DNA of 64,000 bases from Aureimonas frigidaquae (GTDB taxonomy: Bacteria; Pseudomonadota; Alphaproteobacteria; Rhizobiales; Rhizobiaceae), in NCBI RefSeq assembly GCF_001463905.1, contig NZ_BBWR01000002.1, forward strand, positions 372,001-436,000. The letters run 5' to 3'. The notes beneath the pieces were generated by a model. The model had not been told where the DNA came from, searched no databases, and saw nothing but the letters and a program-made list of their open reading frames with translations. Positions 1 through 64,000 of the stretch are shown piece after piece (within the stretch, counting starts at the first letter, position 1; every line of letters begins with the position of its first letter). The translations under genes and the position numbers were made by a program.

Positions 1-1
1 T

Positions 2-784
2 GTCTGCATGGAGCCGGGCGTTCCGGACCCCAATTCGCGCGCGTCCCTCCTCGGCATCTACAATGTCGATCCGGCGGTGACGTTCTGGGCGACACCCCCC
101 GTCCACGGCGTCCTGGTGGGCGAAGTCGTGCATCCGGCCAACTTCACCTTCCGCCTGCCCGACAACGTCTCCTTTGCGGAAGGCGCCATGGTCGAGCCCT
201 TCGCGGTCGGCCTGCAGGCGGCGCAGAAGGCGCGGATCGCGCCCGGTGACGTCGGCGTGGTGATCGGCGCCGGCCCCATCGGCATCATGATCGCGCTGGC
301 GGCGCTGGCCGGCGGCTGCGCGACGGTCTTCGTCGCCGACCTGATGGACGAGAAGCTGGAGATTGCCGGGCGCTATCCCGGGATCGTGCCGATCAACATC
401 CGCAACCAGAGCCTGAAGGATGCCGTGAACGCGCAGACCAACGGCTGGGGCGCGGATGTCGTCTTCGAGGCGAGTGGCTCGCCCAAGGCCTGGGAAACCC
501 TTCTGGAACTGCCGCGTCCGGCGGGCGTGGTGGTGGTGGTCGGCCTGCCGGTCCATCCGACGCCGATGGACTGGGCCACGGCCTCCACCAAGGAAGTGCG
601 CTTCGAAACCGTGTTCCGCTACGCGCACCAATATCCGCGCGCCATTCAGATGATGGCGTCGGGCAAGGTGGACCTGAAACCCCTGATCAGCGAAACGATG
701 CCCTTCGAGCGGGCCATCGAAGCCTTCGAGCGCGCGGCCGAAGGCCGCCCGACGGACGTGAAGCTCCAGATCACCATGCCCTGA
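2..784 (+). CDS. Zinc-type alcohol/polyol dehydrogenase, 5'-truncated by window edge
   Basis: This is the C-terminal 260 residues of a medium-chain, zinc-dependent NAD(P) dehydrogenase of the xylitol/sorbitol dehydrogenase type. The frame stays open through the left edge, so the N-terminal catalytic-zinc region lies outside the window and the ATG at base 8 is internal. The MEPGVPDP segment near the start resembles the catalytic Glu region of sorbitol dehydrogenases. VEPFAVG carries the second active-site Glu, and GAGPIG is the dinucleotide-binding glycine motif. Family knowledge: these enzymes oxidise a polyol to a ketose in the cytoplasm. The exact substrate cannot be read from the sequence; xylitol is a guess from overall similarity. 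A probable SDR partner follows 35 bp downstream in the same direction, so the pair may be the end of a sugar/polyol cluster. Confidence 0.85.
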
Positions 785-819
785 GGGCAGTGGATACCAG
801 CGGCGGAGGGACTGCCAGC

Positions 820-1521
820 ATGACGACCAGGGTTGCCATCATCACCGCCGCAGGAAGCGGCATGGGCGAGGCTGCGGCGCGCCGGCTCGCACAGGACGGT
901 TTCGGCGTGGCTATCCTGTCCTCATCGGGGCGCGGAGCGGCCATCGCGGAGGAACTCGGCGGTGTCGGCGTAACCGGATCGAACCAGTCCAACGACGATC
1001 TGCAGCGCCTCGTCGATGCCGCCATGGACCGATGGGGGCGCGTGGACGCCCTCGTCAACAGCGCAGGGCATGGTCCCCGCGCCCCGATCCTCGACCTGAC
1101 GGACGAGGACTGGCACCGTGGGCTGGACGTGTATCTGCTGAACGTGGTGCGGGCGACGCGCCTCGTCGCGCCCATTATGGTGGCGCAGAAGGGCGGCACC
1201 ATCGTGAACATCTCGACCTTCGCGGCCTTCGAGCCGGACCCTGTCTTCCCGACATCGGCCGTCTTCCGCGCGGGCCTTGCCTCCTACGCCAAGCTCTTCG
1301 CCGACCGTTACGCTGCCGACAATGTGCGCATGAACAATGTCCTGCCCGGCTTCATCGACAGTCTGGCGGAGAAGGCCGAGTTCCGCGAGCGCATTCCCAT
1401 GGGGCGCTATGGTCGGGCAGACGAAATCGCGGCGACCATCGCCTTTCTCTGCTCTGCCGGCGGCGGATACATCACCGGCCAGAACATAAGGGTCGACGGC
1501 GGCATCACCCGCGCGGTCTGA
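820..1521 (+). CDS. Short-chain dehydrogenase/reductase family protein with atypical active site
   Basis: This is a 233-residue SDR-fold protein. The ATG start is preferred over an upstream in-frame GTG (base 790) because a GGAGG-type ribosome site lies about 9 bases before it. The N-terminal cofactor motif is TAAGSGMG, the NSAG motif lies in the middle, and the C-terminus ends with the family-typical GQNIRVDGG. At the catalytic triad, spacing to the classical Ser-(13)-Tyr-x3-Lys pattern is kept, but the residues are Thr, Ser and Arg (NISTFAA ... TSAVFRAGL). It may therefore use different chemistry or have a non-catalytic role. It follows the polyol dehydrogenase closely and probably shares its transcript. 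Substrate is unknown. Confidence 0.85.
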   Translation: MTTRVAIITAAGSGMGEAAARRLAQDGFGVAILSSSGRGAAIAEELGGVGVTGSNQSNDDLQRLVDAAMDRWGRVDALVNSAGHGPRAPILDLTDEDWHRGLDVYLLNVVRATRLVAPIMVAQKGGTIVNISTFAAFEPDPVFPTSAVFRAGLASYAKLFADRYAADNVRMNNVLPGFIDSLAEKAEFRERIPMGRYGRADEIAATIAFLCSAGGGYITGQNIRVDGGITRAV

Positions 1522-1550
1522 CCCATAGCCATCAGGAACGAGCACGCCAC

Positions 1551-2414
1551 ATGATCCCATCGCGCGATATCCAACGCCTGATCGACATCATGGCGGCTCT
1601 GAGGACGCCCGTGACCGGTTGCCCCTGGGATCTGGAGCAAAGCTTCGACAGCATCATTCCCTACACGATCGAGGAGACCTTCGAGGTCGTGGATGCGATC
1701 GAGCGGCGTGATGCGGACGATCTCAAGGAGGAACTGGGGGATTTGCTCCTGCAGGTCGTCTACTACTGCCAGCTTGCGCAGGAAGCCGGCCTCTTCGCCT
1801 TTCCAGACGTGGTCGAGGGCATTACCGCAAAGATGATCCGCCGCCATCCACACGTCTTCGGGGATGCGCAGGCGCGCAGCGCCGGCAGTGCCAAGGGCCA
1901 GTGGAACCGCATCAAGGCCGAGGAAAAAGAGCTCAAGGCCAGGCAGCGCGCCGAGCGGGTGCAGTCCTCTGCGGCCGATCCGGAATGGGCACCCAAAACG
2001 GCGCCGGAAAGGCCACCACTGCTCGACAGCGTCCCCGGCACCCTGCCCGCGCTCGCGCTTGCCACGAAGCTGCAACAGAAGGCTTCAACCGTCGGATTCG
2101 ACTGGAAAGAATCGGCACCGGTTCTGGCGAAAATCCGGGAGGAGACCGACGAGTTCGAAGCCGCCCTGAAGGGCGGCACCGCCGCTGACCGAGAAGGCGA
2201 GCTTGGCGACATGCTCTTCAGCGTCGTCAACCTGGCCCGGCTGGAGGGCATCGATCCCGAGCGAGCCCTGCGCGCCACCATCGCCAAGTTCAGAACGCGT
2301 TTTGCCTACGTGGAACAGGAACTTCGCGGGTTCTCCGGAAGCGGCACCAAAGCCACGCTCGAAGAGATGGAATTGCTGTGGCAGCGCGCCAAGCAGAAGA
2401 CACCGGCCGCCTGA
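1551..2414 (+). CDS. mazG: Nucleoside triphosphate pyrophosphohydrolase MazG
   Basis: This 287-residue protein hydrolyses (d)NTPs to monophosphate and pyrophosphate and is thought to clear damaged nucleotides. Two MazG domains are visible. The first has EETFE (41-45) followed by EELGD (60-64). The second has EETDE (197-201) followed by GELGD (216-220). These acidic pairs bind Mg2+. The chosen ATG matches the family N-terminus (RLIDIMAALRTP...CPWD); the frame is open far upstream, but that part is a shadow of the SDR gene. The ribosome site is weak. The gene ends 12 bp from the convergent hflX stop, the tightest convergent pair here that does not overlap. Confidence 0.95.
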   Translation: MIPSRDIQRLIDIMAALRTPVTGCPWDLEQSFDSIIPYTIEETFEVVDAIERRDADDLKEELGDLLLQVVYYCQLAQEAGLFAFPDVVEGITAKMIRRHPHVFGDAQARSAGSAKGQWNRIKAEEKELKARQRAERVQSSAADPEWAPKTAPERPPLLDSVPGTLPALALATKLQQKASTVGFDWKESAPVLAKIREETDEFEAALKGGTAADREGELGDMLFSVVNLARLEGIDPERALRATIAKFRTRFAYVEQELRGFSGSGTKATLEEMELLWQRAKQKTPAA

Positions 2415-2426
2415 CGGCGGCGCGGC

Positions 2427-3806
2427 CTACCGCGTTTCGATGGAAAGCCCCGGATGGGTGCCGGCCAGGCGCCGCAGGTCCGAACGGGCCTGTTCGGTGA
2501 TGCTCAGCGTCAGGGCAACGCCGCCATCCTCCAGATCCTCGCGGCCCGTCACCAGCGCATTGTCATAGACCCAGGGTAGAAGAGCCAGGCTGTCCGACGC
2601 CAGCTCCAGATGCAGGGCCTGGGCATCGCCCGCAATGCGATGCTCGATCTCCGACAGAAGGCCGGCCAGACCCTCGCCCGTCAGCGCCGAGACGAGATGG
2701 GCCCTGCGGTCCGGATGCGAGGCAGCGGCCGTCTCCAGCGCGTCCCGCGACGGGGCATCCAGAAGGTCGATCTTGTTCCAGACCTCGATCACATGATCGC
2801 TGTCGTCCGGGTCCACATCGAGGCTGGACAGGATCTTGCGCACATCGGATGCCTGGGCATTGGCCTCCGGATGCGACATGTCCCGCACATGCAGGATGAG
2901 GTCCGCCTCGATCACCTCTTCCAGCGTGGCGCGGAAGGCGGCCACGAGGTGGGTCGGCAGGTTCGAGATGAAGCCCACCGTGTCCGAGAAGATCACCTCC
3001 GTGCCGTGCGGCAGGGTCATGCGGCGCAGCGTCGGATCGAGCGTGGCGAACAAAAGATCCTTGGCCAGCGCGTCGGCGCCGGTGATCGTGTTGAACAGGG
3101 TGGACTTGCCGGCATTGGTATAGCCCACAAGCGCCACCACCGGGTGCGGCGCCTTCTTGCGCTTGGCGCGATGCAGCGTGCGCGTGCGGCGGACCTGCTC
3201 CAGGTCCTTTTCCAGCCGCTTGATCTTATCCTGCAGCTGACGGCGGTCGGCCTCGATCTGCGTTTCGCCCGGCCCGCCCAGGAAGCCCGCGCCACCGCGC
3301 TGCCGTTCCAGATGGGTCCAGGACCGGACGAGCCGGCCACGCTGATAGTTCAGATGCGCAAGATCGACCTGCAGCCGCCCTTCGCGCGTGCGCGCCCGCC
3401 GCCCGAAGATTTCCAGGATCAGGCCGGTCCGATCCAGAACCTTGGCGTCCAGCTCTTTCTCGAGGTTGCGCTGCTGCACGGGCGTGAGCGGGTGATCGAC
3501 GATGACGAGACCGATCTCCTCGGCCGCCACAACGCCTTTCAGCTCCTCCACCTTGCCGGCCCCGATCAGGGTTGCCGGGCGCGCCTTGGCCACCGGCACC
3601 ACCTCGGCGGCGACAATGTCCAGATCGATCGCCGCAGCCAGGCCAACAGCCTCGTTCAGCTTCTCATCGGCGCCGCGCCGCGCCGTTTCGCTCGGATCGT
3701 CAACCGGCGCGGGCTGGCGGATGATCGGTACGATCACGGCCGCGCGCGTGGGAACGCGCTTGTGCTCGATGGGGCCTTTGGGCCGGTCGGGATTGAATTC
3801 CGTCAA
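2427..3806 (-). CDS. hflX: Ribosome-associated GTPase HflX
   Basis: This 459-residue GTPase binds the 50S subunit and rescues stalled or heat-damaged ribosomes. An N-terminal HflX domain and a coiled linker (about 185-215) precede the G domain: GYTNAGKS (228-235), DTVG (275-278) and NKID (344-347). It starts with TTG; an in-frame stop lies directly upstream, so no ATG is available at this end. An AGGA ribosome site sits 7 bases before it. It follows hfq by 12 bp in the same direction, the classic hfq-hflX arrangement. Confidence 0.95.
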   Translation of the reverse strand: MTEFNPDRPKGPIEHKRVPTRAAVIVPIIRQPAPVDDPSETARRGADEKLNEAVGLAAAIDLDIVAAEVVPVAKARPATLIGAGKVEELKGVVAAEEIGLVIVDHPLTPVQQRNLEKELDAKVLDRTGLILEIFGRRARTREGRLQVDLAHLNYQRGRLVRSWTHLERQRGGAGFLGGPGETQIEADRRQLQDKIKRLEKDLEQVRRTRTLHRAKRKKAPHPVVALVGYTNAGKSTLFNTITGADALAKDLLFATLDPTLRRMTLPHGTEVIFSDTVGFISNLPTHLVAAFRATLEEVIEADLILHVRDMSHPEANAQASDVRKILSSLDVDPDDSDHVIEVWNKIDLLDAPSRDALETAAASHPDRRAHLVSALTGEGLAGLLSEIEHRIAGDAQALHLELASDSLALLPWVYDNALVTGREDLEDGGVALTLSITEQARSDLRRLAGTHPGLSIETR

Positions 3807-3818
3807 TCAGGCATCCTG

Positions 3819-4052
3819 TTATTCTTCGCCATCATACATCTGCACCGGTTGCGACGGCATGATGGTGGAGATGGCGTGTTTGTAGACGAGTTGCGAATGA
3901 CCGTCCCGGCGCAGCAGGACGCAGAAGTTGTCGAAGGAGGTGACGATCCCGGTCAGCTTGACGCCGTTGACCAGAAAGATTGTCAGGGAAATCTTCTGTT
4001 TCCGGACCGCGTTGAGGAAGACGTCCTGGAGGTTCTGCGAGCGCTCGGCCAT
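3819..4052 (-). CDS. hfq: RNA chaperone Hfq
   Basis: This 77-residue Sm-like protein forms a hexamer that pairs small RNAs with mRNAs. The sequence shows the Sm1 fold with [12 protein letters not shown] and the Sm2 motif YKHAISTI. The C-terminal tail is very short, as is usual in alphaproteobacteria. The ATG start has an AGGA site 7 bases upstream; a TTG two codons earlier is less likely. The gene lies between trkA (186 bp upstream) and hflX (12 bp downstream). The upstream gap is long enough for its own promoter, but none was identified with confidence. Confidence 0.97.
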
Positions 4053-4238
4053 CGCCAATCCTGTGGTTCGGTTTTCTGTTCTTCTTGGCCTCCCGATGCC
4101 TCACGGCACCGGCGGCTTACGACCGTTTGCACAATGCCTCATATAAGAGGCGATCGACCATCATGCGAGAGGCATCCGGTGCCGATTCATGCAAGCGCGA
4201 AACTATCAGCAGCGCCCCTTCGCTAAAAGGCGCGCGGC

Positions 4239-5615
4239 TCAAAAATACTCCAGGCTCACCCGGAAGAGTTGTTCCACTTTCTTGACCGCATGCCCCGCCG
4301 TGAAGATGACGACCCTGTCATGCGGCTTGATCTTGATCTGCCCATCCGGCCGGATGAAGCCGTTGGCCCGCCAGATGGCGCCGATGCGCAGCCCTTCCGG
4401 CAGGTTCAGCTCCCGCAGCGGCACGCCAACCAGGGGCGAGGTCTCCAGCGCCTCCGCCTCGATCAGCTCGGCCCGTCCGTCCAAAATGGAGTGGACGGCA
4501 CGAATGCGACCGCGGCGCACATGCTGCAGGACGCGGGACACCGTCACCGAGCGCGGATCGACATAGGCGTCGATGCCGAGTGGCCGGGTGAAAGTCTGGA
4601 AGGCGGGGTCGTTGATCAGCGTCATGTTGGCGCGGCAGCCGAGCCGCTTGGCAAGGACGCTCGTCAGGATGTTGGCCTGGTCGTCATTGGTCAGGGCAAC
4701 GGTCAGGTCCGCCCGGTCGACCGCCGCTTCCAGGAGCACGGAGCGATCGAGCGAGCTGCCGTGAAGGACGGTCGTGTGCCGGAGCTGATCGGCCACGACA
4801 CGCGCGCGCTCGGCGCTTGCCTCCACCAGGCAGAGGCGCGCGGCCAGCCGCCGGTGCTCCATCTCCTGCGCCACATAGAGGCCGATATTGCCGCCGCCGG
4901 CAATGACGATGCGCCCCGCATCCGGCTCCTCGTGGCCGAACAGGAGCAGGGTCCGGCGGATGCGCGCCTTGTCGGCAACGGCATAGGCCAGATCCCCCGC
5001 GCGCAGCTCGTCCGCCGTGGATGGCACCAGGAGTTCGTCGTTGCGCAGGATGCCGACCACCGTGGCGCCGAGGTCCGGGAACAGCTCGGTCAACTGACCA
5101 AGCGGCTTGTTGATAACCGGGCAATCCTCCCGGCAGTCGATCGCCACCGTCACCACGGCGCCGTCGATGAAGGGGATGACGTCCATGGCACCCGGCAGCG
5201 CGATGCGCCCGAGCACCATATCGCCCACCTCCCGCTCGGGCGAGATGATGACGTCGATGGGCAGGTTCTCGGTCGAGAAGAGGTCCTGCAGATCGGAGCG
5301 CAGATAGGATTGCGAGCGGATCCGGGCGATCTTCGTCGGCACTTCGAAGACCGAATGCGCCACCTGGCAGGCGATCATGTTGACTTCGTCATACAGGGTC
5401 ACGGCGATCAGCAGATCGGCCTGGGCGGCCCCGGCTTCCTGGAGCACTTCCGGGTGCGCGCCATGGCCGACGATGCCGCGTGCGTCCATGGACTCGCGGA
5501 TCGCCTGGACGAGGCCGGGCTGCGTATCGATGACGGAAACATCGTGCCGCTCGGCCGCCAGGCGTTCGGCAATGCCGTAGCCGACCTGCCCCGCGCCGCA
5601 GATGACGACCTTCAT
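4239..5615 (-). CDS. trkA: Trk potassium uptake system NAD-binding subunit TrkA
   Basis: This is a 458-residue peripheral membrane protein that gates Trk-type K+ uptake channels through nucleotide binding. It shows the expected duplicated layout: Rossmann RCK-N domain 1 (ICGAGQVGYG near residue 4), RCK-C 1, Rossmann domain 2 (IAGGGNIGLY near residue 235), RCK-C 2. No trkH/trkG membrane partner is in the window. It starts 16 bp after the ntrX stop, a link between ntrYX and trkA that is typical of Hyphomicrobiales and suggests one transcript. Confidence 0.96.
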   Translation of the reverse strand: MKVVICGAGQVGYGIAERLAAERHDVSVIDTQPGLVQAIRESMDARGIVGHGAHPEVLQEAGAAQADLLIAVTLYDEVNMIACQVAHSVFEVPTKIARIRSQSYLRSDLQDLFSTENLPIDVIISPEREVGDMVLGRIALPGAMDVIPFIDGAVVTVAIDCREDCPVINKPLGQLTELFPDLGATVVGILRNDELLVPSTADELRAGDLAYAVADKARIRRTLLLFGHEEPDAGRIVIAGGGNIGLYVAQEMEHRRLAARLCLVEASAERARVVADQLRHTTVLHGSSLDRSVLLEAAVDRADLTVALTNDDQANILTSVLAKRLGCRANMTLINDPAFQTFTRPLGIDAYVDPRSVTVSRVLQHVRRGRIRAVHSILDGRAELIEAEALETSPLVGVPLRELNLPEGLRIGAIWRANGFIRPDGQIKIKPHDRVVIFTAGHAVKKVEQLFRVSLEYF

Positions 5616-5631
5616 GACGCCGCCGGCACCG

Positions 5632-6993
5632 TCATATGCCGAGCGACTTCAGCTTGCGGTGCAGGGCCGAACGCTCCATGCCGACGAACTCCGCCGTCCG
5701 CGAGATGTTGCCGCCGAAGCGGTTGATCTGCGCGACGAGATATTCCTTCTCGAACACCTCCCGCGCATCGCGCAGGGGCAGAGCCAGAATGCGTCCGTCG
5801 GACTGGCTGGGCGTGCGCGGCAGCATCTCGCCCACCTCGTGCGGAAGCATGTCCGCCGAAATGACCTCGTTGTCGTCCTGCCGCGACAGGATCATCAGGC
5901 GTTCGATGTTGTTGCGCAGCTGGCGGATATTGCCGGGCCAGTCGCTGGACTGCAGCACCGCCAGCGCCTCCGGCGAGAGCTCCTTCGGGCGGATGCCCGT
6001 CTGGTCGGAAATCTGCCGCATGAAGGTGTCGATCAGGAGCGGGATATCGGCGCGCCGGTCGGCCAGCGGCGGCACGCTGATCGGCACCACTGCGAGCCGG
6101 TGGTAGAGATCCTCGCGGAATGCGCCTTCCGACATGAGGGATTCGAGGTTCTGCGCGGTGGACGAGATGATGCGCACATCCACCCGCACCTTCTTGGCGC
6201 CGCCGACCCGCTCGAAGGTCTGCTCCGTCAGGACCCGCAGGATCTTGTTCTGCGTCTCGCGCGGCATGTCGCCGACCTCGTCGAGGTAGAGGACGCCGCC
6301 ATGGGCCTCCTCGAAGGCGCCGACCTTGCGCTCGACGCCGGGGGGCGTCTCGGTGCCGAAGAGTTCCACCTCCATCCGGTCCGGCGTGATGGTGGCAGCA
6401 TTGAGCGCCACGAAGGGGCCGGCGGCCCGGGCGGACGCGGCATGGATGGCGCGGGCCACCATCTCCTTGCCGGAGCCCGACGGGCCCAGGATCATGATCC
6501 GGCTGTTGGTCGGTGCGACCCGCTCGATGGTGGTGCGCAACTGGTTCATGACATGCGACTTGCCCACGAGTTCCGGAGAATCGTAGGTGCGCCGCTTCAG
6601 CTCCAGCACCTCGCGCTTGAGCTTGGAGGTTTCCAGCGCCCGTTCGGCCACGAGCACCAGCCGGTCGGCCTTAAAGGGCTTTTCGATATAGTCGTAGGCG
6701 CCGCGCCGAATGGCCGAGACCGCCGTCTCGATATTGCCGTGGCCCGAAATCATGACGACGGGCACTTCCGGATGCTGCGCCTTGATCGCCTCCAGAAGAT
6801 CGAGCCCGTCGAGCCGGCTGCCTTGCAGCCAGATGTCGAGGAAGATCAGCCGCGGCACGCGATCCGCAATGGCGGCCAGCGCCGTGTCGGAGTTGCCGGC
6901 CACGCGCGTCTCGTGTCCTTCATCTTCCAGGATACCCGCTACCAGGTCCCGGATGTCGGCCTCATCATCGACGATCAGGATGTCCGATGCCAT
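5632..6993 (-). CDS. ntrX: Response regulator NtrX
   Basis: This 453-residue regulator pairs with NtrY and acts in nitrogen and redox/oxygen control in alphaproteobacteria. It has an N-terminal receiver with phospho-acceptor Asp53 (IFLDIWLQG), an AAA+ domain with Walker A GPSGSGKE and Walker B-like LYLDEVGD, and a C-terminal Fis-type helix-turn-helix. The sigma-54 contact motif GAFTGA is absent: the segment between ELFGTE and EEAHGG reads TPPGVERKVGAF. NtrC, encoded nearby, has it intact. This supports a role other than classical sigma-54 activation. It begins 22 bp after ntrY ends. Confidence 0.96.
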   Translation of the reverse strand: MASDILIVDDEADIRDLVAGILEDEGHETRVAGNSDTALAAIADRVPRLIFLDIWLQGSRLDGLDLLEAIKAQHPEVPVVMISGHGNIETAVSAIRRGAYDYIEKPFKADRLVLVAERALETSKLKREVLELKRRTYDSPELVGKSHVMNQLRTTIERVAPTNSRIMILGPSGSGKEMVARAIHAASARAAGPFVALNAATITPDRMEVELFGTETPPGVERKVGAFEEAHGGVLYLDEVGDMPRETQNKILRVLTEQTFERVGGAKKVRVDVRIISSTAQNLESLMSEGAFREDLYHRLAVVPISVPPLADRRADIPLLIDTFMRQISDQTGIRPKELSPEALAVLQSSDWPGNIRQLRNNIERLMILSRQDDNEVISADMLPHEVGEMLPRTPSQSDGRILALPLRDAREVFEKEYLVAQINRFGGNISRTAEFVGMERSALHRKLKSLGI

Positions 6994-7015
6994 CTATCTT
7001 CACCACTTCGTCGTT

Positions 7016-9244
7016 TCAGTTCCTTGCGGCTGGCGCCGCTTTATTGTCCCCTGCGGCATGAGCCGCAGTCTCGTCCCGCTTGGCCGGCAGGCGGATGCGC
7101 ACGCATGCGCCCCGGCCCCCCGGCCCGTCATCCAGTTCGATCGTCCCGCCATGTTCCTCGACGATCTTCTTGACGATCGCCAGGCCAAGGCCGGTGCCTT
7201 TCTCGCGCGTCGTCATATAGGGCTCCAGAAGCCGTTCGCGATGCTCGACGGGGAAACCTTTCCCATTGTCGATAATCTCGACCACGTGCCAATCGTCCCC
7301 GGCCTGCGCCCGGATGGTGATGGCCTTGTTGTCGATATCGGAATACTCGAAAGCCTCCACCGCATTCTTGACGAGGTTGCCGAAGGCCTGAGAAATCAGG
7401 CGCCCGTCGAACTCCCCCATCATAGGCCGGTCGCAAATATCGCTCGAGAAAGCGATGCCGTGATCGCCCATCTCGCGCAGGAAGACGGCCTCCTTCAGCG
7501 CTTCGCGCAAGTCCCGCAGCTCCATGCTGGGCTTGGGCATGCGCGCGAAGGACGAGAATTCGTCCACCATCCGGCCGATATCCGACACCTGGCGGATGAT
7601 CGTATCCACGCAACGGTCGAACACCTCGCGGTCGTCGGTGACGAGCTTGCCGTAGCGGCGGCGGATGCGCTCGGCCGAGAGCTGGATCGGCGTCAGCGGG
7701 TTCTTGATCTCGTGCGCGATGCGGCGCGCGACATCGGCCCAGGCGGAGGAGCGCTGCGCTTCCACCAGATCGGTGATGTCATCGATGGTGACCACGCTGG
7801 AATGACCGTCCTGGCTGCCGCCGCCTTCGGATGTCACACGCACATCCAGCACGCGGTCCCGCTGCTTGACCTGTTCCTGGTACTCGCGCTTGCGCGAATG
7901 CGAGGCGCTTTGATAGATCGCCGCGATCGTCGGGAAGAGGTCGTCCAGGGACCGCCCGACGGCATCGCCCGCCTGGATGGCCAGGATGCGTTCGGCCGAC
8001 GGATTCACCATGGAAATGGCGCCCTTGGCCGTCACGCCGATCACCCCGGCCGTGACGCCCGACAGGACCGCCTCGGTGAAGCGCCGCCGTTCGTCGATGA
8101 CGTCCTTGGCGTTGATGAGCTCGGAGCGCTGGCTGCGCAACTGGCGGATCATGTTGTTGAAGGTGTTGGACAGGGAGCCGACATCGCCGTCGGAGGCCCG
8201 CACCGGCACCGACACGCTGAGATTGCCTTCGCTCACCTCATCCGCGGCGCTGATCAGGAGCCGGATGGGGCGCACCAGCCGGTCGGCGACGCCGATCCCG
8301 GTCCAGATGGCCGACAGGAGCACGATCAGCGTGATGCCGAGATAGAGCAGCGCGAAGGCGACCTGCAGGCCGAAGCGGTTCGCCTCCAGCGCCGAATATT
8401 CGGCCGTCCGCTCCTCCATCATGCGCAGGGCGGCGATGACTTCCGGGTCCACGACCCGGACCGTATAGAGGAAGATGTCCCCGAAATCACGCAGCTGCAT
8501 GACCGCGCCGACGAGGTTCGTCACCCCGGGGGGAATGAAGACGAGATTGCCGTCGGCCGCCTGCTCCAGGGCATCGGCAGGCGGCGCCGGCAAGGGCCGC
8601 TCCACAGGCACGTCGGCGCGCAGGAGGGGGGAGCCGTCAGCGCGCAGGAGTTGCGCACCCAGCAGCGAACGCCCCTTTGCCTGCTCCGTCATCAGCTGCT
8701 CGAAGCCCGTCCGGTCCAGATCGTAGAGCCGGCGCTGGGCCTGCAGATCATAGGCCATGGACAGGGTGGACCCCTGCAGATTACGGGCGTTTTCGTTGAC
8801 ATAGGCCCGCGCCACGCTGATCGAGGAATCCACGATGGCGCGGGTGCGGATTTCGAACCAGCGGTCGAGCCCGAGGTCCAGGGTGATGCCGGCCACGATG
8901 GCGACGAGAATCGCCGGCGTCGCCGCGACGATGGAAAACAGCGCCACGATGCGCACATGCAGCCGCGATGCCGCCTTGCCGTCCCGCCGCGCACGCACCA
9001 TCCGCGTAACCTCACGCGCAATGAGGCCGCACAGGAGGATGACGAAAAGCCCGTTGACCGCCGAGGCGATGGTGACCACCGTGTCCGTCGGAGCGATGGG
9101 CGTCAGGCCCATCAGAACGACGAAGGATATGGCGCCGGTAACCAGCGCGCCGATGACCGCAACGATGCCCGGGACGAGCATGAAGCGCCGCCGCTCGCGC
9201 AGAAGCGACAGCCCATCGTCAGAATGTGTTGCGTTTACCGCCAT
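7016..9244 (-). CDS. ntrY: Sensor histidine kinase NtrY
   Basis: This is a 742-residue membrane kinase, the partner of NtrX. Three hydrophobic segments fall in the first 125 residues (about 22-45, 58-78, 97-120) and a fourth near 297-318, enclosing a periplasmic sensor region. HAMP, PAS, HisKA and HATPase domains follow. The phospho-acceptor His is in RIAHEIKNPLTP at about residue 510. ATP-site motifs are NLVKNAVEA (N box), DNGKGFP and GTGLGLAIV. The C-terminal tail is Ala-rich. It starts with ATG. The 75-bp gap to ntrC holds two TTGCAACG repeats 21 bp apart. Confidence 0.96.
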   Translation of the reverse strand: MAVNATHSDDGLSLLRERRRFMLVPGIVAVIGALVTGAISFVVLMGLTPIAPTDTVVTIASAVNGLFVILLCGLIAREVTRMVRARRDGKAASRLHVRIVALFSIVAATPAILVAIVAGITLDLGLDRWFEIRTRAIVDSSISVARAYVNENARNLQGSTLSMAYDLQAQRRLYDLDRTGFEQLMTEQAKGRSLLGAQLLRADGSPLLRADVPVERPLPAPPADALEQAADGNLVFIPPGVTNLVGAVMQLRDFGDIFLYTVRVVDPEVIAALRMMEERTAEYSALEANRFGLQVAFALLYLGITLIVLLSAIWTGIGVADRLVRPIRLLISAADEVSEGNLSVSVPVRASDGDVGSLSNTFNNMIRQLRSQRSELINAKDVIDERRRFTEAVLSGVTAGVIGVTAKGAISMVNPSAERILAIQAGDAVGRSLDDLFPTIAAIYQSASHSRKREYQEQVKQRDRVLDVRVTSEGGGSQDGHSSVVTIDDITDLVEAQRSSAWADVARRIAHEIKNPLTPIQLSAERIRRRYGKLVTDDREVFDRCVDTIIRQVSDIGRMVDEFSSFARMPKPSMELRDLREALKEAVFLREMGDHGIAFSSDICDRPMMGEFDGRLISQAFGNLVKNAVEAFEYSDIDNKAITIRAQAGDDWHVVEIIDNGKGFPVEHRERLLEPYMTTREKGTGLGLAIVKKIVEEHGGTIELDDGPGGRGACVRIRLPAKRDETAAHAAGDNKAAPAARN

Positions 9245-9319
9245 CGAGTCGCCAAACTTACCTCTCGTGGCAGTTTTGCAACGTAATGTGGTGGAATTGC
9301 AACGAGCCTTACGGAATTT

Positions 9320-10767
<1,448 letters not shown>

Positions 10768-10768
<1 letters not shown>

Positions 10769-11898
10769 CAGTCGTTACTCCCGGTAACAGGATTGCGTGT
10801 CGCCTCCGGCGGTTCCGTCCAGGCCGGCATGAGGACGCGGAAGGCGGTGTGCCCCGGCTGCGAGTCGCATTCGATCACGCCGCCATGGTCTCCGATGATC
10901 TTGGCCACCAGCGCCAGGCCGAGCCCGGTGCCGCTGGGCTTGGTCGTTACGAAGGGATCGAAGATGTGTTCGCGGATGTCTTCCGGCACGCCGGCGCCGT
11001 TATCCTCGACCGTGAATTCGAGCGGCAGCGTCACGCGCTTGCGGCTGCCCGGCACCGATAGGCGCACGCCCGGCCGGAAGGCCGTGGTCAGCTTGATCTC
11101 CGGTTCGTCAGCCGAAGCAGAGGCTTCCGCCGAGTTCTTCAACAGGTTCAGGAACACCTGAACGAGCTGATCGCGGTTGGCATAGACGGGCGGAAGCGAT
11201 GGATCGTAGATCTCGGTAAAGCGCACATTGCGCGCAAAGCCGCTGCGCGCCAGCGTCTTCACATATTCCAGAACGGAATGAATGTTGACGGCCGAGCGCT
11301 CCACCGGCCGCTGGTCGGAGAACACTTCCATCCGGTCCACGAGCTTACCGATGCGCTCGCTTTCCTCCTGGATCAGCCGCGTCAGAACACGGTCTTCGTC
11401 CGAAGCCGCGGTTTCCAGAAGCTGCGCCGCGCCGCGGATCCCGGACAGGGGATTGCGGATTTCATGCGCCAGCATTGAGGCAAGCCCCGTGACCGTGCGC
11501 GCCGCCGAGCGATGGGTCATCTGGCGGTCCATTTTGTCGGCGATCGAGCGCAGCTGGATCATCACCGTCACCAGTCCGTTCCCGTCGGGAACGGCGGAAA
11601 CGTACAGATCCACCAGCCGGTCCACCCCGATGCGGGGCGACGACAGGTCCACCTTGTACTCGCTGATCCGCGAGCCCTGCGCCCGCACCTGATCGATCAG
11701 CAGGAAGAGTGGGCTGTCGGCCGGGACGAATTCGGACAGCCGGCGCCGCCGCAAATAGCTCGCGCCGGCCGAAAAGAACTGCTCGGCATCCGAATTGGCA
11801 TAGGCGAAGTAACCCTCCCGGTCGACAACGACGACGGGATGCGGAAGCGCGTTGAGGACTTGGAGGGGGTCGACGGTCGGGGTGTCTTGCGGTGCCAC
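10768..11898 (-). CDS. ntrB: Nitrogen regulation sensor kinase NtrB
   Basis: This is a 376-residue cytoplasmic kinase/phosphatase that reads nitrogen status through PII and controls NtrC. An N-terminal PAS domain is followed by the dimerisation/phospho-acceptor region with His at about 145 ([12 protein letters not shown]). The ATP-binding domain has [16 protein letters not shown] and GTGLGLALV. There are no membrane segments. The first codon is GTG. Only 4 bp separate it from the dusB stop, the usual alphaproteobacterial dusB-ntrB-ntrC order. Confidence 0.96.
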
Positions 11899-11902
11899 GG
11901 TC

Positions 11903-12988
11903 TCAGGCTGCCTCTCTGGATGGTTCGCTGAAGGCGGGTTCCAGCTCGGCCGCCGTCAGGCCGTGGAACAGGTCCGCAAGCCGGTCGAGGACCGCCTTCG
12001 GATCGCTTGCCCGCAGAAGTTGCGCCCGCAGCTCCGGCTCCTCCGCCACGCGCAGGGCGCGCGCGTCGAGGTACCAGCCGAGATGCTTGCGGGCATGGCG
12101 CAGACCGGTCTGCGTGCCGTAATGGCTGAGCATATCCTCGTAGTGACGGCAGACGAGTTCGGCCATGACCACGGCGGACAGGTCTGCCGCGGTGAGCCGG
12201 CCGGCCAGAAGGCCGGCGAGCCAGGGCCGTCCGCAGAGGCCGCGGCCGATCATCACCGCGTCGGCACCGCTGGCCGCACGGGCGCGCCGCGCATCGGCAA
12301 GAGACCGTATATCCCCATTCACGACCAACGGCAGGCCGATCGCCTCGCGCACCGGGCGGATCGCGCTCCAGTTGGCCTGGCCGGTATAGAAGTCCGCCCG
12401 CGTGCGGCCATGCACCGTTACCATGGCAAGGCCGATCCGCTGGGCATCACGGGCAATGTCGGCGGCGTTGTGGCTCTGCGCATCCCATCCGAGCCGCATC
12501 TTGACCGATACGGGGACGCCAGCCGCACCCTCCACCGTGGCAGCCATCAGCGCTCGGGCGAGTTCGGGCTCGCGCATCAATGCCGAGCCGCATTGGCCGC
12601 CCACGACCTTCTTGGCCGGACAGCCGAAATTGATATCGATGAGTTCGACACCCTCTTCCGCCAGCCGCCTGGCCGCCGCGCGCATCAGCGCCGGGTCACG
12701 CCCCGCCAGTTGCACGGCGCGGGGGCGACCGCCATCCGCCATGACGCGCTTCAGGCTCTCCCGCGTATCGCGGAGCAGCTCCCCACTCGCCACCATCTCC
12801 GAAAAGACAAGGCCGGCGCCGAGGCGACGCAGGATACGGCGGAACGGGACATCCGTGATTCCCGACAAGGGTGCGGCCAGGACGCGGCTGTCCAGGACGA
12901 GTCCGCCCAGCGCCAGGCCAGCTTCCGGGAGCTTGCCCGAACCGGTTCCGGGCGCGGTACCACAGGTTGTCGACGGGCGGGAGGTCAT
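11903..12988 (-). CDS. dusB: tRNA-dihydrouridine synthase (DusB type)
   Basis: This 361-residue FMN enzyme reduces specific uridines of tRNA to dihydrouridine. The TIM-barrel family motifs are visible: [32 protein letters not shown] and [10 protein letters not shown] near the phosphate site. The N-terminus is about 25 residues longer than the conserved core and Thr/Pro/Gly-rich, and no ribosome site precedes the ATG, so the true start may lie further in. It heads the dusB-ntrBC-ntrYX run and is divergent from ispDF across about 195 bp. Confidence 0.93.
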
Positions 12989-13183
12989 GTCGGAACTTTA
13001 TATGGATATGCTCAAATCGCAAGCAGGAGTGTTTTTTATGCTGATATTTTCGCTGCGGTGCAACCTATTTGTGCGGGTGGCAGCCATGCGTGCGAACAAC
13101 ACAGGCCAAACGCTCAAAGCTTGCACTCGCCGGCATCCTGTGGTCCTGCCAGAAGCGGACGGAAGCATGGGAGGTGTGTAGGA

Positions 13184-14371
13184 GTGGACCAGCGTCGCAA
13201 GGGACTTGTGATCGTAGCAGCGGGGCGTGGTGAGCGTGCGGGGACGGCGGACGGTCCCAAGCAATACCGCCGCCTCGGCGACAAGTCGGTCCTGGCGCAT
13301 GCGCTGGACTGTTTCCCGGACGGGCTTTTTTCGGACGTCGTCGTGGTCATTCACGCAGACGATGCGGAACTGTTCCACCGCCACGCGGGGGAGCGCGGCG
13401 TGCGCGCCGTGCCGGGCGGGCGGACCCGCCAGGAATCCGTCTTGCGCGGGTTGGAAGCGCTGGCGGATGCGGAGCTCGATCTCGTCCTGATCCACGATGC
13501 GGCGCGCCCATTTGCGCAACCCCTTGTTGCTCCAGTCCTTGCGGCCGTGGACGAACGGACCGGGGCCATACCCGCTCTGCCCGTCTCCGATACGCTCAAG
13601 CGCGGGTCCGAGGGCGGCTTTATCGCGCAGACCGTCCAGCGCCACGGCCTCTATGGCGCGCAGACGCCCCAGGGCTTTCCCTTCCAGCCGATCCTCGCGG
13701 CGCATCGCGCCGCGGCGGCCAGCGAGCGCGACGACTTCACCGACGATGCCTCCATTGCCGAGTGGGCCGGGCTTCCGGTACGGCTGGTTGCGGGGCTGGC
13801 AGAAAACGTCAAGATCACCTACGCGGCGGACCTCATCCAGGCCCGCCTGAGATTGAAGGAAAGGCAACCCATGCTCGATGTCCGGGTCGGGAACGGCTAC
13901 GACGTCCATCGCCTCGTGCCGGGGGATCACGTCACGCTCTGCGGCGTTCGCATCGCCCATGACATGACCCTGTCCGGCCATTCGGATGCGGATGTCTGCC
14001 TGCACGCGTTGACGGATGCCCTTCTGGCGACCTGCGGCGCGGGCGATATCGGGGATCACTTCCCGCCTTCCGACCCGCAATGGAAGGGCGCCGCCTCCCG
14101 CATTTTCCTGACGCATGCGGCGCAGATCGTCGCACAGGCCGGCGGGCGCATCTGCAATGTGGATATCAGCCTGATCTGCGAGGCACCCAAGATCGCCCCG
14201 CACCGGGAGGCCATGCGCCAGGCCATCGCCGACATGCTCGGCCTGGCGCTCGAGCGCGTTTCCGTCAAGGCGACGACCAACGAGACGATCGGCTTTGTCG
14301 GCCGCAAGGAAGGCATCGCCGCCATCGCCACCGCCAGCGTCATTTTTGGGGAGGCAGAGAATGCGGGATGA
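13184..14371 (+). CDS. ispDF: Bifunctional IspD/IspF isoprenoid enzyme
   Basis: This 395-residue fusion has two activities of the MEP isoprenoid pathway. The N-terminal IspD part (about 1-225) is the CDP-ME synthase, with AAGRGERAG and PKQY near its start. The C-terminal IspF part (about 232-395) is the 2-C-methyl-erythritol cyclodiphosphate synthase, with metal ligands in YDVHR and CLHALTDAL and the [11 protein letters not shown] segment. The GTG start is chosen because a GGGAGGT site lies about 8 bases upstream and the IspD fold begins there. The frame is open for 1.3 kb upstream, but that is a shadow of dusB. The stop overlaps the start of cinA by 11 bp. Confidence 0.96.
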
Positions 14372-14855
14372 TGAGGGGCTGATCGAGGAAGCCGAACGGC
14401 TGATCCGGCAGGCGACTGAACTGGGCATCAAACTGGCTACTGCCGAGTCCTGCACCGGCGGCCTCGTCGCTGCCTATCTGACCGAGATCGCCGGATCGTC
14501 GGCGGTGGTCGATCGGGGGTTCGTGACCTATTCCAACGCCGCCAAGCACGAACTGCTCGGCGTGCCGATGACGGGGCTCGAAAGCTTCGGCGCCGTGTCG
14601 GAGGAAGTGGCCAAGGCCATGGCGCTCGGCGCGCTGGTCGCCTCGCGCGCAGACATCGCCGTATCGATCACCGGCATCGCCGGTCCCGGCGGTGGCAGCG
14701 CGGAAAAGCCCGTCGGGCTCGTGCATTTCGGCGCAGCGCGGGGCGACACCGTCCTGCACCGCAGGGAGCATTTCGGCGACATCGGGCGGCGGCGCGTACG
14801 CCTGATGAGCGTGGCGATCGCCTTCGATCTTCTGGACGCGTTGATGCGCCGCTGA
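14361..14855 (+). CDS. CinA-family nicotinamide-nucleotide amidohydrolase (PncC type)
   Basis: This 164-residue protein is the stand-alone C-terminal CinA domain, the form with NMN deamidase activity in other bacteria (pyridine nucleotide salvage). Conserved segments are [11 protein letters not shown] near residue 30, [21 protein letters not shown] and [12 protein letters not shown]. The ATG lies inside the end of ispDF with a GGGGAGG site upstream, so it is translationally coupled. The last 150 bp of this gene occur again twice, decayed, just downstream (see the repeat entry). The gene itself appears intact. Confidence 0.93.
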
Positions 14856-14927
14856 CCGGCGGCGGAAGCGGTCAGCCGGTGTAGATCTTCGCGGCGCGTT
14901 CCTCGAACGCCACGGAGAAGCGGCAGA
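14856..14927 (-). pseudogene. ratA 3'-end fragment, copy 1 (recent)
   Basis: The first 69 bases differ at only 3 positions, by eye, from the true ratA end at 15289-15357. It sits right after the cinA stop, carries the TCA stop equivalent and has no start, so it is not a gene. Its high similarity points to a later duplication or gene conversion than the inner copies. Confidence 0.9.
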
Positions 14928-14928
14928 C

Positions 14929-15076
14929 AAACCCGTCGGGCCCGTCCATTCCAGGTCGCCGCGAGGCGATGCCGTCCTACACCGCAGGGAGCATTTCAGC
15001 GACACTGGACGGCGGCACATGCGCCGGATCAGCGCCGAAATCGCTCGATCTTCTGGACGCGCTGATCCGCCGTTGA
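14929..15076 (+). pseudogene. cinA 3'-end fragment, copy 1
   Basis: This is a decayed copy of cinA bases 14708-14855. Shared stretches include ACCGCAGGGAGCATTTC and TCGATCTTCTGGACGCG, and it ends in an equivalent TGA. Substitutions and small indels are spread along it. There is no start codon region. Confidence 0.85.
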
Positions 15077-15147
15077 CGGACGGCAACAACCATCAGTCGG
15101 TATCGATCGATCTTTGCCGCGTACCTTGGAACGCCGCGCAGATGCGG
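15077..15147 (-). pseudogene. ratA 3'-end fragment, copy 2 (old)
   Basis: This is a much-decayed copy of the ratA end. CATCAGTCGGT keeps the stop equivalent, and an ACGCC...AGATGCGG remnant follows. It is recognisable mainly because its spacing fits the array period. Confidence 0.7.
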
Positions 15148-15288
15148 GTTTCTCCGTTTCGGGACGTGCGTGGGGCGATACCATTCCGCACCGCAAGGCG
15201 CATTTCGACGACCTTGAACGGCGGCGCGTCAGATGATGCGCGTGCGGCGATTGCCTTCGATCTTCTGAACCCCTTGATGCGCCGCTGA
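15146..15288 (+). pseudogene. cinA 3'-end fragment, copy 2
   Basis: This is a decayed copy of the cinA end. The last part (CCTTCGATCTTCTG ... TTGATGCGCCGCTGA) is close to the parent; the upstream part is more diverged. It ends in an equivalent TGA that abuts the true ratA end. Confidence 0.85.
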
Positions 15289-15304
15289 CCGGCGGCGGAA
15301 ACGG

Positions 15305-15754
15305 TCAGTCGGTGTAGATTTTCGCGGCGCGTTCCTCGAACGCCACGGAGAAGCGGCGGAAGGCGTAGTCGAACATCGAGCCCATGACGAGGCCGAGCGC
15401 GCGGTTCTTGAATTCGTACTCGATGAAGAAGTGGACCTCGCAGCCGCCGCCCGCATGCTCGTCGAAGCGCCATTGGTTGCGCAGGAAGCGGAACGGCCCG
15501 TCGACATACTCCACGTCGATGCGCCGCTCATCCGGGTCGAGCAGGACCTGCGTGGTGAAGCTTTCGCGGATCATCTTGTAGGCCACGGTCATGTCCGCGA
15601 CCAGCAGCGTATCGCCCTCCCGCTCCCGGCGCGTACGCACGGTCAGGCGCTCGCACAAGGGCACGAACTCGGGATAGCGTTCCACATCGGCGACGAGGTC
15701 GAACATCTGGCGCGGCGTGAAGCGAACGACCCGCGTGCTTTCGAATTTCGGCAT
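15305..15754 (-). CDS. RatA/COQ10-type START-like protein
   Basis: This 149-residue polyketide-cyclase/START-like protein resembles yeast COQ10 and bacterial RatA. COQ10 binds ubiquinone and aids respiration, while E. coli RatA was reported to act on 50S subunits; which applies here cannot be told from sequence. Conserved parts are the start MPKFESTRVVRFTP, VERYPEFVPLC and the C-terminal helix GSMFDYAFRRFSVAFEERA. It starts 9 bp after the lipA stop. Its last 55 coding bases recur twice in the array toward cinA. Confidence 0.9.
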   Translation of the reverse strand: MPKFESTRVVRFTPRQMFDLVADVERYPEFVPLCERLTVRTRREREGDTLLVADMTVAYKMIRESFTTQVLLDPDERRIDVEYVDGPFRFLRNQWRFDEHAGGGCEVHFFIEYEFKNRALGLVMGSMFDYAFRRFSVAFEERAAKIYTD

Positions 15755-15763
15755 GGGCCCTCT

Positions 15764-16741
15764 TCAAGCGGCCGCGGCGGCCTGCCGCGCAAGACGTGCG
15801 GCCCGCAGCCGCTCGAAATCCTCGCCGGCATGGTGCGACGAGCGAGTCAGCGGACTGGCGGCCACGACGAGAAAGCCCTTCGTATAGGCCACCGTCTCGT
15901 AGGACTGGAACTCCTCCGGCGTCACATAGCGGATGACGGCATGGTGCTTGCGCGTCGGCTGCAGATACTGCCCCATGGTGATGAAGTCGACATCGGCGGA
16001 ACGCAGATCGTCCATGAGCTGCAGGACCTCGTTCCGCTCCTCGCCCAGGCCCACCATGATGCCGGACTTGGTGAAGATCGTCGGATCCAGCTCCTTGACC
16101 CGCTGCAACAGCCGGACCGAATGGAAGTAGCGGGCACCTGGCCGCACCGTCAGATAGTTGGACGGGACGGTTTCCAGATTGTGGTTGAAGACGTCCGGCT
16201 TGGCCGCCACGACAATCTCCAGGGCGCCGGGCTTGCGCAGGAAATCGGGCGTCAGGATCTCGATCGTCGTGTTCGGCGCGGCTGCGCGTATGGCGCGGAT
16301 CGTGTCGGCGAAGTGCTGCGCGCCGCCATCGTCCAGATCGTCCCGGTCGACGGAGGTGATGACGACATGCGACAGCCCCATACGCGCGACGGCGCGCGCC
16401 ACGCTGGCCGGCTCCTGCGGATCGAGCGCATGGGGCTTGCCCGTGGCCACGTTGCAGAAGCTGCAGGCACGGGTGCAGATGCCGCCCATGATCATGAAGG
16501 TGGCGTGTTTCTTTTCCCAGCAGCCGCCGATATTGGGGCAGCCGGCTTCCTCGCACACGGTGACGAGTTTCTCGGATTTGACGATCTCACGCGTTTCGGC
16601 ATAGCCGCGCGAAACCGGCGCCTTGACGCGGATCCAGTCGGGTTTGGGCAGCACCTCGGTATCCGGGCGCTTGGCCTTTTCGGGATGGCGAAGCCGGGGC
16701 TTGGCCCCGGCCTGCGTTACGGTGTCGAGAAGGGTGACCAT
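15764..16741 (-). CDS. lipA: Lipoyl synthase LipA
   Basis: This 325-residue radical-SAM enzyme inserts two sulfurs into octanoyl groups on lipoyl domains. The auxiliary cluster cysteines are C63, C68 and C74 ([12 protein letters not shown]), and the SAM cluster cysteines are C89, C93 and C96 (CTRACSFC). Length and motifs are standard. It lies in the same direction as the pdh genes, whose PdhB and PdhC products both carry lipoyl domains it would modify. Confidence 0.97.
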
Positions 16742-16818
16742 GGAACCTATTTAACCCCGGCAAGGGCCCGCTGCAATGCGGGGGCCGTCCGCATGCATCC
16801 GTTGCATGGCCCGCCTTC

Positions 16819-16840
16819 GCGGACGGGCGAGCCCGTCCGC
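16819..16840 (-). terminator. Perfect inverted repeat between the small membrane protein gene and lipA
   Basis: Ten-base perfect arms (GCGGACGGGC / GCCCGTCCGC) lie around a 2-base centre just beyond the 16849 stop. There is no T tract, so it may be an mRNA-stabilising hairpin or a weak terminator. Confidence 0.45.
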
Positions 16841-16848
16841 TGCGCGGA

Positions 16849-17103
16849 TCAGGCCCGGCCCCGAATGGCGCGCCACAGGAAGATCAGCAGGCACGCGCCC
16901 ACGATCGCGACGATGAACTGCACGAGGTAGGTTTCTGCCGTATAGACCCCGAACAGGCTCAAGATGAAGTTCAGAAACAAAGCCCCGACAATGCCGAGGA
17001 TGATGTTGGTCAGAAGGCCGATATTGGCCCCCATCACTTTCTCCGCCACCCAGCCGGCCAGGCCGCCGAGAATGATGGACATGATAATGCCGACGCCGTT
17101 CAT
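16849..17103 (-). CDS. GlsB/YeaQ/YmgE-family small membrane protein
   Basis: This 84-residue, very hydrophobic protein has three membrane segments. It has the Gly-rich first helix (IILGGLAGWVAEKVMG) and the second segment (ILGIVGALFLNFILSLFG) of the family. The family is linked to general stress in enterobacteria, but its biochemical role is not established. The ATG chosen has an AGGAG site 8 bases upstream; a GTG three codons earlier is possible. It lies between lpdA and lipA, a position common in Hyphomicrobiales. Confidence 0.88.
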   Translation of the reverse strand: MNGVGIIMSIILGGLAGWVAEKVMGANIGLLTNIILGIVGALFLNFILSLFGVYTAETYLVQFIVAIVGACLLIFLWRAIRGRA

Positions 17104-17171
17104 GCAAGCCACTCCTGTCCAAGTTTCGCGCGGCCCGTGCCGCGCTCTAGCTTAGATGGACCGGTCGAGCC

Positions 17172-17192
17172 CCGGTCAAGGGCATTGACCGG
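17172..17192 (-). terminator. Hairpin downstream of lpdA
   Basis: Stem CCGGTCAA / TTGACCGG with a 5-base loop, 38 bases after the lpdA stop. No T tract follows on the minus strand, so termination is uncertain. Confidence 0.4.
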
Positions 17193-17230
17193 CCGCGGCA
17201 ACGCCCCGCCGGCCCGGCGTGTCCGCCGTG

Positions 17231-18682
17231 TCACATGTGGATCACACGTCCATAGGCATCCAGGACGCTTTCATGCATCGTCTCCGACAGGGTCGGATGC
17301 GGGAAGACGGCGTGCATCAGCTCTTCTTCCGTCGTCTCCAGGCCCATGGCGATGACGAAGCCCTGGATCAGCTCCGTGACTTCCGCGCCCACCATATGGG
17401 CGCCCAGGAGCTCGCCAGTCTTCGCGTCGAAGACGGTCTTGACCATGCCTTCCGGCTCGCCCAGCGCAATGGCCTTGCCGTTGCCGATGAACTTGAACCG
17501 GCCGATCTTGACCTCGCGCCCGCTTTCCTTGGCCTTGGCTTCGGTCAGGCCGACGCTCGCCACCTGGGGCTGGCAGTAGGTGCAGCCGGGGATCTGTGTC
17601 CGGATCATCGGATGGGCGTCGAGCCCCTTGATCTTTTCGACGCAGATCGTCCCTTCGTGCTCGGCCTTGTGGGCCAGCATGGGCGCGCCCGCAACATCCC
17701 CGATGGCATAGATGCCGGGTACGTTGGTCTTGCCGTAGGGATCGACCTTGATGATCCCGCGCTCGATCGTGACGCCCGCAGCCTCGAGGCCGAGCCCCTC
17801 GGTATTGCCCTGGACACCGACGGCGGAAATCAGCCGCTCGGCCTTCAGGACCTGCGAGGCGCCGCCTTGCTCCACCGTCACCTCGACACCGTCGCCGGTC
17901 TTGGTCACCTTGGCGACCTTGGCGTCGGACAGGATCTTCATGCCCTGCTTCTCGAACTGCTTGCGCGCCAGTGCCGCGATTTCGGCATCCTCGACCGGCA
18001 GGATCTGCGGCAGGAGCTCGACCACGGTGACCTCGGCTCCCATGGTGCGATAGAAGGACGCAAATTCGATGCCGATCGCTCCCGACCCCATGACGATCAG
18101 GGACTTGGGCATGGACTTCGGCTTCATGGCCTCGAAATAGGTCCAGATACGGTCGCCGTCGGGCTCGATCCCCGGCAGGACACGCGGGCGCGCCCCGGTG
18201 GCGACGATCACGTTGCGGGCCTTGTAGCTGCCGTGTCCCAGGCTGGTCTTCGGAACCGGGTTCTGTGGCTCGACGACCGGCTTGGACGCATCGCCCACCA
18301 CGACCTCGACCACACCGCCCTTGGGCGCCCCGTTGATGCGCGCCTCGCCCCAGATCACATCGACCTTGTTCTTCTTCAGGAGCATGCCGACGCCGCCATT
18401 GAGCTGCGCCGATACACCACGTGAGCGCTTGACGACGGCGCCGATGTCGAAGCCCGGCTTCTCGATGTTCAGGCCGTAATCCTTGGCATGTTCGGCATAG
18501 TGGAAGATCTCGGCCGAACGCAGCAACGCCTTGGTGGGAATACAGCCCCAGTTCAGGCAGATGCCGCCCAGATGCTCGCGTTCCACGACCGCAGTGCGCA
18601 AGCCGAGCTGCGCCGCGCGGATCGCCGCGACGTAGCCGCCGGGCCCGCCGCCGATGATGAGGATGTCGTAGGTCTCTGCCAT
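17231..18682 (-). CDS. lpdA: Dihydrolipoyl dehydrogenase (E3)
   Basis: This 483-residue FAD enzyme reoxidises dihydrolipoamide of the pyruvate dehydrogenase complex, passing electrons to NAD+. FAD motif GGGPGG lies at 11-16, the redox-active Cys pair is C42/C47 (CLNWGC), and the C-terminal His-Glu active-site segment is HPTLSE near residue 460. The ATG matches the family start; a longer open frame reaches into pdhC but has no support. It is 43 bp from pdhC, at the end of the pdhA-pdhB-pdhC-lpdA run. Confidence 0.96.
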   Translation of the reverse strand: MAETYDILIIGGGPGGYVAAIRAAQLGLRTAVVEREHLGGICLNWGCIPTKALLRSAEIFHYAEHAKDYGLNIEKPGFDIGAVVKRSRGVSAQLNGGVGMLLKKNKVDVIWGEARINGAPKGGVVEVVVGDASKPVVEPQNPVPKTSLGHGSYKARNVIVATGARPRVLPGIEPDGDRIWTYFEAMKPKSMPKSLIVMGSGAIGIEFASFYRTMGAEVTVVELLPQILPVEDAEIAALARKQFEKQGMKILSDAKVAKVTKTGDGVEVTVEQGGASQVLKAERLISAVGVQGNTEGLGLEAAGVTIERGIIKVDPYGKTNVPGIYAIGDVAGAPMLAHKAEHEGTICVEKIKGLDAHPMIRTQIPGCTYCQPQVASVGLTEAKAKESGREVKIGRFKFIGNGKAIALGEPEGMVKTVFDAKTGELLGAHMVGAEVTELIQGFVIAMGLETTEEELMHAVFPHPTLSETMHESVLDAYGRVIHM

Positions 18683-18725
18683 GTTCGTCTGTCCCTGCCC
18701 GTCCGCAACGTCACGCAAGGTCCGG

Positions 18726-20117
18726 TCAGACCAGCATGCCCATGGGATTTTCGATGTACTGACGGAATGCCGATAGGAGTTCCGCACCCAAGGCGCCGTC
18801 CACCGCACGATGGTCGGTCGACAGCGTGACCGTCATGACATTGGCGATCGTGATCTCGCCCTTGCGCACCACGGCCCGCTCCTCACCCGCGCCGACCGCC
18901 AGGATGGTGGCATGCGGCGGGTTGATGACGGCGGAGAAATCGCGAATGCCGAACATGCCGAGATTGGAGACGGCCGTCGTGCCGCCCTGGTACTCTTCCG
19001 GCTTCAGCTTGCGCGAGCGTGCCCGGCGGGCGAGATCCTTCATCTCGTTGGAGATGACGGAGAGCGTCTTTTCGTCGGCGCGCCGAACGATCGGCGTGAT
19101 CAGCCCACCCTCGATCGACACGGCCACGCCCACATCGGCATTGCGATGCTTGAGCATCGCACTTTCCGTCCAGGAGACGTTGGCATCCGGCACGGCCTTG
19201 AGGGCGCAGGCCATCGCCTTGATGATCATGTCGTTGACCGACAATTTGTAGGCCGGCTTATCGCCCGCATCGGTGCGCACCATGGGCGCGGCTTCGTTGA
19301 GTTGCTTGCGCAGGGCCAGGAGTGCATCGATCTGGCAATCGACCGACAGGTAGAAGTGCGGCACAGTCTGCTTGGATTCCACCAGCCGGCGCGCAATGGT
19401 CTTGCGCATGCCGTCATGCGGGATCTCCTCAAAGGAGCCTTGCGCGAAGAGCTTGCGGACGGCGTCGTCTGACGCTCCCTTGGCCGGGGCCGACGCAGCC
19501 GGCGCTGCTGCAGCCGCCTGCGGCGTTGCCGCCGCCGGAGCGGCAGATTCCGCTTTGGCGCCGCCACCCTTGGCTGCCGCCTCGACATCGGACTTGACGA
19601 TCCGGCCCTGCGGGCCCGACCCCGTCACGCCCGCCAGCTCGACCCCGAGCTCCCGGGCGATGCGCCGCGCCAAGGGCGAGGCAAAGACCCTGTCACCCTT
19701 TGGCGCAGAGGCCTGGGCGGGTCCTCGAGCGGGTGCCTCGGCGGATTCTTGCGCGGGCGCTTGAGCCGTCGTCAGCGTGGCGGTGGCAGGCTCGGACTTC
19801 ACCTCGTCCTGGCTGACCGTCACGGCCGCGTCGGCCTTCGGATCGGCGGCGATGGCGCCGGCATCGGCGCTTTCGCCGTCGGCGGTCAGGACGGCGATGG
19901 TGGCATTCACCTTCACGCCTTCCGTCCCGGCGGGAACCATGATCTTCGCCACGGTTCCTTCATCGACGGCTTCGACCTCCATCGTGGCCTTGTCGGTCTC
20001 GATCTCGGCGATCACGTCGCCGGGCGACACCTTGTCGCCCTCCTTGACCAGCCACTTGGCCAGCGTGCCTTCTTCCATGGTCGGCGACAGGGCCGGCATC
20101 GTCACATTGATCGGCAT
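18726..20117 (-). CDS. pdhC: Pyruvate dehydrogenase complex E2, dihydrolipoamide acetyltransferase
   Basis: This 463-residue protein moves the acetyl group from lipoamide to CoA and forms the complex core. One N-terminal lipoyl domain (about 1-80, lipoyl Lys in ETDKATM) is followed by an Ala/Pro/Glu linker. A peripheral subunit-binding domain follows (SPLARRIARELGVEL, about 147-182), then a second Ala-rich linker, then the catalytic domain with DHRAVDG near the C-terminus. The lipoyl domain is nearly the same as that of PdhB. It begins 56 bp after the pdhB stop. Confidence 0.97.
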   Translation of the reverse strand: MPINVTMPALSPTMEEGTLAKWLVKEGDKVSPGDVIAEIETDKATMEVEAVDEGTVAKIMVPAGTEGVKVNATIAVLTADGESADAGAIAADPKADAAVTVSQDEVKSEPATATLTTAQAPAQESAEAPARGPAQASAPKGDRVFASPLARRIARELGVELAGVTGSGPQGRIVKSDVEAAAKGGGAKAESAAPAAATPQAAAAAPAASAPAKGASDDAVRKLFAQGSFEEIPHDGMRKTIARRLVESKQTVPHFYLSVDCQIDALLALRKQLNEAAPMVRTDAGDKPAYKLSVNDMIIKAMACALKAVPDANVSWTESAMLKHRNADVGVAVSIEGGLITPIVRRADEKTLSVISNEMKDLARRARSRKLKPEEYQGGTTAVSNLGMFGIRDFSAVINPPHATILAVGAGEERAVVRKGEITIANVMTVTLSTDHRAVDGALGAELLSAFRQYIENPMGMLV

Positions 20118-20173
20118 CCGTCCAATCTCCTCAGATGGCCCTGTCGGGCATCGTCACTTCCAACAGCCAAGCC

Positions 20174-21622
20174 TTACGCGCGGTAGGTCACGGCCTTCAC
20201 GGCCTCGATGACTTCCTTCACGGAGGGCAGCGCCAGCTTTTCCAGATTGGCCGCATAGGGCATCGGCACGTCCTTGCCGCACACTTTCAGGACAGGTGCG
20301 TCCAGGTGGTCGAAGGCGCGAACCATCAGCTCGGAGGCGATGTGCGATCCGACGGAGCCCTGCGGCCATCCCTCTTCCACCGTCACGCAGCGGTTGGTCT
20401 TGCGTACGGAGCGCACCACCGTGTCGATATCCAGCGGGCGGATGGTGCGCAGGTCGATGACCTCCGCGTCGATCCCCTCCTGGGCGAGCTGCTCCGCGGC
20501 GGCGACGGCGTAGGTCATGCCGATGCCGAAGGAGACGATCGTCACGTCCTTGCCCTTGCGGTGGATGCGCGCCTTGCCGATCGGCACGGTCCAGTCGTCG
20601 AGCTTCGGCACGTCGAAGGAGTGACCGTAGAGAATCTCGTTTTCCAGGAAGATGACCGGGTTGGGATCCCGGATCGCCGACTTGAGGAGACCCTTCGCAT
20701 CCGCAGCCGTGTAGGGCTGGACGACCTTGAGCCCCGGAATATGCCCGTACCATGCGGCATAGTCCTGGCTGTGCTGCGCGCCGACGCGCGCCGCCGCGCC
20801 GTTCGGCCCGCGGAACACGATGGGGCAGCCCATCTGGCCGCCGGCCATATAGAGCGTCTTGCCGGCCGAATTGATGATCTGGTCGATCGCCTGCATGGCG
20901 AAGTTGAACGTCATGAACTCGACGATCGGCCGCAGGCCGGCAAAGGCCGCACCGACGGCAAGGCCCGCAAAGCCATGTTCGGTAATCGGCGTATCGACCA
21001 CGCGCCGCGCGCCGAACTCGTCCAGCAGGCCCTGGCTGATCTTGTAGGCGCCCTGGTACTCGGCGACTTCTTCGCCCATCAGGAAGACGGTCTCGTCCCG
21101 GCGCATCTCTTCGGCCATGGCGTCGCGCAGCGCTTCGCGCACGGTCGTCTTCACCATTTCCGTACCGGCCGGGAATTCCTCGGCGTAATCGCCGTCCGCG
21201 TCACCGACCTCGGGATGCGTCAGACCCGCGGCCGGCGACGACTTGCCGGCATTCTCGGAAGCCTTGGGCTCGGAAGCCTTGGGCTCGGAAGCCTTGGGCT
21301 CGGCAGGCCTGGGCTCAGCCGCGGCCTCCTTGGCGGGCTCCGGCGCCTGCGGCTTGGCGGACACGTCGTCGGCGCTTTCCCCTTCCGCCACCAGGATGGC
21401 GATGGGCGCGTTCACCTTGACGCCTTCCGTTCCGGCCGGGACCAGGATCTTGCCGAGCGTCCCCTCGTCGACGGCCTCGACTTCCATCGTGGCCTTGTCG
21501 GTTTCGATCTCGGCGATGACATCGCCGGGCGCGACGGAATCACCTTCCTGCTTAATCCACTTGGACAGCGTACCCTCTTCCATGGTCGGCGAAAGGGCGG
21601 GCATCAGAATCTCGATCGGCAT
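20174..21622 (-). CDS. pdhB: Pyruvate dehydrogenase E1 beta subunit with N-terminal lipoyl domain
   Basis: This 482-residue protein joins a lipoyl domain (about 1-80, ETDKATMEV) through a flexible linker to the E1-beta transketolase-like domain (about 150-482). The linker holds the pentapeptide EPKAS three times. With PdhA it decarboxylates pyruvate and acetylates lipoamide. E1-beta with its own lipoyl domain is known from alphaproteobacteria. The [15 protein letters not shown] matches the lipoyl-domain start; the longer frame overlaps pdhA without support. It starts 14 bp after pdhA ends. Confidence 0.97.
21256..21315 (-). repeat. 15-bp tandem repeats coding the PdhB linker
   Basis: Three perfect copies of CGGAAGCCTTGGGCT and one imperfect fourth encode repeats of EPKAS/EPRPA-type pentapeptides between the lipoyl and catalytic domains. 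The copy number should be prone to slippage. Confidence 0.9.
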
Positions 21623-21636
21623 GGTGCAAAGCCCTC

Positions 21637-22728
21637 TCAGTTCGCCGCCTGCGGCACTTCGTCGGCATAGATGTCCGTCCACAGTTCGGACGGATCGGGC
21701 TCCGGATCGTTCTGGGCGAACTCAGCAGCATCCTGGACGATGTCACGCACGGCGCGGTCGATGTCCTTGAGTTCATCCTCGCTGACGCCGAAGGCCTCGA
21801 CCAGGCGCTGGCGCACCTGCTCGATCGGGTCGGACTCGGCCCGCATCTTCTGCACTTCCTCGCGCGTGCGGTACTTGGCAGGGTCGGACATGGAGTGCCC
21901 GCGATAGCGGTAGGTCAGCATCTCCAGGATGATCGGGCCGTTTCCGGCGCGGCAATGCTCGACCGCAAGGTCGGCTGCCGCCTTGACCGCGCGCACATCC
22001 ATGCCATCCACCTGGATGCCGGGGATTTTGAACGAGATACCGCGATGGGCGAAATTGGTTTCGGCCGAGGCGCGGCTGACGGACGTGCCCATGGCGTAAC
22101 GATTGTTCTCGATCACATAGATGACCGGGAGCTTCCAGAGCGACGCCATGTTGAAGGCTTCGTAGACCTGGCCCTGGTTGGCGGCGCCATCGCCGAAATA
22201 GGTGACCGACACATTGTCGTTGCCGCGATAGGCATTGGCAAAGGCCAAGCCGGTGCCGATCGGCACCTGCGCGCCTACGATGCCGTGTCCGCCGTAAAAG
22301 TTCTTTTCCTTGGAGAACATGTGCATGGAGCCGCCCTTGCCGCGCGAATAGCCGCTGCGGCGGCCCGTCAGCTCGGCCATGACGCCGCGCGCTTCCATGC
22401 CGGTGGCCAGCATATGGGCGTGGTCGCGATAGGCGGTGATGATCTGGTCCCCGTCCTTCAGCGCAGCCTGCACGCCGACGACGACAGCTTCCTGGCCGAT
22501 GTAAAGGTGGCAGAAGCCGCCGATGACGCCCATGCCGTAAAGCTGGCCGGCCTTCTCTTCGAAGCGGCGCATCAACAGCATTTCGCGGTAGGCCTGGAGA
22601 TTCTCCTCCTTGGAGAACTCGGCCGGCGGCGGCGTGTCGAAATGCTGGAGCGTCTTGACGATTTCGGACTGGGAGGCCGTTACGGCCTCCGCGGACCGGA
22701 CGGTGCTCTTTTGTTTGCCAGAAGCCAT
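21637..22728 (-). CDS. pdhA: Pyruvate dehydrogenase E1 alpha subunit
   Basis: This 363-residue thiamine-diphosphate subunit starts pyruvate decarboxylation. The TPP/Mg motif runs from GDGAANQG to IENN with the usual spacing, and the phosphorylation-loop-like [15 protein letters not shown] follows. A GGAAGG ribosome site precedes the ATG. It heads pdhA-pdhB-pdhC-lpdA. Upstream lie two operator-like palindromes, so transcriptional control probably acts here. Confidence 0.97.
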
Positions 22729-22820
22729 AAGCGCCTTCCCTTCCTCTGGACCCGTTCAAGGGTATCTGGGAAAACGCACTACACGCAATTGCGATGCAAC
22801 GGCAAGCCAGCGGCATACGC

Positions 22821-22839
22821 TTAACCGAAATTCGATTAA
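22821..22839. promoter_or_regulatory. Operator-like palindrome 1 upstream of pdhA
   Basis: The 19-bp sequence TTAACCGAAATTCGATTAA matches its own reverse complement at 16 of 19 positions. It lies 93 bp before the pdhA start and exactly 40 bp from a second similar site, which favours a cooperative regulator binding one DNA face. The regulator is unknown. Confidence 0.55.
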
Positions 22840-22860
22840 ACTGGCCGGCCGGGAGATGAT

Positions 22861-22879
22861 TTAACTGAAATTGAGTTGA
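22861..22879. promoter_or_regulatory. Operator-like palindrome 2 upstream of pdhA
   Basis: TTAACTGAAATTGAGTTGA repeats the pattern of site 1 in the same orientation, 40 bp away, and is an imperfect palindrome. It lies just past the ftsB stop. Confidence 0.5.
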
Positions 22880-22891
22880 TATTTTGCTGCA

Positions 22892-23200
22892 TCAGCGAAG
22901 GAGGACGATCTCATCCTCCGTCGCCATGTTCAATGCACGCCGCGCGCGTTCATCCACCATATCGCGCTCCAGCGATCCGTCCCGCAAAAAGCGCACGCGT
23001 GTTTCCAGGGCCTGGCGCTCGGCCGTGTAGCGTTGAAGGTCGGCTTCGCGACGCTCCAGGAGAGCCGCCATTTCCTTCTTGGAATCGCTGCCGTAGCGCC
23101 CTTCCTGCGATTGCATCGCAAAATAGGCAAGAACGGCCATGGTGATGACCGGCACCACGAAGGGGCCGAGCCGCGATTTGCGCTTCTGTCTGGTACGCAT
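22892..23200 (-). CDS. ftsB: Septum formation initiator FtsB/DivIC family
   Basis: This 102-residue bitopic membrane protein is of the FtsB/DivIC type, which forms the divisome subcomplex with FtsL and FtsQ. A basic N-terminus (RTRQKRKSR) leads into one membrane helix (about 14-29, PVITMAVLAYFAM). A coiled coil (about 40-75) and the conserved DGSLERDMVDERAR segment follow. The third in-frame ATG is chosen because GGAG lies 9 bases upstream of it. It sits between eno and pdhA, as in related genomes. Confidence 0.9.
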   Translation of the reverse strand: MRTRQKRKSRLGPFVVPVITMAVLAYFAMQSQEGRYGSDSKKEMAALLERREADLQRYTAERQALETRVRFLRDGSLERDMVDERARRALNMATEDEIVLLR

Positions 23201-23272
23201 TGGGGACATCTCCGACTGGTGCGAAGATGCCCCCAACAGGCTTAACAGGCGGTAAATCGCAACGGATTCACC

Positions 23273-24682
<1,410 letters not shown>

Positions 24683-24735
24683 TCATTTATCCTATATATG
24701 TTTTATGCAGTTCCGTGTTGCCGGAGATTTGTCAC

Positions 24736-27700
24736 GTGCCTGCCCAACCCCTGAACGCCAAAGCCGCCGCTGCGGGGAATTTGCCCAACTACGTCCTTTC
24801 GGACGGGCGCTCCATGCGGCCCCTTCCCCTCGACGTTCAGGCGCAGCCGGGCGGGCGGTACAAGATTCTGCAGCGCAGCGGCAACGCCGTAAAGCCCGTT
24901 ACAAAGCTCATCGCCATTGCCGACGGGGCCGACGGCAAGGCCGATCTTCGCCTGCTCCTGGACGACGGGACGCAAGTCACCATCCGCGACTTCTACCGTG
25001 TGGAGGATGCGCGCCTGTCGGCGCCGCGCGCCGATGGCGGGGAAGCCTCCATCGACCGCTTCACGCGCAGCCTGGCCGTCGGCGGCGACAGTCGGGACAT
25101 CGTCCTCCTGAGCGGAAGCCCCGCAGACGTGACTGCCCTTGCAAAGCTTTATGCAGGGCAATTCGAGGTCCTGTCTCCCACGACGCTGTCGAATGCCATG
25201 ATCTGGTCCGAGGAGCCTGCGGTCTCTGCCGCAACGCCCGGCAGCGCGTCCTTCTTGTCCAAGCTGTCCCTTGGCCCGATCGATGCCACCAGCGGTCTCG
25301 GCCTGCTGGCGGGGATCGGCGCCGTCGGCGCCGGTGTAGGGCTTGTCTCCTCGTCGTCGTCAAAGAGTTCCTCATCGACGGGCGCCAAGCCGGTGCTGTC
25401 GGTGGCCAGCATCGCCAAGGACAATAAGGTCAATGCGTCCGAGGCCCAATCCCCGGTCGTCATCTCCGGCACCACCAGTCATGTCGAGGACGGTCAGGTG
25501 GTGACGGTCAACTGGGGCGGTGTTGTCAAGACGGGCGTCGTCACAAGCGGCACGTGGTCCGTCTCAGTCGCACCGGGCGAAGTTCCGGCCGATGGTGACC
25601 ACGCGATTAAAGTCTCGGTGACCAATCTGGAAGGCTTGTCCACAGAGGTGGCCGGCAATCTTCCGGTCGACCGTATAGGCCCGGCGATCGCTCTGAATAC
25701 GACCGTCCTCAACAAAGCCGCTGTCACCAATGGCGGGACACTGACCGGAACGTCCGACCTTCCGGACGGCTCGGTCCTTTCCGTTACCGTGGGCACGGTC
25801 AGCAAGACCGCGACCGTCGCCTCCGGCAAATGGAGCGTTGCCTTCACAGCGTCCGACATACCAGCCAGTGCGACCTCGCTGTCCGTGACGGTCCAGGGTG
25901 CGGACAGCTTCGGGAACTCCAATCTCATCTTCGCCAGCCCCATCATCGACAAGACGGCGTCGCTGAGCATCAGCACGCCGTCCGTCGACGGGCGCATCAA
26001 TGGTTGGGACCGCAAGTCCAGCGTAACTTTCCAAGGCACCGCCACCGGTATCGAGGAAGGGCAGACCGTCAACGTCAGCCTGAACGGCGTCAGCCATACC
26101 GTAACCATTACCAAAGGCGGCACCGTGTCGGCGCCCGTCTACGAATGGTCCGCCACCTTCACTGCCAGTGAACTGCCCGCCGCGGACGGGATATACACGC
26201 TCGCCGCAGTGGCGGCGGACAAGGCCGGGAACACGGCCACGCAGACGCTGAGCATCCCGGTGGCGAAAATCTTCGCCCCCGACGCCGCCAATGCCACGCC
26301 GGGCCTGGTCCTCAACGGCGACAAGACGGGCGATACCGCCGGGACGATCGTCGGCTGGGCGGGCGACGTGAACGGCGACGGCTACGACGATGTGATCGTT
26401 TCCGCACCGGATGCCGACCCGGCAAGCCAATCGAGCGCCGGCCGCACCTATATCGTCTTCGGCGGCACGGCCAGTACTGCCATCGACCTTTCAGCACTCG
26501 CCAATGCGGGCGGCGCCCCCAAGGGCTTTGCCATCGATGGCCGGGCCACGGGCGACGGGCTCGGCTATGCCGTGGCCGCACTCGGCGACATCAACGGCGA
26601 CGGCCGGTCGGACATGATCGTCACCGCCCCCTTCAGCGATATGGACGGGCCTGATTCCGGCCGCGCCTATATCATCTTCGGCAAGACCGCGGGCGATACG
26701 CTGGCGCTCAGCAGCCTCACCCCATCGCAGGGCTTTGCCATTGCCGGCCTGTCCAGCGGCGATAAGCTCGGATCGAGCGCGGCCGCCATCGGCGATGTGA
26801 ATGGCGATGGTTACGCCGATTTCCTGCTGGGGGCACCCGGTGCCAATGGAGGGAACGGCAAGGCCTATGTTGTCTTCGGCGCGTCGTCCATGACGAGCGT
26901 CCAGCTGTCCGCTGTCGCGGCCGGCAACGGCGGGTTTGCCATAGACGGTTTTTCCGGCGTGGCAGGGTTCGGCAGCCACGCCGCCGGCATCGGCGACATC
27001 AATGGTGACGGGCTGGCCGACATGGTGATCTCTGGCGGCTCGACAGCCAATACCGCCTATGTCATCTTCGGCCGCACATCCTCTTCCTCGATCGCCGTCA
27101 GCACGCTGACCGGCGGTAGCGGCGGCTTTGCCATCACCGGCGATACGGGGCAGATGATCGGCCTCAGCCTCTCGGCCGCCGGCGACGTCAATGGCGATGG
27201 TTTTGCCGACTTTGCCGTCGGCACCAACGGAACAGGTTCGGCCGGGCGCAGCTATGTCATCTTCGGCAGCTCGAACCAGGCTTCCATCAATCTGTCGAGC
27301 CTGAGCGGCAATCGCGGCTTCGCCATTGCCGGCGCAACGGCCAATGAACATGCCGGCACGTCGATCGCCTATGCGGGCGATGTGAATGGCGACGGCCTGG
27401 CGGATTTGATCGTCGGCGCGCCGGCCAGCGATGTGACCGGCACGAATGCCGGCCGCGCCTATGTCGTCTTCGGCAGGACGGGCTCGACCACGGTCGAGCT
27501 GAGCGCGCTTGCCGCCTCGGACGGCTTCGCCATTTCCGGGGCAGCGTCCGAAACGGATACGGGCCTCGGCGTCTCCTATGCAGGCGATGTCAATGGTGAT
27601 GGCATTGACGATCTGATCGTCGGCGTTCCCCGCTCCACGGTCGATACGACGAAGGCGGCAGGCCAGGCCTTCGTCATCTTCGGATCGACGAACTCGACCT

Positions 27701-28329
27701 TCGTGCAAACGGCTTTCGACCTTGTCGGTACCTCCGCCAACGACCCGCTGCAGGACAATGGCGTCGCCATGAGCATCGCGGCCGGCACGGGCGACGATCT
27801 CTTGACCCTGACCGGCGCCAGCACGGCCTATGGCGGCGCTGGAAAGGACGTCTTCAAAATTTCCGGCGCGGCGCTGACATCGCTGACGGCACCCTTGGGC
27901 GGCGCTGCAAACCGGGTCGGACTGCACGGAGGCTCCGGCATCGACACGCTGATGATCATGGACAGTGGCGTGCAGCTTGACCTAACGAGTCTGGGATTGA
28001 CGAACAACGGTGTTCCCAGCCTGTCCGGGCGACTGTCCTCCATCGAGCATATCGATATTGCCGGGCCGGTCGGTGCCAACAATACACTCAAGCTGAATCT
28101 GGCCAGTGTCGTCGGCATCACCGAAGACAGGATCCTGGCCAACCAGCCATCGCTCCATACACTCTTCGTGACGGGCGATGCTGGTGATGCCCTTACCCTG
28201 ACGGACAAGGCGTCATGGACGAACACCGGCACCTATTCCGATCCAGCCCTCAGTGTCACCTACCAGATCCTGCAGCACGCGAGCGGAGCCGCGTCGATCT
28301 ACTACGCCACAGGCATAACACTGACTTGA
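24736..28329 (+). CDS. Large FG-GAP/Ig-like surface or secreted protein (BapA-like N-terminus)
   Basis: This is a protein of about 1197 residues. The GTG start is chosen for the GGAG site 10 bases upstream. Layout: a small N-terminal BapA-prefix-like domain (about 20-85, ending LLLDDGTQVTIRDF); a Gly/Ala segment and Ser run (about 187-215); three Ig-like repeats (about 220-510); then seven FG-GAP repeats (about 515-985), each with a DxNGDG calcium loop. Seven repeats would make one closed beta-propeller like integrin alpha. A GTGDDLL...GGAGKDVF stretch near 1010-1040 resembles RTX calcium repeats, which suggests type I secretion. No classical signal peptide is seen and no secretion genes are nearby. 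An adhesion or matrix role is inferred. Confidence 0.85.
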   Translation: MPAQPLNAKAAAAGNLPNYVLSDGRSMRPLPLDVQAQPGGRYKILQRSGNAVKPVTKLIAIADGADGKADLRLLLDDGTQVTIRDFYRVEDARLSAPRADGGEASIDRFTRSLAVGGDSRDIVLLSGSPADVTALAKLYAGQFEVLSPTTLSNAMIWSEEPAVSAATPGSASFLSKLSLGPIDATSGLGLLAGIGAVGAGVGLVSSSSSKSSSSTGAKPVLSVASIAKDNKVNASEAQSPVVISGTTSHVEDGQVVTVNWGGVVKTGVVTSGTWSVSVAPGEVPADGDHAIKVSVTNLEGLSTEVAGNLPVDRIGPAIALNTTVLNKAAVTNGGTLTGTSDLPDGSVLSVTVGTVSKTATVASGKWSVAFTASDIPASATSLSVTVQGADSFGNSNLIFASPIIDKTASLSISTPSVDGRINGWDRKSSVTFQGTATGIEEGQTVNVSLNGVSHTVTITKGGTVSAPVYEWSATFTASELPAADGIYTLAAVAADKAGNTATQTLSIPVAKIFAPDAANATPGLVLNGDKTGDTAGTIVGWAGDVNGDGYDDVIVSAPDADPASQSSAGRTYIVFGGTASTAIDLSALANAGGAPKGFAIDGRATGDGLGYAVAALGDINGDGRSDMIVTAPFSDMDGPDSGRAYIIFGKTAGDTLALSSLTPSQGFAIAGLSSGDKLGSSAAAIGDVNGDGYADFLLGAPGANGGNGKAYVVFGASSMTSVQLSAVAAGNGGFAIDGFSGVAGFGSHAAGIGDINGDGLADMVISGGSTANTAYVIFGRTSSSSIAVSTLTGGSGGFAITGDTGQMIGLSLSAAGDVNGDGFADFAVGTNGTGSAGRSYVIFGSSNQASINLSSLSGNRGFAIAGATANEHAGTSIAYAGDVNGDGLADLIVGAPASDVTGTNAGRAYVVFGRTGSTTVELSALAASDGFAISGAASETDTGLGVSYAGDVNGDGIDDLIVGVPRSTVDTTKAAGQAFVIFGSTNSTFVQTAFDLVGTSANDPLQDNGVAMSIAAGTGDDLLTLTGASTAYGGAGKDVFKISGAALTSLTAPLGGAANRVGLHGGSGIDTLMIMDSGVQLDLTSLGLTNNGVPSLSGRLSSIEHIDIAGPVGANNTLKLNLASVVGITEDRILANQPSLHTLFVTGDAGDALTLTDKASWTNTGTYSDPALSVTYQILQHASGAASIYYATGITLT

Positions 28330-28335
28330 TGATGA

Positions 28336-28355
28336 GCCCCGGCTTCGGCCGGGGC
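28336..28355 (+). terminator. UUCG-tetraloop hairpin after the FG-GAP gene
   Basis: Perfect 8-base arms GCCCCGGC / GCCGGGGC close a TTCG loop 6 bases after the stop. Only a short T stretch follows, so the terminator may be partial. Confidence 0.6.
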
Positions 28356-28437
28356 CTTACCGCCAAGCAGGCGCTCAACTGGGAACATGTCCCCACAGCC
28401 GCTCATTCCCGTCAAAGCAGAATGACGGGAGCCCCGT

Positions 28438-29136
28438 ATGAGCGACTTCGACCTTTACTACTGGCCCCTGCCGTTTCGCGGGCAGTTTATCCGCGCCATC
28501 CTGGCCTATGCAGGGCAGGACTGGACGGAACACGACAGCGACGAAAATGCCGCCCTCATGGCGCGTCCGCCGGCCGACCAGCCGGTTCCCTTCACCGGCC
28601 CACCCGTGCTGATCGACAGGCGGACGGGCTTTGCCCTGTCGCAAATGCCGGCCATTGCGGGCTATCTGGGGGAACGTTTCGGCCTGACGCCAGACACGGT
28701 CGAGGCACGGGCCCTGGTGGCGAAGACCGCAAACGACGCCAATGACGTGATCGACGAGCTGACGCAGTTCGGTGGGCGGCAGATGTGGAGCGATGCTTCC
28801 TGGCGCGAATTTCGACCAAGATTGATCGGCTGGATGGCGCTGTTCGAGGAGATCGGCCAGCGCAACGGCCTGTCGATAAGTTCTGGCAATTATCTGGCGA
28901 CGGCCGAGCCAAGCACGGCCGACATCATCGTCAGCACGCTCTGGTCCACGATGGGCGACCGCTTTCCACCCCTTGCCGACCTTTGCGAGGAAAAGGCGCC
29001 GAATGTCTGGGCGCTGAGCGAGCGCATGCAAAACAATCCGGCACTCGCCGCGCTACGCAGCCGTACGCGGGACACCTATGGAGACGCCTATTGCGGTGGC
29101 GAGATCGAGGCATCCCTGCGCAAGGTCATGCGGTAG
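28438..29136 (+). CDS. Glutathione S-transferase family protein
   Basis: This 232-residue protein has a thioredoxin-like N-terminal half with YYWPLPFRGQFIR at the start and a cis-Pro region (GPPVLIDRRTGFALSQMPAIAGYL). An all-helical C-terminal half follows, with STADIIVSTLW in the substrate-side domain. Substrate is not deducible; the N-terminus resembles eukaryotic sigma/mu-like enzymes more than the common bacterial beta class. A GGAG site precedes the ATG. The gene is convergent with kdsA, and its last 85 bases recur four times, decayed, downstream. Confidence 0.85.
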   Translation: MSDFDLYYWPLPFRGQFIRAILAYAGQDWTEHDSDENAALMARPPADQPVPFTGPPVLIDRRTGFALSQMPAIAGYLGERFGLTPDTVEARALVAKTANDANDVIDELTQFGGRQMWSDASWREFRPRLIGWMALFEEIGQRNGLSISSGNYLATAEPSTADIIVSTLWSTMGDRFPPLADLCEEKAPNVWALSERMQNNPALAALRSRTRDTYGDAYCGGEIEASLRKVMR

Positions 29137-29175
29137 ATCGCTCGGGCAGACGTGGTTGTCCGACCTTCTCACCTG

Positions 29176-29395
29176 TCAGAAGTCCTTGCTAAGCCGCTCC
29201 AACGCCTGAAACCGCTTCACGAACATCGCCGTATCGCCGAGACGCCCCATGCTCGGCCCGTCCGAGGGCGCATGATCGGGCGACCAGTGGGCTTCGATGA
29301 CAAGCTTCATAAAGCGATGGCAACAGCCGCACGCGCCAAGGTCAATACGAAGCCGCGCTCCCCGCCTGATGCACCCCCGGCGGCTGGACCGAAGC
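29176..29395 (-). pseudogene. kdsA 3'-end fragment K1
   Basis: Decayed copy of kdsA 30464-30690. Landmarks are GGCCCGTCCGAGGGCGCATG and ATACGAAGCCGCGCTCCCCGC. It shares many derived changes with K2. Confidence 0.9.
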
Positions 29396-29480
29396 GTGAA
29401 CCAACCGCATCCGGGATCCTTATGGAGACGCCTGTCGCGGCGGCGAGATAGAAGCATCCCTGCGCAAGGTCATGCGGTAG
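29396..29480 (+). pseudogene. GST 3'-end fragment G2
   Basis: Copy of the last 85 bases of the GST gene. Its final 27 bases, ending GGTCATGCGGTAG, are identical to the parent, so it is the freshest GST copy. Confidence 0.92.
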
Positions 29481-29519
29481 ATCGCTCGGGCAGACGTGGT
29501 CGTCCGACCCTCTCACCTG

Positions 29520-29738
29520 TCAGATGTCCTTGCTAAGCCGCTCCAACGCCTGAAACCGCTTCACGAACATCGCCGTATCGCCGAGACGCACCATGCTTGG
29601 CCCGTCCGAGGGCGCATGATCGGGAGACCTATGGGTTTCGATGACAAGCTTTATAAAACGATGGCAACAGCCGCACGCGCCAAGGTCAATACGAAGCCGC
29701 GCTCCCCACCTGATGCTCCCCCGGCGGCTGGACCGAAG
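29520..29738 (-). pseudogene. kdsA 3'-end fragment K2
   Basis: Near twin of K1 and equally far from true kdsA. The pair arose by duplication of an already decayed copy. Confidence 0.9.
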
Positions 29739-29823
29739 CGTGAACCAACCGCATCCGGGATTCTTTGGAGACGCATGTCGCGGCGGCGAAATAGAGGCTT
29801 TCCTACGCAGGATCATGCGGTGG
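29739..29823 (+). pseudogene. GST 3'-end fragment G3
   Basis: Decayed GST tail with the stop changed to TGG and a one-base loss relative to G2. Confidence 0.85.
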
Positions 29824-29862
29824 ATGGTTTGGGAAACCTTAAACTGTGCGGCCTTCCACCCG

Positions 29863-30082
29863 TCAGAGGTCTATGATTAGCGCCTGAGGCCGCCTTGGCA
29901 CACCGTCATATCAATAAGATGGACCATGTTCGGCGCGCCTGATGGCGCGTTGTCGGGACCTGTCGGGTATCGATGAAAGCTCAACGACGCCGACGGTAAC
30001 GGCCACACGGACCAGCGGCGATACGAAGCGACGCTCTCCTCCCGAGGCTACACCTGCCTACCCCCACTCCTGGACCAAAGCG
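29863..30082 (-). pseudogene. kdsA 3'-end fragment K3
   Basis: An independent, older copy. It keeps ATGGACCATGTTCGGC and GGCGATACGAAGCG from the parent but lacks the K1/K2-specific changes. Confidence 0.85.
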
Positions 30083-30166
30083 CTAACCTACCACAGGCGA
30101 ATTGCCCATTTGGACGCCTAGCACGGTGGCGAAGTCGAGGCATCCCGGCGTAAGGGCACGCGATAG
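30083..30166 (+). pseudogene. GST 3'-end fragment G4
   Basis: Decayed GST tail recognised by GGTGGCGAAGTCGAGGCATC and a retained TAG at the expected phase. Confidence 0.8.
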
Positions 30167-30205
30167 ATGCGTGTGCGGACGTGGGTCGCCCTGCCATCCG
30201 GCCTA

Positions 30206-30362
30206 TCACAGGTCCTTGGTGAGCCCGTTGAGCGAATGTAGCCGCTGCAGCCCTTCCGTCATGCCGCGATGGACCATGTTGAGCCCGTCAGACAGCGCAA
30301 CGTCGGCATCCTGACGGGTTTCGATGAACAGCCCGGCAACGCCGACGAGGAAAGGCGCACGC
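30206..30362 (-). pseudogene. kdsA 3'-end fragment K4, shortened
   Basis: Keeps CAGGTCCTTGGTGAGC and GGTTTCGATGAACAGCCCGG but lacks about 85 bp at its upstream (kdsA-internal) end, which explains the short last period. Confidence 0.85.
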
Positions 30363-30430
30363 GGAGTTCTTTTGAAGACTCCTATCGCGGAGACAAGAAT
30401 GAGGCACCCCGGCGCCGGGTCGTGCGGCTT
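30363..30430 (+). pseudogene. GST 3'-end fragment G5
   Basis: The most decayed GST tail, directly before the original spacer hairpin and the true kdsA end. The stop has become CTT. Confidence 0.7.
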
Positions 30431-30447
30431 GGCAGCCTTAAGCTGCC
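30431..30447 (-). terminator. Small hairpin beyond the kdsA stop
   Basis: Stem GGCAGC / GCTGCC with a 5-base loop in the spacer next to kdsA. Altered remnants occur in the other units, so it looks like the ancestral shared terminator of the convergent pair. Confidence 0.4.
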
Positions 30448-30463
30448 CGGCCTGCCCTGCCCG

Positions 30464-31297
30464 TCAAAGCTCCTTGGTGAGCGCATCCAGCGCCTGAAGC
30501 CGCTTCAGCAACTCCGCCATGTCGTCGAGATGGACCATGTTCGGCCCGTCCGACGGCGCATTGTCGGGGTCCTGATGGGTTTCGATGAACAGGCCGGCAA
30601 CGCCAACGGCAACGGCCGCACGCGCCAGCGTCGATACGAAGCGGCGCTCCCCGCCCGAGGCTCCGCCTTGCCCGCCCGGCTGCTGGACCGAATGGGTCGC
30701 ATCGAAGACGACCGGCAAGCCGGTCTCGGCCATGATGGGAAGGGCGCGGAAGTCGGAGACGAGCGTATTGTAGCCGAAGGTCACGCCCCGCTCGGTCAGC
30801 AAAACATTGGGGTTGCCGCTGTCAGTCACCTTGGCCGCGACATTGCGCATGTCCCACGGCGCCAGGAACTGCCCCTTCTTGATGTTGACCACACGCCCCG
30901 TTTCGGCAGCGGCGATCAGAAGATCCGTCTGCCGGCACAGGAATGCGGGAATCTGCAGGACATCGCAGACGGGCGCCACGTCCCGGCATTGTTCCTGCGT
31001 ATGGACATCGGTCAGCACGGGCACGTCGAATGTCCGGGCGATCTCCTCGAAGATCGGCATTGCCGCCGCAAGGCCCATGCCGCGCCGGCCCTTGAGGCTG
31101 GTGCGGTTGGCCTTGTCGAAACTGGCCTTGAAGACGTAGCCCATGCCCAGATCGCTGGTGATGCGCTTCATCCGCTCGGCGATCATCATGGCATGATCCC
31201 GGCTCTCGAGCTGACAAGGCCCGGCGATCAGGGCGAAGGGCAGGTTCTGGCTGAACGTGACCTTGCCGGCCGTAACGGATGCGGGTGCGACGGACAT
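30464..31297 (-). CDS. kdsA: 3-deoxy-8-phosphooctulonate synthase (KDO 8-P synthase)
   Basis: This 277-residue enzyme condenses arabinose 5-phosphate with phosphoenolpyruvate to make KDO 8-phosphate for the lipopolysaccharide inner core. Conserved segments are ALIAGPCQLES near residue 22, KASFDKANRTS, LTDVHT, IPAFLCRQTDLL, NIKKGQFLAPWDM and the C-terminal ETHQDPDNAPSDGPNM. The ATG with an upstream GGAAGG site is used; the longer frame overlaps pyrG. It lies 22 bp after the pyrG stop. The gene appears intact in spite of the copies of its end next door. Confidence 0.97.
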   Translation of the reverse strand: MSVAPASVTAGKVTFSQNLPFALIAGPCQLESRDHAMMIAERMKRITSDLGMGYVFKASFDKANRTSLKGRRGMGLAAAMPIFEEIARTFDVPVLTDVHTQEQCRDVAPVCDVLQIPAFLCRQTDLLIAAAETGRVVNIKKGQFLAPWDMRNVAAKVTDSGNPNVLLTERGVTFGYNTLVSDFRALPIMAETGLPVVFDATHSVQQPGGQGGASGGERRFVSTLARAAVAVGVAGLFIETHQDPDNAPSDGPNMVHLDDMAELLKRLQALDALTKEL

Positions 31298-31319
31298 GAT
31301 GGTGCCTTCCGGCCTTCTG

Positions 31320-33053
<1,734 letters not shown>

Positions 33054-33062
33054 TCACAAGCC

Positions 33063-33656
33063 TTACTGGCCGGTGCCCTGGGAACCCGTTACGGGCTGCG
33101 CCGCGCCCTCGGCGTCCGGCGTCGTGGCAGGTGCAGCGTCGGCCGGCGCATCCGCGCCGGGCGCCGGCTGCTCGACCGGAGGCACGGTCGGCGTTTGCGC
33201 CGCGTTGGGGGCCTCGGGCGCCGGGTTGGCGGGGACGACGGGCTGGTTCGGCTGGGTCGTGCCGAAGGGCACCCCGCCTTCCGGCTCGGCCGGGCTTGCC
33301 GCCGGTGCCGGTGCGGTCTGCGTATCGGGCAGGCCGCCGAGCTGGTCCAGCAGCGACCCGCCTTCCGCCGGCTGGCCGGCCGGCGCGGTCTGTCCGGCCG
33401 GAACCCGGTCGAACACATCCGTCGGCGAGCCGCCATAGCGCGCCAGAATCGCCAGCGCCATGGATGTCGCAAAGAAGCAGGCGGCCAGAATCGCCGTCGT
33501 GCGCGTCAGTGCGTTGGCGGCGCCGCGTGCCGTCATCAGGCCGCCGCCGCCACCACCGCCCATGCCAAGGGCGCCGCCCTCGGAGCGCTGGAGGAGGACG
33601 ACCACCACCAGGGCAAGGACGATCAAGAGATGGATAACGATCAGGACTGTTTGCAT
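33063..33656 (-). CDS. secG: Preprotein translocase subunit SecG with long Pro/Ala tail
   Basis: This 197-residue inner-membrane subunit of the SecYEG channel has two membrane helices (about 2-23 and 54-73) joined by the Gly-rich loop LGMGGGGGGG, which is the SecG signature. From about residue 78 on there is a Pro/Ala/Thr/Gly-rich, probably disordered tail of nearly 120 residues, far longer than the conserved core. Extended tails are known in alphaproteobacterial SecG. It follows tpiA by 112 bp, in the same direction. Confidence 0.93.
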   Translation of the reverse strand: MQTVLIVIHLLIVLALVVVVLLQRSEGGALGMGGGGGGGLMTARGAANALTRTTAILAACFFATSMALAILARYGGSPTDVFDRVPAGQTAPAGQPAEGGSLLDQLGGLPDTQTAPAPAASPAEPEGGVPFGTTQPNQPVVPANPAPEAPNAAQTPTVPPVEQPAPGADAPADAAPATTPDAEGAAQPVTGSQGTGQ

Positions 33657-33727
33657 GGTGCCTTCGGCCTGCGGCTCTCTAACGGTTGCGGCGTCTCTTA
33701 TAGGAGGCTACCGGCAAAGCCAAATGT

Positions 33728-33771
33728 TTTGACGCGGCCCGAAGGCGCATTCGACGCGGCCGGAAGGCTCA
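33728..33771. repeat. 22-bp imperfect tandem repeat at the tpiA 3' end
   Basis: Two adjacent 22-bp copies sharing GACGCGGCC and GAAGGC are placed so that the second contains the tpiA stop codon. It is a small duplication just past a gene end, codirectional with secG. Confidence 0.75.
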
Positions 33772-34527
33772 CACAGCATGGATTGCCGCGCATATCGCCA
33801 TGATATCGGCCGATTTCAAGCTGGCGCCGCCGACCAGCGCGCCGTCGACATCTTCCGCGGCCATGAGCTCGGCGCAATTGCCCGACTTCACCGATCCGCC
33901 ATACAGAAGGCGCATCGCCTGCCCCACCTGCTCCCCGTATCGGCCGACCAGCGCCGTGCGCATGGCGCGGTGTACTTGCGCCACGTCTTCAAGGGTCGGC
34001 GTGCGGCCCGTGCCGATGGCCCAGACGGGCTCATAGGCCACGATCATGTCGGCGCCGGTTGCAGCATCGGGCAGCGAAGCAGCGAGCTGGCGCTCGATGA
34101 CGTCCAGCGCGCGCCCGTCCAGCCGTTCGCTCTCTGTCTCGCCGACGCAGACGATCCGGATGAGCCCAGCCTCAGCAGCCGCCTGCGCCTTGGACCGCAC
34201 CATGGCGTCTGTCTCCCCGAACAGGGTCCGCCGTTCCGAATGGCCAAGGATCACGTAACGCGCCCCGGCATCTGCGAGCATGGCCGCCGAGACCTCTCCC
34301 GTATAGGCGCCGCTCGGCGCGTCGTGGCAAGTCTGCCCACCAATATGGAAGGCGCCGTCGACCGCCGTCACAGCCGCGGCCAGAAGAGTTGCCGGCGGGC
34401 AGATCAGAAGATCCACATGGCTTGCCTGCCCTGCCCGCACGGCATCGCGCATGGCGTGGAGCTCGGACAGGCTTGCCCGGACCCCGTTCATCTTCCAGTT
34501 GCCGGCAACCAGCTTGCGACGCTGCAT
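33769..34527 (-). CDS. tpiA: Triosephosphate isomerase
   Basis: This 252-residue TIM-barrel enzyme interconverts dihydroxyacetone phosphate and glyceraldehyde 3-phosphate. Active-site residues are Lys in GNWKMNG (about 11-15), His in ILGHSERR and Glu in [11 protein letters not shown]. The phosphate loop GGSVK is near the end. It starts with ATG and is divergent from ppiD across 200 bp. A short 22-bp tandem repeat overlaps its stop. Confidence 0.97.
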
Positions 34528-34727
34528 TGGATCGTTTCCTCCCTCGATCTAATCACCACGTGCGTTAAAGACTGCGACCGGCAAAATCAAACGCGCGGCT
34601 TGCGCCGATACGGCACTCCTTTCTATAGAGCCGGTGGGCCTATTGAGCCGGATGGGGTCGGCCCGCACCGGCTGACCGGATACGACGCGGGCGCGCCCCG
34701 CTTAGATGAGCAGGAGAACGTCCCGCG

Positions 34728-36620
34728 ATGATGAACCAGTTGCGCAAGGGTGTCGGCGGTTTCACCGCCAAGCTGCTGCTGGCCCTTCTGGTGCTCAGCT
34801 TCGTCGTGTGGGGTATCGCGGACGGGTTCAACAGCGCCGGCAGTTCCAATGCCGTGGTCACGGCCGGTGGAACCGAGGTAACGACCAACGACTATCAGCA
34901 AGCCTATAACCAGGCCATCAACCGGGTGGCAGCGCAGTTGCAGCGCCGCCCGACGGCCGAGGAACAGGCCGGGCTGAACCTGGAAAGCCAGGTGCTGAGC
35001 CAGCTTGCCAGCGTCGCCGTCCTGGACGAGGAAGCCCGTCGCCTGGGCGTCGGCCTGTCCGATGCCGGCCTGGCGCAGCGGATCGCCGACGAGCCTGCCT
35101 TCAAGGATTCCTCGGGCAATTACTCCGCGGCAACGGCCCGTGCGGTCCTGCAACGCGCGAACCTGACGGAAGAACAATATGCCGCCGAAGAGCGGCGCAT
35201 GTCCCGCCGCGTGCAGCTCATGTCATCGGTAACCGGTGGGCTGGCGCTGCCGAAAGCCTTCGTGGACGCGCTCGGCAACTATAATGGCGAGCGCCGGAGC
35301 ATCTCCTACGTAACCTTGCCGCCGATTCCGGCCGACCAGATCGCCGATCCGGACGCCGCCACGATCGACGCCTTCTACGGGGATGTGTCGGAAGATTACG
35401 CGGTGCCCGAGCTGCGCAGTTTCAGCTATGTGGCCATCGTCCCGTCGGAACTCTTCGACCCCGCGACGATCACCGACGCACAGATCGAGGACGAGTATAA
35501 CGCGAACGTGAACGACTTCACGACGGCCGAGCAGCGTCAGATCCAACAGATCGTCTTCCCGGACCGCGCCGCCGCGGATGCGGCCGCCGCGGAACTGGCG
35601 GGCGGCAAGAGCTTCGACGATGTCGCCGCCGACGCCGGCCGCAGCCAGAGCGATATCGCACTCGGCCTTCGCTCGGCCGACCAGATCCCTGACACGGTCC
35701 TGCGCGATGCCGCCTTTGCGCTGCCGTTGAACCAGCCCAGCGCCGTCGTGGACGGGTTGTTCGGCCCGGCCATTCTGCGCGTGACGGAGATCCGCCCCGC
35801 CAGCGTGCAGCCGCTCGACGCCGTGCGCGAGGATATCCGCCAGCAGCTTGCTGCCGTCCAGGCAAATCAGAAGGCGACGGAGGCCTATACGGCCATTCAG
35901 GAAGCCGTCACCTCGGGCGCGAGCCTGTCGGAGGCAGCGCAGGGCGCCGGCCTGCCGCTCGTCACCATCGACGGCATGGACCAGAAGGGCCGCAACGCGG
36001 ATGGCGTGGAGTTTGCCAATCTCGTCGGCGGCAGCGACCTGATCACCGCAGTCTTTCTGGCGCAGCCCGGCATCGCCCAGGAGCCGGTCAACTTCGCGCA
36101 GGGCTCCTACGCCTTCTTCGACCTGACATCCATCGATGAGGCGCATGAGCGCCCGCTCGACGAAATCCGCGACCGGGTCGTCGCGGACTGGAAATCGGAC
36201 GAGGCGGACCGCCAGCTCGAGGCGCGCGCCAAGGAGCTCGCCGATCGGATCAAGGGCGGGGAGACGCTCGCGGCCATCGCTACGGAGCTCGGCAGCACGG
36301 TTCAGAGCGCCTCGGCGATCACCCGGGCCACCGGTCCGGCGCAGATCGGCCAGCCCGCCACGGTGGCTGCCTTCCAGGGCCCGCAGGGCCATGTCGGCAT
36401 CGCACCGGCCAACACGACCGGAAACTGGATGATCCTGCAGGTCGATGAGGTCGCGCCGCCGGCCGATCCTACCGGCGATGTCCAGCCGCAAATGGTGGAG
36501 CGCATGGCCGATCTGGCCCAGAACGATCTGCTCCAGAGCTTCGTCGGCCTTCTGCAGCGGGAGATCCCCGTCAGCTACAACCAGGGCGCCATCGACGCGG
36601 TGCGCGGAGTGGTTCGGTGA
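34728..36620 (+). CDS. ppiD: Periplasmic folding factor PpiD-like (SurA_N/peptidylprolyl isomerase)
   Basis: This 630-residue, membrane-anchored periplasmic chaperone has a short cytoplasmic start ([15 protein letters not shown]), one membrane helix (about 16-33) and a SurA-like N domain. A parvulin-type domain (about 240-350) and a long C-terminal region follow. The parvulin core is weakly conserved ([17 protein letters not shown]), as in PpiD proteins with little isomerase activity. An AGGAG site precedes the tandem ATGATG. It leads the ppiD-trpD-trpC-moaC-moeA run and overlaps trpD by 4 bp (GTGA). Confidence 0.92.
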
Positions 36621-37651
36621 CGACAGGGCTGAAGCCGCTTCTGGCCAAGGTCGCCAATGGCGAGGCCCTGAGCCGGGAGCAAGCCCGTTCGGCCTTCTCC
36701 GTGCTCATGTCGGGCGATGCGACGCCGGCGCAGATCGGCGGCTTCCTCATGGCGCTGCGCGTGCGCGGCGAAACGGTGGACGAGATCGCCGGCGCGGTCG
36801 ATATGCTACGGGCCCATATGGCCCGGGTGGAGGATGTCGATCCGGAGGCCATCGATATCGTGGGCACGGGCGGCGATCATGCCGGCACGCTCAATATCTC
36901 GACCTGCACGGCCTTTGTCGTGGCGGGATGCGGCGTGACGGTGGCCAAGCATGGCAACCGGGCCTTGTCCTCCCGCTCGGGCGCGGCCGATGTGCTGACC
37001 GCCCTCGGCGTCGATGTGGACCTGCCCCCGCAGGCGATCAGCGGCGTGATACGGCAGGCCGGCATCGGCTTCATGTTTGCGCCGACCCATCATTCGGCCA
37101 TGCGCTTCGTCGGGCCCACGCGGGTGGAACTCGGCACCCGCACCATCTTCAACATGCTTGGCCCCCTCGCCAACCCGGCCGGCGTCGGACGCATGCTGCT
37201 CGGCGTCTATGACGGCGCCTGGCTGGAAGCGCTTGCTATGAGCCTTGATGCGCTTGGCGCGCGCAAGGCCTGGGTCGTTCACGGCGAGGGACTGGACGAG
37301 ATCACCCTGTGCGGCCGGACCGACGTCGTCGAGCTCGATGACGGGCGCATCCGCAGCTTCACCATCACCCCGGAAGAGTTCGGCCTGTCACGCTGCACGC
37401 TGGATGCCATCCGTGGCGGCGAGGGCCCGGAAAATGCACAGGCGCTGCGCAAGGTTCTGGACGGCGCTCCCGGCGCGTACCGCGATATCGTTCTTCTGAA
37501 CGCGGGCGCGGCGCTCGTCGTGGCGGGGCGCGTATCCCATATGGCAGATGGCGTGGCCATGGCAGCAGGCGCGATCGACAGCGGTGCCGCGCGTGCCAAG
37601 CTCGACGCGCTGGTCGAGGCGACACGCGACGCCCGGAGGGCATTGGCATGA
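36617..37651 (+). CDS. trpD: Anthranilate phosphoribosyltransferase
   Basis: This 344-residue enzyme joins anthranilate with PRPP in tryptophan synthesis. PRPP-site motifs are [14 protein letters not shown] and [21 protein letters not shown]. It starts with GTG inside the ppiD stop (GTGA) and overlaps trpC by ATGA, so translation is coupled on both sides. Length is standard. Confidence 0.97.
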
Positions 37652-38460
37652 ACGATATTCTGGCGCAGATCGAAGTCTACAAGCGCGAAGAGATCGCGGC
37701 CGCCAAACAGTCCGTCTCACTCTCCGAGCTGGAGGCACGGGCCCGCGTCCAGTCCGCCCCCCGGGGCTTTGCGGAGGCACTGGCACGGGCTGAGGCCGAT
37801 GGCCGCTTCGGCCTAATCGCCGAAATCAAGAAAGCAAGCCCATCCAAAGGCTTGATCCGCCCCAACTTCGATCCGCCGCTGCTGGCCCGTGCCTACGAGG
37901 CTGGCGGCGCCGCCTGCCTGAGCGTCTTGACGGACGGCCCGAGTTTCCAGGGCTCACCCGCTTTCCTGACAGCCGCGCGCGAGGCGACGCACCTGCCCGC
38001 CCTGCGCAAGGATTTCCTGTTCGACACCTACCAGGTGGCGGAGGCGCGCGCCTGGGGCGCCGATGCGATCCTGATCATCATGGCGAGCGTGGACGATGTC
38101 CTCGCCGCCGAACTGGAAGCGGCGGCAGAAGCCCACGGCATGGATGTGCTGGTCGAGGTTCACGATGCCGTGGAGATGGAGCGCGCCCTGCGGCTGCGCT
38201 CCCGCCTGATCGGGGTGAACAATCGCAACCTGCGGACCTTCCATGTGGATCTGGCCATGACGGAGGCGCTTGCGCCGCTCGTTCCGGCGGACCGGCTCCT
38301 GGTCGGCGAAAGCGGCATCTTCACCCATGATGACTGCCAGCGCATGGCGCGCTGCGGCGTCCATAGCTTCCTGGTGGGCGAAAGCCTGATGCGCCAGGAT
38401 GACGTGACGGCCGCCACGCGCCGTCTGCTCGGCCTGCCGATCCATGAGGACTTGGCATGA
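37648..38460 (+). CDS. trpC: Indole-3-glycerol phosphate synthase
   Basis: This 270-residue TIM-barrel enzyme closes the indole ring in tryptophan synthesis. Catalytic and phosphate-site segments are [14 protein letters not shown] (about 54-67), [22 protein letters not shown] and [10 protein letters not shown]. It is not fused to TrpF. The ATGA overlaps to trpD and moaC show tight coupling. Confidence 0.97.
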
Positions 38461-38951
38461 CAGAGGGCGGGCTCACCCATATCGACGCCACCGGCGCGGC
38501 GACGATGGTCGATGTGGGCGACAAGGACATAACGCGCCGCGAGGCGGTCGCCGAAGGCCTGGTGCTGATGCGGGCTGAGACGCTCGCCATGATCGTCGAC
38601 GGTACGGCGGCCAAGGGCGATGTCCTGGCCGTCGCGCGCATTGCGGGCATCATGGGCGCCAAGAAGACGAGCGAGCTGATCCCCCTGTGCCACCCGCTGG
38701 CATTGGACAAGGTGGCCGTGGAGCTTGCTGCCGAGCCCGCGCTGCCGGGCCTGCGCGTTACCGCGCGCGCCAGTGTGCAAGCCCGAACCGGGGTGGAGAT
38801 GGAAGCCCTGACAGCCGTCGCGACAGCGTGCCTGACGGTCTACGACATGGTCAAGGCGGTCGATCGTGACGTATCGATCGGCAACATACGCCTTGTCTCC
38901 AAGACCGGCGGCCGCTCCGGCGACTGGACGGCATCGGCCCCGGCGCCATGA
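38457..38951 (+). CDS. moaC: Cyclic pyranopterin monophosphate synthase MoaC
   Basis: This 164-residue enzyme makes cyclic pyranopterin monophosphate, the first stable intermediate of molybdenum cofactor synthesis. Family segments are MVDVGDK near residue 18, [15 protein letters not shown], and [18 protein letters not shown] with the catalytic Lys. It overlaps trpC and moeA by 4 bp (ATGA) each. Confidence 0.97.
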
Positions 38952-40153
38952 GCCTGCTGCCCTTCGAGGCGGCGCAGGCGCTGCTTCTGGAAGCGGTGGG
39001 AACGCTGGCGCGCTCGCAAACCTTAGCCCTGACGCAGGCCTTCGGCCGCGTTCTCTCCCGTTCGGTCGAGGCTTTGCGGACCCACCCGCCCTTCGACGCA
39101 TCGGCGATGGATGGCTATGCCCTGCGCCATGAGGATGCATCCGTCGGCGCAATCCTGGAGGTCATCGGGCAATCGGCAGCCGGCGCCGCCTTCGACGGGA
39201 TCGTCCGGAGGGGCCAGGCCGTTCGCATCTTCACCGGCGCGCCATTGCCCCAAGGGGCAGACACGGTGCTGATCCAGGAGGATGCGACACACGTCGACGG
39301 ACGGCAGGTCCGTGTGGATGCCATGCCGGGACCGCGCCGCCACATTCGCAGCAAGGGCACCGATTTCAGGGCGGGCGATACGCTTCTGGCGGCAGGCGAG
39401 GAACTGACGGCCGGCGCGCTTGCCCTGGCGGCCAGCGGCGGCCATCCGATGGTTGACGTCGTCGACAAGCCGCGCGTCGCCGTTCTGGCCACGGGTGACG
39501 AGCTCGTCCTGCCCGGGGCAGACGTCGGACCGTCGCAGATCATCGCATCCAACCATTTCGGACTTATGGCGCTGATTGAGGCGAATGGCGGAGATCCGGT
39601 GGATCTCGGCATCGCGCCGGATGATCTCGATGCCATAGCCGGGCGTGTCCGGCAGGCCATTGCCGACGGGGCGGATATCGTGGTGACCATTGGCGGCGCC
39701 TCCGTGGGGGACCGGGACCTCGTGGCGCCGGCATTGCAGGCGCTCGGCATCCGGCTCGACTTCTGGAAGGTCGCCATGCGGCCGGGCAAGCCGCTCATGG
39801 CCGGCCGGCTCGACGATCGGCATATTATCGGCCTGCCAGGCAATCCCGCGTCCACCATGGTCGCCGCCACGCTGTTCCTGCGACCGCTCATCCGCCGCCT
39901 GGCGGGCCTGCCGGATGGCACGCAGATGCGGAGCGGCCGGCTCGGCGCGGATGTCGCCGCCGGCGGGGAACGGGCGGAGTTCATGCGCGCCACCTGTCGG
40001 CAGGACGCAACCGGCGCAGTCATCACCGCCCTGCCGCGCCAGGACTCGTCGCTTCTCTCCATCTACGCCGCGGCCGATGTTCTTCTGTTCCGGCCGGTGC
40101 AAGCAGCGGCGGCACAGGCCGGCGAAGCGTGCCTTTACATCCCCCTGGACTGA
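38948..40153 (+). CDS. moeA: Molybdopterin molybdotransferase MoeA
   Basis: This 401-residue enzyme inserts molybdate into adenylated molybdopterin. Motifs are [57 protein letters not shown] and LPGNPAS. The four-domain length is standard. The moaA and mog partners are not in the window. The gene ends 76 bp before lexA, and the gap holds SOS boxes. Confidence 0.97.
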
Positions 40154-40166
40154 CAGACGGGTTGCG

Positions 40167-40181
40167 GAACAGAGCTGGAAC
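40167..40181 (+). promoter_or_regulatory. SOS box (LexA site), GAAC-N7-GAAC
   Basis: A perfect match to the direct-repeat LexA site of alphaproteobacteria, 49 bp before the lexA start. It supports autoregulation of lexA. Confidence 0.8.
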
Positions 40182-40191
40182 AGTTAGGTTT

Positions 40192-40206
40192 GTTCTGGTT
40201 TTGTTT
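40192..40206 (+). promoter_or_regulatory. Second, imperfect SOS-like box, GTTC-N7-GTTT
   Basis: This matches the reverse-oriented SOS consensus GTTC-N7-GTTC except for the last base. It is 25 bp after the first box, in a T-rich stretch that probably overlaps the lexA promoter. Confidence 0.5.
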
Positions 40207-40229
40207 TTTCCGATTCCCCGGGGGGCGCC

Positions 40230-40955
40230 GTGCTCACGCGCAAACAGCATGATCTCCTGATCTTTATTCATGAGCGGCTGCAATCGGCTGGCGTCCCGCC
40301 CTCCTTCGACGAAATGAAGGACGCGTTGGATCTGCGTTCCAAGAGCGGCATCCACCGGCTGATCACGGCACTGGAAGAGCGCGGCTTTATCCGCCGCCTG
40401 CCCAACCGTGCCCGCGCGCTGGAAGTCCTCCGCCTGCCGGAATCGGCATCGCGCACGGACAAGACCGGCGCAACGCCATTCCGTCCCAGCGTCGTCAGCA
40501 CCTCCGAGCCTGCCCCGCCCGTCAGTCTGGCGGCGCGCCGGCAGGCCATGGCCGCCGCCGAGGTGGAGGAATCCGGTATCAGCATTCCCGTGATGGGCCG
40601 CATCGCGGCGGGCGTGCCGATCTCCGCGATCCAGAACAACACGCGCAACCTGCTTCTGCCGCCGGACATGATCGGCAGCGGGGAGCATTACGCGCTCGAA
40701 GTATCGGGCGACTCGATGGTCGAGGCCGGGATCCTGGACGGTGATACCGTCGTGATCCGGCGGGTCGAAACGGCGACCCCGGGCGACATCGTCGTGGCGC
40801 TTGTGGACGATGAGGAAGCCACGCTCAAGCGCTTCCGGCGCAAGGGCGATGCCATCGCACTGGAAGCGGCCAACCCCGCCTATGAGACACGGATCTTCAA
40901 TTCCGAGCGCGTCAAGGTGCAGGGGCGTCTGGTGGGCTTGATCCGCCGTTACTGA
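40230..40955 (+). CDS. lexA: SOS repressor LexA
   Basis: This 241-residue repressor of DNA-damage genes is cleaved when RecA is activated. The N-terminal winged helix starts [17 protein letters not shown], and a linker covers about 65-115. The peptidase half carries the cleavage site Ala127-Gly128 (RIAAGVPI), nucleophile Ser162 (GDSMVEAG) and Lys200. The start is GTG with a G-rich site upstream. The last 44 bp overlap the end of comEC, which runs the other way. Confidence 0.97.
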
Positions 40956-43173
40956 CGGCTTCCTCTGCCGTGTCCCTGCCCGGCTCCACGGCGGCGGCCT
41001 TTCGCCGGAGCGACTCGGGCCATGGCGCCAGGCGATGAAGGTTCCAGGCCTGTGGCGCCGGCGGAATGGCTTGCCGTATGTCCGAGCGGCCTGCGCCCAG
41101 ATCGCGGATGGCGAGTGACCCCGAACGCCGAAGGGTTCGCAGCGTGATGAGCTTTGCCCCGGATTGGCACGTCCGCTCGCGAATGGCCCGGGCCACGATG
41201 GCAATGTCGCTCGTGGCGCATAGCGTTTCGGTGAGGGTGTAATCCTCCGTCCAGCCGATCCGCAGCCCCTGTGGCCCGCTCGCGCGGCAGATGGAATCCG
41301 CGCAGACGAACTCATCCTCCAGGAAGGGGCCGAAGGCGCTGGTCCACTGGTTCGCGATGAAGGGCCCGGGCGGCCGCCCCATCGGCCTCAGCCCCTCGGC
41401 CTTGACGATGGCAAGCTTTCGGCCATCCTCGTAGAGCAGCATGTCCGGCAATGGCGGGCGCGTCGTGGACAAGGCGAGTGCCAGGAGCGTGAGCGGCACA
41501 GCCAGCCATCGCAACGCACCCACCAGGAAGCAGGCGCAGAAGAGCGCCGCGGCATAGGTGATGAGTTCCTGGCCCGACATCAGCCCCGCGGCCCGATCCG
41601 GCAAGAGTGCGGCGGCGTGGCGCGTGACCACGAAAACGGCGTCGAGCCCCCATCCCATCAGAATAAGAAAAGGGGCATCCAGGCCGAACGGCATGGCCAG
41701 CATGGCGACGAGCCCGGCTGGCATCACCCAAAAGCTGAAGAGCGGCATGACGAGGATATTGGTGACGACACCGTAGGGCGCCGTGCGACCGAAATGATAC
41801 GCCACGAAAGGCGTCGTCGACAGGCCTGCCACGGCGGAGGATACGATCGCGACGAGGATGAGCGCTCCCAGGCGGCCGACGGACAGCCCCTCGCCTTCCG
41901 TCTTGCCGAACCCGGCCAGAAGATGGCTTGCAACGCCGACCAGCGCGGCCGTGGCGGCGAAAGAAAGCTGGAAACTGGCCGACAGGGCTTCGTGCGGCGC
42001 CAGCGCCAGGACGATCATGGCCGCCAGGGAAACGTTGCGCAGCGTCAGTGCCGGGCGGTCCAGAAGGACCGCGCCCAGCATCAGGACGATCATGATGAAG
42101 GAACGTTCCGTCGCCACGTTGGGGCTGGCGATGGCAAGATAGGCCAGGACCCAGACCAGCGCGAAGGCGGCTGCCACCTTGCGCGGCGCCGGCCATCGGG
42201 ACGGCCATGGCAGGAGGGCCAAAAGCAACCGCACGCTGCCCATGACGAAGCCTGCCACCAGCGCCATGTGATAGCCGGAGATGGACAGGACATGCGACAG
42301 GCCCGTGACGCGGAAATCCTTCGAGATCTGGTCCGGGATGGCGTCCCGGTCTCCCGTCACGAGGGCGGCAGCAACGGCGCCTGCCGGCCCGGTAATGACA
42401 TCGTGAATGCGCTCCGTGATCCGGCTGCGAAAGGCTGCGAGGTGTTCCCAGACACCCTGCAACCCTACTGTGTCAGGCACGGCGTCGGGCGGTCCGAGCG
42501 CGAAGCCATAAGCGCCGAGACCGCCGAAATAGGCTGCGACGGCAAAATCGTAGGCGGTTGGATAGGCCGGCCCGCTGGGTGGCGACAGGCGAACGAGCCC
42601 CCGATAGCTGCCGCCGATGGGAATGGGTTCATGCGCCGAGGCGACGGTGATGCGAACCTCGCTCGGCGGCCGGGACAAGGTCGGCTCGAATGTCCGGGAT
42701 ATGCGCACGCGGTAGCGCCAGCGCCCGAGATCGTCGGCCTGGCGTTCCACGACCCGTCCCTCGATCCGCACCATGGCGGTTCCCGACAGGATGACGGCAG
42801 CCTCGCCGCGCATCTCCCATTGCGCCAGGACCTGCCCCGCCAGAGCCGCGGCAAGGAGAAGGCAGCCGAAGACGATCGGCCCCGCCGCCAGCACCGGGCG
42901 TCTGCGCAGAGCCGCGATGAGGGCGAGAAGCATCGCCATGGCCGCCAGGGCCGAACGCATGGATATGCGCCAGGATAGGAGATGATAGGCGGCAATGCCC
43001 AGGATAAGGGCGAGCGTGATCGCGTGCAGCCCTGTCCGCCTGGCGGCCTGCGCGTCCATCTGCAGGCGCAGCCAGCCGATGCAGGAGTGCAGGATCGGTC
43101 GCGTCCCGGCAATGCTGATCCTGTCGACCATCTCCCTCCCGACGGCGCCGAGCCGGTGCTTGTCTGAGCGCAT
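40912..43173 (-). CDS. ComEC/Rec2-family membrane protein
   Basis: This is a polytopic protein of about 753 residues. An N-terminal DUF4131-like region has early hydrophobic helices and a soluble OB-like segment ([13 protein letters not shown]). A competence-domain core follows ([35 protein letters not shown]) with many membrane segments. In ComEC the core forms the channel for incoming single-stranded DNA. The C-terminal part has no HxHxDH motif, so the metallo-beta-lactamase-like domain is absent or degenerate. The start is uncertain: ATGs at 43173 and 43131 both lack well-spaced ribosome sites. It is divergent from gltX. Confidence 0.88.
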
Positions 43174-43304
43174 CCCTATGCTACACAGCGGGCTGAACAG
43201 GTTGCAGCGTCCGGGCGGGCCGGGACACGTTCCGGAGCCGCTTATCCAAAGCCTTCGCCTGAAGGTTACGGCCCCTTGCAGCCGAGCAAACATCTGGAGT
43301 CGTC

Positions 43305-44729
43305 ATGAACGAGAAGGTCGTCACCCGCTTCGCGCCGTCGCCGACGGGTTACCTGCATATTGGCGGTGCGCGGACGGCGTTGTTCAACTGGCTGTATGCG
43401 CGCCACCATGGCGGCAAGATGCTGCTGCGGATCGAGGATACGGATCGTGAGCGCTCCTCAGAGGCGGCGGTCAAGGCCATCATCGAGGGGCTGGCATGGC
43501 TGGGGCTGGACGCCGACGAGCCGCCCATTTCCCAGTTCGAACGCGCGGCGCGGCACCGGGAGGTCGCCGAGGAGATGATCGCCCGCGGGCAGGCCTATTA
43601 CTGCTATGCCAGCCAGGCCGAACTGGACGAGATGCGGGAAAAGGCCCGCGCGCAAAAGCGCCCGCCCCGCTATGACGGCCGCTGGCGCGACCGGGATCCG
43701 TCAGAAGCGCCTGCCGGCGTGAAGCCTGTCATCCGGCTGCGCGCGCCGCTGGACGGCGAAACCGTCGTGCATGACCGCGTTCAGGGTGAGGTCCGCTTTC
43801 CCAACAAGGACCTCGACGACCTTGTCCTCCTGCGCTCCGACGGCACCCCCACCTATATGCTGGCCGTGGTGGTGGACGATCACGACATGGGGGTGACGCA
43901 CATCATCCGGGGTGATGATCACCTGACCAATGCCGCACGCCAGACGCTGATTTTCCAGGCCATGGGCTGGGACGTGCCGGTCATGTCGCATATCCCGCTG
44001 ATCCATGGCGCGGACGGCGCAAAGCTCTCCAAGCGCCATGGCGCGCTGGGGGTCGAGGCCTATCGTGAGATGGGTTACCTTCCGGCGGGCCTCAACAACT
44101 ATCTCGTCCGGCTGGGCTGGAGCCACGGGGATGACGAGATCATGTCCATGGACGACATGATCCGCTGGTTCGATGTGGACGATGTGAACAAGGGTGCGGC
44201 GCGCTTCGACTTCGCCAAGCTGGAAGCGGTCAACGGTTACTGGATGCGGCATAGCGAGGATGGCTGGCTGGCCGAGACGCTGATGCGCGAACGCGACTTC
44301 CTGCCCAATGGCGACATCCTCCGCATGGCGGACGACGCAACGGTCCTGCGTTTGCTGACGGCTGCCATGCCGGGGCTGAAGGAGCGCGCCAAGACGCTCG
44401 TCGAGCTTGCGGACAGCGCTGCCTATCTTTTCGTCAGGCGCCCCCTGGCTCTGGAGGAAAAGGCGGAGCAGATCCTGGCCGATGGCGGCCGCGGCGTAAT
44501 CGCCATGGTTCTTCCGGCCCTGCGTGCGGTGGACGACTGGAGCGTTCCTGCGCTGGAAGCGGCCGTCCGGCAGGTGGCGGAGGCAAACGGCCTGAAGCTC
44601 GGCAAGGTCGCCCAGCCGCTGCGCGCCGCGCTGACCGGTCGCACCACCTCGCCCGGCGTCTTCGACGTTCTGGCGGTACTGGGGCGCGAGGAAGCGCTGG
44701 CGCGGCTAGCCGATCAGTCGGGCGCCTGA
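43305..44729 (+). CDS. gltX: Glutamyl-tRNA synthetase
   Basis: This 474-residue class I synthetase charges tRNA-Glu. The HIGH-type motif is [11 protein letters not shown] (11-21) and the KMSKS-type motif is KLSKRHG near 240. The RIEDTD segment follows the first motif. Many alphaproteobacteria have two gltX copies and use one GluRS for Gln-tRNA; whether this copy is discriminating cannot be told. A CTGGAG site precedes the ATG. gltA follows after 177 bp. Confidence 0.96.
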
Positions 44730-44906
44730 CGAGGGCGCCGATGCCAGAACGCGGCGCAGTGCGGCAGTTTTCGCTGCCACGCAAAAAAAGAGGGTGCGGA
44801 AAACTTGTTCGCATGCCGCGGACAAGTTAGGCATTACGTCCGAAATCGACGTATGCGCCGCGGATTCATCGCTTGGCTCCGCGGCTTTTCGAAGAAGGGA
44901 TAACGC

Positions 44907-46196
44907 ATGAGTGACGCCGCAAAGCTGCTGCTCGACGGGAAGGAAGCCGGTTTCGGCGTCCGGCACGGTACGATCGGCCCCGATGTCGTCGACATCGCAT
45001 CGCTCTACAAGGATACGGGCGTCTTCACTTACGACCCTGGCTTCACCTCCACGGCGGCCTGCGAGTCGAAGATCACCTTCATCGACGGCGACGAGGGTGT
45101 GCTCCTGCATCGCGGTTACCCGATCGAACAGCTCGCCGACAAGGGCGACTTCCTGGAAGTCTGCTATCTGCTACTCTACGGCGAACTGCCGACCCAGCAG
45201 GAGCGGGAAGATTTCATCTACCGCGTCACGCGCCATACCATGGTGCATGAGCAGATGACGAAGTTCTTCACGGGCTTCCGGCGCGATGCGCACCCGATGG
45301 CCGTCATGGTTGGCTCGGTCGGTGCCCTCTCCGCCTTCTATCACGACTCGACCGACATTACCGATCCGCATCAGCGCATGGTCGCGTCGATCCGCATGGT
45401 CGCAAAGATCCCGACCCTGGCCGCCATGGCCTACAAATACCATATCGGGCAGCCCTTCGTTTACCCGCGCAACGACCTGTCCTACGCGGAAAACTTCCTG
45501 CATATGTGCTTCGCGGTCCCGTGCGAGCCCTACAAGATCAATCCGGTCCTGGCCAAAGCCATGGACCGGATTTTCATTCTGCATGCCGATCACGAGCAGA
45601 ACGCCTCCACCTCGACGGTGCGGCTGGCTGGCTCTTCGGGCGCCAACCCCTTCGCCTGCATCGCCGCCGGCGTTGCCTGCCTGTGGGGCCCGGCCCATGG
45701 CGGCGCCAACGAGGCGGCGCTCAATATGTTGTCGGAGATCGGCAGCAAGGACCGTATCCCCGAGTTCATCGCCCGCGCCAAGGACAAGAACGATCCGTTC
45801 CGTCTGATGGGCTTCGGTCACCGGGTCTACAAGAACTACGATCCGCGCGCCAAGATCATGCAGCAGACCTGCCACGAGGTTCTCGACGAGCTCGGGCTGA
45901 AGGACGATCCGCTGCTCGAAGTCGCCATGGAGCTCGAACATATCGCGCTGCATGACGAGTACTTCATCGAAAAGAAGCTCTACCCCAATGTGGACTTCTA
46001 TTCCGGCATCACCCTGAAGGCGCTCGGCTTCCCGACCACCATGTTCACGGTGCTCTTCGCCCTCGCCCGCACGGTGGGGTGGATCGCGCAGTGGAAGGAA
46101 ATGATCGAGGATCCGCAGCAGCGCATCGGCCGTCCGCGCCAGCTCTATACCGGTGCGACGCGCCGTGACTATGTGGGTGTCGATCAGCGGAGCTGA
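44907..46196 (+). CDS. gltA: Citrate synthase
   Basis: This 429-residue hexameric-type citrate synthase opens the TCA cycle. Catalytic residues are His in [10 protein letters not shown], His in [13 protein letters not shown] and Asp in [17 protein letters not shown] site lies upstream. A strong intrinsic terminator follows 27 bp after the stop. The gene is convergent with lpxB, and the gap holds a decayed duplicate of the lpxB end. Confidence 0.98.
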
Positions 46197-46222
46197 AGTT
46201 ACCGGCAATCGATCATACTCGA

Positions 46223-46252
46223 TGGCGCGCCCCTGAAAGGCGCGCCATTTTT
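46223..46252 (+). terminator. Intrinsic terminator of gltA
   Basis: Arms TGGCGCGCC / GGCGCGCCA around a 7-base loop, followed by TTTTT. A broken half-copy (GGCGCGCCATT) recurs at 46444, one array period downstream. Confidence 0.9.
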
Positions 46253-46616
46253 CTGAGCGCTTGAAAGGGCCCGTCGCCTTTCAGTGGCCGCGAAGCCGTA
46301 CGGTGTCAGCGCTCGATGCGTGGCGAGGCGGAAAAACGAGCATCTCTATCTGCCATTTCTGGCACGACTTGCGCGCAAACATCGGCCGATGTCGTGCCAC
46401 GGTCATACCTCGATGAAACTCGACGAATCATGAGCCGCAGAAGGGCGCGCCATTCTGCCAGCGCTCGAAAGAGCTCGTCGCGTTTGCGTGGCTGCCGAGC
46501 CGGACGGTATCAAGGCTCGACGTGCGACGGTCCGGAAAGCTGCGCATCGGCGCCCACCATCTCCAGCACGATCTGCGCGCTCGCCTCGCCCGGGCTCTGT
46601 GACACGGTCATGCGGC
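46236..46616. repeat. Two-unit tandem duplication at the gltA/lpxB convergent junction
   Basis: The 313 bp between gltA and lpxB hold the gltA terminator and a decayed copy of the terminator's right half plus the lpxB end. Unit a (46236 to about 46415) aligns with unit b (46440 to about 46616, running into live lpxB) at a period of about 205 bp. GGCGCGCCATT is at 46239 and 46444, and the lpxB stop equivalents are at 46306 and 46510. Similarity is moderate but continuous over about 170 bp. Confidence 0.85.
46306..46415 (-). pseudogene. lpxB 3'-end fragment
   Basis: Decayed copy of lpxB 46510-46616: TCA stop equivalent, then GCTCGATGCGTGGCG, and CACGGTCAT near its end match the parent. It has no start and is not coding. 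Confidence 0.8.
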
Positions 46617-47688
46617 GACGCACCTCGGCAAAGCCCTCGAGCTGCGCCGCGCGTTCGGGCGTGTCGCTCAACAGGCGCTGGAGCCGCCGTGACAGGAGGT
46701 CCGGGCGCACGAATTCGTGGAAATGCTCCGACAGGAGCGGATGGTCCAGAATGTAGTTGGGCAGCGAGGCCGTCCAACCGGAGATCAGACCCCGCAACTG
46801 GTAAGAGACAGGGTCGAGCCGGTAGGTGATGACGGTCGGCACCGATGCCAGAGCCAGTTCCAGTGCGACGGTGCCGGAGGCTGCCAGCGCGGCGTCGGCC
46901 TCCTCGAAAGCCTGCCACTTCCCGGCCTCGCCGGTCACGAGCTGTGGCTGGACCGTCCAGGCCTTCAGCTTGTCGCGCACCAGGTGTTCGACGCGCGGCA
47001 CGACCGGCAGGACGAAGCGCAGCTCCGGCATCCGTGTTGCAAGCTGCGCGACGGTGCGGCCGAAATCGTCCATCAGGCGGCTCACCTCACCCCGGCGGGA
47101 GCCGGGAAGGATCATCAGGAGCGGCGGAACACCGAGCTGCTTGGGAAGCTCCGCGCGGCGTTGCCAGATCGCGTTCAGGTGCGGATCGCTCATGATCGGA
47201 TGGCCGACATAGGTCGCAGGCGGGCCGCCTGCCGCCTTGAGATAGTCGGGCTCGAAGGGAAACAGGCAGATGGTGCGGTCGACCGCGGCAGCCAGCGCCT
47301 TGGCGCGCTCCGGCCGATAGGCCCAGATGGCGGGCGGGACGATGTTGAGGATCGGCAGCTCCGGCCGGGCACGCCGGATCCGCGCCGCCACCCGGTTGGT
47401 GAAGGTGAAGCTGTCGATGGTCACGACGATGTCCGGATGTTCCGCCAGGATGCCATCGACCGTTTGCGACAGACGGCGAACGAGTTGCGGCAGCCGGGCG
47501 ACGATGGCGCCAACGCCGATGATGGACAGTTCCTCGATGTCGAACAGGCTGGACAGCCCCTCCGCCTCCATCGCCGGTCCGCCCAGGCCCACAGGCTGCA
47601 CGTTACCGATCCGCGCCCGCAGGCTGCGGATCAGATCGGCGCCGATCAGATCGGCCGAATGTTCACCGACGACGAAGCCGATCTTCAT
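46510..47688 (-). CDS. lpxB: Lipid-A-disaccharide synthase
   Basis: This 392-residue GT-B glycosyltransferase joins UDP-diacylglucosamine and lipid X to form the lipid A disaccharide at the inner membrane. Segments seen are GEHSADLIGADLI at the start, IVTIDSFTFTNRVA, YVGHPIMSD, LPGSRRGEVSRL and ALELALASVPTVITYR. It is last in the lpxD-fabZ-lpxA-lpxI-lpxB run and begins 3 bp after lpxI. Its 3' end is duplicated toward gltA. Confidence 0.96.
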   Translation of the reverse strand: MKIGFVVGEHSADLIGADLIRSLRARIGNVQPVGLGGPAMEAEGLSSLFDIEELSIIGVGAIVARLPQLVRRLSQTVDGILAEHPDIVVTIDSFTFTNRVAARIRRARPELPILNIVPPAIWAYRPERAKALAAAVDRTICLFPFEPDYLKAAGGPPATYVGHPIMSDPHLNAIWQRRAELPKQLGVPPLLMILPGSRRGEVSRLMDDFGRTVAQLATRMPELRFVLPVVPRVEHLVRDKLKAWTVQPQLVTGEAGKWQAFEEADAALAASGTVALELALASVPTVITYRLDPVSYQLRGLISGWTASLPNYILDHPLLSEHFHEFVRPDLLSRRLQRLLSDTPERAAQLEGFAEVRRRMTVSQSPGEASAQIVLEMVGADAQLSGPSHVEP

Positions 47689-47691
47689 GGG

Positions 47692-48594
47692 TCACCCCTC
47701 CAATGGAAGGCCGAGAAGAAACATGTCTTCCCGGCCGACACGTTCCGTCAGCATGTCCAGATCGATGACGAGCGCCGCCCCAGCCGAGACGCCGATGCCG
47801 CTCAAGCCTGCTGCGCACGCCTGATCGATCGTCTCGGCGCCGATGCTCGGCAGGTCCAGGCGGTGGTCCTGTTGCGGCTTGACGGATTTGACGAGGACGA
47901 GCCGCTCGGACCGGCCGATGCGGCCGCGCTCACGCAGTGCCGCGACCCGCTCCAGCATATCCCGCGTGCCCTCGATCCCCTCCAGGGCGATGACCCGCTC
48001 GGCCGAGGCGACGGCCGCCTGGCCGATATCCAGCCTGCCGAGCTGCTGCGCCGCCTCTGCCGCGCGCCTCAGCGCAAGCTGTTCCGTCGGGTTCGGCATA
48101 CGGCCGGCGATCAGCCCCTCGGGCGCCAGTAGCTCCGGCACGACGTCCTGCACGGCGTAAAGCGCGAAGCCGCGCCGTTCGAAGGCGCGGGTGACGGCCC
48201 GCAGCATCGTATCGTCACCGCCGCGCATGATCTTCAAAATTTCCGGCAGCAGAGCCAGCGTGCGGAGCGACGGCACCATGGAGCGGTAATCGGGACGGAT
48301 GGAGATCGTGCCGCAGAAGACCAGATGCCGAACCCCTTCCCTGGCCAGGTAGGGAAAGACGTCGCCGGTCTGCGACCATTTCATGCGGCGGTGCCGATAG
48401 GCGCCCCAATCCTCGCGCCAGCCATCGCCCACGGCGATGATGACGGGTGTCCAGCCATGCCCACGCGCGCCCTCAGCCACGAGCCTTGGCAGCACGCCGC
48501 CGCCGGCTACGATGCCGAAGGGCTCGCCGGGCCGGGACGGCCGCGGCAGGTCGATGCGGCGGTTCAGGCCGGACGAGTCGAGCGCGGGAAGCAT
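47692..48594 (-). CDS. lpxI: UDP-2,3-diacylglucosamine pyrophosphatase LpxI
   Basis: This 300-residue LpxI-type (DUF1009) hydrolase makes lipid X from UDP-diacylglucosamine. It replaces LpxH in alphaproteobacteria. Conserved parts are FGIVAGGGVLPRLVAEGA, the long middle helix region and the C-terminal domain with AGLSGIGVSAGAALVID. It overlaps the end of lpxA by 31 bp at the chosen ATG. Its place between lpxA and lpxB supports the call. Confidence 0.95.
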   Translation of the reverse strand: MLPALDSSGLNRRIDLPRPSRPGEPFGIVAGGGVLPRLVAEGARGHGWTPVIIAVGDGWREDWGAYRHRRMKWSQTGDVFPYLAREGVRHLVFCGTISIRPDYRSMVPSLRTLALLPEILKIMRGGDDTMLRAVTRAFERRGFALYAVQDVVPELLAPEGLIAGRMPNPTEQLALRRAAEAAQQLGRLDIGQAAVASAERVIALEGIEGTRDMLERVAALRERGRIGRSERLVLVKSVKPQQDHRLDLPSIGAETIDQACAAGLSGIGVSAGAALVIDLDMLTERVGREDMFLLGLPLEG

Positions 48595-49370
48595 ATGGCC
48601 CTGTCGCCACCGGACTTCAGGAAGCCGAGCAGATCCTGCACCAGCGGGTCGTCCGGATACTCCGTCTCGACCTCTTCCATGTTTTCCTTGAAAGTCAGGT
48701 CGTCGGAGAACAGCATCCGATAGGCCTTGCGCACATTGCGGATGGCGTCGCGGTTGAACCCGGCCCGCTTCATGCCGATGACATTCAGGCCTGCCAGATG
48801 CGCCCGGTTGCCGATCACCATGCCGAAGGGGATGACGTCCCCCTCCACTGCGGCCAGTCCGCCGACATAGGCGTGATGGCCCACCCGCGTGAACTGGTGA
48901 ATGCCCGACCCGCCGGCGATGGTGGCGTAATCGCCGATCGTGCAGTGGCCCGCCAGCATGACGTTGTTGATCACCGTCACATTGTTGCCGACCACACAGT
49001 CATGCGCCACATGCGCCCCGGTGAAGAAGGAGCAATTGTCGCCGATGCTGGTCTCGGACCGGCCCTGCACGGTTCCGGGATTCATGGTCACGCTTTCCCG
49101 CACCAGGCAGTTCAGCCCGATCACCAACCTTGTATCCTCACCCTTGTACTTCAGGTGCTGGGGTGCATGGCCGAGAGAGGCGAAGGGAAAGATCTGGGCG
49201 CCGGCGCCGATCGTCGTATTGCCGGCCAGAACGACATGGGAGTGCAGCCTGGAGCCACTGCCGAGCGACACGCGCGGGCCGATATGGCAGAAGGGACCGA
49301 TTTCGCAATCGTCGCCGATGCGCGCGCCGTCCTCGACGATCGCCGTCGGGTGAATGCTGGAGGATGCCAT
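48564..49370 (-). CDS. lpxA: UDP-N-acetylglucosamine acyltransferase
   Basis: This 268-residue enzyme performs the first step of lipid A synthesis, adding a hydroxyacyl chain to UDP-GlcNAc. A left-handed beta-helix of hexapeptide repeats fills the first 190 residues (IHPTAIVEDGARIGDDCEIG...), with HVAHDCVVGNN around the catalytic His. The helical C-terminal domain follows. It is 4 bp from fabZ. Confidence 0.97.
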   Translation of the reverse strand: MASSSIHPTAIVEDGARIGDDCEIGPFCHIGPRVSLGSGSRLHSHVVLAGNTTIGAGAQIFPFASLGHAPQHLKYKGEDTRLVIGLNCLVRESVTMNPGTVQGRSETSIGDNCSFFTGAHVAHDCVVGNNVTVINNVMLAGHCTIGDYATIAGGSGIHQFTRVGHHAYVGGLAAVEGDVIPFGMVIGNRAHLAGLNVIGMKRAGFNRDAIRNVRKAYRMLFSDDLTFKENMEEVETEYPDDPLVQDLLGFLKSGGDRAICFPRSTRPA

Positions 49371-49374
49371 GGCG

Positions 49375-49842
49375 TCAGGCGGCCGCTTCGCTGGAGGCGA
49401 CCATCGCGCTGATCGTGGCCTCCGCGACCTTGGCCCCCTCGACCTTGGCCACGCATTCGAAGCGCCATATGTTGCCGCGCTTCTTGACTTGGCTCACATG
49501 ATATTCGAGCCGGTCACCCGGAACCACAGGCTTGCGGAACTTGGCGTTATCCACCGTCATCAGATAGACGAGCGCCGGCATGCCGCCGAGCGTCCGGGTG
49601 CAGATGGCCCCGGCCGTCTGCGCCATGCCTTCGATGATCAGCACGCCAGGCATGACCGGGTTTTCCGGAAAATGGCCCTGGAAATGCGGCTCGCTCGCCG
49701 TGACGTTCTTGATGCCGATGGCGCTGCGGTCGCCGTCAATCTCGATGATCCGGTCGACGAGCAGGAACGGATAGCGGTGGGGAAGCAGCGCCATGATATC
49801 CATGACGTCCATCTTTTCCATCACGCCTGTCGCTTCGCTCAT
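49375..49842 (-). CDS. fabZ: 3-hydroxyacyl-ACP dehydratase FabZ
   Basis: This 155-residue hot-dog-fold enzyme dehydrates 3-hydroxyacyl-ACP in fatty acid synthesis, competing with LpxA and LpxD for the same substrate pool. Active-site His57 and Glu71 lie in [20 protein letters not shown]. The ATG is fixed by an AGGAGG site 6 bases upstream. It overlaps the lpxD stop by 4 bp (ATGA). Confidence 0.97.
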
Positions 49843-50894
49843 TCTTTCCCTCCTGTCGAGCGCCCGGCCCGGGCCATGTCCCGCAGCCAGGTCACTTCGC
49901 GCCACCAGTCCCGCACCGGACGGGCCGGGACCCCTCCCCAGCGCGCGCCCGGCGGCACATCGCCTGCCACGGTGCTGACGCCGGCAATCTGAGCACCGGC
50001 GCCCACGGTCACATGTCCGCTGACGCCCGATTGCCCCCCAATAGCGACATTGTCGCCGATTGTCGCGCTACCCGCTATACCAACCTGTGACACGATGATG
50101 CAGTTTCGGCCGATCCGCACATTATGGGCGATCTGGACCTGATTATCGATCTTGGTGTTCTCTCCGATCACCGTGTCGCGCACGGCGCCGCGATCGATCG
50201 TCGAATTGGCGCCGATCTCCACATTGTCCTGGATGATGACCCGGCCGATCTGGACCTGCTTGAGGATCCCGTCCCGTCCCACCGCATAGCCGAAACCGTC
50301 CTGCCCCACGCGCACGCCCGGATGCAGGATGACGCGGTTACCGATCAGGCAATGCTGCAGGCTCGCATGCGCCCCGATCGCGCTGTCGCGCCCGATGCGG
50401 CACCCTGCCCCGATCACCGCATTGGCGCCGATCACCGTACCGGTGCCGATTTCCACATCCGGGCCGATCACCGCGAAGGGCTCGACGACGACGCCGGGCT
50501 CCAGGCGCGCGGCAGGGTCGATGCTGGCCTGCGGCGACAGGCCGACCGCACCGCTGAGCGCCATGGGAACGAGCGCCTGCGGGAACAGATGCGCACCGAT
50601 GCGCGCGAACGCTGCCTGCGTATCGCGGACCAATATGTAGGGCTGTTCCGGCGGCAGCATTGCAAGGTTGCGCTGCGTGACCAGGATGGCGCCGGCGCGC
50701 GTGGATGCGAGATCGCCCGCATAGCGTGGATTGTCGAAGAAGCTGATGTCGGACGGACCGGCACGTTCCAGCGTGGCGATCCCGTCGATGGAGCGTTCGG
50801 CCGCGCCTTCGGGGAACAGGGTTCCCTCGCACAGCAATGCGAGCGCGCCGAGCTGGCGCACCTCGCCGCGCTTGAAGAATGAGGTTTCAACCAT
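49839..50894 (-). CDS. lpxD: UDP-3-O-acylglucosamine N-acyltransferase
   Basis: This 351-residue enzyme adds the second hydroxyacyl chain in lipid A synthesis. The N-terminal uridine-binding domain (about 1-100) is followed by a hexapeptide left-handed beta-helix (about 110-310, [19 protein letters not shown]...). [10 protein letters not shown] contains the catalytic His, and a C-terminal helix closes the fold. The ATG before VETSFFKRG fits the family start. It is preceded by bamA across 147 bp that contain a hairpin. Confidence 0.97.
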
Positions 50895-50985
50895 CGTATC
50901 GTTCCGGCCCGCGCTCTTGTTCCTGCGCGCTGGGCTCCTTGCGATCGAGCCTGCGCACGCTCTCACGTGACGAAACATGGAAACG

Positions 50986-51005
50986 GGGCGGCCTTGCGGC
51001 CGCCC
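50986..51005 (-). terminator. Hairpin downstream of bamA
   Basis: Perfect arms GGGCGGCC / GGCCGCCC around a 4-base loop, followed on the minus strand by CGTTTCC. It may reduce read-through from bamA into lpxD. Confidence 0.6.
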
Positions 51006-51041
51006 TCATCCGTAACCCTGCCGTCTGTCCGGCGCGTTCTA

Positions 51042-53459
51042 TCAGAAGCGCGAGGAGAAGCCGAAGGAGAATTCCTGCGTGCGGTCGAAATCTTCCTTCG
51101 CGATCGGATAGGCGTAGTTGACGCGGATCGGTCCGAAGGGCGACGCCCAGATCAGGCCGACACCGGCCGAGGCCCGCAGATCGAAGTCACCGCCGACAAC
51201 GCCGGGCTGGTCGGAATATTCCGTGCCCCAGAGCGAGCCCGCATCGGCAAAGGCCGCACCGCGGAAGCCGAGATCGCGGGAGACGAGCGGCAGCGGGAAG
51301 GTTACTTCCGCACTGGCGTTCACGTAGTTCTCGCCGCCCAGCGCCACGCCGTTCTGGCGCGGGCCGATGCCCTGATACTTGAAGCCGCGGACGATATCCT
51401 GGCCCTTGAAGAAGTTGTCGAAGACGCGCAGATCGCCACCGAGCGCCGCGACATTGCCGCCACCGCCGCTGAGCTGGCCGATGACGTCATACTCTTCGTT
51501 CAGGAGCGAGAACCAGGACGCCTTACCCGTCGTGCGGATGAACTCCGCATCGCCGCCGACACCGGCAAACTCCTGCCCGGCCTGGATGAACAGGCCGTCA
51601 CGCGGGGTTTGGGCATTGTCCAGCGAGTTGTAGGTCAGCGCGTAGGACACCGAGGAGGTCGAGTACGGGCTGTCGCAGATCGCCTGGTTGATGATTTGCG
51701 ATGCCGTGTAGGCCGGAGCCAATGAACCAATGATGCCGCCAGCATCCGTATTGGCGCCTGCGCAGGTCTGGTAGAAGAGGTTACCAGCCGCATCATACTG
51801 GGCAACGCCCGTATCGTCGCCGAACCGCTCTTCCTTATAGTTGTACGCCACCTGCGCCGTCAGACGCTGTGTGATCGGCGCAGCCAGGCGCAGCGTGCCA
51901 CCGGTCCGCTCGATATCGTAGTCGGAGGAGGAATTCTCCGTCCGGTAGATATCGAAGCCGGCGGCAAGGCGACGACCCAGGAAATAGGGCTCGGTGAAGG
52001 ACAGGTTGTAGTTCCGCGTATCCTCGCCGAAGCCCGCGGAGATACGGACGAACTGGCCGCGTCCGAGGAAGTTGCGCTCGGTGATGCCCACTTCGGCCAC
52101 CGGGCCGGGGTTTTCGCCGCCGGTCGTGTAGCCGCCGCCGACCGAGAACTCACCCGTCGACTGCTCGACGACCTGCACGACGACCACGACACGATCCGGC
52201 TCACTGCCGGGAGCCGTGGACACGTTGACGGTCTGGAAGAAGCGCAGCGCCTCGAGCCGCTGGCGGGCCCGCTGGATCAGCACCTGGTTGAAGGCATCGC
52301 CTTCGGACACGTCGAACTCGCGGCGAATGACGTAGTCGCGCGTCTTGGTGTTACCGCGAACCTCGATCCGCTCGATATAGGCGCGCGGCCCCTGATCGAT
52401 GACGTATTCGACGCCGATCGTGTTGTTGGTGAAGTCACGGTCGCCGCGCGGGGTCACCTGCGCGAAGGCATAGCCCTGGGCCGCCACGGCGTTGGTCAGG
52501 TTGACGAGCGTGTCCTCGACCTTTTCGGCGCTATAGACGTTGCCGGGCTTGGTCTCCAGCTCGCTCTGCAGAGCGGCGGCGTCGATCCCCGGAACGGTGG
52601 AGTCGATATTGACGTTGCCGAAGGCGTAGCGCTCGCCCTCTTCCACCGTGATGGTGATGAAATATTCGTTCTTCGTGGCGTCGAGCTCGGCCACCGAGGA
52701 CACGATGCGGAAATCGGCGAAGCCGCGATTGTAGTAGAAGCGGCGCAGCGTTTCCTCGTCGGCGCGCAGCCGGTCTTCGTCGTAGATGTCGCTCTTCTGC
52801 AGGAAGCCGAAGAGGCCCGTCTCACGCAGGGCGATGACTTCCTTCAGGCGGCGGTCGCCGAAGGCATTGTTGCCGACGAAGTTGATCTGCGCGATGCGGG
52901 TGCGATCCCCTTCCACGATGTCGAAGACGACATTGACGCGGTTGCCATCGGCCTGGACGGTGCGCACGGAGACCTGGGCGTCGCTGCGGCCGACGCGCGT
53001 ATAGACGCTGCGGATCGCATCGACATCGGCCTGCGCCGTGGTCGCGTTATAGGCGGCGCGCGGCGCCGTCTGGACGACGCTTTCGAGCTGCTCGTTCTTG
53101 ACCTTGGAGTTGCCCTGGAAAATGACCTGATTGACGATCTGGTTCTCGTCGACCTGGACGACCAGCGTCCCGCCGGACTGGCTGACGCGAACGTCGGAGA
53201 AGAGGCCGGTTGCGAAGAGGCGCGTCACGACCTGGTCGATATCGGCCGGGGTGACGTTCTGCCCGGGCCGGATCTGGCTGAGGTTGCGCACCGTCTCTGC
53301 GTCGACGCGCGATGTGCCGCGAACCTCGATCCGGTTGACGACCGCCGCCTGCGCAGCGCTCATGGCCCCGAGCTGGACACCCACAGTGGAAGCCGCAAGG
53401 ATCGTCGAGGAAAGCGCCGCCGCCGACAAGGCGTTGAGAAGCTTCGAACCAGCCGTCAT
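51042..53459 (-). CDS. bamA: Outer membrane protein assembly factor BamA
   Basis: This 805-residue core of the BAM complex inserts beta-barrel proteins into the outer membrane. A signal peptide (about 1-38, cut near AQAA) precedes five POTRA domains (about 40-430) and a 16-strand C-terminal barrel that ends in the aromatic FGFSSRF. The FTNNTIGVEYVIDQGPRAYIE area lies in the late POTRA region. The ATG has an AGGTGG site 9 bases upstream. It follows rseP by 213 bp. Confidence 0.97.
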   Translation of the reverse strand: MTAGSKLLNALSAAALSSTILAASTVGVQLGAMSAAQAAVVNRIEVRGTSRVDAETVRNLSQIRPGQNVTPADIDQVVTRLFATGLFSDVRVSQSGGTLVVQVDENQIVNQVIFQGNSKVKNEQLESVVQTAPRAAYNATTAQADVDAIRSVYTRVGRSDAQVSVRTVQADGNRVNVVFDIVEGDRTRIAQINFVGNNAFGDRRLKEVIALRETGLFGFLQKSDIYDEDRLRADEETLRRFYYNRGFADFRIVSSVAELDATKNEYFITITVEEGERYAFGNVNIDSTVPGIDAAALQSELETKPGNVYSAEKVEDTLVNLTNAVAAQGYAFAQVTPRGDRDFTNNTIGVEYVIDQGPRAYIERIEVRGNTKTRDYVIRREFDVSEGDAFNQVLIQRARQRLEALRFFQTVNVSTAPGSEPDRVVVVVQVVEQSTGEFSVGGGYTTGGENPGPVAEVGITERNFLGRGQFVRISAGFGEDTRNYNLSFTEPYFLGRRLAAGFDIYRTENSSSDYDIERTGGTLRLAAPITQRLTAQVAYNYKEERFGDDTGVAQYDAAGNLFYQTCAGANTDAGGIIGSLAPAYTASQIINQAICDSPYSTSSVSYALTYNSLDNAQTPRDGLFIQAGQEFAGVGGDAEFIRTTGKASWFSLLNEEYDVIGQLSGGGGNVAALGGDLRVFDNFFKGQDIVRGFKYQGIGPRQNGVALGGENYVNASAEVTFPLPLVSRDLGFRGAAFADAGSLWGTEYSDQPGVVGGDFDLRASAGVGLIWASPFGPIRVNYAYPIAKEDFDRTQEFSFGFSSRF

Positions 53460-53672
53460 GGCTAAACCACCTTTTACATTTCTGCCGAGCAGGACGCGGA
53501 CACACCCGAGAGTGCACCCATTGCCTTGTATCGGCTTTGCGGATGCGTTCAACCAGACTGGGCCCGAATCCGTTTAGGATTCACGAAAGCGTTGCCCAAT
53601 CGACACGGCAACACCCAGCTATGGTTAACGATCGGCAAACCCCCTGATTGTCCCCTGATCGCCCCGTCGTCG

Positions 53673-54812
53673 CTAGCCGAGACTGAGCAGATCGTTCGAA
53701 AAAGCAAATACCATGAGCCCCATTACAAGGACCAGCCCGATTCGAAAACCGATCTCCTGCGTCCGTTCGCTCAAGGGTTTTCCGCGCGCCGCTTCGAACG
53801 CGTAGAAGAGAAGATGGCCGCCATCCAGAACCGGAATCGGCAGAAGGTTGAGCAGCCCGATGGAGATGGACAGAAGCGCCGCCATGTTGAGAAGTGTTGC
53901 AAAGCCGAGTGTCGCCGCCTGGCTCGACATCTGAGCGATGCGGATGGGCCCGCCGATCTGGTCGGCCGGCTGCGATCCGCGGAACAGGCCGCCGATGAAA
54001 TCAACCGTACGTTCGGTCACGAACCAGGTCTGCGAGACGCCGTAACCGAGCGCCTGCGGCAGGGAAAGCGTTTCCACCCGGAAGGAGGAAGAGGCCTCCG
54101 TTGCCAGAATGCCCACAACTGGCATCGTGTATTCGTTGCCGAATGGATCCGTCTGGGTGCGCTCCACCGGCGTGACGGTGAGCGGAACCTCATTCCCCTG
54201 GCGCTGGACGATGACAGCAATGGGGATGTTGGCGCGTGACGCGACATGGCGCTGGAAATCGCTGAAATAGGCGATGGCCTCTCCGTCCGCGGAAACGATC
54301 CGGTCCCCCGGCTGTAGCCCCGCAGCCTGCGCCGGTGAACCCGCCTGCACTTCCGCCACGACGGGATCGCCCACGACACGGCCGTTGAAATAGGCGACGC
54401 CCGCGAAGATCGCGATGGCCAGAAGGAAGTTCGCAACGGGACCGGCCGCCACCGTCGCCGCGCGCCTGCCGACGCTGGCCGTCGGGAAGGCCCCGCGCCG
54501 GTCGGCCTCGCTTAAATTCTCCAATGCCGCCCTGTCGGGCATGGAGGCGGCGTTGTCATCGCCCAGGAACTTCACGTAGCCGCCCAAGGGGACGATGCAG
54601 AACTTCCACCGCGTTCCATGCCGATCGGTGAAACCGATCAACTCCCGCCCGAAGCCGACCGAAAAGGCCAGGATGCGGATGCCGCACCACCGGCCGACGA
54701 GGTAGTGGCCGAGCTCGTGAAAGAAGACGATCACCGTCAGCACGAAGAGGAACGGCACGATCTTGATCAGAGCCGTATCCCAGATCATGCCCGGCAATGC
54801 GGAGATATCCAT
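53673..54812 (-). CDS. rseP: Site-2 intramembrane protease RseP/MmpA
   Basis: This 379-residue inner-membrane zinc protease cuts regulated membrane proteins in envelope stress control. The zinc motif HELGH is at 32-36 in the first helix, one PDZ domain covers about 130-210, and the third ligand is in LLPIPVLDGGHL near the end. Four membrane segments are likely. It lies between cdsA and bamA, an arrangement shared with most Gram-negative bacteria. Confidence 0.96.
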   Translation of the reverse strand: MDISALPGMIWDTALIKIVPFLFVLTVIVFFHELGHYLVGRWCGIRILAFSVGFGRELIGFTDRHGTRWKFCIVPLGGYVKFLGDDNAASMPDRAALENLSEADRRGAFPTASVGRRAATVAAGPVANFLLAIAIFAGVAYFNGRVVGDPVVAEVQAGSPAQAAGLQPGDRIVSADGEAIAYFSDFQRHVASRANIPIAVIVQRQGNEVPLTVTPVERTQTDPFGNEYTMPVVGILATEASSSFRVETLSLPQALGYGVSQTWFVTERTVDFIGGLFRGSQPADQIGGPIRIAQMSSQAATLGFATLLNMAALLSISIGLLNLLPIPVLDGGHLLFYAFEAARGKPLSERTQEIGFRIGLVLVMGLMVFAFSNDLLSLG

Positions 54813-54846
54813 TGCGTATCGACCTCAAGCCTGCGTTCAGACGCGG

Positions 54847-55698
54847 TTACAGGTGAAATATGGCGCGCGCGGGTTCGTCCAGTTCCTGGGCCAGGAGGCC
54901 GATCAGCCAGAGCGCACCCGTGGCGAAAATGAGCGCGTCGATCCTGTCCATGAGCCCGCCATGCCCGGGGATGAGACGGCCTGAATCCTTCACCCCGAAG
55001 CGGCGCTTCACCCAGGATTCATACAGATCCCCCGCCTGGCCGAGAACGGACAGGACCGCCGACAGGATCACAATGTCGAAGCCGGCCTTTCCAGACACGA
55101 GGACACTGTAGACGAGCCCCGCGACCACGCCGGCCAGAAGCCCTCCCACGGCGCCCGACAGCGTCTTCTTGGGCGATACGCGCGGCATCAGCTTCGGCCC
55201 GCCGAACGTCCGGCCCGTGAAATAGGCGAATATGTCCGTGGACCACACGACGCAAATCACGAGACCGAGTGCAGCGAGCCCTTCGACATCCTCACCGCGC
55301 ACCATGCCGGGGGCAAGGCCGGCCACGGCCGCATAGACGAGCCCGCCGGCAACCCAGTCCGCCCGCTTCTCCCGCCGGTCGATGAAGGCGATGAAGAGCG
55401 CGACCGCGATGGTCACGCCGATGGCGACGAGCTCGAATCCGAACAAGAAGGCGATCAGCGCGATGGCCAGCGCGCGGCGCGCCAGATGAAACAGCGGACC
55501 AGCGCGGTGGCCACCGGTGATCCGCGTCCACTCGTCGAAGACGATGAAACCGGTGACGACACAGAGGATCTTGAAGGGAAAGCCGCCGATGATGGCGAGC
55601 GCCAGAACGGCCAGGCCGAGAATGAGGGCCGATATCAACCGGGGCTTCAGGTCCCCCCAGGATTGTGCGCGCAGGAAGCGTCCGATCTCCAGCCCCAT
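54847..55698 (-). CDS. cdsA: Phosphatidate cytidylyltransferase
   Basis: This 283-residue integral membrane enzyme makes CDP-diacylglycerol, the branch-point of phospholipid synthesis. About seven membrane segments are visible. The CDP-alcohol signature is near the C-terminus (SxxKRxxxxKD-type: SWVKRRFGVKDSGRLIPGHGG..D). It starts 3 bp after uppS ends. Confidence 0.96.
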   Translation of the reverse strand: MGLEIGRFLRAQSWGDLKPRLISALILGLAVLALAIIGGFPFKILCVVTGFIVFDEWTRITGGHRAGPLFHLARRALAIALIAFLFGFELVAIGVTIAVALFIAFIDRREKRADWVAGGLVYAAVAGLAPGMVRGEDVEGLAALGLVICVVWSTDIFAYFTGRTFGGPKLMPRVSPKKTLSGAVGGLLAGVVAGLVYSVLVSGKAGFDIVILSAVLSVLGQAGDLYESWVKRRFGVKDSGRLIPGHGGLMDRIDALIFATGALWLIGLLAQELDEPARAIFHL

Positions 55699-55701
55699 GC
55701 G

Positions 55702-56418
55702 TCAGGACGCAATTTCTTGGCTGACACCACCGAAGCGTCGGTTCCGCGCGGCATAATCCGCCAAGGCGGATTCCAGCGCGTCCCGATCGAAATCGGGCCA
55801 GAGACAGGGAACGAAGACCAGTTCGGTATACGCGGCCTGCCAGAGGAGGAAGTTGGACAGGCGCTGCTCGCCGCTGGTGCGGATGATGACGTCCGGCTCA
55901 GGCAAGCCTGCCGTATCCATATGAGCATCCAGCACATCGGCATCAATCGTGGCGGCGGACAGTTCCCCGGCCGCCACGCGCTCGGCGATCCGACGCGCCG
56001 CGCGGGCGATCTCGTCGCGCGAGCCGTAATTGAAGGCGATGACGAGCACCGTGCCCTGGTTTGCGGCCGTGAGCGCTTCGGCCTCTTCCAGAAGGTTGAG
56101 GATGTCGGGCTGGAGATTGTCGCGCGCGCCGATGATGCGCACGCGCACGCCCTCACGGTGAAGTTCCGCCAGATCGCGCCGGATGAAGAGCTTCAGGAGC
56201 GACATAAGTTCGCCGACCTCTTCGCGCGGCCGGCGCCAGTTCTCGGACGAGAAGGCGAAGAGCGTCAGGACCTTGATGCCCATTTCCCCCACGGCGCGCA
56301 CGGTAGCGCGCAGCGCTTCCACGCCGCGCCGGTGCCCCATGGTCCGAGGCAGACCACGGGCCTTCGCCCAGCGTCCGTTGCCATCCATGATGATGGCGAC
56401 ATGTCGTGGATGTGACAA
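55702..56418 (-). CDS. uppS: Undecaprenyl diphosphate synthase (isoprenyl transferase)
   Basis: This 238-residue cis-prenyltransferase builds the C55 carrier for cell-wall and O-antigen synthesis. The catalytic Asp12 is in [11 protein letters not shown], and [15 protein letters not shown] and the WPDF segment follow in family order. It starts with TTG; no ATG or GTG is in frame nearby, and the start fits the conserved N-terminus. It is 38 bp from frr and 3 bp from cdsA. Confidence 0.96.
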
Positions 56419-56456
56419 GATCCTGAGCCTTCCCGAATTGCCGGCGAACGATCCGG

Positions 56457-57014
56457 TCAGACCTGCATGATCTCGGCTTCCTTGACCGTAAGAAGGCGAT
56501 CGATCTCCGCCACGGTATCGTCCGTCAGCTTCTGCACCTTGTCGGCCGACTGCCGGCTCTCGTCCTGCCCGAGATCGCCGTCTTTCTCCAGCTTCTTCAG
56601 ATTATCCATGCCATCGCGCCGCACGTGGCGCGCCGCGACGCGGGCGTTCTCCGCATAGGTATGGGCAACCTTGACCAGCTCCTTGCGGCGCTGCTCGTTC
56701 AGCTCCGGCAGGTTGATCCGCAGCGTCGTCCCGTCCGTAACGGGGCTGAGGCCGAGATTGCTGTCGCGGATGGCGCGCTCGACGGCACCGACCATGGACT
56801 TGTCCCAGACCGATACGGCGATCGTCCGCGACTCCGGGACGGTGACGTTGGCCACCTGGTTCAACGGCATGGCCGATCCATAAGCCTCGACCGTGATCGG
56901 ATCGAGAAGGTTTGCCGAGGCGCGGCCGGTGCGAAGCCCCGCAAGATCGCTCTTGAAGGAGGAAACGGCCCCTTCCATGCGGCGAGTGAGTTCCTTCAGG
57001 TCGAATTGGGCCAT
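56457..57014 (-). CDS. frr: Ribosome recycling factor
   Basis: This 185-residue tRNA-mimic protein splits post-termination ribosomes with EF-G. Conserved segments are [19 protein letters not shown] near the start and [16 protein letters not shown] in the middle. [18 protein letters not shown] follows, and a C-terminal helix ends the protein. It starts 42 bp after pyrH, in the usual order. Confidence 0.97.
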
Positions 57015-57056
57015 GGTCAGTTCCTCTTGTCTTCAGCTTGCGGATGGATCCGCCGG

Positions 57057-57764
57057 TCAGTCCGAAACGATGGTGGCACGCCCCTGCCCGTTCAGGATGC
57101 GGGCGAATTCACCCGCCTCGTGAATGGAAAAGACGACGATGGGTATGCGGTTCTCCCGCGCGAGCGCAACCGCCGCAATGTCCATGACGGCCAGCCCCTT
57201 CTGGAGCACCTCGTCATGGGTCAGGGTCTCGAAGCGTTCGGCATCCGGCGTGGTCTTGGGATCGGCACTGTAGATGCCATCCACCTGCGTGCCCTTGAAG
57301 AGGGCTTCCGCCCCCATCTCGGCCGCCCGCAGCGCTGCCGCGGAATCCGTGGTGAAGAAGGGGTTGCCCGTGCCGCCGGCGAAGATCACCACGCGGCCGG
57401 CCTCGGCATGGGCGAGCGCGGCGCGCTGCGAAAAACTGTCGCAGATCTCGGGCATGGCGATGGCCGACAGGACGATGGCGTCCACGCCGATCTTCGTCAG
57501 CGAGGTGCGCAGCGCCAGCGCGTTGATGACCGTTGCGAGCATGCCCATGTGATCGCCGGTCACACGGTCGCCGCCCTTGGACGCCACGGCGACGCCGCGG
57601 AAGATGTTGCCACCGCCGATCACCACGGAAATGCGCACACCGAGATCCTGCGCCTGCCGGATGTCCGAGGCGATCCGGTCCACCACGGCCACGTCGATGC
57701 CGAAGCCCTGGCTGCCCATCAGGGCTTCGCCGGAAACTTTCAGGAGTACACTTTTGTAACGCAA
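57057..57764 (-). CDS. pyrH: Uridylate kinase
   Basis: This 235-residue UMP kinase feeds UTP and CTP synthesis and is allosterically controlled in the family. Motifs are LKVSGEALMG at the start, VIGGGNIFRG, GDHMGMLATVINALAL, AGGTGNPFFTTD and VDGIYSADPK. The start codon is TTG with an AGGGGA site upstream. The 285 bp between tsf and pyrH hold the tsf terminator and no gene I can support. Confidence 0.97.
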   Translation of the reverse strand: MRYKSVLLKVSGEALMGSQGFGIDVAVVDRIASDIRQAQDLGVRISVVIGGGNIFRGVAVASKGGDRVTGDHMGMLATVINALALRTSLTKIGVDAIVLSAIAMPEICDSFSQRAALAHAEAGRVVIFAGGTGNPFFTTDSAAALRAAEMGAEALFKGTQVDGIYSADPKTTPDAERFETLTHDEVLQKGLAVMDIAAVALARENRIPIVVFSIHEAGEFARILNGQGRATIVSD

Positions 57765-57975
57765 GGTCTGATCCCCTGTAGAGCCCGCAGGCTAAACGTC
57801 AGGTTGCGAGCGATCGCCGCACTCTTCAAGGCTGGAACATGCCGGCGTGAAGCAATGTCGGCTTGCGATACAGGAAGCCCGTTCGCTTCACAAGCGCGAA
57901 GCTACGAATTCCAACGCTTTGAAAGGCCTGCAACTCCTGGCCTTCGGCCAGCCGGCGCCGGCGGTCGCCACGCGT

Positions 57976-58009
57976 GAAAAAGGGTGCCGACCGAACAGTC
58001 GGCACCCTT
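57976..58009 (-). terminator. Intrinsic terminator of rpsB-tsf
   Basis: Perfect 12-base arms AAGGGTGCCGAC / GTCGGCACCCTT with a 6-base loop. On the minus strand a TTTTT run follows, 40 bp after the tsf stop. Confidence 0.88.
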
Positions 58010-58049
58010 CCAAAGGTGATGCTGGCGCGGCGAAAGCCGCGCCGAAGGC

Positions 58050-58976
58050 TCACTTCTTGCCGGCAGCGGCGGCAACCTCGGCGGCGAAGTCGCTTTCCTC
58101 GCGCTCGATGCCTTCGCCGAGCGCCATGCGGACGAAGCCGGTGATCTTCGCCGGGGCGCCGAAGGTCTTCTCGGCTTCCTTGAGCGCGTTGCCGACGGTC
58201 AGGTCCGGGTTGATCACGAAAGCCTGGCTGGTCAGCACGACTTCCTCGAAGAACTTGCGCATCCGGCCTTCGACCATCTTTTCGATGATGTTTTCCGGCT
58301 TGCCCGACTGGCGCGACTGATCGACGAAGATCGCACGCTCGCGCTCGACCGTGGCGGGATCCACCTCGTCGTTGCTGAGCGCCAGCGGGCTCGTCGCCGC
58401 CACGTGCATGGCGACCTGACGGCCGAACTGCAGAAGGGCGTCCTTGTCGCCATCGGACTCGATCGCCACGAGCACACCGAGCTTGCCGAGACCGTCGGCA
58501 ACCTGGTTGTGGATGTAGGGAGCCACGACGCCATTGCTGACCTGCAGCATGGCGGTCCGGCGCAGGCCGAGATTCTCACCGATCGTCGCCACGGCGTCCT
58601 TGACCGTGTCGGAGACGGACTTGCCGCTCGACGGCGCGGTCGCACCCGTGACCGCTTCCAGCGAACCGTCCGTGGCCAGGCCCACCTGGGCGATCTCGCG
58701 CACGAGGCCCTGGAAGGCATCGTTGCGGGCGACGAAATCCGTCTCGGAATTGACTTCGACCACGATGGCCTTCTGCCCGGACGAAGCAACGCCGATCAGG
58801 CCTTCGGCCGCCGTGCGGCCGGCCTTCTTGTCGGCCTTGGCAATGCCCTTCGCGCGCAGCCAGTCGATCGCCGCTTCCATATCGCCACCCGTCTCGGACA
58901 GGGCGGTCTTGCAGTCCATCATGCCTGCGCCGGTCTTTTCGCGCAGTTCCTTCACCATCGAAGCGGAGATCGTCAT
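58050..58976 (-). CDS. tsf: Elongation factor Ts
   Basis: This 308-residue nucleotide exchange factor works on EF-Tu. The N-terminal UBA-like domain starts [19 protein letters not shown], and the TDFVARND loop contacts EF-Tu. The two core subdomains and a short Ala/Lys tail follow. The ATG is the family start. It lies 195 bp after rpsB across a hairpin and ends at a strong terminator. Confidence 0.97.
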
Positions 58977-59122
58977 GGATAGGCCTTTGGCTTGTTCAGG
59001 GAGCGGCGCCTGAGCACCGGCTGCCGCCCTGCTTACTGAAAACGGATAGAAGATCGGACAGGGCCATTCGGCCCTTGAAACGAAACGGCGCACCGGCTTC
59101 CGGCGGAAGGGTGCGCCTCAAA

Positions 59123-59149
59123 GATGACGCCCGGATAACGGGCGTCATC
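59123..59149 (-). terminator. Hairpin between rpsB and tsf
   Basis: Ten-base perfect arms GATGACGCCC / GGGCGTCATC with a 7-base loop, followed on the minus strand by TTTGAGG. It is placed to attenuate or process the rpsB-tsf transcript. Confidence 0.6.
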
Positions 59150-59171
59150 CGCTATTGCCTCGACGCGAGCG

Positions 59172-59957
59172 TCAGGCGGCGGCGCTCTGCTCGCCAGCCT
59201 CGTCGCCCGAAAGGGCGGCTTCCTGCGGGACCTCTTCCATGGCGCCGATGTCGGCACCCATGGCGCCCTGCTGGCGGGCGATGCCGTCGACGGCAGCGCG
59301 CGCGATCAGGTCGCAATAGAGGGCGATCGCACGGGAGGCATCGTCATTGCCCGGGATCGGGAAGTCGATGCGGGAAGGATCGCTGTTGGAATCGACCACC
59401 GCGACGACCGGAATGTTCAGCCGCTTCGCCTCATCGATGGCGATGGCTTCCTTGTTCGTGTCGACGATGAAGATCAGGTCCGGCACGCCGCCCATGTCCT
59501 TGATCCCGCCCAGCGCGCGATCGAGCTTGTCGCGCTCGCGCTGCAGGGTGAGGCGCTCCTTCTTGGTGAAGCCCTGGGCTTCGCCGCTCAGGATCTCGTC
59601 GAGCTTGCGCAGACGCTGGATGGAGTTGGAGATGGTCTTCCAGTTGGTCAGCATGCCGCCGAGCCAACGCGCGTTCACATAGTACTGGGCCGAACGGTTC
59701 GCGGCATCCGCCACCAGTTCCGACGCCTGGCGCTTGGTGCCGACGAAGAGAACGCGACCGCCGCGGGCGACCGTGTCGGACACGGTCTGCAGGGCGCGAT
59801 GCAGCATCGGCACGGTCTGCGACAGGTCCATGATGTGGATGTTGTTGCGCGCGCCGAAGATGTACGGCGCCATGCGCGGGTTCCAGCGATGCGTCTGGTG
59901 ACCGAAGTGCACGCCCGCCTCAAGCAGCTGGCGCATGGAATAATCTGGCAAAGCCAT
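59172..59957 (-). CDS. rpsB: 30S ribosomal protein S2
   Basis: This 261-residue small-subunit protein has [25 protein letters not shown] at its start (about 10-34), shown here only by its ends [11 protein letters not shown] and [18 protein letters not shown] and the C-terminal [12 protein letters not shown] segment follow. An acidic tail extends past the core. The ATG before ALPDYSM is the family start. It is the first gene of the long minus-strand translation/envelope run. Confidence 0.97.
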
Positions 59958-60119
59958 TTTGAATCGTCCTTTGACCGGTTTGACCTCCACGGAATGAAGC
60001 GGACTTGCCGCCACCGGTGGGATCCGCCCGTCAGGCGAAACCCGGCTTCCGTGTGTGGAATAGCGCCGCGCATACACCAGCCTGCCCCGAAAGGCAAGCA
60101 TACAGCGGCCAAGGCCCGG

Positions 60120-60908
60120 CTAACGGCAGTCGGGCGCCGACAGATAGGTAAGGCTGGTCAGGCTGCCCTTCAATGCATAATCCCCGAAGTCGAGCGTCAT
60201 CTCGTCCGAGACGCCGTTCTCGTACAGGCGGTAGCGCGCCCGGAAGATCGGCAGGCCATCCTCGTCGCTGTCGCTGTTGAAGTAGGATTCGTCGACCGTC
60301 CAGGATGCCAGGCCGGCGAAGTCGCGGCCTTTATCGCCCGAAGCGCCGGTCGCAGCCGGCAGGATTATGGACGTGGTCGTCATGAGCTTCTCGGCTTCCG
60401 GATCGCCGTCGAAGAGCCGCGCTTCCACGAAGCGTTGGCCCTTTCGCGCGCGCTCGATCAGCATGGCCGTGTGATCCAGCGGAAAATGCGAGGCCGGCAG
60501 GCTGAAATCCCGGATGACCGGCTCCTGCAGGGACACCGTCGTGGCATCCTGTGCGTTGCTGGCCGTTCCCCGCACGGTGCCCTGATCCAGCCCGTCCACG
60601 AAGGTGGTCGTCTCGAACCGGTAGGCGCGGCCATTATCGGCCTCCACCGAGCGGGTGCGCTGGTCGGTCACGGTGGTTTCCCCATCCTTGTGGAAACGCG
60701 CCGCGAAGCGGTAATCGAGATCGTATTCGCCGCAGGCCTTGGCGTTCAGGGTCAGCGCGATGCGCCCCTCGACCGCCAGGATATCCTCCGTCTGGCCCGA
60801 CAGGGACAGGTCGTAGACGGCCTGGTGGGGTCGTAACGGAGCAGCCCATGCCTGCGCTGCGATCCCGAGTGCGGCAGAGGCGGCCAAGCCGGCCAAGATC
60901 CGCTTCAT
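60120..60908 (-). CDS. EipB-like periplasmic cell-envelope integrity protein (DUF1849)
   Basis: This 262-residue exported protein has a signal peptide (about 1-23, ILAGLAASAALGIAAQAWA). HQAVYDLSLSG and EGRIALTLNAKACGEYDLDY follow, close to the start of Brucella EipB, a periplasmic beta-spiral protein needed for envelope integrity. The two cysteines Cys59 and Cys261 (second-last residue) match the disulfide known there. The ATG is chosen for the signal peptide; a longer frame runs into ridA. It is divergent from ridA and 162 bp upstream of rpsB. Confidence 0.82.
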   Translation of the reverse strand: MKRILAGLAASAALGIAAQAWAAPLRPHQAVYDLSLSGQTEDILAVEGRIALTLNAKACGEYDLDYRFAARFHKDGETTVTDQRTRSVEADNGRAYRFETTTFVDGLDQGTVRGTASNAQDATTVSLQEPVIRDFSLPASHFPLDHTAMLIERARKGQRFVEARLFDGDPEAEKLMTTTSIILPAATGASGDKGRDFAGLASWTVDESYFNSDSDEDGLPIFRARYRLYENGVSDEMTLDFGDYALKGSLTSLTYLSAPDCR

Positions 60909-61002
60909 AGTGCCAATCCCCATTGCCGGCGCGATGCCGATCCTCTTGCCTTCGCCCACGCCCCGCCCGACATTCGGCCTCCAGACAGAATCGGGAGCCC
61001 TC

Positions 61003-61470
61003 ATGACAGATTCGATCGAAAGCCGCCTGGCCGCCAAGCAGCTCACCCTCCCCGTGGCGGCCGCGCCGGCTGCCAATTATGTGCCTTATGCCGTTTATGG
61101 CAACCTCCTGCAGACCTCCGGCCAATTGCCGATGGCCGAAGGCGGCCTTGCCGTCACCGGCAAGCTGGGCGAGACGCTGACCCTGGACGAAGGCCAGACC
61201 GCCGCGCGGCACTGCGCCCTGAACGTTCTGGCCCAGGCCAAGGCGGCGCTGGACGGTGATCTGTCGCGCATCCGCCGCCTGTTGAAGCTGACCATCTTCG
61301 TGGCGAGCGCGCCCCATTTCACCGATCAGCACAAGGTTGCGAATGGCGCTTCCGACCTTCTGGTGGAAGTCCTGGGGGATTGCGGACGCCATGCGCGCTC
61401 GGCCGTCGGCGTTCCGGCACTGCCGCTCGATGCCGCCGTGGAAGTCGAGGCACTGTTCGAAATTGCCTGA
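61003..61470 (+). CDS. RidA family (YjgF-like) protein
   Basis: This 155-residue protein is of the RidA/YjgF superfamily, the larger variant near 150 residues. RidA proper hydrolyses reactive enamine/imine intermediates. Segments are YVPYAVYGNLLQTSGQLP, AARHCALNVLAQAKAAL, KLTIFVASAPHF and GRHARSAVGVPALPLDAAVEVEALFEIA-type end (only ends RHARSAVGV and VEVEALF quoted as landmarks). The Arg of ARSAVGVPALP fits the active-site Arg. A GGGAG site precedes the ATG. It is 13 bp from the next gene. Confidence 0.9.
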   Translation: MTDSIESRLAAKQLTLPVAAAPAANYVPYAVYGNLLQTSGQLPMAEGGLAVTGKLGETLTLDEGQTAARHCALNVLAQAKAALDGDLSRIRRLLKLTIFVASAPHFTDQHKVANGASDLLVEVLGDCGRHARSAVGVPALPLDAAVEVEALFEIA

Positions 61471-61483
61471 CCCTCTGACGCCC

Positions 61484-62206
61484 ATGGCCGCGCTCGCCTT
61501 CTTGACGGAGCGCCCCATCGCCCACCGCGGCCTGCACGACGGCAACCACCGTGTGGCGGAAAACTCCATGGCGGCGTTCCGCGCCGCCCTGTCCCACGGC
61601 TTCGCCATCGAGTGCGATGTCCACATTGCGGCCGATGGCATTCCCGTCGTCTTCCACGATCACGATCTGCAGCGCATGACCGGACAGGCCGGGACCGTCG
61701 GCGCGGTCACGGCCAAGGCCCTGTCGCAAGCCCGGCTTGCCGGGACGCAGGATCATGTCCCGACGCTTCAGGAGCTTCTGTCACTGGTGGCCGGGCGCGT
61801 GCCGCTGGTGGTCGAGCTGAAGGGCTCCGACGCTGCGACCGATTCGGGCTATGCCGCGGCCCTGCGCCCCGTGCTCCAGGACTATAGCGGCCCGCTGGCC
61901 CTCATGTCCTTCGACGACTGGCTGGTGGATCAGGCGCTGACGCTCGGCCCCCCGGTCGGCCTGACGGCCGAAGGGACACGGCCCGAGCTTCTGGCGCGGC
62001 ACCGAAGCGTGTTCGAGCGGGGTTGCAGCTTCGTCTCCTACAATGTGCACCACATGCCCAACAGCTTCGTTGATTGGGTGCGCCAGGATCGCCATCTACC
62101 GGTCATCAGTTGGACGGTTCGCACGCCGGACGATGTGGAGCGCAGCCGGCGCCATGCCGACCAGATGACGTTCGAGGGGTTCACGCCGGACCCCTCCGCC
62201 GCCTGA
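61484..62206 (+). CDS. Glycerophosphodiester phosphodiesterase family protein
   Basis: This 240-residue TIM-barrel enzyme would cut glycerophosphodiesters to glycerol 3-phosphate and an alcohol. Family residues are His14-Arg15 (IAHRG), Glu26-Asn27 (AENS), Glu43 and Asp45 (IECDVH) and His58 (FHDH). The C-terminal SWTVRTPDD is also typical. It is cytoplasmic: no signal peptide is seen. No clear ribosome site precedes the ATG, so translation may be coupled to ridA 13 bp upstream; a TTG overlapping the ridA end is an alternative start. Confidence 0.9.
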   Translation: MAALAFLTERPIAHRGLHDGNHRVAENSMAAFRAALSHGFAIECDVHIAADGIPVVFHDHDLQRMTGQAGTVGAVTAKALSQARLAGTQDHVPTLQELLSLVAGRVPLVVELKGSDAATDSGYAAALRPVLQDYSGPLALMSFDDWLVDQALTLGPPVGLTAEGTRPELLARHRSVFERGCSFVSYNVHHMPNSFVDWVRQDRHLPVISWTVRTPDDVERSRRHADQMTFEGFTPDPSAA

Positions 62207-62260
62207 TCGGCGCAACGTCACTCGGGCAAGGCTGCTCCCACGACCCGCAAGGAGCACTGC

Positions 62261-63451
62261 ATGAACGCCGGAAATGGACCGACAGACGCTGCGGGCACGC
62301 TGATCCGCGCCGTGGACAGCGTGACCGCCGTGCCCTCTGAGCGATGGGACGAACTCGCCGCCGGCGCCGCCGCACGGCCGAACCCTTTCGTCAGACACGC
62401 CTTCCTGAAGGCGTTGGAGGATTCGGGTTGCGTCGGCGCCGCCGCTGGCTGGCTGGCGCAGCATCTGGTGGTCGAGGGTGACCGCGGGGTCATCGGCGTC
62501 GTACCGGCCTATCTGAAGTCCCACAGCCAGGGCGAATATGTCTTCGATCATGGCTGGGCAGACGCTTTCGAGCGCGCCGGGGGCGAGTACTATCCCAAGC
62601 TGCAGGTCGCCGCGCCCTTTACCCCGGCCATGGGGCCACGCCTCCTGGCCGGGGCAGCCGGCGCGGAGCTCAGGACGCTTCTGGCGGCCGCCGTGCGCGG
62701 CTATGTGGACCAGACGGGCGCCTCGTCTGCGCATGCGACCTTCCTGGAGGCGCAGGACCGGGAAGCCCTTGCGCAGGCCGGCTTTCTGGACCGGTCGGAC
62801 ATCCAGTTCCACTTCATGAACCGCGGTTATGCAAGTTACGAGGAATTTCTCGCAAGTCTCTCTTCCCGCAAGCGAAAGGCACTGCGCAAGGAGCGTGCGG
62901 CCAGCCTTGCCAATGGGCTGGATGTCGAATGGTTGACGGGATCGGCCATCACCGAGGAAGCGCTGGATGCCATGTTCTCCTTCTACATGGATACGGGCGG
63001 TCGCAAATGGGGACGGCCTTACCTGAACCGGCAATTCTTCGGCCTCGTCGCCGAGACGATGGGCGACCAGCTCCTGTTGATCATGGCGCGGCGCGCGGGG
63101 CGCTACATTGCCGGCGCGTTGAACTTCATCGGCGTGGACCGGCTCTACGGACGCTACTGGGGCTGCTCGGAAGACCATCCCTTCCTGCATTTCGAGCTCT
63201 GCTACCACCAGGCAATCGACTACGCGCTGGCAAAGGGCCTCGCCGTCGTGGAGGCCGGGGCGCAGGGGGAGCACAAGCTGGCGCGCGGCTACGAACCCGT
63301 CCTGACGCATTCGGCGCATTACATCGCCCATCCCGGCCTGCGGCGCGCGGTGGCCGATTATCTCACGCGCGAAAACCGCGCCATGCTTGCAGAACAGGCC
63401 GCGCTTGCCGATGCGTCCCCCTTCCGCCAGGACGGCGGCGACGGCTCTTGA
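62261..63451 (+). CDS. FemAB-like GNAT protein (peptidogalycan biosynthesis family, DUF482)
   Basis: This is a 396-residue two-lobe acyltransferase-like protein of the FemAB-related DUF482 family. Segments seen are NPFVRHAFLKALEDSGCVG at the start, KSHSQGEYVFDHGWADAF, FLASLSSRKRKALRKER in the middle, and FHFELCYHQAIDYA and EAGAQGEHKLARGYEP near the end. Biochemical function is not established; a role in cell-envelope or peptide transfer is only suggested by the FemAB relation. An AAGGAG site lies 6 bases before the ATG. It is in line with ridA, the phosphodiesterase gene and the HIT gene. Confidence 0.85.
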   Translation: MNAGNGPTDAAGTLIRAVDSVTAVPSERWDELAAGAAARPNPFVRHAFLKALEDSGCVGAAAGWLAQHLVVEGDRGVIGVVPAYLKSHSQGEYVFDHGWADAFERAGGEYYPKLQVAAPFTPAMGPRLLAGAAGAELRTLLAAAVRGYVDQTGASSAHATFLEAQDREALAQAGFLDRSDIQFHFMNRGYASYEEFLASLSSRKRKALRKERAASLANGLDVEWLTGSAITEEALDAMFSFYMDTGGRKWGRPYLNRQFFGLVAETMGDQLLLIMARRAGRYIAGALNFIGVDRLYGRYWGCSEDHPFLHFELCYHQAIDYALAKGLAVVEAGAQGEHKLARGYEPVLTHSAHYIAHPGLRRAVADYLTRENRAMLAEQAALADASPFRQDGGDGS

Positions 63452-63547
63452 GATCGGCGCCATAATCCGGCACCCATGGCACAGCCGCTTGGGCCTGAAG
63501 GCACGAGCCACACTCCGCGCGGGTCGGCGCGCGGCCGAGGAGATACG

Positions 63548-63973
63548 ATGACGAGCGCATACCAGGACGACAACATCTTCGCCAAGATCTTGCGCGGCGA
63601 GATCCCGAGCGTGCAGCTTTTCGACCTGCCGGAAGCCATCGGCATCATGGACGTGATGCCCCAATCGGCCGGCCACTGCCTCGTCATTCCCAAGGCCGCG
63701 TCACGCAATCTCCTGGATGCGCGCGACGAGGACCTCGCCCCACTGCTGCCCATCGTGGCGCGGCTTGCCCGGGCGGTGAAGACCGGCCTTCAGGCAGATG
63801 GCGTCGTGATCAGCCAGTTCAACGAAGCGCCGGCCGGCCAGACCGTGTTCCACCTCCATATCCATGTGATCCCGCACTATGACGGCGTTGCGCTCAAGCG
63901 CCATGGCGGCGCGATGGAGGATATCTCCGTGCTGTCCGAACAGGCGACGCGCATCCGCGCTGCCTTCAGATAA
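63548..63973 (+). CDS. HIT-family hydrolase
   Basis: This 141-residue histidine-triad protein has the motif HLHIHVIP with His102, His104 and His106. Family members cleave nucleoside phosphoramidates or Ap4A-like molecules. The start MTSAYQDDNIFAKILRGEIP is the typical bacterial HIT N-terminus (PKCI/HINT-like). The ATG has a GAGGAG site upstream. The last 27 bases of the window after it hold nothing recognisable. Confidence 0.95.
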   Translation: MTSAYQDDNIFAKILRGEIPSVQLFDLPEAIGIMDVMPQSAGHCLVIPKAASRNLLDARDEDLAPLLPIVARLARAVKTGLQADGVVISQFNEAPAGQTVFHLHIHVIPHYDGVALKRHGGAMEDISVLSEQATRIRAAFR

Positions 63974-64000
63974 GGCCGGCCTGCCAGGCGCCGGCCAAGA

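Follow-up and report, generated by a model that had tools for sequence, protein, structure and literature searches.

Decayed tandem copies of flanking gene 3' ends at convergent gene junctions in Aureimonas frigidaquae, with younger counterparts in a sister species

Short-homology (short-junction) tandem duplications are a recognised bacterial kind of duplication that forms without RecA. Minisatellites (VNTRs) have a repeat unit of roughly 10-100 bp. The arrays described here, from Aureimonas frigidaquae and a sister species, resemble short-homology tandem duplications in being head-to-tail copies (2-5 here) of a once-single segment, with joints of ~3-14 bp in the sister species. They differ from typical examples in that their units measure 0.2-0.5 kb and are sited at convergent 3' ends, those of the window being old and decayed. 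The units hold no whole gene, and therefore no dosage change results. As with minisatellites, the tandem copies lie between genes, but their units (205-475 bp) are made from the neighbouring gene ends. REP/RIME clusters are likewise placed behind genes, and two of our loci (L073 and L337) resemble such clusters. The arrays, however, are local copies of flanking genes, and the one between the glutathione S-transferase (GST) gene and kdsA is not dispersed in its genome. Rates and fates of bacterial duplications are treated in one source (PMC3857721). Among the matches listed from the open-access literature on convergent genes and tandem or partial duplication, no title or abstract names such arrays.

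The window is the whole 64,000-nt stretch that we analyzed (A. frigidaquae, GCF_001463905.1, NZ_BBWR01000002.1, positions 372,001-436,000, forward strand). It belongs to a draft assembly, called G000 below. Gene prediction recovered the five convergent gene pairs that a first-pass annotation of this DNA had named, including the two said to have no room between their stops. The relevant features are as follows.

1551-2414: mazG, convergent with hflX at 2427-3806, gap 12 bp (gene prediction; MazG and HflX by Pfam)
40230-40955 and 40912-43131: convergent pair overlapping by 44 bp (gene prediction; lexA/comEC is the first-pass naming)
14361..14855, + strand: cinA, intact (Pfam PF02464, E 2.6e-50; longer frame 14295-14855); gap to ratA 449 bp
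14700..15356, no strand: cinA/ratA array, three units of ~209-223 bp at ~14736-14958, 14959-15167 and 15168-15360 (self-BLAST and alignment)
15305..15754, - strand: ratA-type gene (Polyketide_cyc), intact (Pfam PF03364, E 3.4e-32)
28438..29136, + strand: GST gene, intact (Pfam PF22119, E 1.8e-52); gap to kdsA 1327 bp
29068..30692, no strand: GST/kdsA array, five units starting at ~29079, 29422, 29764, 30109 and 30373
30464..31297, - strand: kdsA (DAHP_synth_1), intact (Pfam PF00793, E 5.2e-72; longer frame to 31366)
44907..46196, + strand: gltA (citrate synthase), intact, outside the repeat (Pfam PF00285, E 9.6e-142); gap to lpxB 313 bp
46221..46249, + strand: hairpin with a T run after it, probably the terminator of gltA (46197-46270 folded; z -2.1 against shuffles); much of the hairpin lies within copy 1 of the next array
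46229..46422, no strand: copy 1 of the gltA/lpxB array, with the spacer and a decayed lpxB 3' end; 70% identical to copy 2 (E 7.6e-15, the weakest of the three arrays)
46434..46627, no strand: gltA/lpxB array, copy 2, spacer plus intact lpxB 3' end, 118 bp of it within lpxB
46510..47688, - strand: lpxB, intact (Pfam PF02684, E 5e-74)

The remaining three convergent spacers had been described as filled by tandem repeats whose unit spans one or both gene 3' ends. Comparison of the window with itself confirmed tandem repeats at all three, with three decayed head-to-tail copies at cinA/ratA, five at GST/kdsA and two at gltA/lpxB, but the arrays (14700-15356, 29068-30692 and 46229-46627) run partly into the genes. 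Since convergent gaps in G000 have a median of only 21 bp (152 gaps), each "spacer" is largely the array itself. Both gene ends are included in the cinA and kdsA arrays, whereas at gltA/lpxB just the lpxB end, with the spacer, is repeated.

In the cinA/ratA unit, a short spacer separates the 3' ends of cinA and ratA. Its first copy takes in the last 156 bp of cinA and its last copy the final 52-56 bp of ratA; divergence varies between units, and positions 14736-14927 match 15168-15360 at 86%. The GST/kdsA array alternates GST 3' ends (one intact, four decayed) with kdsA 3' ends (four decayed, one intact), and 229 bp of the kdsA 3' end lie inside it. Here, 29068-29725 matches 29412-30057 at 82%, and more diverged units extend up to 30692 within kdsA. 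Units 1 and 2 are 94% identical, the remaining pairs are 60-71% identical, and the alignment indicates that ~80 bp are gone from unit 4. Overall, copies in the window are ~60-79% alike except for this one pair. The end-copies align with the flanking genes at 47, 48 and 4.5 SD over the mean of dinucleotide shuffles for the three gaps, and the other 21 gaps of 100-3000 bp in the window all give z ≤2.3. There is no tRNA in the window and its one Rfam match at gathering score lies away from the arrays, so the array units are not tandem RNA genes.

The same alignment of gaps to neighbouring gene ends, against dinucleotide shuffles, was applied to all gaps of 100-3000 bp in 1.18 Mb of G000. The excess at convergent gaps anticipated by the first-pass annotation appears in the counts, with 3/23 convergent gaps positive (z 48, 47 and 4.5) compared to 0/211 codirectional and 0/144 divergent gaps, but all three positives lie within the window. 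The z cut of 4 was picked after the list was seen, and at a cut of 8 the convergent positives number 2/23. Copies are missing from the other 20 convergent gaps of this 1.18 Mb, so the three window arrays cannot be taken to represent a rule across the genome. A codirectional positive (L205, z 7.3) was removed from the count because it is mostly a 280-aa ABC-permease-like frame (proW-like, by eye) missed by the gene predictor. Arrays inside genes of G000 (window positions 27241-27625 in an FG-GAP gene, L046 and L204) were set aside and taken as within-protein repeats. An array behind rplQ in this genome stands in a codirectional setting and holds 3' ends only.

Younger arrays are present in G002, a one-contig genome from a sister species; 800 kb of its 4.2 Mb were read. 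Five junction arrays were found there, with units of 269-475 bp in 2-3 copies that are 95-99% alike. All five are at convergent junctions, which make up 94 of the 657 junctions in this stretch. Read base by base, the breakpoints of the five arrays have ~3-14 bp of homology, partly imperfect; such joints reflect short chance homology, with no long terminal repeats. Two further sister species known from draft assemblies (G001 and G003) have a single copy at four of the five loci, unless the drafts collapsed identical copies, and their main alignments to the G002 loci are 84-93% identical. At the fifth, an omp locus, the match rows give an adjacent end copy in G002 alone among 21 genomes. The ratA and kdsA arrays of G002 arose independently of those in the window (P ~0.008 for the double occurrence). 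A sixth G002 repeat (L256, with no gene predicted to its left) was judged by eye to be mobile-element-like and set aside. Across both species, the nine arrays kept outside genes (eight convergent plus rplQ) contain gene 3' ends and zero 5' ends.

To assess placement, we counted as blind only those arrays that were not known before sampling. The three window arrays and the G002 ratA and kdsA arrays were already known, leaving four blind arrays, three in G002 and the one behind rplQ in G000. Among random intervals of matching length, 3.2% span a convergent junction and 57% fall inside one gene. The convergent placement of 3/3 blind G002 arrays thus has P 3e-5 (4e-4 when intervals within a single gene are left out) or, with L256 counted as a miss (3/4), P 1.3e-4 (0.0016). 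That all four blind arrays take in 3' ends only, against 22% expected of intervals not inside one gene, has P 0.002, or 0.010 with L256 as a miss. If tolerance of 3'-end-only duplications were the sole filter, ~35% of arrays would be expected at convergent junctions, and then 3/3 blind has P 0.04 and 3/4, with rplQ included, P 0.12.

We consider it probable, at roughly 60%, that the arrays are scars of short-homology tandem duplications that survived where no gene was broken and no gene start was copied, and that then decayed. Slippage or template switching at chance homology (~3-13 bp, or as many as 14 if mismatches are allowed) would duplicate ~200-475 bp, and copy number could then be altered by recombination. 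Most such duplications would be lost, through gene breakage or a copied 5' end. Survivors would be duplications that bridge a convergent junction or follow directly on a gene's 3' end, because there the genes stay whole and only startless tails are added. Later, the copies would diverge and shed segments, giving arrays like those in the window. A tolerance argument of this kind had been made in the first-pass annotation; it fits the 3'-end-only content of all kept arrays, but with the codirectional rplQ array and the lack of gene-tail arrays in samples of four other records (see below) the first-pass interpretation as a whole is only partly supported. To us this looks like a harmless mutation class persisting at convergent sites, and not a machine, although the concentration is striking.

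A different reading, which we regard as rather unlikely, makes the convergent junctions hotspots and not refuges: head-on polymerases or replication conflicts would stall or break DNA, and short-homology repair would duplicate it. It draws on the fact that all eight gene-tail junction arrays in the two species are convergent, on the blind 3/3 that somewhat exceeds the tolerance expectation, and on the ratA and kdsA junctions having been struck independently in two species. According to a preprint (PMC13082048), convergent transcription in E. coli is prevalently ended by polymerases colliding head-on, which we also count in its favor. On the other hand, the rplQ array is codirectional, and collisions would also be expected at the 123 convergent junctions of the other records, which are free of gene-tail arrays. 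Hairpins as a trigger gain little from the comparison of long perfect stems, found at 2/5 array junctions and 7/76 others (P 0.09, not significant); long-stem junctions are thus not clearly favoured. It is less likely still that the arrays are kept as useful, separating abutting convergent genes, multiplying terminators and lowering read-through and antisense RNA. The original gaps at the G002 array junctions are indeed small (3-96 bp), each of the three G002 spacers folded, out of five, exceeds its shuffles in stability (z -6.1, -2.5 and -2.9), so that copies multiply hairpins, and the copies persisted long enough to differ by 1-5%. By contrast, PMC12607827 gives a loss rate of ~1e-4 per generation for 2.6- and 3.3-kb duplications of P. 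aeruginosa in the laboratory. Yet short convergent gaps are normal (median 21 bp in G002 as in G000) and nearly all lack arrays, and at three of the five G002 array junctions perfect stems reach 5 bp at most. Among four folded window spacers, a stability above that of shuffles is seen only behind gltA (the others have z 0.2 to 1.2). Neither terminator-like sites (1 versus 1.3 expected) nor promoter-like sites (0 versus 0.2 expected) are enriched in the GST/kdsA array, and the old window copies have drifted apart and shed segments. Together with the stem comparison, these site counts lend no direct support to the first-pass suggestions of a raised duplication rate, collision buffers or antisense sources.

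Invention of the tandem copies by an assembler is very improbable, even though the young arrays were seen in only one one-contig genome. The copies differ by substitutions, some of them common to copies 2 and 3 and to sister species, the window copies are ~30% different, and placement at convergent junctions only would not be expected of assembler failure. We give even less credence to dispersed palindromic elements or insertion remnants gathered at gene ends. Clusters do adjoin kdsA in another genome of the genus (G005, 58-bp units) and in Jiella mangrovi (389-bp units), with kinds judged by eye, and the G002 sample holds one mobile-element-like repeat. The window arrays, however, are the flanking genes' own 3' ends, and a whole-genome search of G000 with the GST/kdsA array matches only itself and a kdsA paralogue.

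In samples totalling 1.2 Mb from four other one-contig records (two genomes of the genus and two Rhizobiaceae records), none of 123 convergent junctions carries a gene-tail array, so tolerance alone fails to account for their presence in this clade. The difference in array presence is not firm (Fisher P 0.08 for blind arrays and 0.014 for all five). When the six junction genes were searched in 21 genomes of the genus, end copies of kdsA and ratA were found in G000 and G002, whereas those of lpxB were confined to G000 and those of rsmA, tlpA and the omp gene to G002. With the ratA and lpxB proteins as queries, G000 gives a single match for each. In a sample of 151 family genomes, ratA has one match in 147, two pieces of one gene in G025 and none in three; this search detects well-kept copies only, because the decayed copies of G000 itself were missed. 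Several candidates were rejected: kdsA is not a genus-wide hotspot, as the arrays behind it in G005 and J. mangrovi look palindromic, are codirectional and lack gene ends, and the lone convergent array sampled in Shinella consists of three tRNA-Glu genes in tandem. In-gene arrays (one in Shinella, two in Sinorhizobium and two in named loci), a codirectional Sinorhizobium repeat of 63 bp and a repeat on the margin of a named locus were also set aside. Loss of repair genes does not distinguish G000 and G002, because the results are uniform (mutS and recJ over the cut-off in 8/8 genomes, mfd in 21/21 and SbcD in 0/21).

The blind counts given above (P 0.04 or, with rplQ, P 0.12) leave room for something beyond 3'-end tolerance. 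More speculatively, and with considerable doubt, we suggest that convergent junctions of this clade could be true hotspots through head-on transcription, struck again across species, with arrays temporarily kept as insulators. Short-read assemblies would hide young arrays, and therefore such a process could be common yet overlooked.

If scars of short-homology duplication are the correct reading, the arrays would record where small duplications are tolerated, in a genus whose convergent gaps are mostly very short. Their placement (5/5 junction arrays in the part of G002 that was read) is sharp enough for testing in existing long-read genomes, and they provide a clean setting in which to ask if convergent transcription makes duplication more frequent. 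Tandem copies filtered by orientation in this manner would supply these genomes with new non-coding DNA, gene-tail pseudogenes and tandem terminators.

Gene predictions for the A. frigidaquae draft genome (G000; 4.10 Mb in 30 contigs, with the window at C2:372001-436000) came from a phase-specific order-4 Markov predictor trained on that genome itself, and they returned all five convergent gene pairs that the first-pass annotation had claimed for the window. As had also been claimed, head-to-tail arrays fill the spacers of all three pairs that have room between their stops. There are three units of ~209-223 bp at cinA/ratA (whole-unit likeness 66-79%), five of ~264-345 bp at GST/kdsA (94% likeness between units 1 and 2, 60-71% for every other pair), and two of ~205 bp at gltA/lpxB (~70% alike). 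Units had been described as spanning one or both gene 3' ends: at the first two junctions they include both, with the intact genes outermost, and at gltA/lpxB they comprise spacer and the lpxB end only. All six flanking genes have open reading frames and family matches. By kdsA, the nearest named relatives are Jiella mangrovi, at 82% protein identity, followed by Consotaella and Antarcticirhabdus at 77%; all three are Aurantimonadaceae. A second kdsA-like gene lies on the same contig (C2:628439-629245; protein 69% identical to that of the window gene). On the minus strand, window positions 59961-60057 match the Rfam rpsB sRNA model barely above its gathering score (40.3 versus 40 bits).

The annotation had further predicted an excess of gene-end copies at convergent gaps. 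Across the window and 56 G000 stretches (1.18 Mb in total, window overlaps left out), all predicted gaps measuring 100-3000 bp were aligned to 300 bp of each neighbor and scored as z against 60 dinucleotide shuffles. Positive gaps numbered 3 of 23 convergent (z of 48, 47, and 4.5, every one in the window; 2 of 23 at a stricter cut of z 8), 1 of 212 codirectional (z 7.3), and 0 of 144 divergent (maximum z 3.2). The codirectional gap was dropped because it holds a gene missed by the predictor, leaving 0 of 211 (next z 3.6). The predicted contrast is therefore present in G000, but there it depends wholly on the window that prompted it. An earlier self-blast of 824 kb found repeats in 3 of 14 convergent, 1 of 82 codirectional, and 0 of 77 divergent gaps of at least 150 bp, and a further 386 kb yielded none in 6 convergent, 42 codirectional, and 43 divergent gaps. 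The codirectional case is a decayed array directly behind rplQ (ribosomal protein L17) at L069:16033-16620, a sampled stretch near ~786 kb of C2. Its 276-bp units are 73% alike, lie inside an 826-bp gap, and include 7-13 bp of the rplQ end.

A search across 21 genomes of the genus revealed extra 3'-end copies of kdsA and ratA in G002, a sister species with a one-contig genome. At unit lengths of 100-1200 bp, 800 kb of this genome contains five tandem arrays that span a junction, all convergent and with copies 95-99% alike.

Junction-spanning arrays in G002 (all convergent)
cinA/ratA: unit 269 bp, 3 copies
FG-GAP gene/kdsA: unit 475 bp, 2 copies
leucyl/phenylalanyl-tRNA-transferase gene/outer-membrane beta-barrel gene (omp): unit 386 bp, 2 copies
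rRNA dimethylase (rsmA)/guanylate kinase: unit 337 bp, 3 copies
pnp/redoxin-like (TlpA-like) gene: unit 322 bp, 3 copies

We chose the stretches with the ratA and kdsA arrays already in view; the remaining three are blind. A sixth tandem repeat, mobile-element-like in appearance and with no gene predicted on its left, was set aside. The sample holds 471 codirectional, 92 divergent, and 94 convergent junctions (467, 91, and 93 without gene fragments predicted within arrays).

Random intervals with the observed array lengths, placed in the G002 sample, fall within one gene in 57.4% of cases, across a convergent junction in 3.2%, and on one gene's 3' end plus spacer in 6.1%. Relative to all intervals, P for all three blind arrays being convergent is 3e-5; relative to intervals not within one gene it is 4e-4, to the junction share 0.003, and to 3'-end-only intervals just 0.04. 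If the set-aside repeat is scored as a miss, the first two values rise to 1.3e-4 (all intervals) and 0.0016 (intervals not within one gene); with the rplQ array added, 3 of 4 3'-end-only arrays are convergent (P = 0.12). The feature common to all nine kept arrays of G000 and G002 is that 3' ends alone are copied. This is what is predicted if duplications survive where no gene is broken and no 5' end is copied, and the residual convergent excess is modest and unproven.

Two other one-contig genomes of the genus, each sampled over 200 kb, had no array: G007, with 24 convergent junctions, and G009, with 15. In 400 kb of Shinella sp. PSBB067 (45 convergent junctions) we found one array within a gene and one convergent array, the latter actually three tRNA-Glu genes rather than gene tails. 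Sinorhizobium sp. K101 had no convergent arrays in 400 kb (39 convergent junctions); its others were two within one gene and a 63-bp codirectional array. That G002 has arrays where these four one-contig controls lack them is no more than suggestive (Fisher P = 0.08 for blind arrays, 0.014 for all five). Eighty named loci around kdsA, many from drafts and distant groups, held no convergent array (1.42 Mb, 115 convergent junctions), one codirectional array (Jiella), two within genes, and one at a locus edge without placement. Young arrays are probably hidden in draft genomes, because short-read assemblies would tend to collapse near-identical copies. Palindromic-looking repeat clusters lie between kdsA and an eno-like gene at L337:13179-13628 (G005; 58-bp units) and L073:10892-11871 (J. 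mangrovi; 389-bp units). NZ_CP069303.1 (4.6 Mb) and NZ_CP104131.1 (3.5 Mb), filed as plasmids, look chromosomal because both carry an lpxB-like gene and the former also a kdsA-like region.

G001 and G003, which are nearer to G002 than G000 is, have single copies at ratA, kdsA, rsmA, and tlpA, where their main alignments are 84-93% identical to G002. Therefore, the G002 duplications postdate those splits, unless draft assembly collapsed identical copies. The kdsA partner is GST in G000 and the FG-GAP gene in G002, and the ratA unit boundaries fall at different places in the two genomes; the same two junctions were therefore hit twice, independently. Two of three junctions being hit twice has P ~0.008, assuming the G002 rate of 5/94. 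Homologies at the G002 unit edges span ~3 bases at ratA, 4 at omp, 9 imperfect at rsmA, 9 to 13 imperfect at kdsA, and up to 14 imperfect at pnp, which fits short-homology duplication. Differences between G002 copies are partly clustered at unit edges and partly scattered through the copies.

Beyond the structure, relative ages, breakpoints, and placement that we observe, the arrays probably arose where short homology allowed slippage or template switching. Copy number would then grow and shrink through recombination, duplications at 3' ends would selectively survive, and their copies would decay neutrally. Retention for a function might instead explain why copies with 1-5% difference have persisted, given that P. 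aeruginosa loses 2.6- and 3.3-kb duplications in the laboratory at ~1e-4 per generation (PMC12607827). However, shorter repeats would be expected to be lost more slowly, and part of the inter-copy differences may stem from the duplication event itself. Head-on transcription might also provoke duplication at convergent junctions; a preprint describes head-on polymerase collisions as prevalent in ending convergent transcription in E. coli (PMC13082048). Spacer folds are mixed: three G002 spacers are stable, and the window spacers are not, except one behind gltA. None of the repair genes searched distinguishes the array-bearing genomes (G000 and G002) from the others. The main mfd scored above the cut-off in all 21 genomes of the genus, and a second, Mfd-like protein is present in 17 of the 21, with no match row in G002, G005, G007, and G009.

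The arrays are genuine and recur in two related species. We favor the reading that they are what survives of an ordinary class of mutation, with a distribution that is unusual and orientation-dependent.
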